Origin: Pohlia nutans
Lineage: Eukaryota; Streptophyta; Bryopsida; Bryales; Mniaceae
Assembly (NCBI GenBank): GCA_022496805.1
Contig: CM040090.1
Coordinates: 10,658,001-10,722,000, forward strand
Direction of reading: 5' to 3'
Length of the DNA: 64,000 nt
Below are positions 1-64,000 of this stretch, in pieces (position 1 is the stretch's first letter; every line of letters starts with the position of its first letter). The notes beneath the pieces are model-generated. The model had not been told where the DNA came from. It did no database searches and saw nothing but the letters and a program-made list of their open reading frames with translations. The position numbers were made by a program, and so were the translations under genes.

Positions 1-148
1 TTTCTTCCACAGAGTCAAGATGTGTAGCCTCTATAAACCTAATGTAGTTATCCCTGAAGCATGGTCTAAGTAGCTCCAAGGTAGCACATGTGTACTACCC
101 TGATACACTATGTATATTAAAATAAAAAGAACATCCAATGAACTTCAG

Positions 149-378
149 AAGGTTCTTTAGCCCTTGTAAGTTGTATCTAGGAATAACAATCGTAGTACGA
201 GAATCGCTGTAGCGGATTCTAGACTATTGGACATGCCATGTAATTCTATACATAAAGAATGATGGTGGAGAGTTGGAAGTCCATAACAACCCCGCCTCAA
301 GAATCACATGTTTTGAAACTTTAATCTTTCATGCAGTGAGAACAGAACGTTGAACCCCTAGAAGCGCTAAAGAACCTT
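149..378. mobile_element. Short TIR element (AAGGTTCTTTAGC termini), copy 1
   Basis: A 13-bp perfect inverted repeat, AAGGTTCTTTAGC at 149-161 and its complement at 366-378, bounds about 230 bp of non-coding DNA. A second element with the same termini lies at 21138-21345. No reading frame of note is inside. The right end is followed by TA-type sequence but the left is not, so the target duplication is unclear. It is a non-autonomous DNA transposon by structure only. Confidence 0.6.
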
Positions 379-780
379 ATGTTTTAAAACAATGATTTTT
401 TTAGGCATTAAAACGTCAAAAGCACCAAAAACAAGTAGTGTGCAGTAAGCCTTAACGAAAAACTTAAAGAAAAAATGGCTGAAGATGCCAAATTGTTTCA
501 ATTTTGCATGAAATCGTCAATTTTAATGAAAGTCATCCGAATATGTGGATGAAAAGTAGTTATATTCAAAATATAGATGAATATGAAAATATTTGGCTAC
601 ACCATTTTTATTCTATGTCGCCACTTAAGCATTTCCCCAAATACCAAAATGAAATCCCTGTTCTAAAACATCCTTGGAAAAAGTAGCAAAAATGCTATAT
701 TATCTCCTGACAGAAACAAATCACTGGTAGTAAACATCTCACGGAGGTACAGTACGTTAATAAATCTCAGTACAGAACGA

Positions 781-1136
781 TATGAATGAATGAATGAATG
801 CCGAGCGGGTAAGGAGGCAAGCCAGGCAACTCACCACTCACCAACTTAACTCACCAATCCCGAATGAATTGGCGGGGTTGACCTTCATTAACGCCAACCG
901 ACACCCGTCGGGAACGTTCGGGAACGGACGACCGCTCAAACGGTTAGATGACTGACATGAATGTGAACACCCTCTGGATGAATGTGGATGGATATGGTCT
1001 CAACTCTGTGGATGAAGAACGAATGGCCGTCACTGCCGAGCGCTATCTGAATGAATGTTCATGGATGATATCGTTCAGATGATAATAACCGAGCGGATGA
1101 TGGTGGTGGGGATGAATGAGGATGGATGATATCATC
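781..1136. repeat. Degenerate ATGAATG/GGATGA low-complexity repeat
   Basis: The stretch opens with tandem ATGA units (782-800) and continues with scattered GATGAATG and GGATGGAT words upstream of the RopGEF leader. It is a simple-sequence region, and the nearby short frames on both strands are its by-products. Confidence 0.55.
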
Positions 1137-1560
1137 CACGAGGAGTTCTCGCACATCGGACCCGGAGGCTGCCGCGCACTCGGAGCGCTGGTTCTGGCCA
1201 CTTGGAGCGCAGCAGACATCGCCGCTGCAGCTGTGCCTCACGCATCACGAGCTCCGGCTTTTCGTCTCTGTTTTTTTCCTGTTTCTTCGCTCCAGGATCA
1301 TGCTTCTCCGTTTCCAGCTCTTGTTCCTTGTTGTCCCCGTAGTGTTGTTTTGCTTTTGTTTTCTTCGCAGACGCATTCTTCTCTTGCAGCCTTTCTCCGC
1401 CATGCCACGGCTCCTCGGTCTCTAACGCTGCTACTCCACCCCTGGCCACCGCTTTTGGAATTCCGCCTCGCAGGTATTGCCCCCCGGATCAACTTGCACA
1501 GGAATTCCCATTCCCATTACTTTCTTTCACGAGCTGCACGGACTACCTACTGCTTCTGTT

Positions 1561-1568
1561 AAACCCTA
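1561..1568 (+). promoter_or_regulatory. Telo-box-like motif AAACCCTA
   Basis: AAACCCTA sits about 170 bp upstream of the RopGEF start codon. Telo-boxes are known plant promoter/leader elements that often lie near transcription starts. The same word occurs near the 5' ends of three other genes in this window. Function here is inference. Confidence 0.35.
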
Positions 1569-1738
1569 GTTTCCGTTCGAAGACACAATGTGAAACCACG
1601 GAATGTGCGTCCGCAGTTTAAGGTTAGGAAGGGTTTTGATGGGTTGATGACGGAGTCTGAAATTTCACTCCTCAGCTGCATTCTTTCTAAAGCAATGTCA
1701 GTGATTCTGACTTGCATTATTCTGCATTTTCAGGACTC

Positions 1739-4700
1739 ATGCGCCGGCTCAGGGGACTCCATGGTTTTGGATCCGAAGATGGGACGTCACTGGAGTCTCT
1801 GCCTGATGTAGACACAAAGAGTATGGATGATGCAAGCACTAGCAGTACTGACGACCGGTCAGATTTGACAGGGGACAGAGACTTGAGCTTTAGTTATTGC
1901 CACGACACGCAATTAGATGAGTCCGCTAGTTGCTCCGACGGCTCGTCGTCTCTAGGGTGGCCTCTCGGCAGACGCATAGATAGATCCTGCGCAGCGCCCT
2001 CGTCCGCTGCTTCTTCAAAAATGGGCAGTGGGCACAACACATTCATGTGGGAAGAGAAGCGGGAGAAGCGGGAGACCGAGCTTTCAGGTTGGAAAGCTTC
2101 CTTAATAATTTTGTTGACTTCGCTAAACATCACAGCATTTTTCTATGCAGTTTTTTTTTGTACTTGCAATTTTCCATAGTGTTCATGGTGTTTATCTTTG
2201 TGTATGAACGACAGAGGTGGAGTTGATGAAGGAAAGGTTCGCGAAGTTGCTGCTTGGAGAGGATATGTCGGGTGGAGCCAAGGGTGTGAGCACTGCGCTC
2301 GCCATTTCGAATGCTATTACTAACCTTTCTGGTGAGTGTGACTACCATCAAACTTGGCAATGAGAGTTGGAACTCTCTATTCCTGTGTAGCGATTCTTTC
2401 TTCTTGGTTATGTAACGATCTCCCAGTGCTGAAGGTTCGTATTTGTTTCTGGTATCGCAGCTTCACTTTTTGGTGAGCTATGGAGATTGGAACCCCTTTC
2501 CGAGGACCGACGAACGAGATGGCGTAGAGAAATGGAATGGCTTCTGTCCGTCAGTGACCACATTGTCGAGCTTGTGCCGTCGTGGCAAACCTCCCCTGAT
2601 GGGAGCAGTACAGAGGTATGAATTAAACCTCGTGTTGGTTATTTTGACAAACTTTAGCATGTCATAATGTGCCGAAAAGTAGCACTATCTATTTGTTCAG
2701 ACGAAGTTTTATCTGCCCAACAGAAACCTCAGAGCTTGCAAATCTGAGTCGGATATAGATCTAAGTTTTTAGATGAGTGTCATTATGAGCTCGAGTTTCT
2801 ACTTGAGAGCCATTTTTTTATGTGCCCCAATTTTGTGGAAATTTATCCTCTCCGTTTAGGGTATTTTGTGTTAGATGTTCTGACTGCATGAATTGTTTTT
2901 TTTTGGAGCAGGTCATGATTTCAAGACCGCGGTCTGATCTTCACATCAATTTGCCGGCCTTACGCAAGATCGATGCCATGCTACTGGTAATTAACTACTC
3001 ACGTGTCTGGACTAACTAGTGCTTGGATCGCGGCTGAGATATGTTCACCTTTTCAATACCGTAATCAGTTTGGGAGAGCTTTAGCGTATATATGCATTTA
3101 TTGACTGGAAAATGACGTTAATCATACAATGGACTAGAATGTCGTTGCAGGATTTGGTCGATGTTTTTATCTAGAAGAGAGTTAGCTACCATATTTTATG
3201 ATATTCTGTATACCAGTAGTTAGAACCGCGAATTTCCATGCGTGGCATACTGGTTGACAAAAATCACTTTCTCAGTTCTGCAGGAGCCTTACCTTCATTT
3301 TTCTGATTCTTGTTTGTGTTTGCAGGATTCGTTGAAAAGCCATATAGACACAGAATTTTGGTATGTGGATCGTGGCATTGATATGTCAGAGAAGGAGAGT
3401 AAGACTGGCTCAAGGCTGTCAATGCAGAGACAAGAAGAGAAGTGGTGGCTTCCAACCCCCAAAGTGCCTGTGAATGGCCTTTCTGAGGAGGGAAGGCGCA
3501 GGCTTCAGCACCAAAGAGAAGCCGTTAACCAGCTACTGAAGGCTGCCATGGCTATCAATGGACAGGTCTTGTTAGAGATGGAAGTCCCTGATGTGTACTG
3601 GGATTCTCTTCCTAAGGTTAGTTGCAAAGATCATTTTAGCTCAAAGCTTGGAGATCAGATTTCTTGAAACGTTTTTGTCCATTTCATCGTCACATAGCTG
3701 ATGTGGTGGATTTTTGTATTTTCTGTGCAGAATGGGAAGTCTAGCCTGGGCGATGCCATCTACAAACACCTCTCATCCGATAATTTTTCAGCCGAACAAC
3801 TGTTAACCATGGTTGACCTCTCAAGTGAGCACAGTCAGCTAGAAGTGGCGAATAGGTTAGAAACTGCCATTCTTGTGTGGCGTCGCAAGATCCAATCAAA
3901 ACATTCAAATGTTGCGGCAAAAACTTCATGGGGAATGATGAAAGACCTTGTAGCTGATGAGAACAGGAGAGAGCAGATCGCTGATAAAGCTGAATCTATG
4001 TTGCTCAGCCTGAAGCTAAGGTTCCCAGGGCTGCCACAAACTGCGCTTGACATGAACAAGATTCAATATAACAAGGTAGGCATTCCTCTGTTTCTGTTGA
4101 CGAGGGTCTTCCAGTGGCATTGTTACCTTTCATAATTTGGTGATCCTTTACCTGGGTGGGATTCTTTTCTTTGTCTAGAGGTGTTGGTCTTCATTATGAC
4201 TAAACTTTATTGTGGAGGATGTGAGGTTTCAAAGTTTTCTCACGATGCATGCGAAACCCTGACTTTGATTGCTGATCGTGGCTTTTGGTTCTTTGTGTGC
4301 AGGATGTGGGCCAATCGATTTTGGAAAGCTACTCACGGGTGCTTGAGAGTTTGGCCTTCAATATCATTGCACGAATAGATGATGTTCTCTACGCAGATGA
4401 CATGGTCAAGAAGTCAGTGGCGCGTCCACCAGCTCCGCCATCTTCTCACCGTGCATCAAACCAAAGTAAGAGACCAAATGCAAACACAAAAACAATGACC
4501 ACGACTCCATTCACCACTCCATTTATTTCTCCAAATACTTCTCCGATTCTTAGTCCGCACCAGCTTCCAAACTCGCCTCATAATAATGTCGACAGCTATG
4601 GCTTCATACCAGGGCCCAACTTGAATCCCCTTCTCTCAGACTGGCCAAATGACAAACTAGACACCACTTTCAAGAAAGATCACGACTTAGTGAAAGCACC

Positions 4701-4782
4701 ATTGGATGAAACCAAGCTTTGGAGTTATGCTGGAAACCTCGAAAACAGCAATGCCTTGCGCAGCCCTCTGACTCGTGACTGA
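1739..4782 (+). CDS. ROPGEF: Rop guanine nucleotide exchange factor (PRONE domain)
   Basis: This gene activates plant Rho-type (ROP/RAC) GTPases by GDP/GTP exchange at the plasma membrane, controlling polar growth. Exons: 1739-2087, 2215-2331, 2461-2615, 2912-2986, 3326-3616, 3731-4075, 4303-4782. They sum to 1812 nt, giving 603 residues, in the usual RopGEF range. The start follows an acceptor at 1733. The PRONE domain runs from about residue 117 ([19 protein letters not shown]) to about 480 ([12 protein letters not shown]) and includes [21 protein letters not shown], the WWLP motif and [16 protein letters not shown]. The first ~115 residues are acidic and Ser-rich. The C-terminal ~120 residues are Ser/Thr/Pro-rich and end in LRSPLTRD. 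In known RopGEFs both tails are variable and the C-terminus can be autoinhibitory and phosphorylated by receptor kinases. All seven exons splice in frame with GT-AG borders. Family assignment is very secure; the paralogue is not. Confidence 0.95.
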
Positions 4783-6007
4783 AGAGACTCTCGGTGATTG
4801 CGGTGGAGTGCTGCTCAAGAGCCATACACTGGGTGTTCTATGGAGAGAATGTGTACATTCAGGGAGCAGCACTCGTCCTGGTTATTACCATCAGGGTTGG
4901 ATTTGGAGCTGGTGCCGGCTGACCTGAGTTGAGCTCCATGGAATTGTAGCAACCTCCAACAGAACCGGAGCTCCTAAGCTCTCAGTGTTGGACTGGTGTG
5001 AAGTGTAGATGGCTTTTGGACCAGGACAAGCTTTGAGCACCAATTGTAGGAAACCCCAAAGCCTGCATTGTTTTTCACAGCGCCGAACTGTTGAGGAAGG
5101 CATGTACTGGAGTATTGCAGCAGAAGAAGGCATCTGTCCGAAGATGTGGTGGCGACGAAGATGTGCATTGCCCCGGTAATTTTTCTTCTTGAGCTTTACA
5201 GAGAGTAGAGTCCAGATGCATATTGCAATCAATTTTGGTCGATGACAATTAGATAGGGTTGGCGATGTGCCCAATCTGTTAGAATGGTCTCCACATTTGG
5301 GATCCAGGATTGGAACATTCCTGTACAATTTTTTTTAGATAAATGAAACCTGGTTATGACTCATCTAGCTAGTCCTTTAGTATACTGGATTGACTGCCGG
5401 TTCTCTAGTATACTAGATTACTACTAGAATGCAGTATGATATGGAATGCCAAAATGGCCATGCATTGCCTTACCTTGAATTTTAGAAAAGATTCCAAACA
5501 CCATTAGAAAGATTTTTTTATCACCAAGGTGGTTTTTCTCTTGTTACGCAACTTTCTCTTTTCCCATAAGAACCCATGAATTGAGTGGCTTGCATGACAA
5601 CTACTGTACTATATTTATCCATGTGTATTCATGTGTATTTGTCTGGCAATTTTTTTGTTACATTTCCATTCTGGTTTGGGCACGATTTTTATAATTAGAG
5701 CTCTAACAAAGGTTGACTGTCATTGTTTTGGTCTGTGGAAGTTAAAAGGTGGTTGTTTTGGTCCCTTGAAGCTTGAAGGCAACCATTTTCTGTTTTCTCA
5801 CTTTTTATTTATTTTTGGTAACTCTGATGTTGTACAGTCGGGTACAAGATTATTACAAACAGTAGAGTTAACGGAAAAGAAGCCCATCTAACCTCCCTTT
5901 TTGCCCTCCTAACCTCTCTTTTGAGCTATTCTTGGGTTGAATAGTGTCGTGTCATAAATTGTCCCCTTGTGGGCCATGGGCTTGGAGTTTTGGTAGGAGG
6001 TGGAGAA
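4783..6007. other. RopGEF 3' UTR and AT-rich spacer
   Basis: The first ~550 bases keep genic base composition and are probably 3' UTR. Beyond about 5340 the DNA is AT-rich with no supported gene or clear repeat. Confidence 0.45.
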
Positions 6008-6428
6008 TAAGGTGGTTACCCCATTCCCAACTGAATAAGAAATACGGATACGAGGCATTGATATTATTTAGTACTATTATTTTTTTAGAGGTAGGTAAGA
6101 AGAAATAGATTCCAACACAAGTTGAAACATAATTTTTGGATGAAGAATGAATTAGTTATAAATTTTCAAAGTTGAAGTATGACGCATACCATTCACGTCA
6201 TATAGGTACACCTCTTTCAATCTAAAGAAGATTTGTATTGCACACACTAAAGATGCTTAAACCAACAACAACGAATCCATAACCACACTTACATATACTA
6301 AAACCAACAAGAGAGAACCCATTACCAACTGTAATTCATGCTACAACCAACATCATTACACCATTGATTGCGGATAATGCCCTAGCTGTTGATAAAAGGA
6401 GCCAGTTGGGAATGGGGTAACCACCTTA
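6008..6428. mobile_element. TA-flanked AGGT-type MITE, copy 1
   Basis: A perfect 25-bp inverted repeat (starting TAAGGTGGTTACCCC at 6008-6032, complement at 6404-6428) bounds about 420 bp without coding capacity. With TA as target duplication the element starts AGGTGG, like the other members at 6808, 14303, 15504, 23976, 27296 and 27844. Superfamily (Tc1/mariner, Stowaway-like) is inferred from the TA flank. Confidence 0.75.
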
Positions 6429-6807
6429 ATGACAGTGGCTTGTTTTAAATTGTCTCCCAACTCATTATGAACTAGTTTTTTCTCTATTTATATTTCAATA
6501 TGAGTTCAAGAGGAGTTTGCTAAAACTTTCCTCTTTGAGCTGACTTTTCGGTTAACTCTAGTGTATTAAAGAAATCCAAATTGTTGTATTATTTTAAATA
6601 ATTCTTTTTTGCACTTATTACGAAGTTGAAGCACGCTTCATTGCAATTCCAATGCAATTTTTGGTTTCAAAATCGGTTCATTTGTGAGCATGCTAGAGCT
6701 TCCTAAAAATTGTTGAACTTTATAATGAAACTGATTGAAAAATTTGTAATCATCTTGTACTTGATTTTTCTCATTCCAACCTGTAGAGGTTATGGACTTT
6801 CAAAGAT

Positions 6808-7198
6808 TAAGGTAGTAACACCTTAAACCGATAGAATAAGGGAATTGGTAACCGAGGAGTGCAAAAAGCATAAAGTGAAACCGTGAATGTGTTAGCAAAT
6901 TGGAGACGAAGTGTTGGGTCTTGGAATTAAATTTTTTGGACACATAAGCAATTTTACACGAATTTTTGAAGTGAAGGTGTTGTAGACACCTAATCAAAAT
7001 TGTAGACTTACCCAAAAGAAACAGAAGGAACACATGGACGAAACTGGTCAATGCTTCCATCTCATTGGTTCCATCTCATTGGTTCTAGTGAACTTTTAGT
7101 GAAGTTGTGGTCCATTTTAGGTACACTCCCAATCACTTTGAGGTGAAATTATAGGAGGCGGGAATGGGTACTTGGCAGTTTAAGGTGTTACTACCTTA
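6808..7198. mobile_element. TA-flanked AGGT-type MITE, copy 2
   Basis: A perfect 21-bp inverted repeat starting TAAGGTAGTAACACC is at 6808-6828 and 7178-7198. The interior (about 6850-7030) is clearly homologous to the element at 15078-15444 (shared stretches such as TTGGAATTAAATTTTTTGGA and GTAGACTTACCCAAAAGAAA), although the terminal repeats of the two differ beyond the first ~8 bases. Confidence 0.8.
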
Positions 7199-8859
7199 GG
7201 GTCTCAAGGAGATAGCGTTTCTGGTTCTCTCATCCTTTGTTGAGCCATAAATTCCAAGTCCTTGCTTTGCTCCTTATGAGCCTTAGCAATCTTGAGAGCT
7301 CTTCTCGTTAGCTTGAAAAGCCATAATTTAGACTCACAACATCGGTTCATGTGTAATTTGGACCCATGGGTGTGTGCTCTCTTAAGATTTTGAATCACGT
7401 ATGGCATGCTTCCATCTTAGCCTCTCACAAAATGCTATCGCATATTCGTTGAAGACACCTCTTGATTTCCCCACTTTGTCTCTTGCAAGGCCCATGTCAC
7501 CCTGGATCCCTTTGCATCATTCTTCAAACTCTCAAAGACTAATACAATCACCTTCATCCTTTGTGGAAACTATGATCCAAAAATATCATGCTAAAACTAG
7601 AACAATTTGTAATAACAAAAACTACACTACCAACATGTACATTCTAAAATAGACATGAACAAATACAATAAAACAATTGTCATATATGGATCACTTTTGC
7701 AAAACTAAATGTTTCATATCTAAAAAAGAAGAATATCTAGTTTGATGACAACAAGAAAGCTTAGTGGGATATTAAAAATCTTTTCTAGGCAATAGGTTAA
7801 GATGTTATGGCCATTTTGATATTATGTAGAATGTACCATGCTATCCAAATTGAAATTCTAGAATTGTTGCACGTGTCAAGGGTAGACCTTGTGACATAAA
7901 TAAAGTGAAGGCACCTAAATCCGTCTATTTAAGTTACTAAGCTTGAAATTTTTTTAAATTACATTAGGACTTTTCTCAGGTTGATAAACAAAAAAGATCC
8001 ATAAATAAAAAGTGATTTTCATTCCTCAATTAAAATGTATAATTTATATGAATCTTGATAGTGAAAAGTTAATCGTACCCAACTTGGACCTTATAGGGGA
8101 TGTTCCCCAAACATAAGTAATATCATGAATTGCTTTTTAGATGTTTGAATTCCATTCATTTCGATAGAAGCGTCTAATTAGATGACAAATAGTTGATTTT
8201 AGGTTCTTTGGGGATGATAAAGAGTCAAATTTAAATTTCTTAGGTGGTGATTGTTGAGGGCACCTACAAGGATAGGTACCTCCACCTTTGTGGGAAAAGT
8301 CCAAGTGGGTATTTGCCCTGTTTCTAAATCCCCTGGTGGTCTTGAATGCAGGCACTATTCATCCATCCATCCCTTTTTTTTGGAAATTCCATTTTGAGCA
8401 CCATTGGTGCAATTTGTTTTGGTAATTTAGAACATACAACGGCCAATTATCTTAGAGGAACTTACTTGGGAATAAAAAACCGTTGGAAGAGGGTTTTTTT
8501 TTTAGGTGTGGCCTGAACCGGACAAAAATAGGCTTCTAGAGAAATCCGGGTATTTGAGGGACCCTTTGGTCTTGGGGCAACGTCACGACGGTCTTGGGGC
8601 AACTTCACGACGGTCTTGGGCCATACTAGTAAGTATTGTATTATCGGTGTCCGCGGTAGGGTTGGGCCAAGCCGGAAGGAGGACTTCGGGCGCCTCGTTC
8701 ATATTGAGCCTTCGTCGTCGATCACGAAAACCAGCCAGCCAGGGGCTGTAGTTACCTTGTTAGATTGGAACTGATGCGCAATTCTCTTGTGTCATGGAAA
8801 CGATCACCTGTTGCATAAAATTTTAGGCCCTGAAACAGCATTTTGAAATCTCTCTCGCC
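7199..8859. other. Intergenic spacer and helicase 5' flank
   Basis: AT-rich to about 8500 with no supported gene. A 22-bp unit (CTTGGGGCAACGTCACGACG) is tandemly duplicated near 8573-8618. The following GC-richer ~250 bases are the likely promoter and leader of the helicase gene. Confidence 0.45.
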
Positions 8860-11800
8860 ATGGCTGCCGTGAAAGGCACGGTTGCGTTTCGGGCGTTGGA
8901 ACCCCCGCTCTCGGAGGCCACGTTGCGCGTCTTGGACTCCTTCGCTTTCGACACCGCCACTCCCGTGCAAGCGGCCACCATTCCGTTGCTGTGTGCCTAC
9001 AAAGATGTCGCTGTCGATGCCGCCACGGGATCCGGCAAGACGCTCGCCTTTCTTGTGCCTATGGTCGAGATTTTGCGCCGTTTAACTGATCCGCTCAAAG
9101 CCTTTCAGGTTAGTGTCCACTCGGAGAATTTGACCACTCCTTTCCTTTCCTCTTCCTCTCACTCTCTTGATGCGAGCATGATGTGAATCGAAAGCTTTAC
9201 GGATTATATGAAAACGCAGCTAAAAACCTTCACGGTTGTATGAAAATTCAGCCAGGATGTGGAGATTTTCAACCTTAAACCCTAAACCCTAAACCCTAAA
9301 CCTAAACGCTAAATTTGAAAATCGGATTATACGACAATTTCAGCAAGGAGGTGAAGATTGTCAGTCTTAAACCCTAAACTTCGAACCTGAATGTCAAATT
9401 CTAATCATATGACAATTTCAGGAAGGAGCTGAAGATTTGCTGCCTTAAGTCCTAAACCCTAAAACGCTACCCTAAATAGGTAGATTAGTGTGAGATAATT
9501 ATAAGATTTGAAAATGTTATAGATTTTTACTCTCGACAAAAAAAATTACCAAAGACATTGATTCCAATACTATTGAAAGATCCCCATCTTGACCAATATA
9601 GAGGGTAAAAAAATTGGTCAACAGTAAAAACTTACAACATGTTTATGTAAATTAGTATATCTAACACTAATCTACCTATTTAGTGTAGTGAATATCGGAT
9701 TATACGAAAATTTCAGCAAGGAGCTGAAGATTGTCAATCTTAAACCCTAAACCTTAAACCTGAATGTGAAAATCGGATTATACGACAATTTCAGCAAGGA
9801 GCTGAAGATTTGCTGCTTTCAACCCCAAACGCTAATCGTGCAAACGATCGAAAATTGTGATGCAGGTTGGAGCTGTGATTGTTTCGCCTACCCGGGAGCT
9901 CGCGTCGCAAATTCACCATGTCTTGGAGCCATTTTTGACGACTTTGCCTGGCATACGATCGATGCTTTTAGTTGGGGGAACTGATGTCACCGCTGAAGTT
10001 GCGAAGCTGAAGCAGACTGGTGCGAATGTGCTTATCGGAACTCCTGGCCGCCTGTATGATATCATGGAGCGTGTGTCGGCCTTTGACTTCAGAAATCTTG
10101 AGGTACCTTTCAAATCTTTGTGGTCTAAATCAAACCGTCGGATAATCATCTTCAACGTTTAGTAAGAATATAGCCTATTCCTAGATTAGAGTCTGAGGCT
10201 CGTAAGTTCTTCTAGGATGCTGATCTTGCTGTACATCATTGTCCTTTGAGAGTTCGGTTCTTTGCATTGGTCATAGTTATGTCTCGGAAACTGTAAACAT
10301 TTTTGTTCTGACGTGAAAATTGGTTAGGTTTTGATTTTAGATGAAGCAGACAGGCTTTTGGACATGGGGTTTCAGAGGCAGTTGACTGCAATTTTAGGGC
10401 ACTTGCCCAAGCAACGTCGAACAGGTTTGTTTTCAGCCACACAAACCGAAGCTGTCGTGGAACTAGCGCGGGCAGGGTTACGTAACCCTGTTCGTGTGGA
10501 AGTTCGCACTCAGGCTAAAGCACAAGCTGCGGATTCAAATTTGGTCCAGTCCAAAACACCGAGTAGCCTGACTTTGCAGGTATTTTTTTACCCTGCTTAA
10601 ATGAGTGATTTGCTTAGAATTTAGTCGTGTATGTTCCTGCTGTCTTTCGACACTGTTCAACCTGAATTTTATGCTTTGCTGTCGTTCATTGGATGTGTTG
10701 ATTGAGTTGCAGTACCTCATATGTGAAGGAGACGAGAAGCCATCACAACTCGTTCAATTTTTATCTGAGCATCGAGAAAATAAAATTATATTGTAAGACT
10801 GCTATCAACCTGTGTAACCAGCTACAGCTGTGATTTGGGAAGGGTCAGTAGTTATGTGTGTGTTTTGGGAAAAATAAGCATGCGATTATACACAAATTAA
10901 CTATTCAAGTCTCATCTTTAATTTGGCTTATCGTTCTTATGCTTGATGTACAGATACTTCATGACATGTGCCTGTGTTGACTACTGGGCTATTATGCTCC
11001 CTCAACTAGAGGCTCTGTCAGGCATACAAGCGGTTGCGCTGCATGGCAAAATGAAGCAGGTATCATCCAGAAAAATCCTTCACCTGAAGCTCTCAATCTA
11101 AATGATCAGAACTATTCTTTTCTTTAGGTTTTGAGAAAATTCTGATATTGTTTGACATGTCGTGTAGGCAGCCCGAGAGAAGGCGCTTGCAATTTTTGCT
11201 GGGATGTCCGCCGGATTGCTAGTATGTACTGACGTTGCTGCAAGGGGCCTTGACATCCCTGGTGTCGACTGGATCATCCAGGTTAGTGGAATTATGCTCC
11301 TTTTCTTATTGCCCTTATACACAATCTTTCGTATGGATGTGGAGTAATAATTGATGGTCTTTTCATGGGTTCCTTACTCTAATGTTTCTGTATAGATTCA
11401 TGGTGATGTTTCCTTGTCTAGTGAAGCAATTTGATAAAACGTGGTATTGTATCTAGTATATCGATAAATGCAAGTGTCTACTAATGGCATTTCGATTGCA
11501 ACATTGAAACCTTGTTGTGTGAGGTTATAAAGTATTTTCAAACTGTCATCGTTCTAAGCAACTTGACTTTCCGTCATATGTATCTATTAAAGCACGTATC
11601 TCTACCTCTCTATTTCCTCTTATTTTTGGCATCTGGTTGCATAATCGTTGGAGATCGTAATGATTTCATGTTTTTTTTTTGCATGTTGAATTTCAGTATG
11701 ATCCTCCCCAAGATCCAAATGTGTTTGTGCATCGCGTTGGTCGAACTGCGCGAATGGGTCAGTCGGGAAATGCTCTTGTGTTTCTTCTACCTAAGGTATG

Positions 11801-13328
11801 AAAATGATAGACAGGCTGTTCAAGTATACCTTTCTTTGAACAAAGTGAACCTTGGATTTGAGCTGTTGTTTTGATTTATATACGCACAACAATTTTAGTT
11901 TCATTTTATTAAAAGCTTAAATTAAGCAGTCTTCACCTGCATGTTATCCCGTGAAACGTTGTGGTAGTGTTGACGAACGATATAATGGCAAGTTCATGGC
12001 TATGATTTCAGGAAGATGCATATGTGGAGTTTTTACGCATCCGAAAAGTACCCATAGAGGAGAGGCCAAAATCAAATTCAGTCCCTGACGTTGTGCCTGT
12101 GGTATGCGTCATGCTATTCAAAGTTTTAGAAACTTTCTTTCTATTTTTCATTTTCTTTATAGCTCGGCTGTCAAATTTTTTGGTTCCTGAGGATTTGTAA
12201 TGTAGTGTTTCACAATTTGGAGTTAGGGGTTCAGCAGCAGGGCCTTTTATATGTGATGAACTGCCTGTGCTCATTTCACGTTGCTGGCAGTTTCGTGCAG
12301 CTGCTGCTAAAGATAGGGACATTATGGAGAAAGGGTTACGTGCCTTTGTATCATACATACGAGCTTATAAAGAGCATCATTGCACCTTCATCTTTAAGTA
12401 AGTAATGTTTAGTTCCCTAGATGAAGGCAATCGTATCAAGTTGATTTTAGCTGAATGTCCTAGTCATTGGAAGAGTACTATGCTGATGGTTTTGGACGAG
12501 TAGTGTCTGAAGCTATTTATTATAGAAGCAAAAATCTGATAGGTACGTAGCGCATATGATTCAACGAAACTCTTGAATCCGTTATGCCATGTTCTTGTTT
12601 CAAATTTTCTTGTATCTCATTTATTATATCGTCTGCGCTGATCCATTTTGTTGTTTGATATTTTGGATACAAGATGGAAGCAACTGGAGGCAGGGCTGGC
12701 AGCAATGGGGTTTGGACTTCTGCAGTTGCCATCCATGCCTGAGCTGAAGAGGAATGTGATGTCAGTCGCAGGTTTTCAACCTGCCAAGGGAGTTGATGTT
12801 AACTCCGTGCCCTTTAAGTGAGGACTCACTCTTCTTACCCTCTTCTCAATTGCTGCCTCACTGAATATGTATGTATGCTGGAGCGCTGTTGTTCCGTAAC
12901 CCACTTTCATTTGGATGTTTTCTGTCAGGGACAAGGCTAGAGAGAAGCAGCGTCAGAAAAACTTGGCAAATAAACCACCTCGCAAGCCAAGGCTTGAAGA
13001 GCCAGTTCGTGCACCGTTTAAGAAGGACCGAAAAGAAACGGCTGATAAGCGCCGTTTACACCAAAGCAGAGAAGATGAAGATGAAATGAATAGGGAGTAC
13101 CGACTTCTCAAGAAGCTTAAGAAGGGCACTTTGTCAGAGCAGGAATACGACGATGAGGTTATGGGAGAACCTTCTAGCAATGTTAGTGAAGATATAGGTA
13201 ATGTAGATTCGAAGGCTCAAACTAGTGATTCTAAACAGTTGAAAAAATTTGTACAATCAAATAGGTCGCAAGGTAAGGTCAAGAATAGGTCAGCAACAAG
13301 AGCTCCGAAGAAGCGACAACAGTCTTAG
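8860..13328 (+). CDS. RH18: DEAD-box RNA helicase, SPB4/DDX55/RH18 type
   Basis: An ATP-dependent RNA helicase of the nucleolar group needed for 60S ribosomal subunit (27S pre-rRNA) maturation in yeast Spb4 and human DDX55. Exons: 8860-9108, 9866-10102, 10328-10579, 10713-10792, 10954-11059, 11168-11281, 11697-11795, 12012-12101, 12291-12397, 12674-12817, 12929-13328. They total 1878 nt, 625 residues. Visible motifs: Q-motif region [11 protein letters not shown], motif I AATGSGKT (54-61), Ia PTRELASQ, Ib TPGRL, II DEAD (167-170), III SAT (198-200), IV-region [34 protein letters not shown] (about 358-364). The family-specific C-terminal extension [20 protein letters not shown] and [10 protein letters not shown] is present, then a Lys/Arg-rich tail. 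The start ATG has good context (GCCATGG). Intron 1 (757 bp) contains a telomere-like repeat array and a MITE. Orthology to Arabidopsis RH18 rests on motif order from memory. Confidence 0.95.
9200..9842. repeat. Degenerate ~70-80 bp tandem array with CCCTAAA motifs, in helicase intron 1
   Basis: At least five diverged copies of a unit reading roughly CGGATTATACGACAATTTCA then GCAAGGAGCTGAAGATT and CTTAAACCCTAAACC. They start near 9200, 9240, 9317, 9393, 9688 and 9769. Three exact plant telomere-type CCCTAAA repeats occur near 9279-9300. The array is interrupted by the MITE at 9470-9685. Confidence 0.8.
9470..9685. mobile_element. 216-bp TA-flanked MITE, copy 1
   Basis: The element is 216 bp between TA dinucleotides (9468-9469 and 9686-9687). 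Its 26-bp terminal repeats start CTAAATAGGTAGATTAGTGT and match with one difference. Apart from the termini it is almost identical to the copy at 14801-15016, which has exactly the same length. It lies inside the repeat array of helicase intron 1. Confidence 0.85.
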
Positions 13329-13522
13329 AAAAACCCTTTTCTAATCATATTTCTAATCATTATCAGCCTTTTTCTCAGATGCTCTGACCAAGCACTGGCA
13401 TGTCATACTTGGTGTCTGCAGGTCAATGTTGACGAAGTAGCCGTACTTGGTGTCTGCAAATGTTTGCAATGTGAGTTTGGCTTGGCTTAGGATATAATTT
13501 TTGGCCATGACTATGGTTGATT

Positions 13523-13893
13523 GTCCTAAAACCACCAACTTAAGTAATCTGGCCTATTTTTGGCTGTGCTAAATTTGAAAAAAATATATGGCCGCATTTG
13601 AAATAGGTTCTAATGAGGATTGCAAAAATTTGCAACATCTAATTTGCATTTGTCAATTTTATACAAAATTTCAAAGTGGAAAGTAACCTCTAACCCATAC
13701 ATCACATATCAATTTCTTAAGTTCACACTTTGTTCCTAAATTTCGCTCATGAGCTTACCCAAAACCACCACTATTTCTTCGCAATGCTTGGCATGCCATT
13801 GGTTATCTTGAATAGTGAAATTGGTGGGTTTGAGTCTCCATTGTGGTGGCCCCAAGAAAGCTTTACAATTGGGGGAGGTGGTGATTTTAGGAC
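13523..13893. mobile_element. TIR element, GTCCTAAAACCACCA termini
   Basis: GTCCTAAAACCACCA at 13523 is mirrored by GGTGGTGATTTTAGGAC ending at 13893, bounding about 370 bp of non-coding DNA directly downstream of the helicase 3' end. No clear target duplication is visible. It may belong to the group at 14303, which has a similar CCTAAAATCG subterminal stretch. Confidence 0.5.
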
Positions 13894-13924
13894 ATCTTAC
13901 CTTACCTGACATTTAACATCATTA

Positions 13925-14281
13925 GAGCAAGCCCAATAGCATCCTTTTTTCACTCACCAACTCTATTTTTGACTGATAAAGTGCCTCTCGTAGTTTGGAG
14001 TTTGATGTTTCCACACCAAATATTGTCCATATGGCGGAGGTGGTTTCCACATTAAGCACTTTGTCCTACTTTGTGACAAGACCATGCTCCCCAGTTAACT
14101 TTAGTAAACTTATTCTCCATCATTATGATTGTCCCAAGTTGTGACAAAAGTAATAGTTTAAAATTGATTGATGTCCTCTATTCGAGACACGCTTGGTGTT
14201 TGTTGCTGGGGAAGTTCCTAATTCTCTCATACCATCTTGGATGTGGACTTGGTGCACACTGACGAACTGCTGGGCTTGCTC
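13925..14281. mobile_element. Tourist/PIF-Harbinger-like MITE (GAGCAAGCCCA)
   Basis: The 357-bp element starts GAGCAAGCCCA and ends TGGGCTTGCTC. It is flanked on both sides by a direct TTA (13922-13924, 14282-14284), the target-duplication type of PIF/Harbinger. It carries no coding capacity. Confidence 0.8.
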
Positions 14282-14302
14282 TTATGGTCTTGTCCAAAAC
14301 TG

Positions 14303-14578
14303 TAAGGTAGTAACACCTAAAATCGCCACTTTAACTGTTGTGCCTACTTGTTATTTTTAGAATTGTCAAATTCCTTAATGTTATTGTGAGCAAGTTCAAG
14401 AGGATTCCAGCGCACCAAAGAATGCGTGATTTGGATATTGTATACAAAAGTTATAAAGGGTCAAAGTTTCATTAGTAGACGATCTAAAATTGCCAACTAG
14501 TCCAGCAGTAAATGGGCAAAAAGTACAATCTAGAACTGGGCAGGTGGGTCAAGTGCGATTTTGGGTGTTCCCACCTTA
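14303..14578. mobile_element. TA-flanked AGGT-type MITE, copy 3
   Basis: TAAGGTAGTAACACCTAAAA at 14303 faces an imperfect complement ending ACCTTA at 14578; about 21 of 26 bases match. TA is on both sides of AGGT...ACCT. Confidence 0.7.
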
Positions 14579-14800
14579 TTCCAACCAATGAAACTAAGGA
14601 CAAAGAAACGTGCTATTTCTCTGCTTTCCAGCACAAAAACTCTGCAGTTGGAACACGCCACCTAGGCAAAAGTAGGAAAAAATTCTTGCAGAAATTAATT
14701 AATGCGTAATGTATGATCTGTCAGTATAGATCCAAGTGAGCATTACTCATGCACAGCATGTAGGATGAGAAAATTACATCACTTCCCAGTGTCATGTCTA

Positions 14801-15016
14801 CACTAAATAGTATATTTAGTGTGAGATAATTATAAGATTTGAAAATGTTATAGATTTTTACTCTTGACAAATTTTTTTACCAAAGACATTGATTCCAATA
14901 CTATTGAAAGATCCCCATCTTGACCAATATAGAGGGTAAAAGAATTGGTCAACAGTAAAAACTTACAACATGTTTATGTAAATTAGTGTATCTCACACTA
15001 AATATACTATTTAGAG
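14801..15016. mobile_element. 216-bp TA-flanked MITE, copy 2
   Basis: This copy is the same length as the one at 9470-9685, with a perfect 26-bp inverted repeat starting CTAAATAGTATATTTAGTGT (14803-14828 and 14989-15014) and TA at both borders (14799-14800, 15017-15018). The interior differs at few positions; the main one is an A/T run (A8T2 in copy 1, A3T7 here). Confidence 0.85.
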
Positions 15017-15077
15017 TAGTTCAGAATCCATGCTTGCTACACTCGAATCTGACCCCCACTGGTCCCAAAGTTTTGAC

Positions 15078-15444
15078 TAAGGTAGAGACACCTATTGATG
15101 ACAGTATAAGAGATGTGGTACCTTGGGAGTGCAGGCAACATGGAACGAAATCATGAATGTCTTAGCAAATCTAGGAGGAAGTGTTGGGCCTTGGAATTAA
15201 ATTTTTTGGAAGCATGAGCAATTTTACATGAATTTTTGAAGCAAGGGTGTTGTAGACACCTATTCTAAGTTGTAGACTTACCCAAAAGAAACAAAGGACA
15301 AACTGTGAAGCAACATTGAATTGGACCAATTGTGAAGCAACAAGTGGGAAGTTGCCGGCAACTTTCAAACTTATCACGGTTCATTTATGGTTCAAAAGTA
15401 GCTGGCGACAATGGGTAGCTGGCAACAATAGGTGTTGCTACCTG
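15078..15444. mobile_element. TA-flanked AGGT-type MITE, copy 4
   Basis: TAAGGTAGAGACACCTATTG at 15078 is mirrored by CAATAGGTGTTGCTACCT ending near 15443. The interior matches copy 2 (6808-7198) over about 180 bp, while the terminal repeats differ. The right TA has been lost (GG instead). Confidence 0.7.
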
Positions 15445-15503
15445 GTAATGCCATGGTCTCAATGTGTGACAAACTTTAAAGTGTGCCACAGTCAATGATG
15501 AGA

Positions 15504-15928
15504 TAAGGTAGACAACCTGTTTCCGATCAGGCCCCAATCACGCAGTATAGGGCTACCTATTTCCGTGAATAGGCTTACATTATTTTTGAATTCATTTGTA
15601 AACGGTGACAAAAACATGTTTCTTCTTAATATGGAATGGTTGGCACCAAGAATGGAAACTTGTGGCCGAGTTAGTATGATATCATGTGTTCTCGAAATCT
15701 AGTTTTATAGTTCTTGGAAATAGGTCAGCCTATATTGCGAGAACGGGTTGGAGAGAATCTTCACTTTGAAAATTTGTAGTAAATTGAATATTGCCCCAAA
15801 ATTTGTTCAAAAATATGTAACCTTCTTCAAATCTATTTCCCTACACTGCAAAATTATTTGCCTATTCGTTACTCCACCGGAAGTATGTTGAATTGCTTAA
15901 CGTGATCGGAAACAGGTCGTCTACCTTA
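15504..15928. mobile_element. TA-flanked AGGT-type MITE, copy 5
   Basis: TAAGGTAGACAACCTGTTTC at 15504 and its complement ending 15928 form a 26-bp inverted repeat with one mismatch, enclosing 425 bp. The interior is not obviously related to copies 2 and 4. No reading frame. Confidence 0.75.
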
Positions 15929-16503
15929 GTCCACCTTCAATTCTTTTTGACAACTGGGGAAAGTTACATAACATTCTTGAAAATAATAAACCCTCATCAA
16001 TAAAATAAACTCACAATGAACATCAATAAAATATATATGGCACTTTTTGACTTACTGGGAGTTATCCAATATTCTTAGGATAGCGAATGAATTATTGTTT
16101 CCAATAAATAAACATGTTGCTATGGACCTACAAAGAGGTTTGATTGTAAATACCTACCTCATAACCACCTACCTCCATTCACATCATGTAGATGCCTTCA
16201 ATGACTAACCTAACACCATCCACTTGTAATCGGACCCAAAGAACTAAAAATTTATCACTTGCGATTCAATCAAGACTCAGGACAGGAGGGTAGAATTGAG
16301 TCTTCCATTGTGTAATTCACGATAACATTGTGTAAAAAAGAACACTACCTCATGTCACAAGCGAAATACTTTATAACTATCTTTTCACTTTCAAAATACA
16401 TATAAATTACATTTTGTTTGGAAAATGAATAAATTACATAGTTATTCATGAATCTTGTTTTTTTATCAACCAAAGGTTGATTTTCCAGGCTGAAAGAGAC
16501 TAT

Positions 16504-17320
16504 TTAACCTTTTAGTGCTCAAGTGACCACTTTGTGGTCTTTCATGTGTTGAAAATGTGAAGAACGGAAAATCCGTTAGGAATTGGATTTTGAATTGTGA
16601 AATTCAGATTTGGAGACTTATAATACACATCTTTTAGAAAAAGAAAATTTCAATTTGAAGTTGTGTAACTATCAAAAATACCTATGAACAAAACAAAAAT
16701 TCATTGCAAATACTTGAAAATAAAGTAAATACTTAAAAAAGAAAACACATTTACCATGCGGTATTTCATGTGTTTAGAAGTTTGTTATCTTATTTTATTT
16801 TTTGGGATTGTGTTTTTTGTTCATGTTCCATTAGTGTATGTATTCCAATCTTGATCTATGTACCTACTCCTTTCATATTTTAACGTATAATTTTCTTGTC
16901 CTAAACCATACATGGATAAATCACTCTCACTTATAAAATTCACAATAATTATGTGTCACTCTCACTTACCATGAAAGATTGCAACGAGGAGGTGTTGAGA
17001 TAGGTCATTGCTGAACATCTTCACTTTCATTTTAGAAAATTTAACCCAAATTCTATTTAGCGTTAAAGTCACACACCCTCCAAAATCTCATTTTTGAGCC
17101 TGCATTATACGGTTCTAACATACTATGATCTTTCAATCCCACCATCGAATGATTGATTTCTCTAATTTTTGCAGAATGTCTCCACTCTAGCTGATAATAC
17201 AATTGTATAGTTACCTTCTAATTGAATCCATTCTATTTCTGGTAGTATCAATCATAGTGAAAAAACCCAGTGAAGTCTAGTGAACCCAACTACATAGTAC
17301 CCTGAACAGTAAAGGATTAA
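16504..17320. mobile_element. TTAA-flanked element, piggyBac-like (CCTTTTAGTG)
   Basis: TTAA (16504-16507) is followed by CCTTTTAGTG; the right end reads CAGTAAAGGA then TTAA (17317-17320), an imperfect inverted repeat. Length is about 817 bp. An interior stretch near 16745-16880 matches, on the opposite strand, about 38290-38400 next to another TTAA terminus, so the two are relatives. No transposase is present. Confidence 0.6.
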
Positions 17321-17658
17321 AGGCAATGATCTTAAAACCACTTTATGACATTTAGAACATTATGCGATCTCCCACATAAATGATATCTACTTTTGCTATC
17401 TAGTGCATACAATACTCACGATACCTCTATATATCCGGCAATACCCTCGATATATTAAGGTGATATCATGATGATATCCACGGATATCACCTCATGAAGT
17501 TGCTACATATTTACATCATGATGAGCATTCTCACTACATTTCAATTTTTTTTCATTTTCATTCTTTGTATGTTTAGCAGCTCCATTTTTTTTGGGTAGAA
17601 ATCCAGCTAATTTTAGCCAGTTTTGAGATCACTGGTTAAAGAGATAGCCCAAGCTCTT

Positions 17659-17918
17659 AGAGTTATTTGTAAAGGCATCCGGTCTTCTGTAATGCTTTTT
17701 TCATGGACCAGAGCTAGTACCAGAGCACTCTGACACCACTTCTCCTCATGGTCCCACCCCACTATCCAATTCTTCTACCTCCCTCCAAATTTTTATGAAT
17801 AAAAATTTCAATCCATCCAGTTTTCTATTTTTGGTCTACAATAAGATCATGCCGATCCTCTCCTTTCCATTTTACAGGTCAAAAAGAAAGGGATTTGAGG
17901 GACTTTACAAATAACTCT
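17659..17918. mobile_element. TIR element, AGAGTTATTTGTAAAG termini
   Basis: A perfect 16-bp inverted repeat encloses 260 bp and is bordered by CTT on both sides (17656-17658, 17919-17921), a candidate 3-bp target duplication. It is non-coding. The superfamily is open; the duplication length would allow PIF/Harbinger or CACTA. Confidence 0.6.
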
Positions 17919-18900
17919 CTTGTCATAGAGAAGTTCGGTAGTTCAGTCAACGCCGACAGCGAGCACGACGCATAAGTGTCTAGTGCACCTGTAAGCTTCT
18001 TTTGATTAATTTATTCGTGAATGGAATGCGTGTCACTAAGAATCTATGAAGCACAACTGAGGTGCCAGTCATTGACTTTGACCAATTGGGTGTGTCAGGA
18101 TGTCAGGAGTGACGATCATGAACGTGCCAGTCCGTCACTTACAATTGCAAGTTGCCATAAAGGACTTTGATCCGACGTCGTTGTCAACATGTTATCGACA
18201 CTAAAGTGTCGTCCAAAGAGTGATCGAGTCCAAACAACCACGTTTTTAGTTGTGCTTGTTTTTGTTTGAATTCGGTAGGTCACTGACCGTTGGCTTTGGT
18301 GGGTTTCTTTCGCATTGAAATAAGTTTTCATTTTGTGACCAAAAAGAATGAAATGAATTCCTGCGATTGACCTCTGTCGTCTGACGGATACATAAAGATT
18401 GTATGCTCTGGAACAAACTCTCAATGCTACGCTGGAGCTGGACTAGCTGTATCTCTGGAGCTGGATCGCTAGCTCTTGTATATATGCGGAGCTCAGTGCA
18501 AACAACTTCTGGTACGCAAATATCCCAATAGTCATTGCTAGCTAGCTAGCTAGCTTCAGCATATATTCTGTCGTAACTTGCTCGTGAGCAGACCAGTTCT
18601 AGTAATTGAAACACAACAGTCAAAATCCAGTCATGCATCTCTCTGAAACCATCTTCTCCCTCAAGCGATTACTCCAGCTCGCTCAGCCCTGAGTCCAAGT
18701 TGTACTTGAGACTATCCTTTTCTCCCTTTTGAATTGTACTTGCTTGAGGATTTGCAGTCCCTTGCAATCCCGGAGCGTCAGTGCAACGAGTTTAGGTCAC
18801 TTACCGTACTATTATACACTGTAGTGCACATTGCCGTGACCTACACTCGTCTGATCATTCCCGTTATCGAACTGATTTAGTATAAGTTGGCAACTGATCT

Positions 18901-19082
18901 CGTATGCGATTCCCTGTGAGATTTCCCTGCGAGTCTCACTTTTCCCACTGAGTCTTGCAGCTGCTTATTCACCAATTTAATGTTGACTTATCTGCTTGTA
19001 AAAAGAAAGTTTAACAAGTGTCAACTCTTGAGGCTCGGTGGGAAAAGTGACACTGAAAGGGAAACCATTATGAGCTCCCTGT
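18901..19082. mobile_element. Foldback element family 2, copy 1
   Basis: An inner hairpin of 143 bp (18922-19064) has arms of about 35 bp around TCACTTTTCCCAC and its complement. The same 143-bp hairpin occurs at 23787-23929. Homology extends some 20 bp beyond each side. It lies about 180 bp upstream of the oxidase start codon, so it may affect that promoter. Confidence 0.7.
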
Positions 19083-19258
19083 GTGAAAGCGAATTCTAGC
19101 ATGTGTATTTTTGGACAAACTATGAATTGTTAAAGTGCTGATCATACACTGCAGTGTCCGCAGAGGTGCATACTGATGGTGGGATTTTTGGGGTCACTTA
19201 CGTAATGATAAATTTTGAACACTCTGTTTGGGAACATGGGATTCTGTAGGCAAACACA

Positions 19259-27246
<7,988 letters not shown>

Positions 27247-27295
27247 GCTTGTTTTGCTTTGTGTTGCACTAGAAGGAAATGTGTCGTTTTTCACT

Positions 27296-27591
27296 TAAGG
27301 TCAAGGCACCCAAAACCGATCAAATAAGACATGTACTATACTTGGGATAGATGAATCGATATTTTGATTAATTTCCTCTTTTAGCACTAAAAAAATTAAG
27401 AAGTTTTCATATTTGATAATTGTTTGAAGAAGTACAAATTTTTTAAGTGGAAGTTGTAGGTTTACCAAAAATCGATCATATGCTCTAATGTACAAATGAG
27501 GTACATCTTCCCTTCCAAAATCTAGAAATTAGGCAAGAATTTAGAGTGGTTGGTTTTGTATACCTGGTCGGGAATGGGTGTCTCAACCTTA
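27296..27591. mobile_element. TA-flanked AGGT-type MITE, copy 7
   Basis: The 296-bp element has imperfect inverted termini (TAAGGTCAAGGCACCCAAAA; complement GGGTGTCTCAACCTTA). Its interior is homologous to copy 6 near 27481-27541. It starts 50 bp after the oxidase stop codon, probably in the 3' UTR, and interrupts a repeat whose unoccupied version lies at 20745-20875. Confidence 0.8.
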
Positions 27592-27843
27592 CTGCAAATG
27601 AAAAAGAAATGAAACGGTGCCAGGCACATGGGTTGTGTTAGTGCTGATGAGTAGTTTTGGTCACAAGAAGACAAAAACGTAAGTATAATATTCTCTGTTC
27701 CCACGAAATGAGGAATAAAAAACGACAGGTTTGCTACTAGTGTTGGATCTTGTTTGCAAATGAAAAAGGATCCCAATGTATCTTTGTAACTATGTGTTTT
27801 ATGACAATGTCAGTGAACAGATATAGCCTCTTCTTCCTAAATC

Positions 27844-28228
27844 TAAGGTGGAGGCATCAATACTTATCAGTGTTAGGATTTTTGACCTATTTAGAGCGAT
27901 GGCTTTCAATGATAAAAAAAATTGTAGCACATAAAGCTTTGGGTTTAATAACCAAACCCAATTTTTAATTAATTTTGTCACAATGTATGATTTTGTTCTA
28001 AATTTTCAAAGTTGATCTGCATAAACCACTATTGATGTTCGTAGGGGAATCAATACTTGTTTTTTTAATTTCTAGTCCAATCATTTTGCTAACTGGCATT
28101 CATAATTGATCACCAAACTGCTACAACTAATGATTGTGATAATTTGATTGGAAACTCATGAAGTTGAAACAGGTGCTTGTATAGGTGACCGGAATTAGTC
28201 CCTAACAGGTTCCGATGCTTCTACCTTA
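27844..28228. mobile_element. TA-flanked AGGT-type MITE, copy 8
   Basis: TAAGGTGGAGGCATC at 27844 and GATGCTTCTACCTTA ending 28228 match at 13 of 15 positions and bound 385 bp. Non-coding. Confidence 0.6.
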
Positions 28229-29699
28229 GCCTTGCACATTTAAATTAAAATCATTACGCTCTTTCCATGTATCTACCTTGTCCAAAGAAATAGTGCGGAA
28301 TAAAGTGTGGACATGCCTAAAACCACCCAAGACCCAATTTTGCACCCAATTTCATCTTGGGATTTTCCAAAAATGACCATGGAATCATGGGCCTATGACC
28401 ATGGAATCATGCTTTACTTGTCACACTCAATTTTTCCACTATAAATAATACAACAATCAGAATTTATATTTTTAGTAGATGAAGCCACGTGTCTACTACA
28501 AATCATGAGTTTTTGACATAAATTTTGGTGAGATCTTGAAATTACTATGATTTTTTGAAGTGATTGTAAAGAAAATTCATATCAATTACAAAGTGCACTA
28601 AAAAATTCCAATTTTTTATACCAAAGGTGTAAATTACAATGAAGAAAAGTTTAGTAAATGAAAATCATCTATATGTCTAAATTTAGAAATTTTTGCTACA
28701 CCATGGTAATATTCATCAAACTTGTGATTGCAATAAAACATTCAATTTTCAAAGTTTTTCAAAAATTCAAAAGTGAAGTAGAAACTAGTCTTAGCAAGCT
28801 TCATTTTGTTAATTAAGTTCAAATGCAATAGAACTCATTTTCATGGCCTAAATTTAGTTTATGTAAAACAAGCAGAAAATACAAAATACACCACACTACC
28901 ATTTTATGACTCTTTTTGTGGTTGGGACCCCATATAAAACCCAAAAATATCTTGAATGATCTGAATTTTACTTGAGGAGGTGGCATGAACAAGCAAAATC
29001 CTTCACACAAAAAATGGATGGAAATCATCCATGCAGTACTTGAAATTGAATAGTGAATTACATTCATAAGCCTGCTTTTGGCCTCTAAAGCGTTTAAGGG
29101 TTAACAAATTCTTTATCCACAACATTTGGTCTCTTATATATGATGATACATGTACGTGTTTACACATGAATATTAAAAAAAATTGTGAATATGTAGTCAT
29201 GACAACTCTTGCAAAGTAGTAGAGATAGAACCTCTTTCCTTCTACTTGGTTTATAAAAGACCTTCACTAAATCTAAGGTAAATACTAAGGCAGAGAGTAT
29301 AGGTGACTAGCTGCTTGACTATTTATGTAAGTCTCATTACAAATAGGAAAAAAAATACAGGTGCTGAAGGCTTAAGGTGGCGGGTATAGGGGTGGATACC
29401 CTAGATGAGATTTAGTAGAAAATGGCTAGAAAAAAAAGTGCGAATACCTTTTGAAGGACAAATTTTTAGGGTAAACTTCATGATGGAGGCCAAAAGCTAG
29501 TGCGCATCATCAGCAGCGATGCATTAGTTATCCGAAGCCTCTGCTGCACTCGAAGCTCATCGCTGTTGCTGAGCTGTGCTCTTGCGATCATCACAGACAT
29601 CACAATTCAGTTAGTGAAGGTGGAGAGAGCAGATACTGCAGATCATAAGGAAAAAAAAAAAAAAAAAAACGGACTCTGAGGTATACAGATTTAGGGGTT
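28229..29699. other. AT-rich spacer with an orphan TTAA element end
   Basis: No gene is supported. AGCGTTTAAGGGTTAA (ending 29104) looks like the right terminus of a TTAA-flanked element, but no left terminus was found upstream. A pure A run of about 21 bases lies near 29650. Confidence 0.4.
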
Positions 29700-29707
29700 T
29701 AGGGTTT
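29700..29707 (-). promoter_or_regulatory. Telo-box-like motif (TAGGGTTT)
   Basis: TAGGGTTT (AAACCCTA on the other strand) lies about 140 bp upstream of the thymidine kinase start. Telo-boxes are associated with growth-related plant genes. No obvious E2F site was seen next to it. Confidence 0.4.
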
Positions 29708-29844
29708 TTCCGATCAAAGTTGCAGCGATACGCCTGGCGAGTTGCTGTTTCTGTAGCTTTCTGTAACACTTTGTTTGCTAGCTTCTCGGCTATGGACTCT
29801 GCTCCTTTCATGATCCGCTCGTCGTCTTGATTAGGGCTTTAAGA

Positions 29845-31728
29845 ATGCAAATTCTGGACGCGCATCATCTGTCCTCCATGGCTGCGCGCACCTGCCGCGT
29901 GCTCTCCGCATGCGGTATTAAGCTTCCTGGAGGATTCTGCAGAACAGGGCCGCCTTCTACTGCCTCCTTTCGACTTGTGGCTGCCGTGCCATGTGCCGTG
30001 CCACGGTACTCTGTGCGTGGATTTGCTCCTTGTCGAGCTGCAGCTCGGGAACAGGGGAATGGAAACGAGTCCTTGGCCTCAAACGATTTTGTGCGGGACA
30101 ATGTGGGAGGCATTCATGTGATCACAGGTCCAATGTTCGCTGGGAAAACTACCGCTCTCTTGAAACGCATTCGACAGGAGGCTGATGCTGGCAGGTATCG
30201 ATTTCCTCGGTTTTTAGGGTTTAGGGTTTAAGGCCACCAATACTCATATTTTGGGAGGTATTAATATTGCTATTAATCGGATACCTTTGGGTGTTTTGAT
30301 ACTAAAGTGACTACCAAAATTAGCCACAAGTCTAATTTGTCAAGCCATTACAGACATGTCAAGTGAGTGCTGAGTCTTTGCTTTATTACACATTTGTAGA
30401 CATCCATCTCATCGGTTTCCAACTTTGTACAAAGCTTTATGAAGTACAATATGTAGCCTATGTCATTTGGCCAGTTTTGTAGCTACTACTTCAATACTTA
30501 TCTTCTTAGCACTTCCACATTCTTTTGTCCAGTATTTCATTAGACTGTTATGGTGAAGTATTGAGGACCTTGTGTGGGCGTTGGTTGTAGGAGGGTGAGT
30601 TTGGTGAAATCGGATAAAGACAACAGATATGCTGTTTCGGCAGTGGTCTCTCACGATGGGGTTCAAATGCCATGTGTGGCTGTCCCAAGTCTTGCAGCTT
30701 TCAGAGAGCATGTCGGAGAAGAAGAATACGGACAGGTCTGTAAAATCTTATTCAATTTGCCCTCAGTTTTTCATTTTTCTGTAGCCACATGCTCAGCTAT
30801 AGACAGGAGCTTCAGGCCTCCTGTAGATACTATCAGTTTTGCTAAATGTGACCATTTCTGAAACTCAGATTAGTCTTACATCATGTTGGGAGTTCTTTCC
30901 ACTTATCATTTGCAGATGGACGTTATTGGAATCGACGAAGCTCAGTTTTTTGACGACCTCGTAGAGTTTTGTCAAAGTGCTGCCGACCTCGACAATAAAA
31001 TAGTCATTGTCGCTGGACTCGATGGTGATTTTCTAAGGTATGTCCTAGTAAAGATAGTTTTTTTTTATCATCCGCCTGGTTGTAGGGTATGGTCCAGTAC
31101 TTCTTGCACTTTGGAAAATTACTGTCAGTTCAAGTCTAACGCCAATAAGGTAGTGAACCTATCGTCGTGGGTTGAAAAGTCACCCATGTACAATGCAAGT
31201 GTCATCCAAACACGTAACTTCTAAGAACTAAGATACTTCTAGTTTCACAGTCAAAGATGCTACTCATGTTTCAAGATAGTGATTGGGACCCTCCTGTTTG
31301 AAACAATTCATAATACATATTTTAGTGCGTTGGAATCCTCTCGAGAAACATGCCCTCTAAGCAAATTAGTGGGAACTATTCAAAACAGCTGAAAGCCATG
31401 GGATCGGGTTCTTTAACTGAGTACTGTTGTAGATCCTTGTGCTGATGTTCTTCACTTTTGCAGACCCAGATTTGGAGGTGCGCTTGATCTGATACCTTTG
31501 GCAGACTCGGTGACGAAGCTTCATGCACGATGTGAGCTTTGCAATCAACCAGCTCCTTTTACCTTCCGCAAGACCGTCGACACTGAGACTGAGATAATAG
31601 GTGGGGCAGATGTCTACATGCCAGTGTGTCGACATCATTTTGTGAGCGGACAGTGTGCTGTTGAAACTGCTCGCAGTGTAGTACTGCAGGTTCAGCCGTT
31701 GCAGCCCACCAAGTCCAGAGTGAAGTAG
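29845..31728 (+). CDS. TK1: Thymidine kinase (TK1 type) with N-terminal extension
   Basis: It phosphorylates thymidine to dTMP in the nucleotide salvage pathway. Exons: 29845-30194, 30591-30735, 30916-31037, 31464-31728, total 882 nt, 293 residues. A second in-frame ATG at 29878 (context CCATGG) would give 282 residues. Visible features: P-loop GPMFAGKTT (about 95-103), KSDKDNRY, catalytic-site motif IDEAQFF, AGLDGDF, the zinc half-site [14 protein letters not shown] and the lasso-loop motif [13 protein letters not shown] with its Cys. The catalytic core starts near residue 89. The preceding ~85 residues are rich in Ala, Arg, Ser and Cys and poor in acids until residue 75, as in organelle transit peptides of plant thymidine kinases. 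Plastid and/or mitochondrial targeting is therefore inferred. Intron 1 contains telomere-like TTTAGGG repeats near 30212-30230. Confidence 0.95.
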
Positions 31729-33091
31729 TCTTCATAGCTGCATCAGAATCTCCCACTTCGGGCCGGTAATTCAGGCCACATTTCATCATGTCTTGTTCGG
31801 TAATGGAATCCATGAGAAGAGCTTTAAGAGAAGAATCGACAGCATGGGACTTTTGTGCAGGTCAGGATGTGGAGAGCAGGTTTTCATAACTCACAAGACA
31901 AGCAGGTGGCCCTTCTGGTGTTTCTCAAGTTTCTTTGAGTATTATTCAGCAACTAAGATCCATGAATGTAAGAGCATCCCTAGTAGCACTCTGGATAGCC
32001 CTCTGGCTCTGGAAAAATGGATGTACATGGGTTGATCGACAATTTATTTGGTTTTAGGGTTCATTGTGTACAATAACCCAGTTCAGGGCCCTCAAAATGA
32101 CTCCCGCAAGTGTATCTTCTTTTCTTAATTGCACATCATGATCGCACAATCCATGTGTGATGACTTCCTTACTATTTTCAGAGTCTAATTCAGTGATGTT
32201 GGTGGTAAACTTGGAATCCTCTTGAAGAGGGGAAGTGTACAATTCTGGTTTCACAAGATTTTAACCTATCGGACTTGATATATCAAACTTCAAAGCACTT
32301 GCGTCATAAGGATTAACAGAAAAATAGAAAAAGTAGTCATAAAAATGATTTCAATGATCGTAGGTTAGGTTGTTATAGTTGTGACCATACTAGTCAAGTT
32401 GAAGAAGTCAGATAGATTCTATTAAAGTATAATGAGTGCAGGGTATTTGTCTAGATGAAATTTAAAGCAATTATTATAGGCCAAAGCCTTAATAATTCTG
32501 AGGGACAAGTTCAAAGGATTCCTTATTTATTTGCTGAAGGAAATAGTTTTTAGAAATGAATATTTTTGACACAATTCAATATCTACATCACTGTAACAAT
32601 ACACACTAAAGTCCATCTTGTTACCAACAACTCATCTACTGGTATTTGTACTATTGACGATTTCCCACCAACTCAACTTTTTGTACATTTGTCAAAATGG
32701 AAACGGTGTTGTCTACCTTCACTTCAGGTGGTCTCATACCTCTCACTTTGAATTGCATAAGAGATTCATACATGGTGATCAAAATCAGATTTGGCTCTAG
32801 TAGTACCCAAAGATCTCCCCAGAAGCTAAAATATTAGTGATAAAAAATAGTATCCTCTACCTTCTAACAAAGATTATGTTCAAAACAGTGGGCCGTTTCC
32901 AGAAATTCTGAATGATCCTTGTTACGAACATATTACATTGCTGTAAATTCCTATTGCTGCGGCAAGCACTCAATTTGAGCCTGGTTGATGTAACTTTCTG
33001 GATCAAGACCTTAGTATACAAAACAAAAGAAAGAATTCCTACTCTGAGCTGCTGCAACTTGCTCTTCCACACTCAAGTAGTACTCACATTT
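31729..33091. other. Convergent intergenic region (kinase 3' end / dehydrogenase 3' end)
   Basis: It holds the 3' UTRs of two convergent genes. TAAGAGCATCCCTAGTAGC near 31970 resembles the left end of a PIF/Harbinger MITE without a visible right end. No gene is supported. Confidence 0.4.
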
Positions 33092-36000
33092 TCATGACGC
33101 ATATGGGGATTGAATAGTGTCGGATAGGGCAGTTTCAATGCAATCTGCAGGCAGATCAACTAATTTGAGTGTCTCTTCCCAGACAAGATGAGCCTTCTCC
33201 ATATCCAGAGCCTGCTTAGCAATAGACCAAATCTTCAGGTCTGGGCCATAATATGGAGCCAAAGGGTAGCCAAGAGCCCGCAGGTGGCGGGCATGATCCT
33301 GAACCTGCTTGTCAGTGGCACAGAACAGAACACTCCGAGCACCTGCAACAAAACAGCAAAGCACCGTCACTACAGCCTACCCTCCATAATATGACGATAT
33401 TATTGTTTCAAGCAATACTAATGTGACACGTCATTTCTGTGACTAATCCATGCCTGCCACCTTGGAAGTTAGAGCTTCCCTAACATGTCATAACAGAGAG
33501 GGACAACTGTAGTGGCACAAAAGTATATAACCCTCTTCTAAAACAAAATTTAAGACTATTTTAAGAACTTTCAGACAGCATCATAAAAAAGAGAATCTTC
33601 CTCGTGATTAATGGGAAGGTCTTCCTATGGTCACAGTAATCATACAGAAGCTGCCTATGTAACATGGGGAGGTCTCTATAATTGTAGTAACCATAGGTAG
33701 ACCTCCCCATAAGAAATGTATTCCTGGTGTTGTCTAAAAGTTCCTGAAACAGTCTAAATTTACTGGAAACCTTATTCTATGCACAAGTCACAAATCCTAC
33801 GGTATCTTGCTGAATGGTGGAATGGGTTGCAAAAGGAGAAACTGCAAACGAATGAAGGTTCACCTTCTTCAGAATTGAAAAGGAAGAACAATTTCCCGTA
33901 TGCAAGCTGTATAACTTTGGGCAAGCTCCGTGCCTACACATCCACCAAAATAATTGAATGGTCTGATAAAACTCAAAAAAAATCATTAATCAATTAATTT
34001 GCTACTCAGGCCCAGTTCAAACCAAGCAGGACTACATCACTGCGATCTCATATCTTCTTTGCTACATGGTTCCACATTAAAAAGTTGCATCAGGTGCATT
34101 GATGAAGTGTGTTTGAAAATTGAGGACTCATAGGAGGGTGGTATTAAATTACTCAACCGGACAAAACACCCTGTGTAGTCCTCAATTATGTCATTTGAAC
34201 ATCATGAGAAGCTGAACGTACCACTTGAGTTTTCACTTCCCCAGGGTGCACAGAGATAACGTCAATTCCAGCTTCTTTTAATAACCGACGCTGCAGTAGG
34301 TTGGAAAACATAACCTGAACATACCACAGATATTATAAATTTGAAGTTACTGAAGAGTAGTTACAAAACAAATTATCCTGAGAAAAAGACAGATATATAC
34401 TAAGGCGTAGGTAGGTTTAGTAGTCTATTCAAACCAATCAAGGACATGGTGGACATCATAGCAAATAAGTACTCAGCACTCAGTCAAGGAATTTCAAACA
34501 ATGTAACATCTTCAAACATCGAATCTCTAAGATTTCCAGGCATTCAAGCACTGGAAGAGGATCATGTGCTCGTTATTCAAATGCTAGCTACCAACAAACT
34601 TGAAGCGACTTAAAGGAATCAAATCCTGCACACTTTCATTACAAGAGTAAATTCAGCTGAACATACCTGGGCAAGCTTGCTGGTTGAGTAAGCAGATGTG
34701 CTGCTAAACTTTCTCCCATTCACTTTCATGTTCAGATCTTTTGGGTCAATACTACCCAAATGATGCATCTGCAAAATACAACAGTTGTGAAGTTCCGATG
34801 CGGACAGCATTTTGATGAGAAAATTGTATAGACGATTGTGTAAATATCAATTACTCCAAGAAAAGAAGACATTAAATGTGTTTGCTAAAATATGAGATCA
34901 GACTTAGATTGTCTCCCTGTGATGGGTGTCTAAAAATGCATCCTGATTCTTTCAACGCATCAATATTCAAATCAATGGGAGGGAGATCCCATAAACAGGT
35001 GCACTCAACCGAAAGCTGTACAACAGGTACAATAGGTAGAAGGTTAACAGCATGTGGGGAAGCTTACAATCGAGTTCACCATCACAACTCGTGAAGGAGC
35101 TCCACGGGCTAAAGATGGCAAAAGCAGCACCGTCAAAAGGGCTGGAGCGAGATGGTTCACTTGCATGTGCTGCTCACAGCCATCCTTTGAAAACTTCTGC
35201 GATTCTATGAGCATGCACAAAGAAGATCAAATGAACATACTGGAAAAAATAAGGATAAATAACGTAATTGAACTCTGTTTGACAATTGAGAACTAACTCA
35301 TACAAAGCAGTATCACCAGCTCTTTCTCATCCACGATCCTCTGAATATAAACATTCAAATGGATTATTACCCCTTGACATTGTAAGTCAGATTTGGCACT
35401 GGCAAATCAGTCAACACCGAAATAACTCGAATGTGTAAATACCAGTCATACAGAATATTCCAGCGTTGTTGATCAACAAATTGAGCGGCAGCTTTCGAGC
35501 CTCCCAAGTTTCAGCAAGCTTCCGAACAGAGTCAAAGGACAGGCAGTCCAGCTCCAGAACCTACACTTCAGAGCAGCACAAACTGATAGGAATGAGAAGA
35601 CAGAAATCTCACACACCTAACTTAGAAAGAGTAATTCCGGAACGCATAAATGCAGTGAATGACATTCAAACAGCCCTGCCATAAGTAACACCAATTTTGT
35701 TAAAGGTGCAAACACAATGTGCACTTTTGTATAAACAAAATTGCAACAAAAGAGTTCATGATCACCACTCCCCTTCAATTCATAACATACTTAAAAATAT
35801 TGCATGATAATAGAATTGGTGATTGCCAACCCTATGAAATATACAGCTCAAATTCATAATCATGTGCACTTTTCACATTGTGTGTGAATATAATATGAAA
35901 GCGGAGTCGCTACCTCACAACGAAGGGGCGGCTTGCCAGCAAGTACAGTGGCCTGCCATTGAGAAATGAGGTCCTTGGCAGCCTCGGTATTGCGGACGGC

Positions 36001-36393
36001 AAAGACGACGTGGGCGCCAGAGAATGCCAAAGCTCTGCAAACCAAGCAAGGAGCTGAGCAGACAAACCAATGCGGGAAACGGGTGATTTTACACATCAGC
36101 CCCAGATGAAAGGTGGGGAAATTTGAACAGTCGTTTTTAAAAGAATGTGTAGGAGGAGCATCTACAAAAACCAGTTGAGGTAATTGTGAAAAATCGGGGT
36201 GAAGGGATGACGGGTACCGGGCAGTGTGAAGGCCAATGCCGGAGGTGGCGCCCGTGATCATGACCGTGAGGTGAGACAAAGGGGGAAGAGGCAGGCGCGG
36301 GGGCACATGACGAGCCGAAAAGCGTTGCGATAGAGTGTCCCATGCGACTAGAAGCAAGCCGACGATCCAGTTGGTCCACGAAAGGCCCGCCAT
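33092..36393 (-). CDS. Membrane-anchored short-chain dehydrogenase/reductase
   Basis: An NAD(P)(H)-dependent oxidoreductase of the SDR superfamily, close in layout to plant DHRSX/retinol-dehydrogenase-like proteins of about 360 residues. Exons (5' to 3' on the minus strand): 36393-36218, 36034-35914, 35560-35443, 35204-35068, 34768-34667, 34314-34222, 33933-33864, 33342-33092, total 1068 nt, 355 residues. The N-terminus has a hydrophobic segment (WTNWIVGLLLVAW, about 7-19) that could anchor it. The cofactor motif TGATSGIG is at 47-54, then LELDCLSFDSV, LLINNAGIF, the serine region VVMVNS, and the active site YSTSK with Tyr about 211 and Lys about 215. HPGEVKTQV follows. The start ATG (context GCCATGG) is the only ATG in the first exon frame that fits. 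Substrate unknown. Confidence 0.92.
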
Positions 36394-36578
36394 GGCAACA
36401 AAGCGAGAAGGCGACAGGAAAATTCTAGCAATGTAGCACTGCGAAAGAACTCTCTGCAGCCCGAGAACCAAATGCAGAACAAGAGAGCTGTCCTTAGAAC
36501 CATGACCCCAACCTGCAACCCTAATGACACACTCGAGCTGAATCCGGAACCATCCTGAGAATTACTGCTACAATCGCA

Positions 36579-36590
36579 ACCCTAAACCCA
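36579..36590 (-). promoter_or_regulatory. Telo-box-like motif upstream of the dehydrogenase
   Basis: AACCCTAAACCC on the plus strand lies about 190 bp upstream of the minus-strand ATG. This is the same class of motif as seen near three other gene starts here. Confidence 0.35.
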
Positions 36591-37383
36591 CAACCATGAC
36601 TGACGGAAATCCAGGGGACGGAAACAAACCAGACACGAAAGCTCGCCATATCTCACGGAAGCTGTGCACGCAAACGAGGGCATCAGTGTAAGATTCAGAC
36701 AACTGAAGTGCGGATGCAGGAAAACCGGGTGGAGATTAGGGTAAGGGGGACTAACCAGGAGTGGAAGCACCAGAACAAGCGAGAAGAAGAATGCAGTAGG
36801 AGTTGCCGAGTAGTGCTCAGTTACAAAAAGTGAAAAGAGCAGAGCTGAAAGACAAATGCACCATTGATCGCGACGAGGAACTGAGCATCAGGTGCGAGAA
36901 GTGGCATTCAACTGGCTTCGAAACAGGGACTTTACTCATGACTGCAGCAACCATGTGTTCAGCACGTGTAACAGCAGATCGCTTAACTCCTAAAAGACAA
37001 AGAAGCCCAAAATGGGTCTCATGTTTTTTTATAGCAGTTTTGAGTGGTACTATGGATGTACAAAATTTGGTTCTATCCGAGTTCTCGTTTTCACAACATG
37101 ATCGATTGAATTTGTCATTTTAAACTACGAATCCTTGGTCCTTAGGGGTTCAGCGGATCGATCAGACTGGCAACAGGATGCAGCTGTTTCGCAACTAATA
37201 AGTAACTTGAGGCTCACAGACTACAGGCATGGAGGAGAAGAAGCTTACACGCAAATTCTCTGGCTGGCAGGGAAGAGGAGCGTTGATCCCGGGCACAAGC
37301 CAAATTGAATGAGGCAACCAGGCTGAGCCCGTTGCTCCGCCTGCTGCATGTTACCGTCCCTTGCTAGGAGCTTCATGAGGTTC
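36591..37383. other. 5' flank of the dehydrogenase gene
   Basis: Moderately GC-rich to about 37000, probably promoter and leader of the minus-strand gene. Short frames on both strands show no family resemblance. Confidence 0.4.
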
Positions 37384-37386
37384 TTA

Positions 37387-37859
37387 GAGCATCTCCAACC
37401 ATGCACGCTAAAAAGCGACTCGCTAAAATTACTTGTCTCTAAAGAGCCCTTCAACTTAAATTCCCCACCCTCAAATGTTCATCAAACATCATAAGTGTAC
37501 ATTAAATAGTCAATGAACCAATCACAAATAGAATGTCGGATATACATCATAAAAGTTGGGCCAAAGTATTTTGGTGCCATTTTGTGGCTGCACACAGATT
37601 ATTTCAATGCCATTTTATCCATACAAGGTTCGTATGGAGGTTGGCACTAGATTAACTTAATTGCATTTCAATGCACCATCATGGCACTAGGTTTACATGC
37701 CTTGAAGTTCCTGATGTAGCCAACTAAACTTAGATTTGAAGTGTCATTTATCACACACGCTAGGATAGATGGTCAAGAGGCTTTGTCAAAGGGCCCTTAG
37801 CATTTTTCATCTGCTGTTGGAGTTTGTAAAATCCTCGGCGAGCCTCATTGGAGATGCTT
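37387..37859. mobile_element. Tourist/PIF-Harbinger-like MITE (GAGCATCTCCAA)
   Basis: 473 bp between direct TTA copies (37384-37386, 37860-37862). The termini GAGCATCTCCAA and TTGGAGATGCTT match except for the outermost base. Its right TTA is also the first three bases of a TTAA that starts the next element. Confidence 0.8.
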
Positions 37860-38472
37860 TTAACCCTTTAGTGCCCATGTCACTTTTCCACAAAATACTT
37901 TTTCAGTCAGAAGGTGCTTCTGGATGGTGGCATTTTCACACAAACGGATTGCTTAAAAAAGAATCCAACCGTGCTAAATTGAGCGTACTTCAATTTTATG
38001 CATTCAATTATAAACTCACGTAAATCCAACAGTTCATTTGCAAGATCATGTCTCGCATTCGTAGTCATACTTGCACTATCATTGAGAGTGTATACAAACC
38101 TCTCTATTGAACTTCATTCCGAGATCTTTATAATTATTTTTTAACTTGGATGTGAGTCGCATCTTCAATACCTTCTCCGAACAATTTTCTATCCTTCCAA
38201 TAATTACTCAAATTTTCAAAGAATTTCAAAGTCCACACTAGAGGTACACGTACGATTTTTGTAATTAATTTATACGTAAAAATATGAAAGGAGATGGTAC
38301 ATTAATCAATATTAGAATACTTACACTAATGCAACATGAACAAGAAAACACAATCCAAAAAAATAAAATGAGATAACAAACTTCCAAACACAAGAAATAT
38401 TGCATAGTACATGTGTTGTATTTATAAATATTTGTTGCATTTTGGTGTTTTATACATAAGTATTTTGAAAGC
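37860..38472. mobile_element. TTAA-flanked element remnant, relative of 16504-17320
   Basis: TTAA (37860-37863) is followed by CCCTTTAGTGCCC, a piggyBac-like left terminus. About 38290-38400 is homologous, inverted, to about 16745-16880. The expected right terminus (GGGTTAA type) is not seen before the next element begins at 38473, so this copy seems truncated or overrun. Confidence 0.5.
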
Positions 38473-39049
38473 TTAACCCCTAACTGCCCAAGCAGGCGTT
38501 TTTGGCCTGATGTACAGATTTCATCCGTATTTTCTCATCCGTCATGCAATTTTTGTCGTGTGATTTTTTTACTGAATTTTTTATGGGAAGTTAGCTTCAT
38601 GTATGTGTGATTCCATCGAAAAGGAAATAATTTTTGGAAAAATTATGCCTCATTTTGTATTGTAGTGTTTCACCGAAAATCTTGAAGATTTTGGTCTAAA
38701 AGTGTTCTTGAAAAAAAAAACTATTAAAATCAAGCATCCAAAAAATCTCCAAAAATCACTACACCTAAAGTACTACATTATAACCCATCACAACAAGTTT
38801 CATCCACATATTGCCAATATCTTATTCGTAATTGAATTACAAAATACTTTTTTATTTTATGTTTCAAAATTTATAAAAAAAGATTAGTGATAGCAGTCAC
38901 AGATTTAACCGTATAGATAGAATCTAAAATTAAAAATGTATAACTTTTATTCATACATCAAATTCTAAATATTCATATTAATTGCATTTTATAATGCATC
39001 TTTGCAAAACTGCCTAAATTGGACATAGATGAGGACGTTTAGGGGTTAA
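38473..39049. mobile_element. TTAA-flanked element, piggyBac-like (CCCCTAA)
   Basis: 577 bp with TTAA at both ends (38473-38476, 39046-39049). Left terminus CCCCTAACTG, right ACGTTTAGGGG, an inverted repeat of about 8 bp with the ACGT word shared with other members. Non-coding and AT-rich inside. Confidence 0.65.
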
Positions 39050-41029
39050 CATTTCCAAATCAAAAGGTATCTTTTTTATAAGATACACATCGCAGACCCC
39101 TCTTCCGTTCTTTAGATCACTGAGTTCTATTCACAAGAGATGTGGAGCCTATCAAAAAAGCACCAAGCAATGACCATATATTGGTCTCCTAGGCAGTAAA
39201 GAATTAAGTCGTTTGTGGACCACACTCTTAACTCCATGTAGTATTGTGCATGGCCGACCTTATAATATTGTAAAAATGGAATAACTATGCTCATCCAAAT
39301 CTTGCTTCACCACTTCTAAAGTCAATATCTCTAATGAAATCCCTTATTTGCAAATATGGGATGTTATTCTCTAATATAATTTAGCATTATTTGGATGTGA
39401 GCATTGCGTGGGCTAAAGAACTTTATATTATTAGACGTGGGCTTAATAATTCATTAATCCATAAAGGGCCAAGAAGTTTGAATTGGGTCTCAAGATGCAA
39501 AAAGAATCAGGCGAGCTTTCCAGTTTAATTGGAAAACTTAATTATAGAGATGAAGAGATGCCACTAGTACAATAATTATATACAAATGGCAAGAGAGTAA
39601 ATTTCAGAACATGAATTGAGCATCAAAAATTTCAAACATGCACTTTATTTACATGGCCTTGAAAAAAGACTAAAGTTTCTATGATTAGAAAGATTTTGAG
39701 GTCTCCGAGAGGCTGTGAATGTAACCAACACCTTTATGCACATAAATAAATATTTAAAAAATCGAGAAATCAATGAAATAATTTTAATATAATTTTTTAT
39801 TTTATTACAAAAAAAAAATCCATATCAAACGTGGCTAAATTTTGGCTATGTCAAATTTTATTTATTTTAAGATTTATGTTTATATTATTTATTTATTTAT
39901 ATATATTTATATATTTTTTGCATGCAATCTTTGGCCAAATTCTTGACCTTTTGAATGCCTCAAAACGTTTGTAATGCTATCTTGTTCATTTTTTAATGAA
40001 TAGTTTGGAAGCTTCTAAAAACATGGAGTATACGAATTGGAGAAAAAAAATCTCTTCAATATTTGTCAATCTCATACTGCATCAATGGTATGTTTAGTGT
40101 ATCCTTTGAAGTGTGCTCTAAAATCACACATGTGAATACTTTGAAATCATACACATAAATATATTAGTATCATGTAAATAAAGAAATTTTGAACTTTGAT
40201 GCATGAAACATCAACTTTCATAACATCAGGTATAAAATTAAAAAAAGTCCTAACATCATTGCAAAAAAAAATATCGTTCTTTGTAGTATCAATGATGTGT
40301 ACACAAGGTTAGAACATAACACATCATAAAGTTAAAACAACATACATTAGCTTTTAAAGAGGCACATAACATGTCAAATACATCCAAAACTTCATAAGCC
40401 CCTTTCTATGAGTTTATGAGGTTTGTTTCTCCAACAATCCAAATAGCACTTTCTAACTTCTTCATCAACGTTTACAAATGGACTTCAAAGATGTACAGAT
40501 GATATTACTAGTTCTTGAGGTACCGATGGAGTACTTTGTGCATCATCAAAATGATCCATGAAATTTGGCTAAAAGTACAAAAGAAAAGATCCTATTTTTC
40601 AACGCACTAGTGGTAGGTTATGTTTTTTTTTTAAAAACTTTCCAATATTGCCACATTAAAAAACACCGTTAAAGGATTACAACTTAATTCACACGTGGAC
40701 TACAAGCTAATATGTCATTTCTCATTCCCAAGAGTTTGGAAAAGTGTGAACTATGAAATGTAGACGTTTGTCCTATATGATGTTCCGCACTTACCTCCTC
40801 CGACATAGTAAGAAGTGGAATTCTCTGTCTTCATAGTCGAACGATTCATAATAAAGCACACCGATCTAATGTTTCCAATTCCGCCCTCGAATTGTAGTGG
40901 TGTACATTTGAAACCAAAAATGTTTACCGTCGGCACATTTGGAAACATGGTGGTAGTTGTACCTTAAATGCGGAGAGGGAGAAAGAGTCACGGTCGGTGC
41001 CGGTTGAACAATAATGGTATACGGGTTCC
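39050..41029. other. AT-rich intergenic region
   Basis: Nothing recognisable: no coding signal and no clear terminal-repeat pair. Base composition becomes GC-rich from about 40980. Confidence 0.45.
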
Positions 41030-41262
41030 AGGCGTCCGTCCTACGGACGGATGAAGAACGCGATGATCAGAGTGGACGGCCAACGAACGGAAGGGCGACC
41101 CCCACTGACGAAGACCGACGATGCCCAGTGACGAACAGCGACGAAAGGGGACGATGCCCATGGACGAAGAGCATGACGATGGGGGACGACGCTGACGACG
41201 AAAGAAGCCGATCGTCGTCTTTGGTGACGGAGGCAAGCCCGGCGTCGTCATCGTCATGCCGC
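41030..41262. repeat. GACGAA/GACGATG-rich low-complexity region
   Basis: Degenerate repeats of GACGAA, GACGATG and GACGGA create overlapping open frames on both strands. It precedes the presumed leader of the ArfGAP gene, much as the GATGAATG region precedes the RopGEF leader. Confidence 0.5.
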
Positions 41263-42758
41263 AGAGACCGAGCGAGGGAGGGCTGCCGGTGCAACACACG
41301 GCGAAGCAGCAGCGGAAGCAAGTCTTCACAGTCTTCCTCTTGTTCCTCGTACCTCGTCTTGCTCATCGCGATGGTGCATTTGTCGTTGTGGCGCAGCCCG
41401 AGCTTCGGCAGCACCAGCTCTGCCCCTATCTTTTCCATCATCTTCTGAGCACCACTCGGCAACTCCCGCTGCATCCTCTTTCTTTCATTCCATTCCGTTC
41501 CCTGCTCATCTTCTTCTTCTCGTTCGTTGCTTTTGCTGCGGCTTCTCCTTTCATCAGCACCTCAGTTTCATGGCGCTTCCACTCCTGGTTCGTCCCCCTT
41601 GCCCTAATCTCCCCCCTTGGCTTCTCCCGCTTTTCCTGGATCCGCACTTCCCTTGTCTCACCCTGCAATGTAGATCTTACACTGACGCTCTCGTTTGCGT
41701 GCACAGCTTCCCTAAGTTTCACTCCACGTCGTTGCCATGACGAGCTTTCATGCCTGGTTTGTCTCCACCCCCTGGATCTGCCTTTGACGTGGTTTTAGGG
41801 TTTTTGTGGAACGTCGATATACCGTTAAGCGTGCCGTTTTGCTTGCAATTCTGCTCGTTCCGGGAATGAGTGAGGTGGGAGTGGAGTCGCATACCCGAGG
41901 ACGTTCTTTTGGCTTAAGATTCTACTGAATAGGCATTTTTGAAGTATACCCGGTTCTGAACTCCATGATCCATGTGGCTGGGCTCTCTGAATCGATGTGA
42001 AGCGCCATTTGTAATTGGAATTGGGGTCATTCTTTCATGGGCAATGAGCGGCTTGCATGTCTCTATGTACGAGAGTGTGTGTGCAGACGACCTCTCTCTT
42101 TGATTACAGTCCTGGAACTGGGATATTGAAGGAAACCTCTCTGTAGGTTCAGCTCAACGTTCAAAGTGTGAAGCACTCACTAGTTATTGTGTTTTCTGCA
42201 GGACCTAGTTGTATGAACCGGATTTATATTTCCTCAGACGGAGTAGGTGTGGCGAAATATTTTCTTTGTTTTGAAAAAGATTTATGGCGAGGTTTCCTTT
42301 GGATCACGTACACATTTTCTTTTAATTTTCTGTTATCCCCTTGTGACTATCAATAGATATGCATGGAAATTAGGGAATGACATGAATGCCTTCAGTGAAT
42401 TCCTTTTTTGGGAAGGAACACTTCATGAATGTTCTTACGACTTAGCTGTAAACCGAGTAGGAGATGCGCAGTATGTTGGATAGGATTATTTTTTTCTGTA
42501 AAATGCCGTCTTAAAGGATATTTCAGGAGTGTTTGACATAGGAATATTCGACATCTAATGTAGCGCATGTCTTTTATTTTGAGTTTTTTAATAGTGAACA
42601 GATGATTTTAATTACAAACGCATGTTTATCTGAATTTAGTGACTTACAATTTATTTATAGCATGTTCTACCGGTTTAGGGCATTTGAAGAGGTTAATATG
42701 TGGTTAGTGAACATCTTGTGACAACAGTTTGCAGTTGTTTTTGCAGCATCTTGGCAAA
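41263..42758 (+). other. Probable promoter, leader and 5' UTR intron of the ArfGAP gene
   Basis: Pyrimidine-rich genic composition runs from about 41440. An acceptor (TTTTTGCAG) ends at 42746, 12 bases before the ArfGAP ATG, indicating an upstream non-coding exon. Several candidate donors exist and none can be chosen. Confidence 0.45.
41796..41803 (-). promoter_or_regulatory. Telo-box-like motif (TAGGGTTT)
   Basis: TAGGGTTT lies in the probable leader region of the ArfGAP gene, about 960 bp upstream of the ATG because a leader intron intervenes. Confidence 0.3.
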
Positions 42759-45700
42759 ATGAATAGCCGGGTGAGAGAAGATGAGAAACATGAGATGATT
42801 ATTAGGAAGCTGCTTAAGAACACTGAAAATAAGCGATGCATCAATTGCGGCAGCCTGGTTAGTCTTGCAGCCCATACTCACATTTCGGATTCTAAAATAT
42901 GGTAGTTTTCATGATTGTCATAGTATTACGGTAGTCTCTTGTTTTGACTTTTTGTCTCTCAATCATGGCATTAGAAATCAATATTTCTGGTCTGTTTCGA
43001 AACGCGTCAAACTTGGTCATCAGATTGACTTGCTGTCTAATATAATTTCCTTTGTTTGGCAGGGTCCACAATATGTCTGTACAAATTTCTCTATATTCGT
43101 ATGCACATATTGCAGCGGAGCGCAGTGAGTGCCGCTTGCTTTCTATCTTCAGCAATCTATCTTTGTGATGTCATACACAGGGTCTTGGTGCACTTGTGAA
43201 GTTTGCTAGTAGCATGTGAATTCTAGTTTTGTGCTGGTTATGAGATCTTGAGTTTGTGCTACTCACTAGGTGTTATTGCTTGTTTATTTCATATTCTTAT
43301 ATTTACTCTCTACTCATGGATTCTTTCATCATCAGTTGGGGATGTTTGTATCAGAGTAGTAAGAATGTCTCATAATGCTGAATGTCCTTGCAGTCGGGAG
43401 TTTTCTCACCGAATCAAGTCAATTTCTATGGCTAAGTTTACTCCTGGAGAAGTTGCAAACTTACAGTCTGGAGGAAATGGGGTACTGTGCTTCACACTTA
43501 AGCGAGTAGTTGGGTGTCTTCTGTACTTCAGTTGCCATGGTTTGCAGTTCCGATGTTGAAATATTTTGTAATAAACGCAACTGAAACTAGAAACTAGAAA
43601 GTTTAATCGCTGACATGAGAGATGTTTCGGGAAGTTATGTCGACTTCTTTTTGCGTATTGGAGTAGCCTTCACAGATTTAGACTCATGCAATACTTGCTC
43701 TTGCAGCGAGCTCGAGAGATTTATTTCAAGGAGTTGGACCTTGTGCGTAATCCACTTCCTGATAGTAGGTAGGTTTCCAGCCCCACTGAAGATGCTTTCC
43801 AATATCTTGACATTCACTTCTGGAATTTGTTTGATACCCAGTGCTGGAATGAACAATGTTATTTGGAATGCAGTGACTCCATAAAATTGCGAAATTTCAT
43901 CAACCATGTTTATGTTGAGCGACGCTACACTGGGGAGCGACCAGCACCTACAAGAAGTCAAGAAGTGAGTGTGTTGCTGGTGCCTTACTATAATGTTAGC
44001 TACAATGCCTTCCCCTATAGATCCCATCTCATACCTACTCGATGCTATTGGTGTTGTTTGAAGCTTCTGGAAGCTTCATGTGTTTCACAATGATTTATTC
44101 ATGCTTTCATCTTATGTCTTTATTATACTTTTTTCTGTTATGCAGGGAGGTCGAGATGATAATGACTACCGGCGTCCAGAAATGCGAAAGCCTGGCCTTC
44201 AGAGTCCATCAAGAGATGATCAAATGAGCGACAGGCGTCCGAATGATCGCTTCAACGACCGGGCTCGCAAGTCTGATGTTGGGGGTTACCAGAATGAAAA
44301 GCGCAGTCCTAATCGGTTTGAACCAGATAGGCCACCTCGTAAGAGTTATGATGATCGTGAAGGCCGACGTGATGAGAAGGCAATTCCTGAAGCTACTCGT
44401 GACAGAGCAAAACCACCTGTTAGGCCTTTCAGTTTTCGAAACTCTGAAGATGATGGTCCACCCATCCGGTCTGTGAAGGAGATCCTTGGGGACGATGTTC
44501 CCTCCTTACGAGTTGATCTGAATGGCCGCTCATTTCCGGGAAGAATACCTGCTCCGGTGAGAACTACGAAGATCACATTTGTTACCATGTTTCATTTCAT
44601 CAACCGTTAGTTGGAAGCTCTCTTGCGGTTAAGAAAAAAGCTCTTTTAAATTGTTCTGATAGCCACCGTTTTTTTCCAGGTTGGCTTGCAAAAGGATGGA
44701 CGATCACAGAGCCTTGATCATTTGGGTAATGGGGAAGCAACAGCTGCAGCTCCTGCTGTGAAACGTGTTAGTTCAGAGAGTATGATTAGTTTGATAGATT
44801 TCGGTGCCGATCCTGAGCCTGTTGTGGCATCTGCCCCGGTATCAGATCCTTTTGCACCTCCTTCTGCAACTACGCAGGCTTCAGACCCATTTGCTCCTGC
44901 TACTGCCCCTGCCCCTGCCCCCGCTCCTGCTCCTGCAAGTACTTCCGTTTTAGACCTATTTGGTTCAGACCCCTTTGCAGTCACTACAGTATCAAAGCCT
45001 GCAGCTGACCCGTTTGCCCCTGTTACAACATTGAAGCAGGCTCCTGATCCCTTTGGTTTTGGAGGCCAAGGCACTGCTGGTGGATCTGGGACTCCTAGCT
45101 GGGCCACGTTTGATTTTACTGGTAATCCGGCCCCTCCAGAGGGTTATCCTGGTGCTCCACCAGCTAGCACAGCTACAAACAGCGTGACAGCACAGTTTTC
45201 TGGAGGAGCTGCTTGGGACACAAGTTCAAGCGCAGGAGGTGGTGGATGGTCAGCATTTGGTTTGCAATCCGCAGCTCCTCCTGCGTTAGTTCCATCTACA
45301 GCTCCTGCCCCAGTTGCAGCATCATCAAACCAGGTCAGATATGTTCAATCCTTGTCTTCTTTTCATTGTCTATTGCCATCTCTTTAGGTTTGTACTTGTG
45401 GATCCTCTGCACTTTTCTGCTGCAGGAAAAGTTTTCATGCCGATTCTTTTATTAAAAGTGCTGTGGTGTCTAAATGGTTTAGTTATAGTAATGCCCAGCT
45501 GTCCTGTTCTGGGCTAGAAGTAGTGTCTAGTATGTTCAGGTCCATGACCACTGTTGGTTATACAATCTTTATTAATAATGATTAATTGTCCTGGTTTGAA
45601 ACCAGCAGTTCAACATGTTTTCATCAATTGAAGGTCAAACCAATGTTACACAGTCATCGATGCAAATGCAAATGGGGTTTCCACCTCAACCGAGTCCTGC

Positions 45701-47138
45701 TGAGCAGTTGCAAGCTCCTACTTCAGCTTCAGGAAGGGTGCGCCGTGAATTGCCACAGGTAGAAAGAGTTCCATTCTTGCCAATCCTTCTCCTGATTCTC
45801 TTCTAGCTTGTGGCTGTTTTAGATTTTTCTCTGGAAAGTGTTTTGTATGAGCACCTTCCGTCAAATTTTTGATTTCTACAAGACATAACCTTATTTTATT
45901 TTTTTGTAAATAATTGCAGGATTTTTTTGCACAGCCTGGTGCTTTTGGCATGGATCATCGACAAGATGTTGCTTTTTCAATGGGAGCTGGACACATGGGG
46001 GCTCCTCAATTTCCACAAGTGAGACCCAGAGGGATTATATTCAGTCCAGCCATCCTGTTTCTATAATCACCCAAGTCTGCTTATATGTGGAGTATGAGAT
46101 GCTTAGGTGGTTTTCTCGTGTGCAGAGAGGTCAACAGGTTGCTACTCAGCCATCTAGGACTCGGAATCCATTTGATGATGATGATCCTCCACCTGCACCG
46201 GTATGTTCTTTATAGCAGGCCTTCGCTCAGTCTGATGAGTGTTTTGATTGTCCGGTCTGTATGAAGCATATGTCGATTATGGCTTCAAATTAGAGATTAC
46301 TACTGTAGTTTCAAGTGTCATTTATTGCATGAATTAGGTGACTAACTGTGAACATTGTCATATGCAGTTTAACATGGGCTCCATGCAAGCTGCATTGCCT
46401 CAAGTTGGAGACCCTCTCGCTGGTTTAGCCTCTCAATGGGGCCAGGCATTTCAACCCACTGCAACTCCTGGTAACTTCTCCCTGATTATTGCACTACCAG
46501 GTTTTTAGTTAGTATTGTTGATTTTGATGATTCTGTTTTCGTTTCCCTTTTTTTCTAAAGGTTCGTTCACATATCACCAAGATATTTTCCTGGCATTCTT
46601 ACTGTTCATTCACCCTGGGATGGATATAGCTGGCGCATATGGATACGGCATGCAATCAACTAGTAACTTGCACCAGTAAGTTAGCCTGCATCTACATTTT
46701 ATTGACAGTTCCTAACTTTCTATCACTATATGGTTTACCGACAGTAAGAGTGTCTGATTCTGTTTATCATTGTACTTGATTTAAATAACAAGATGGGTTG
46801 TAATTATGTGAAAATTCTGCATGTATTGAGCAAATGTTCTGTACTGTTGAAAAAACTTCACTCTACTGTTATTTGTGAAGAACTATTCGCTGGGGTATAA
46901 TTACTCATTGCTGTTTTAAAGGTGAAGATTCATTCCATGGATAGCCTCATCAAATTCCGAGGACTTTTCTGGTAGTCAATTCATGCATTTCTGATTTTAT
47001 TTTCTTCTGGAATCTCAAATATACAGGCAAAATGGACAAGGGGGTGCATACGCTCAAAACCAGGGATTTAATCAAGGTGCTATGTATGGAGGTTCTCCGT
47101 TCTATTCCCAAACGGCTGGAAGCAACCCATTTGGTTAG
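42759..47138 (+). CDS. AGD14: ArfGAP domain protein, AGD14-like
   Basis: A GTPase-activating protein for ARF small GTPases in vesicle budding. Exons: 42759-42857, 43063-43124, 43394-43481, 43707-43768, 43874-43964, 44146-44556, 44680-45333, 45606-45758, 45920-46018, 46126-46200, 46368-46470, 46630-46675, 47027-47138, total 2055 nt, 684 residues. The N-terminal ArfGAP zinc finger is CX2CX16CX2C with Cys27, 30, 47 and 50, followed by the arginine-finger region AHREFSHRIKSISMAKF (Arg55). Next comes a charged Arg/Asp-rich linker, then a disordered Ala/Pro-rich half with repeated DPF motifs (SDPFAP, ADPFAP, PDPFGF), which typically bind adaptor/clathrin machinery. It ends SNPFG, an NPF-type motif that can bind EH domains. 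Order and length match plant AGD14/AGD15. Exon 8 could start at 45606 or 45609 (tandem CAG acceptor). Confidence 0.93.
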
Positions 47139-48877
47139 GTTGACCACAAGTCAACCTCTCTGGCTTAAGTACTCTACATGAAGGTAGAGTACAGTAACGG
47201 CCATCTCTTCGATGGCCTTGCTGTGACCACTGTGTTTTGACGCCGGAATCATGTAGCGTATTGGCACTCCTGGTTTTCCTTCAAGGTTTGCATGGCCCTG
47301 AAAATCTGGATTTCCATCTCGAAGATTTGTTTCCCTTGAATTGCGGCTTGGTTATAGGGACTGAGCTTTCGGAATTGTGGTGCTCAGGACCAGCTCTGGC
47401 CTGAAATAAGAGCAGCAGCCACGTACGTGGCCTGTTCCACTTAGGCTGTGCTGGTCATTTGCTTAGCATCTCTGCCTAGCCCCAGCTTCTGAGCTGCCGC
47501 TTGTGTTATTTGCCGAAATATATCTTTAGAGAAATTGCACTTCGAAGAGAATCAGGTTTCCTGAGTGGAATTGTAGTCGGCAACCTAGTTTAGTGTAACC
47601 TTAAGTGTGTTTATAGCAATTTGGAAAACTAGTGTTATAATAAGAAAGGTGACTTGTACCTCTTACTCGGCAGGTTTTGTCTTCCCAGAGCTACAGATTG
47701 TAGCCCCTGCAAATACGCTTCTGCTTGGGTACATGCAATCATTGTTTAGATTTGTATCTGAAGGGCACTCGATCTGTATGATGTTTGGGGAAGCTGAAAC
47801 TTTTCACGTATATACACCCATTCTCGTCACATTCAGTGCTAAGAATATTTTTCTCTGCATACTTTCTATTATTAATGGGATGATTAATAATTCTTTGGAT
47901 CTTAGCAATTCAGAGATTCTAATCTTCGACTTCTTTTTGTATTTTTTTTCTGTCAGTCTGTATCACTGTGATTATGAATCAGACCAGTATATGGGTGGAT
48001 ACTTCATGGTTTTTGTTACTGAATTGCCTTATCTATTGTTGGGCCTCGTTGCAATTGAAAGATGATTCTAAGGTATTTAATATTGTATGAGTAACTTATG
48101 CATCTTCAATAATAAGGATCAATACTAAGGTACCTTGGAATTGTAAATTTGTAATTACAATGATATCCAGATAAATTCTCAAAGTGTTGATTGCAGTGGT
48201 ATCCAAATCAATCCTCAGTTTTCATGTTTAGATTGTGAACGTCTTTAGTGCTTCATCTTGTGTCGTGGGGTTATTTGTACGTAATAAAAAGCACAGGTCG
48301 CATAAAGGACTAGGAAATTGAGGATAAAGCCTTATGCCAAGCAGTCAAAGCCACTACAGTAGCAAGTCTCAGATGTTTGGATCATAATACTGCAACTTAA
48401 AATATGCAACCTCGTGTACAGTATCTTATCCCTAGTTTGGCAACATGTTTATTGTCTCTCCCCGGGGAGAGACTACGGAAACACATCGTTTTCAAGGAGT
48501 AACACAATTGAACAATATACAAGAAACAAAACCATAAAAGTAAATCTAGGGTAAGTACTAAGGTAGAGACTATGCGACTAGCCACTTGTTAGGGATCGGT
48601 CCGGCAGTAAACAATGATTTCACCACCACCAAAATCTGCAAAGCACTTCTATGTGTATCAATAAGGAGGGCCCCCACCAATTTGTACACTCAAAAGATAC
48701 TTGCCATGCACCTAAAATTAGACGCAACAAAGAAAGGAGCCAATGAAAGGTGCCACCGATGAGCAGTGAAACTCAATGTCCTGCTTCTCTATTCACCCTC
48801 CTCTGGTGAAGTTTGAGACCCCAATCCTTGCTGTTTTCTGGATTCCACCAGAACCGATCCAACATGGAAGCCCGCCC
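47139..48877. other. ArfGAP 3' UTR and spacer
   Basis: The first ~450 bases have genic composition (3' UTR). A 152-codon open frame at 47607-48065 is hydrophobic, resembles no family I know and has AT-rich spacer composition, so I do not call it a gene. AAGTACTAAGGTAGAGACTA near 48552 resembles an AGGT-type MITE end without a partner. Confidence 0.4.
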
Positions 48878-49265
48878 TTAACCCTTAAACGTCAAGAGGG
48901 CCTGGACGGGACAGCCCAGAAGGCATCTAAATTTTTGGAGGTAAAAAATAAAATAAAATAAAATAAAAAATAATTTTTTTTTTCTTTTTTGCAAAAACGG
49001 CTCTGCAGTGCACTGCTGACTAGCACTATAGCACTGTTGAACTTCAACTGCCCCAACCTCAAAACTTGTTCAATTTGATAACTTTGATTGCTTACCAACG
49101 ATTCCACAATTTCTCAAATGAGGCGAAAATTTGGAATCTAGATTGCTTTTTTAGTAGCTTTCCAACGCACCAATCCTCGCTTGATTTGTTTGAGAAAATC
49201 AACTTTTTTCTTCATTATTCTCTTTTAAATAAGCCCATGGGGCTTACCTTGACGTTTAAGGTTAA
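48878..49265. mobile_element. TTAA-flanked element, piggyBac-like, family A copy 2
   Basis: TTAA at both ends (48878-48881, 49262-49265). Left terminus CCCTTAAACGTCAAG; right CTTGACGTTTAAGG, one G short. The interior is the reverse complement of 22975-23412 (for example the CTGCAGTGCACTG block and the heptad-like A/T tract). This is an independent insertion in opposite orientation. Confidence 0.8.
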
Positions 49266-50271
49266 GTCCCTCTTCACTGTCTGCTCACGTGTCTGTGTGT
49301 TCCTGGCATGACTAGATCAGTAGCTTGGTGAATGTATCAGTTTGTGCCTTGGCACTTTCCTTTGTTTGGTGAGTCTTGATGTAGAGGATACTATTTGTGT
49401 CACTTTCACCCCTATAAAAAATTAGGATTCATGATTCTAAAAAGTCCAATTTGATCAATTGTATTGTTAAAAATATAATTTAGATGTGGTCAAATTTCAA
49501 TTTTTGAATAATGCTCAAACGGACTCAACGGGAATCAAACCAGACCGTCTAACTGTAATACAAACGTCCATCTCCAACCAACCTTGGAACCATGACTTGG
49601 CGAACACCAACAAAATAAACACCAATTTATACCCACACAAGAACTAACTAATCAATACTACTAGTGTTACTAGTACTTATCTTTGGTCACTAAAGTGTCT
49701 ATTCCCGAAAGGGGAGAGTAGTCTTGCACCAATGGCCCTTTGTCCGGTGGGCACTGGCTCATTGTCAAGATGAACATACACTTTATTCACGTCGGCCTTG
49801 AAAGAGGACTGGAGTTCATATCTATCTATCTGGTCAAATTTCATATAATCAAACTTAACCCTTGAACGCCACATAGTACAGATAGGTTTGAGGCTTAAAA
49901 ACAAATTGTAGTTATTGATAATTTTTTTGCTGAAAATGTTTTGATCTTCTTACAATATTATAAATAGGATTTTGAAGAACATTCGAGAAACAATAAACCA
50001 AAATTGCACAAAAGAAAGCCTTCATTTGAGTTGTTAATAAGGTGGTCAGTATAGGAAATGGGATCATGTCCATAACAATTTTAGTGTCTTTATCATTGTA
50101 ATCTTGCAAATGAATCTCCTGGTCGATGTTTTCAAACTTCTCTAATTGGAAGTTATGGCATTGCACATTTTCAATATATCCTAAGAATGTGTCATGTTGT
50201 ATACATATCTGATTGGACAACTTTCACTTGTGAAATTGGGAACACTTGAAGTTGGAGCCCATTTGTCCTAA
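49266..50271. other. AT-rich spacer with an orphan TTAA terminus
   Basis: TTAACCCTTGAACGCC at 49855 looks like a left terminus of the TTAA group, but no right end follows. No gene is supported. Confidence 0.4.
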
Positions 50272-51480
50272 ATGCAGTGCAATGATCAAGAGTCGGTTGA
50301 GTCTATGCACTCGTGTGTGTTGTGTGAATGCAACATGTCTATTTCCTCGGTAACAATGTCAAATGGTGTGCTAGTTGCTGCAACCTTCATTGACATGTGT
50401 GTTTTTTATTCAAGTCAAACGTCTCCAGGGGAGTGTTTCGTTGAGCTTGCAACTGACTGTATGAAGAAAGTGTATAACATGGGTCCGCTGCAAATTAACC
50501 ACAATTTATGTGAATATCTATCCTTGAGACTTTTGTTTGTCATCCAAGCTGCACATCATTGCAATCTTGTACAAATTCAACTCAATCAGTTGACGGATTC
50601 ATTATGTGGTGCAATGGAATTTCAAAGGTTTTGTTAAGGTTGGCAAAGGAATTGGAGAGCTTTATAAGTGTTTGTTGCAATGATCAATGGATCCAACATA
50701 TCATGTTATTCACATATGTGGTGGAGCATGTCTCTTTGTTGGATTATGCATGAGTTGAATTCGTGCAGACAAGCTTTTGAGGTGTACTGTACACCTCTAG
50801 CAGTCCTGAAGTGGAAAATACAATGAAGGAATCTATTGGTCGAGGGGATGAAGCTGAGACTATCAAGGGGAGGGGATGAAGCTGACTCCATAGGGCTATC
50901 TTTGGCAAACATTTGGAAAATAGACTATGAGAATTTGGAATAGTTGGAGAAACTTGGGGGAGATTTTGCTAGGTTTGTACACAAAACTCTCTGGCTTGAA
51001 ATACAATTGTACTAATAAGACGTTTTTGGTTCAAATCATTCCAATTTCAATAGCGAAGTTTCCGTCTTTGGAGGATTGTGTCATCCAAATATTGTACCCT
51101 TGTTTTGTTATACAGTTGATGATTGTCAATGTTCCATTGTGATGGAATTGATGGAGGGAGATCTTTTCCACCTAATGCAAATTAGACTATGGCGATATAA
51201 AAGGTTCAAGCATCCATTCACTCTCATGAGGTTGTTGACTTCATGCTTCGAAGTGCAGGACCCATAGATTACCTTCTCAAGAACAAAATTTTGCATAGAT
51301 CACCTACTCAAGAACAAAATTTTGCATTGAGATTTGAAGTCACATAATATTCTTGTAAAATGTGCTCCAGACGAGGAGTATTTGTATGTAAAGATAGCTA
51401 CTTCGAACTTTCCAAAACATAAAAAAACAAGTACCACATTTTCTAACCAGACCTTGAATATAAGTACAACAAGATGGATC
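50272..51480 (+). pseudogene. Decayed plant protein kinase
   Basis: Fragments of a kinase are recognisable in several broken frames. CHPNIVPLFCYTVDD and IVMELMEGDLFHLM (about 51074-51180) are the alphaC-beta4 to hinge region. DLKSHNILVKCAPDEEYL (about 51331-51384) is the catalytic loop, with a stop codon (51328-51330) where HRD should have its Arg. A ~33-bp segment (ACCTTCTCAAGAACAAAATT) is tandemly duplicated at about 51269-51330 inside the domain. Upstream, 50272-50760 has frames resembling the N-terminal region of plant kinases with a DUF1221-type domain (QINHNLCEYL, AKELESFISVC), which is less certain. Several stops and frame changes intervene. No intact copy is in the window. Confidence 0.7.
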
Positions 51481-52888
51481 CTCTTAGCCAAACAAGTGCA
51501 TCATTGACGTCTGATAATGTGAAGAAATACCTGTTTAAAAGTGACGTATATAATTTTGCTACGTTTTGCAACTGGAAAAGTTCATTTCTAAACCACAAGC
51601 AACCATGGTGAAGGAAGGTGCATAGTATTGGATGGTTAGCATTGAAATTTACCAAATCATTTTTTTTCCACCCTTAAAACTCTAATCCAAGAATGCTTGA
51701 ATTTAGATGCTAAGAGTTGTCTTAGTTTTGAAAGAATATGTGGAAAATTGTGGAATTATGAAATTCTCACAAATGTTGAAGTTTTAAATTATTAATAGAT
51801 CATGATAATCAATCAAATTGTTGTGAGTGGCTTTTTAGTTATCGTAGCCCAAAAATAACACAATGATCTTGTAGGTGGTAAAAGATGTATGGGACATTCA
51901 TTTGCTTTAAAGTGGCTCTACTAACAGCTGACCATACAATATAGTGTATTGTACAATTTTATTAAAATTAACAGATATATTTACCAAATCTTCTTAACTA
52001 TACAAATGCTTTTCTTTTGTCATTTGGAAGACCAAAAAGGGCTTGTAGCCTTTATTGAGGCCATTGTTTGTGGAAATATGATGTTGGATGTTATTTTTGA
52101 TTTTTGATTTCTTTGTTACTGATAGTGATTGCATTAGTTACTGATTGTAGAGACACATGCTATATGTGTAATTGAACCAACAAACACAAAACTCAACAAT
52201 TTAGCATTTGGAATGTGCAAGTATTCTTAGTTGAACATTATTCAAAATAAGTTAAACTACTATGTACGATTGAACCTCAAAAGTCTCATCACAACACATT
52301 TTCTTCTTATTCAACTCATGCACATTTATCACAACCTTACTAAATCAATTTTGGTCCATAGGAAAAGTAGATAGTAAAGGGGGACTAAAATTGAATGAAA
52401 TATGGACCAAAATTAATTCACTGATTTTTGTCCTTTTGTTTGTGACTTTGCTTTGACCCTCTTGGGTTTGATCCGGCGTTGACATTCATTCCTAGACGGT
52501 TGTTAATCCCCTCTTAGTCTCAGTGACTTTGCTTGTTGTGGTTGTTTGGAGTTGCCTTGTGCGACCTTGTTGTGAAGGCTTCTCATTGTGACTCTTGCAT
52601 CTTGTTTTTGCCTTTTAACTCCTAAAGGAGGTTGCCCATGTTCATACTATGCGCATACATGAAAGAACATTCACGTACAAGTGGCGTTTATTGTAGCATA
52701 ATGTATCAATTTGGAGTCAATTTTTTGTTAGCCTTATAAGGACTACGAGACATGTTGCTGTAGAAATTTCAGAAATTTTCCTTGTGCTCAGGTGAAAGAA
52801 TCTCTTGTACAAATGTGACAGTGAGAAATAGTAGAGCACATTGAGGTTAATTCCCTAATTTCGGGTTTCCAGCTCAAGTTGGCATGAG
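51481..52888. other. AT-rich spacer
   Basis: No gene, terminal-repeat pair or RNA gene is recognised. Confidence 0.4.
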
Positions 52889-52891
52889 TTA

Positions 52892-53236
52892 GGGCCGCTT
52901 CACACTATGGCCAAAGGTCGAGAGGCCGTCGGTTTCCACCAATCAAATTGCAAGAAACCATGGTTTTGGCCTCTCGACCCTTCACACTAGAGGCCAAAGT
53001 CCAAAGGCCGTGGACCTTCAAAATGCTTACATGGCAACACTTTTTGACCAAGGTGACGGCCTCTCGAGAAGAAGTTTGGGTCCTACATTTTGCAAAACCT
53101 GTCACCATGGTCGAGAGGCCGTCGATTTCTTTTCATAAAAAATGAAAACTATATTTTATGCCTATTTTCAGTAGATTTCTTTGGACTCTCAATCCCACGG
53201 CCTCTCGTCTTGGACGGCCATAGTGTGAAGCGGCCC
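52892..53236. mobile_element. Tourist/PIF-Harbinger-like MITE (GGGCCGCTTCACACTA)
   Basis: 345 bp between direct TTA copies (52889-52891, 53237-53239). The termini GGGCCGCTTCACACTATGGC and complement match perfectly over 21 bp. Internal GTCGAGAGGCCGTCG words recur in both halves. It ends 260 bp before the RNA-binding protein start codon, so it lies in the promoter. Confidence 0.85.
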
Positions 53237-53496
53237 TTACAACACCCTTGAGTTACAAAACTCTATATAATCACGTGAAAGTTGGTCGGTGACATTAAAG
53301 AGGTCATCGTCTTCTTCGTTCTGCAGGCTTGCAGTAGGTCCCGTTGGGAATGCTCCTACAGTGCGAAGCTTGTATGCTTGTCGTCCCATTTTGTTTGTTT
53401 TACTGTCGACGCTGTCCCATTCTCTTTCTCGTCGGCCATGGCTACCGCCCTCTAAGCCTTTCCCTTCTACCGGCGCTCCCTGCCTTACGCTGAGCG

Positions 53497-56400
53497 ATGG
53501 CGGACCCCGGCGCCACCGCCGACGACGATGAGTATGATGTGAAGGACGAGGAGCTTGTGGACTTTGAGGGCTCCGACTATGGCTTCGAATCCGGCGCAGA
53601 CGAAGAAGAAGTCCCTCCCACCCCCAAAGCGGAAACAACAACAACAACAACAACAACAACAATAATCGCACAACCTCCTCCTCGCCGAAATGATACTCTG
53701 GCGGTGCATGAAGCGGAAGCAGCAGATGTTGTACAACAACCTCCTAAGGTCGTCAAAGTCGTCGTAGATGATCCCTCTAAGCTTCGCAAAACATCGTTGC
53801 CTCCTCCTAAGCCTGACCTCGAGGATGGCGAGCTTGACGACGCTGCCATGGTGATCATCCTCTCTCTCTTATGGTGTCTCCATAACTCTCCCAATCATAT
53901 CACCCCCCTCGTTTTCTCTTGGCTAGGGTTTCCCTCCTCTGTCATCGTTCCGCCCCTCTTTACACTGGATGATAGCAGTTACCGAAAGGCAGCACAGAGA
54001 GAGAGAGAGGCTTATTCCGTTTTTTAATTTATTCTTTTTCCTACTTTTCCTCATTTTGGAGTGAGGGACGAAGCGCGGACTCACGACACCTTTTGGTCTT
54101 AGTCTCTGGCCGTTTGCGAAACAGTCTCTCATATCGCTGAATCATATGAAGTCATCATCCCATGCCAAGTGTGCGTAATAGATGTACTTTGAGTGGAGTG
54201 TCTCTACGTCGTCTGTCTAGAAAATTGGACATTTTTAGGCTCGGTTAGCAGCCTTCTGTCCGATCATCACTGGAGCGCCGTACTTTACTTGTGAGGATTA
54301 CGAACTTCGGAATTCCTAGTTTCTCTTGCGCCAAGATTTTGGCTCTGTAGAATGGTTTGGTTTTCTCTCACTATTATCCCTCCCTTTGTTAAGTCTGAAG
54401 ACTTCATTCTTCGTATTGCTGTATCGACCGGCCCTATGGTTATGTTTGTATCCTGATAGAGCTTGGACGACGTTTGACGTTGAGCATCGTATTGTCCCTT
54501 CAATCTTCTATAGATGTCTGTCTCGTGGGCCGTATTTATTGAGGGTGAGTTAGTTGTCTCTGAGGTAAGGTATATGTCCAGCAACTATTACGTTGAGTTT
54601 GCCGCATGGGATCAGTTCTGCTTACCTACCTTCATACGCGAATGAGACAAATTCGGCAGCAAAGCCTACAGTAGTTATTGAGAATCCAGGAAGGAGATGG
54701 CTGGGTTTGATCAACTCCTTTCAGAGGCTGAAGGCATGTTCAAAGCGTTGGCGGGGATCCGAAATATTATCCAGAGAACCCAAACTTGGTGAACTTCCTA
54801 AGTGTTTCCTGTTTAGTGGAGTATACTTTAGAGAGAGGGCTTGTTTAGGGTTGTCCATTTTTAAATTTGAATTGGTTGTGGAGGGTAAGCGTCTGTGCTG
54901 AAGTACAGAGAAATGAAGTTTTGTGCGCATTTTTAGACTTTTTACCCTGCTGTTTTAGTGAGAAGTAAACCCTAAACCATATTCAAACGCGTCAATCGGC
55001 TATTTCTTGAAGAGGAGAAGATCTATGTATAACATCCGTGAGAAAATATGTCTTAATTAAGGTACCTTGTGTCATGAATTGAAAGTACAGCAGCATCAGC
55101 TATTCAAATGTCTAGGGAACACAAAACTGCTCAACTTCCTGGAGGTCATCCATGGATGACCTGCATATCCAGGAGCGTGCTATTATAACACCCAGGAGGT
55201 TTACTTCAATCATCTTTCTCCCATAGTTGTGGTCTTTGTACCCTGAGTTGTGCATGTGAAGATGGCTTGAGGAGCCAATAATCTTTCTTTCCCCCAAGGG
55301 TGGCTCTTTAGAAGTATCTCTTGAAATGAGTCGGTAGAGTAATTTCTTTTACACATGCGTGGTAGGATTTTGTCTAAATTGTCCCTCATTTTTCGGGCAA
55401 GAGGTGCTGGGTTTTGTAAACGTGATGTTTGCAGGAAGCCTCAGCCCTGATCAAGAGGGAAAGTAGATAGTAAAGATCAATTTAAGCACTCATATGTGGA
55501 AGTTGGAAATGCGGGGAACAGCCCGAGGGTTCTGACCCTGAAGCAGTGGCCAATGGTGGAGATGATGACGAAGATGAGAACGATCGGCGTGAGCGGAAAC
55601 GTAGGAAAGATCGATATGCTGCGGAGAGGCAACCGGATAACAAGGGAAGACGAGATGCAGAGGAGTCTGCTCTTGCGCACAGCAGGCAATTTCGAGGGCA
55701 TGGAAGGTATAATCCATGTTGTACTTTTGACTTGTTATAATCCAAAGTGGTTTGCGAAACAAACTGTTTGCTTTTTCTTTTTCTTTTTTAACCTCTAAGC
55801 GTCCACTGTGTATTTTCTGTAGTGTAGGAAAATTGGACCCCCTGTTGCAAATGATCTATTTGTGTGAAAATGGCTTCAGTTTGACATGGTCGACACTGTT
55901 AATCTCGTAGTATAGAACAAGAGCTTTAAAACTATGTATTGCAATCAGAAAACCGAGGTAAAATGAGAAAATGCCACCGTTGCAAAGTTTAGTAATTCAG
56001 ATGGCCATATTGGGCGTTTTAGACGCTTAGAGTTTAAATTACAACTTTGTTCTCCTTAGTGCTTGTATGACGCATAATGTGAAATTGTCCATCCCTTATG
56101 GGCTAGATTCAGCATATATCGGTGGGAAAACAGTGCCCGACAGAAAGAGCAAGTTTTTTGATGCGCAAGCATATATAAAAGAGCCTCAGTGAACTGTTCG
56201 CAGGGTCTTTTCTTCTTAGAGGAGTGGACTCTTTTCATTCGTTCTACATTGTTTACAGCTCTTGAATGAGTTTACATTTATTGCGTTTCTTCTTTAGCAT
56301 GTGCAATGTGGTGTGTCTGCTGAATGGTGTATGTGCTCATCATTTTCAACTGATGTCTTTTCTTTCTGTCTTTTGTTCAGTGACAAGATGCATGGAAGTC

Positions 56401-59195
56401 AACGCAATAATTATTCTAGAGGTAAACTTTAGGCTTTCGCATATATACTTTCATCTACTTCCCTTTCGGTGAGTAAATATTATGTTATCAATTCCGAATT
56501 TATCAGGGTGCACAATTACAACTGCAGCTCTCTAGTCACCGATAGTTGTATCCGACAAGCAAATGTAACTTTGTTTTTTTTCGAAGTTGATACTCTGTTT
56601 CTTCCACAAAAATATGTTATATCAATGTTAAACTTTAAATTTCCCTCTTGGTTGAATCTGATGTAAACACTTTGTATGACTACTTGCTGCTTCTGTGGTT
56701 TCTTTCGGTAGCCTAAATCCTTTCTGAACGTGCAGGATGTTCATACTAATGTTTAGGTTGTTTGCAGTTTCTAAAGGTTCCAATGCTGCGCCTTTTCAGC
56801 GAGGGAATTCTGGACCAGGAATTATGGGTCCTGGAAGACCTCCAGCTTCGATGGAGTATGGGGGGCATATGTCGTTGCTCTCTATTGGCCGAGGATTTCC
56901 ACGACCCGTTGCAGGCATGGTCGCACCTGGAAGGTTGAATCAAAATGAGGTTAATGTAAGAAGCCTTCTTTGTAGAAACTTGCTCGCAGTCTCTGGTGGT
57001 TTGGGTAACCTGTGATCCTCCAATTGTTCTTGTTCTTCCAAGTATCTTCATCAAGTAGTAACGTCATAATTTATTTAGGCCTTTAAAGGATTAATCATGC
57101 TTTTATGTCGGGAATTGTCATATTTTTGACCTCTTATGTTCGTATGTCTCCAATTAAAAGGGTTTATTTTAGTTATAAATGTTGATGTGGAGTTTGTCTC
57201 TGCACTTTCAGATGTTCTATTTCAAGAGCTTGTGAACTCTTCAGGCACTGAACGCTTTGTTTTTTTATCCAACATATTTCGATTCTCTGAATGCAACGAA
57301 ACGGCTTGTGTAACAGATGCAAAATCATATTAGAGATAGCATGGCAGTCCAAGCAAATATGTTGCGACAGCAACAAACTATGCAAATGGCCCAAGAGCAA
57401 GTTCAACAGGTCCAAGCACAGGCCCAGGCCCAAGCTCAAGTTCAAGCCCGAGCACAAGCTCATGCTCATGCTCAAGTACAGCAGGCACATGCCCATGCGC
57501 ATGCCCATGCTCAAGTCCAGGTCCATATGGCTAATTCTGGGGCACTTCGGGCTTCTATGAGCGGTTCTACCATGCGCCCGATGATGGGTCTAGAGCTTGT
57601 AGGAGGCCAAGTACAGGGTTCATATGGGATGATGCATTTACAAGTCCAGAAACCTGACTCAGGGCCACAAATAAATTTTCCGAGGCCCTTGGAGGGTTTT
57701 GGGAACAGAGCTCCACCAAGTACAGACTTCGCTGCAGGTCGAGGCAGTGTTGGGGGACTAATGTTAAATCAGCCAAGCAACCGAGATCGAACAGCAGCTG
57801 GAAGACAACTGAGCGCCTGGGCACCCTCATCTGCTATTCATCATGAGCTTTCAAATATGCCAGCTGCTCGAGGAAGGGCACAAGGCCAGGGTCGAGGTCA
57901 GGTGATGTGGGGTGAGCCACCAGTAGGTGGTATCCCCACAGGATTTCCTTCACCTCTTGGAGTCATTGGTCATGCAGTCCCTGTCAACGTTAGTCCTGGG
58001 GGTGTGGTGGCTTTGGGAACTCCCAAGAGACAGGGATCGTTGCCCATCATGATGCCTAACAATACCACTAGTAACAGGGAGAATGCTAATATGAAGAAGG
58101 TAGACATTCGACCTCAGGTTGATGGTACGTGGAGAACAAATGGAGGTCATAATCGAGGCAGTGTCCACCATCACAATGGGACTCCGGTTCCCTATTCTAG
58201 GAACGACACCGCGGTATGGTCCAAAAGTTCATCTGGAGGTCAATCTGGAAGTAAACGAAGCCGAGAAAACGGGATGGATCGGAGACTCAGCTCAAAGCCT
58301 GTGCCTATTTCAAGTGTAGGAAATGGCATGGGAACTGCAGGCAACCATCTTATTCAGCTTGGTGGACCTGTCACAAAGAGCAGGTATTATTCACTTGTAT
58401 AACTTACACAATTTTCTCGACCTTGTATGTCTGAGCGCTCCGGGTCTTGTGGTGTACCAGCATCCCGACTACGTTTACCAAACAATGCATATTTTCTTGA
58501 TAGTGAGGACAAATACTAGATTACAAGAAGATTGTGACCCGAGAGGATTTAAAAGCCCTGCAAACTTTTACATTCTCCGGATGCATTTTAGCTTTGTATT
58601 TAATTGGTCAAGAAAGGAATGGATTTTGCTCCTGGGGTAATGCACATTCTAATGACTTGGGTGTGGTGTTTAGAGTGATTTCTGTGAGTGGTTTCCCGGA
58701 GAAAACGTCTATGGCAGTGGTGGTGGAAGCATTCGAGAAACAAGGGAAAATTCTGGTATGATCTTGATTTGGGTGTGATTGTATGCTGATGTGATCTTGA
58801 AGTCTTTTAACTCCTTTGCTTTAGATTGTGAGTATTAATAAGCTAATGAACTTTTATGTTTCAAGGAATGTCGGTGGGTTGTGCTTTATCTGACTTCAGT
58901 TGTTGATTCTTGAGCCTGAGATCCGTGGTATGAACGTGCAGGATTTTAAGAAGGATGAGAAAGGAAATGCTTTCCACATAACCTTCTCCAGCGTAGCAGA
59001 AGCTGTTTCAGCAAAACGAAGTCTCCACAGGTGAATATTATCGATCCTTTATATTTTTCTATTTCTGTACAATTGTGAAGACATCTTCGATGGAATTGCA
59101 TGTTATTCTGGATCCTGACAGATGAGGTTTTTCTGTGCAGGACCCTCTTGAATGGCCGTCAAATTACTGTAGATTACACGGTTCAGGGGTATTAG
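53497..59195 (+). CDS. RNA-binding protein, C-terminal RRM, Q/A/H-rich middle
   Basis: Likely a nuclear RNA-binding protein; partners are unknown. Exons: 53497-53850, about 54694-54788, about 55503-55706, 56381-56421, 56768-56955, 57317-58383, 58674-58755, 58942-59030, 59141-59195. With these borders the total is 2175 nt, 724 residues. The N-terminus is acidic (DDEYDVKDEELVDFEGSDYG), then a Thr run. Exon 2 encodes GFDQLLSEAEGMFKALAG, a probable helix. Exon 3 encodes an acidic/basic stretch with RRERKRRK (possible nuclear signal). Exon 6 has an alternating Gln/Ala/His tract. The last ~76 residues are an RRM: VISVSGFP (RNP2-like), KGNAFHITF (RNP1-like), NGRQITVDYT. The 54788/55503 junction is the weak point because its acceptor (GTGGAAG) is poor. 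The architecture recalls RBM33-type proteins, by inference only. Confidence 0.8.
55788..56037. mobile_element. TTAA-flanked element, piggyBac-like (CCTCTAAGCGTC)
   Basis: 250 bp with TTAA at 55788-55791 and 56034-56037. Left terminus CCTCTAAGCGTC, right GACGCTTAGAGT, 11 of 12 matching. It lies in an intron of the RNA-binding protein gene. Non-coding. Confidence 0.75.
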
Positions 59196-59691
59196 AATTG
59201 GCCGCTCTCATTGTATGTAATAGCAAGGTGGCACCTCACCAATGAGGACATATTCCTGTTCTCCGATTCCAGGTTCTCTTTTGGGATTTCAAGGAAACTT
59301 TATTACGTGAACCATTCAAAAACTTACTGAGGTGGTGCAGCAGAGAACTCTGGGTACACCTTACGAGGCAGCATCCTTTTGAGGAACCGCTTTAAGGTGA
59401 AATCAACATGTTTAGAGCAGAACGTTCTATTTTCAGCTGGTACCTGTGGTATTTGCAAGGGATACAGTAGAGTGCTCCTGCCAGGCTTGGGAAGTAGCTA
59501 TTCTCAATTATAGTCGACTTCTGTACATGGTTGATGGGAGCATTTGCTTTACACCTGTGCTCAGTGCACTCGTAACTGAGGTAGCCCAACTTGTTCTAAT
59601 TGTAGAATATTCATTTTGCCAGTTTCTTAAGTGCTGATCTGGACTTGTCACTACAGTAGAACATTTTGGCCTATATTTGTCTTAACCCTGA

Positions 59692-59780
59692 AAGGACGCC
59701 AGATGACTTTTCCCTTGCGGTTGGATGACTTTAATTTGCTATTCTGAATTCATCATAGGCCCTTGTCCTTTCAGGTTTCA
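59692..59780. mobile_element. Very short TTAA-type element remnant
   Basis: TTAA (59692-59695) then CCCTGAAAGGAC; about 75 bp later GTCCTTTCAGG followed by TTTC, not TTAA. It looks like a deleted member of the TTAA group, lying downstream of the RNA-binding protein gene. Confidence 0.5.
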
Positions 59781-59873
59781 TGTTATATGCTACTCCCTCT
59801 GTCTGGAAATAACTGTTCTATTTTAGGCATTTGTCTCATGTTGTAAGGAATTCCGGGCCCTGTTCTTGACTAA

Positions 59874-60273
59874 GAGCATCTTCAATCAAGCGCAGCACAA
59901 GGCGCAGTAGCAGCAACCGGCACCTCGATTCATACTCAAAACCAATCCAACGCAGCCAATCCTGGTACAGGCCATGGCAAAAACCCTCATCTACCCGGAA
60001 AATTTTGAAAATATGCCGAGCTTAGTATTGCACACAACTAGGCTTCAAATTCGCATGTGGTTGGACGAAGCTCTGACACTTTGTCTTTACCCCATCACTC
60101 CCAAACAACCCCATTGCCGAAATAGAAATTTCGGAGCTTTTGGTGGGCCTTCATCTGCCTTGTGCATTGGGTCCCCTTGACCTTCATTTGAAACGGTAAC
60201 CAAAAACTCAGAAATGGCCACTTCATATTTCATTTCACAGAGTCTCAATTCTGCTGCTCGAATGAAGATGCTC
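59874..60273. mobile_element. Tourist/PIF-Harbinger-like MITE (GAGCATCTTCAATC)
   Basis: 400 bp between direct TAA copies (59871-59873, 60274-60276). Termini GAGCATCTTCAATC and GAATGAAGATGCTC match at 13 of 14 positions. The open frame inside (59974-60180) has no recognisable product. Confidence 0.8.
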
Positions 60274-60584
60274 TAAGTCTATTCTTTCGGTTTACCCCGT
60301 GGTTTACCTTGTCCAGCTTAAACCGGCAGTGGGGTAACTATCGCGCAGTAATTCAAGAAATAATTATGTCCGGAAAAAATATAGCCCATGACAAAACAGT
60401 GTTATGCTAGATCCTATTTTCCGAGGCTCTTGTACATGTCCTCGTATCTGTATTCTGTATGATGTGTAGTTCCAATACGTATCATGTACTATACAGTGTA
60501 TGGTATACCACCACCTGCCTCATGGATCGGGTTTAGATTAGATTTAGGATCACCTACAGTGAAGAGGCAAGCTCTAGGGTTTCT

Positions 60585-60715
60585 GAGGCCAATATTATGC
60601 TTTTGGACGTGACAACGTCTCCATCAAGCGTTAATGATCGTGTATCAATGTGAGGCCAATATTATGCTTTTGGACGTGACGTCTTCATCAAGCGTTAATG
60701 ATCGTGTATCAATGT
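60585..60715. repeat. Tandem duplication of ~65 bp
   Basis: A unit starting GAGGCCAATATTATGCTTTT is present twice in a row (67 and 64 bp), differing mainly by a 3-base gap (GTGACAACGTC versus GTGACGTC). It lies immediately before the TTAG-flanked element at 60755. Confidence 0.85.
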
Positions 60716-60754
60716 CATGGAGACTTTATGATGATTGCAATCGTTGACGTTGCA

Positions 60755-61875
60755 TTAGCCCCTAAAGGACCAGAGTGTTTTTCCTCCAAAAACACTCCAA
60801 TGCTGCCATTCTTACTCCCCCATGCAAAAAATCCAAAAAAATGTAATTTTTTACCTTTTAACCGTAAGATCTTGTCTTAAACCATTTAAAAAACATACAC
60901 AACAAATTTCATTGATTTTGACCGCACGGATTGCTAGATAATTGTGTTTGATGGAAAAAAACATCCCAAAAAAACACATGCCCGGAAATTTCAGATGCAT
61001 TTGACCATGGCTACATCAAAAAATCCTCACTACCGAAACCTGTCGCACTTCATTTTCACATTCTATATGATGTTACTTAGTTGTGTATTAATTTTTGTTG
61101 CATTTGGAGATGTTTAGGATGTTGAAGAACACCTTGCACTTGTTGGGGGTTTAAAAGTTCAGAAAAGACTGTACATTCCACCTTCTATAGAATGGCGAAA
61201 AAAATTTGAGAAAAAAATAAATTTTGAAGTTTTAGAAGACATGTAGCACATTTTTTAAGAATTTTGGGGTTTAGGGGGGAAATAAAGGGTGGAAGAAGGG
61301 AATTGAAGTGCCAACCCATTCCAATGTTCATGACCCTCAAGGTGTACTGCCATGTGGCAGTCCCTCATTGGATGATTTTAATTTTTTAATTTTAATTTTT
61401 TTAAATGATTTTAATTTTCAAAAATTTTAATACTATATTATAATTATAAAATTTAACTTTTAGTTCAAAATATTATTTTTTAATTTAAAATAAAAAATTT
61501 CAGTTTAAAATAAAAAATTTATTTTAAAAATTTTAAAATAATGTTTTTAAATTTTTTGAATGAGTTTGGAAAATGGGGTGGTCTTCTCCCCCCCACAGGC
61601 CACCCCATTTTCCACACACCGCCCATCTTGTTGCCCCCCCTAAAATTCAACTATTTCTCTACTGCCCCGCTGCCCTTTCTCCCGAAAAAACACATTTCCC
61701 TTCATAACTTTCACATCCGGTGTCGGGATTCAAAAAAAAAAAAACCCCCATTTTCGTGGCACATTGGGGAATCTACTATTAAATTTGCTTCAAAGTTTGA
61801 TTAAAAATGTGTTCACCGGAACCTACCCGATTCTCTAAATGTCCTAGTTAGGACACTTGGTCCTTTAGGGGTTAG
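60755..61875. mobile_element. TTAG-flanked element with piggyBac-like termini (CCCCTAAAGGACCA)
   Basis: 1121 bp with TTAG on both sides (60755-60758, 61872-61875). Termini CCCCTAAAGGACCA and TGGTCCTTTAGGGG are perfect over 14 bp. It is the longest of this group, yet its only open frame (61541-61804, 87 codons, low-complexity) is not a transposase. The centre is very AT-rich (about 61375-61550). Confidence 0.75.
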
Positions 61876-62430
61876 AGATTGAGGTGGATGGTACACATGG
61901 TTTAGGGGATTGTGGTTTCACATCAATGTTGGTCTCTTTTTTGATGGTTTCGCCTTAACTTCTGTTTATTAACTTTGTATTAGGGTTTGGTGGTGTCAAT
62001 ATTGGCCGTCGATACTACGGCTACAACCGTGATTTGAACAATCGGAGATCACTGCAATTGTTTTCTATCCCAGTAGGTCACTTCACATAACTCTGATTAG
62101 ATTGCTTGCTCTCCTAGACAAATATTGCTCTCCTAGTTCAAGAGTTTGGATATTTAAAGTTTCTCGAGGACACCTTTGAGAAGTTAGTATTGCATTTCTT
62201 CCCTTGCTTTTGGCCTCATTGTGTTTTGTGGTTGCAATGCTAAAAAAGGTGAGATGCATCAATCGGAGGCGTTTAGAGTTTCTTGCAATGCCATGTTTAG
62301 GATTCAGGCATGAATTTGATTGTATTTGCAATTTTAAGCGTTTTGCATTTCATTGTTCAAAATATTGGTAGTTTAGGATTTAAAACTTACAATTGAGGCT
62401 TCCTTTAATGTTTTCTCAGTGTGACAAAGT

Positions 62431-63133
62431 CTCGGGTGGGTCACTCTTCATATATTTTGGGTACCACGTGCGGCGAGGGGGTGTTTTTTGGGGGGCTATT
62501 TACCTCCTAGCTGAAATTAAAAGGACCCCTATGATTACTTAATGGAAAAAAATGGCCTATATTATGAACTCTATCATTTTTTATAAAACAATGACCAATG
62601 CAATTTTTTATATGATATCTTCCTTGTAAAGGCTTAAATATAATCTAAAAGTAGCATGACTTTAAAATTTTGAGAAAAGTAGCCTCAAGAAAATGACCAG
62701 AACTTAACCTTCGTTCATACATTCTGGAAAATGTGCACCCTAACCCTAGGTACCTTCAAAACCAACGGCAACCTTAAATTCAGGTGGATAGAACTGAGCT
62801 TTCATCCACTTCTAAACCTACTTTTCGTCCACCGCGCAACTAACCGCCCTTTCCTACCAACTGTGCTCTAGCTGTTTGCCCCCCAAAACAGATTGTATTC
62901 AGTTTAATACCTTGGATCCCATTTGCAATTCCCTAAATTACATGTACTAAAATCATAATGGACCAGAATTGTGGTGTACCTAAATTATTTATAATGGCAT
63001 GTACTCTTTCATTGCATTCTATCTTATTTGTAATTTTTTTATAAATTCTTATAAATTTTACCTATGATGAATAAAACCCATGCTATTTTCTGCCGCACGT
63101 TGTCTGTAAAATGCAGTAAGTGACCCACCCGAT
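62431..63133. mobile_element. hAT-like non-autonomous element, copy 1
   Basis: 8-bp direct repeats GACAAAGT flank it (62423-62430, 63134-63141). Termini TCGGGTGGGTCACT and AGTGACCCACCCGA match perfectly over 14 bp. A subterminal CCACGTGCG (about 62465) and a mirrored CGCACGT near the right end are shared with the next element. 703 bp, no transposase. Confidence 0.75.
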
Positions 63134-63569
63134 GACAAAGTATATAAACGGCTTAGAAAGAAGGTGTGCTACACAATTTTAAGAACCACAAAATTTTGGT
63201 TTAGGCACTATTGGATATGAACGTGGTTTAGCTGAACGTGGATGAAATATTTTAATACGATTTCACAAATTTCACATGGTTAGGTGGACGTGGAAGAAAA
63301 TTTTGTAGTTGTGTCTTGGATTTGCATTCTTTATCATGTTTTTCACATTCTCTTGTTTTAGTAGTTTAGATCTCATGTATACTGTCACTACTTGTTGATA
63401 ATTGCAAGATTAAACATTGATTTTCAAAAAAACTAAATAGATCATACTTAAATCAAAGTATTATCTTCCTTTTGTTTAATTAATGAATGTTTCTCATTAG
63501 TAGACTCTGCATGAATCATCATGTCATATCCACTTGTCCGCATTCATGGCAAGTGAGGTGATTTCTTTG

Positions 63570-63980
63570 CAAGGGGGGATCACTCCATAGTGAAGTTGAA
63601 CACCACGTGCGAGACAAGTTTGCTACCCCTATATTATATGGCATATATAGTTTTAAATTTTATGATATTTTTTCTACATATACATAACTATTGATAACAT
63701 CTTTTGTATATTTTTTTGAAATTTTTAGCTAAATTAATTTTTTATAGTAATTGTTTTAGTTCAACTCTGCGTCATTCTAGTTAGAAATGGTATGTTTTAT
63801 TTTAAAAACAAATCCTCAGATTTGGTTATGAATTTTTAGTATGTAATAGATATTGTGTATATCTACTCATGAAAAAAAATTGACAAAATTTTGATCCATA
63901 TTTGTGGTGCAACTTAGAAAAAGTAGATTTTTTTGTCTCGCACGTGGTGTCCTACTTTACAATGAAGTGACCTCCCCGTG
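63570..63980. mobile_element. hAT-like non-autonomous element, copy 2
   Basis: 8-bp direct repeats TTTCTTTG flank it (63562-63569, 63981-63988). Termini CAAGGGGGGATCACT and complement CACGGGGAGGTCACT align, and the inverted homology extends about 45 bp to CACCACGTGCGAGACAA. Related to copy 1 by the same subterminal block. 411 bp, non-coding. Confidence 0.8.
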
Positions 63981-64000
63981 TTTCTTTGTCATTTGCTCCA

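What the first reader, a model, noticed from the sequence alone, without database searches (positions are those of the whole stretch)
16504..61875. A diverse set of TTAA-flanked, CCC-ended (piggyBac-like) elements in a plant genome
At least five elements have both ends: 16504-17320, 22975-23412, 38473-39049, 48878-49265 and 55788-56037. All sit between TTAA tetranucleotides and begin CC(C/T) followed by a shared theme of the kind TTAACCCnnAAnCGTC. Further single ends occur at 29104, 37860, 49855 and 59692. TTAA duplication plus a CCC terminus is the piggyBac signature. From established knowledge, piggyBac is common in animals and some protists and, as far as I know, poorly documented in land plants. 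The diversity of terminal sequences suggests several lineages of non-autonomous elements, which implies a transposase source in this genome.
Basis: partly seen in the sequence, partly recalled or inferred. Interest (0 to 1): 0.8.

Follow-up and report, generated by a model that had tools for sequence, protein, structure and literature searches.

The report
Moss piggyBac-like mini-transposons at TTAA
A stretch of moss DNA carries several small, protein-less jumping elements with the hallmarks of piggyBac, a transposon family known mainly from animals, including a paired DNA motif at the same distance from the tip as in the moth piggyBac.

Summary
All five elements have both ends at TTAA (one left coordinate is 22965, not 22975). 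I add a sixth TTAA pair (37860-39207), one with TTAG on both sides and a perfect 14-bp inverted repeat (60755-61875), and two weak ones. The host is a moss by a thymidine kinase tree.

These are transposons: two dispersed copies (84% identical) stop matching exactly at their TTAAs; 38473-39049 sits inside a relative of the 16504 element and has gained one TTAA; and the TTAG pair is a direct repeat, so the 4 bp are target duplication.

New: in several unrelated families one end carries a palindrome centred on bp 25 from the tip, the register at which the moth piggyBac transposase's C-terminal dimer binds (PMC7351741). Six families against other TTAA flanks: 0 of 500,000 random draws reached the observed value; a looser test gives P = 0.0004. 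Kolobok, a TTAA rival, ends in RR, not CCY.

Not shown: a transposase. None was found in the window, and the host genome could not be searched. Most likely these are piggyBac-superfamily MITEs in a moss, a new member of a known kind.

The parts
16504..17320 (+). E1: TTAA-flanked element, ends CCTTTTAGTGCTCA / TCCTTTACTGTTCA; palindrome GACCAC-GTGGTC centred on bp 25 of the left end
   Evidence: 10/14 inverted repeat; no ORF above 54 aa lying mostly inside
22965..23412 (+). A1: TTAA-flanked element with perfect 14-bp inverted repeats CCCTTAAACGTCAA; palindrome CAAGCC-GGCTTG at bp 17-33 of the left end
48878..49265 (-). A2: second copy of the A family, 84% identical, opposite strand, unrelated flanks; match to A1 begins and ends at the TTAAs
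37860..39207 (-). E1b: diverged relative of E1 on the other strand, split by the nested E3; palindrome GACCA-TGGTC centred on bp 25 of the 39207 end
38473..39049 (+). E3: TTAA-flanked element nested in E1b; ends CCCCTAACTGCCCA / CCCCTAAACGTCCT; palindrome CAGGC-GCCTG centred on bp 25 of the left end
   Evidence: joining the flanks with one TTAA restores colinearity with E1
55788..56037 (+). D: TTAA-flanked 250-bp element, 12/14 inverted repeat CCTCTAAGCGTCCA / ACTCTAAGCGTCTA; imperfect palindrome (4/6) at bp 25 of the right end
60755..61875 (+). F: 1.1-kb element with perfect 14-bp inverted repeats CCCCTAAAGGACCA flanked by TTAG on both sides; palindromes at bp 27 (left) and bp 24.5 (right)
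36983..37152 (+). G: weak 170-bp candidate, TTAA/TTCA flanks, 9/14 inverted repeat, palindrome 4/6 at bp 25 of the left end
59682..59780 (+). H: weak 99-bp candidate, TTAA/TTCA flanks, 11/14 inverted repeat
29087..29104 (-). single end TTAACCCTTAAACGCTTT, imperfect palindrome (4/6) at bp 25, no partner found
49855..49872 (+). single end TTAACCCTTGAACGCCAC, no palindrome at bp 25, no partner found

Best explanation
These are non-autonomous (MITE-type) elements of the piggyBac superfamily in a moss nuclear genome. They carry only what a transposase needs to see: a tip of CCY plus a roughly 14-bp inverted repeat and, in most of the families here, on one end a palindrome centred on or near bp 25 that would bind a dimer of the transposase's C-terminal cysteine-rich domain. 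A piggyBac transposase made elsewhere in the genome (now or in the past) cuts them out at the tips and pastes them into TTAA, rarely TTAG, duplicating the four bases. Shown: ends, dispersed copies, 4-bp TTAA target duplication, palindrome register, lack of coding capacity. Inferred: the transposase, its dimer binding, and cut-and-paste movement.
For: A1 and A2: 84% identity that starts and stops exactly at the TTAAs, flanks unrelated. Nested E3: with E3 and one TTAA removed, the outer flank aligns with E1 (local score 261 to 290; 94 of 158 aligned bases identical, score -2 against a maximum of -6.5 in 500 simple shuffles). F: perfect 14-bp repeats between direct TTAG repeats, so the 4 bp are not part of the inverted repeat. 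Palindrome: mean 2.95 of 6 pairs at centre 25 over 19 ends against 1.65 over 654 control TTAA flanks, best of 73 centres, and no random set of 19 among 200,000 reached it; six families taken once each, 0 of 500,000 draws. Published register in moth piggyBac: bp 17-33, axis about bp 25 (PMC7351741, passages). piggyBac termini: CCYT and TTAA (PMC10175614, passage). Longest ORF lying mostly inside an element: 96 aa (ORFs of 45 aa or more; H not examined).
Against: No transposase was seen; the only piggyBac profile I ran across all frames was built from 120 hits to the moth protein (all named ones insects) and may miss a plant relative; Pfam was run on only 20 ORFs of the window and gave none. The palindrome is not in every end: 8 of 19 have at least 4/6 pairs at bp 25, 4 of 19 have 5 or 6, and F's lie at 27 and 24.5. 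With a tolerance of one base the enrichment falls to 6 of 19 against 33 of 650 (P = 0.0004). I saw palindromes by eye before scoring, and chose the arm positions. Folded as single strands, five ends form the hairpin but with modest z-scores, -1.7 to -2.8. Only 9 of 19 ends read strictly CCYT, 15 of 19 CCY, and bee piggyBacs are reported to start CAC (PMC10140906, passage), so the tip is not a strict rule. Copies elsewhere in the genome were not checked.
Confidence: 0.88

Rival explanations
1. Elements of another TTAA-targeting superfamily (Kolobok or Sola3) that happen to start with CCY.
For: Kolobok also duplicates TTAA and is reported from chlorophytes and rhodophytes (PMC9587614, passage). 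Sola3 also duplicates TTAA (recalled; no call gave its duplication or termini).
Against: Kolobok termini are 5'-RR (AG in the ten full-length Xenopus copies, PMC6004289, passage); no end of the 19 here begins RR. The bp-25 palindrome matches the piggyBac synaptic complex.
Confidence: 0.07
2. The ends are a mix of telomere-like CCCTAAA boxes and chance TTAA, not transposons.
For: The window has AAACCCTA stretches (9275, 9740, 30231) that a profile of the ends also picks up.
Against: Paired ends, two dispersed copies cut at the TTAAs, nested insertion with one TTAA gained, TTAG direct repeat.
Confidence: 0.02
3. PIF/Harbinger (Tourist-like) MITEs with a 3-bp TTA or TAA duplication.
For: Common in plants; 3-bp TAA/TTA duplication (PMC10004981, passage); TTAA contains TTA and TAA.
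Against: A 3-bp reading gives TTA on one side and TAA on the other, so no direct repeat; F gives a 4-bp TTAG direct repeat.
Confidence: 0.03

Closest known systems
piggyBac superfamily, moth (Trichoplusia ni) piggyBac
   Same: TTAA target and duplication, CCY tip, short inverted repeat, palindromic internal repeat centred on bp 25 of one end (PMC7351741, passages)
   Different: no transposase in these copies; different palindrome sequences; a moss host; TTAG used once
piggyBac-type MITEs (classified in insects, PMC5199201, passage; listed for angiosperms in a review, PMC10004981, passage)
   Same: small size (here 99-1121 bp, E1b longer with its insert), no coding capacity, TTAA flanks
   Different: host is a moss; several terminal families side by side; relation to the angiosperm MITEs not tested
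Kolobok / T2-MITE
   Same: TTAA duplication, MITE anatomy
   Different: Kolobok starts RR (AG), these start CCY (15 of 19 ends)

Membership tests
piggyBac superfamily | 4-bp TTAA target-site duplication | tested here: met
   6 of 9 pairs TTAA/TTAA, 1 TTAG/TTAG, 2 weak pairs TTAA/TTCA; nested insertion gains one TTAA
piggyBac superfamily | CCY(T) tips and short inverted repeats | tested here: met
   15 of 19 ends CCY, 9 of 19 CCYT; 14/14 repeats in A1 and F, 9-12 of 14 in six others, 6/14 in A2 through a 1-base deletion
piggyBac superfamily | palindromic internal repeat at bp 17-33 (known for moth piggyBac; not known to be universal) | tested here: met
   centre 25 is the best centre; family-level test 0 of 500,000; at least 4/6 pairs in 8 of 19 ends only; looser test P = 0.0004
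piggyBac superfamily | DDD transposase (PF13843) in an autonomous relative with the same ends | tested here: inconclusive
piggyBac superfamily | footprint-free excision | not testable with these tools
   needs polymorphic sites or an excision assay
Kolobok | 5'-RR termini | tested here: not met
   0 of 19 ends begin RR; definition from PMC9587614 (passage)
PIF/Harbinger | 3-bp TWA duplication | tested here: not met
   TTAG/TTAG at F; TTAA is symmetric only as 4 bp
Sola3 | terminal sequence and Sola transposase | not tested
   no definition found in the passages read

The most novel reading that the evidence does not exclude
Mosses host their own, diverse piggyBac lineage whose transposase still binds a palindrome at bp 25 of one end through a C-terminal zinc-finger dimer, as in moths. 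The asymmetric piggyBac synaptic complex would then be conserved across animals and land plants, and piggyBac MITEs would be a sizeable part of moss DNA (about 7% of this window).
Probability: 0.5. Interest if true: 0.65.

Novelty: new member of a known kind. Interest (0 to 1): 0.5.

Why it matters
piggyBac is a major genome-engineering tool, and in plants it is used as an import from a moth (PMC10905368, abstract in the listing and passages). A native moss lineage would offer plant-adapted transposases and a far-off point of comparison for how the enzyme reads its ends. The shared bp-25 palindrome, with different letters in each family, makes a testable prediction about the missing transposase. 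It may also fill a gap: in the listings and passages of my searches I saw no account of piggyBac elements in bryophytes.

Tried and rejected
Host genome search for PF13843 with the genome search failed as 'busy' in all 12 tries. A protein search with moth piggyBac listed its best 120 of 1186 hits; every organism named among them is an insect, many have no name, and no plant is named. A scan of viral contigs with an alignment of 20 of those 120 gave no relative (48 pattern matches, none confirmed). The 16-mer TTAACCCTTAAACGTC occurs in 3 viral contigs, which I did not follow up. A displaced palindrome (centre 50-60) on the 'other' ends, as on the moth right end (its position recalled), was considered: 4 of 7 ends against 17% of 650 controls, partly in AT-rich sequence, so not claimed. 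Other high-scoring end-like hits (6810, 32316, 39454, 52850, 57094, 9275 and others) were dropped: no partner found or not looked for, or telomere-like. The profile was trained on these same ends, so its excess (18 hits above 13 bits against 0.4 in simulated sequence) is partly circular and not used as evidence. No Rfam match at gathering score and no tRNA gene in the window.
Full report
What is there. The window is plant nuclear DNA: PRONE exons (plant-specific) lie in ORFs at 3224-4779. A spliced thymidine kinase (29845-31728) groups with Physcomitrium and six unnamed proteins at 100/98 support in a tree of 30 rows, apart from liverworts, ferns and seed plants (29 of the 120 listed hits were used). 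So the host is most likely a moss, but not Physcomitrium patens itself (69% identity over 76% of the protein). The species is not identified.

The elements. A motif search gives 10 matches to TTAACCCTTAAACGTC with up to 3 mismatches against 0.56 expected; one of the ten is a telomere-like stretch. A search that assumes neither TTAA nor CCC, over all 256 flanking tetramers, recovers A1, D, E3, E1 and E1b under TTAA and F under TTAG; it also gives perfect pairs under TATA and TCGA that belong to other repeats. A2 is missed there because one base is gone from its right tip, but it is found by homology. Together E1, A1, A2, E1b with the nested E3, D, F and the weak G cover 4542 of 64,000 bases, 7.1% (the 99-bp candidate H is not counted). 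None of these holds an ORF above 96 aa, counting ORFs of at least 45 aa lying mostly inside an element.

They are transposons. (1) A1 and A2 are 84% identical over 339 aligned positions and 83% over a second stretch of 96; the similarity begins at 22965/49265 and ends at 23412/48878, exactly the TTAAs, and the flanks are unrelated. (2) E3 lies inside E1b. The core of E1b matches E1 at 86% over 168 aligned positions; the piece beyond E3 matches the E1 left end at 94 of 158 aligned bases, better than any of 500 simple shuffles. Joining the E3 flanks with a single TTAA makes the two colinear. E1 itself has TGTAAC where the joined site has GTTAAG, so the target TTAA is inferred from E1b, not read from E1. 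(3) F has identical 14-bp ends between TTAG and TTAG in direct orientation. Because TTAG is not a palindrome, the four bases are a target duplication and not part of the inverted repeat.

The palindrome. In moth piggyBac the two C-terminal cysteine-rich domains form a dimer on a palindromic repeat at bp 17-33 of one end, with the axis at about bp 25 (PMC7351741, passages and outline with abstract seen). Here A1 (CAAGCC-GGCTTG), E1 (GACCAC-GTGGTC), E1b (GACCA-TGGTC) and E3 (CAGGC-GCCTG) have palindromes centred on bp 25 of one end. A1's right end, D, G and the single end 29104 have imperfect ones there (4 of 6 pairs). A2's is at 24 in an end that lacks one base, and F's are at 24.5 and 27. Over the 19 ends the mean is 2.95 of 6 pairs at centre 25 against 1.65 for 654 other TTAA flanks; centre 25 ranks first of 73; none of 200,000 random sets reaches the value. 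Taking six families (A, E1, E3, D, F, G) once each, best of two ends, the mean is 4.33, and 0 of 500,000 draws from the control flanks reach it. GC-matched controls do not change this (mean 1.54, n = 441). Allowing any centre from 24 to 26 and asking for at least 5 pairs weakens it to 6 of 19 against 33 of 650, Fisher P = 0.0004. As single strands five of these ends fold into the hairpin, with modest z-scores of -1.7 to -2.8. The letters differ between families while the position is kept, which fits a binding site for a dimer. I noticed palindromes by eye before reading the paper's coordinates and chose the arm positions, so this needs a test on independent copies.

How it most likely works. 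A piggyBac transposase supplied in trans binds the tip and the palindrome, excises the element and inserts it at TTAA. Steps shown: the TTAA duplication, the ends, the dispersal of copies. Steps inferred: the transposase, the dimer binding and the cut-and-paste chemistry.

Rivals. Kolobok also uses TTAA but begins RR (PMC9587614, passage; PMC6004289, passage); none of 19 ends does. Harbinger's 3-bp duplication does not fit. Sola3 could not be tested.

What is known. piggyBac is described from animals, fungi and plants in general terms (PMC10140906 and PMC10813416, passages), a review counts PiggyBac among angiosperm MITE superfamilies (PMC10004981, passage), and a fern genome table lists 1230 copies (PMC6890710, passage). 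Searches pairing piggyBac with moss, bryophyte and moss-genome terms gave no paper that I saw describing it in a moss (listings; opened: three of 11 listed; in PMC10619864 the word is 'piggybacking'; the Pohlia genome paper PMC9247546 shows 0 occurrences of piggyBac in the listing and was searched for other transposon terms). That library holds only open-licence papers and I read no supplementary tables, where repeat annotations usually sit.

Limits. No transposase: a profile from 120 hits to the moth protein finds nothing in six frames of the window (best E 2.4), Pfam on 20 ORFs names none, and the host genome search did not complete. Activity, copy number and age in the genome are unknown.

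Noticed in passing
14811-15006 (and 9467-9689 vs 14798-15020): A different inverted-repeat element: perfect 14-bp ends TTTAGTGTGAGATA flanked by TATA, inside a 92%-identical two-copy repeat.
   Followed up: no
23981-24268: Another pair of perfect 14-bp inverted repeats, GGCACCTAAAACCG, flanked by TCGA.
   Followed up: no
19709-19880 and 24747-24918: Two copies (93%) of a fold-back repeat, each about 80% its own reverse complement.
   Followed up: no
9244-9855: Five degenerate copies of a 69-bp repeat, some with telomere-like AAACCCTAAACCC stretches.
   Followed up: no
26296-27246: ORF with a match to a sugar-lactone oxidase family (ALO, PF04030). Short direct repeats around it (18898-19065 with 23763-23930, 20763-20872 with 27588-27693) hint at a local duplication spanning the A1 element.
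   Followed up: no
21782-21944: TTA microsatellite, 54 units.
   Followed up: no
ends at 23412, 48878, 37860 and 39049: These 'other' ends show a second palindrome centred at bp 52-59, reminiscent of the displaced repeat in the moth right end (recalled), at 4 of 7 ends against 17% of controls; partly AT-rich and not claimed.
   Followed up: partly
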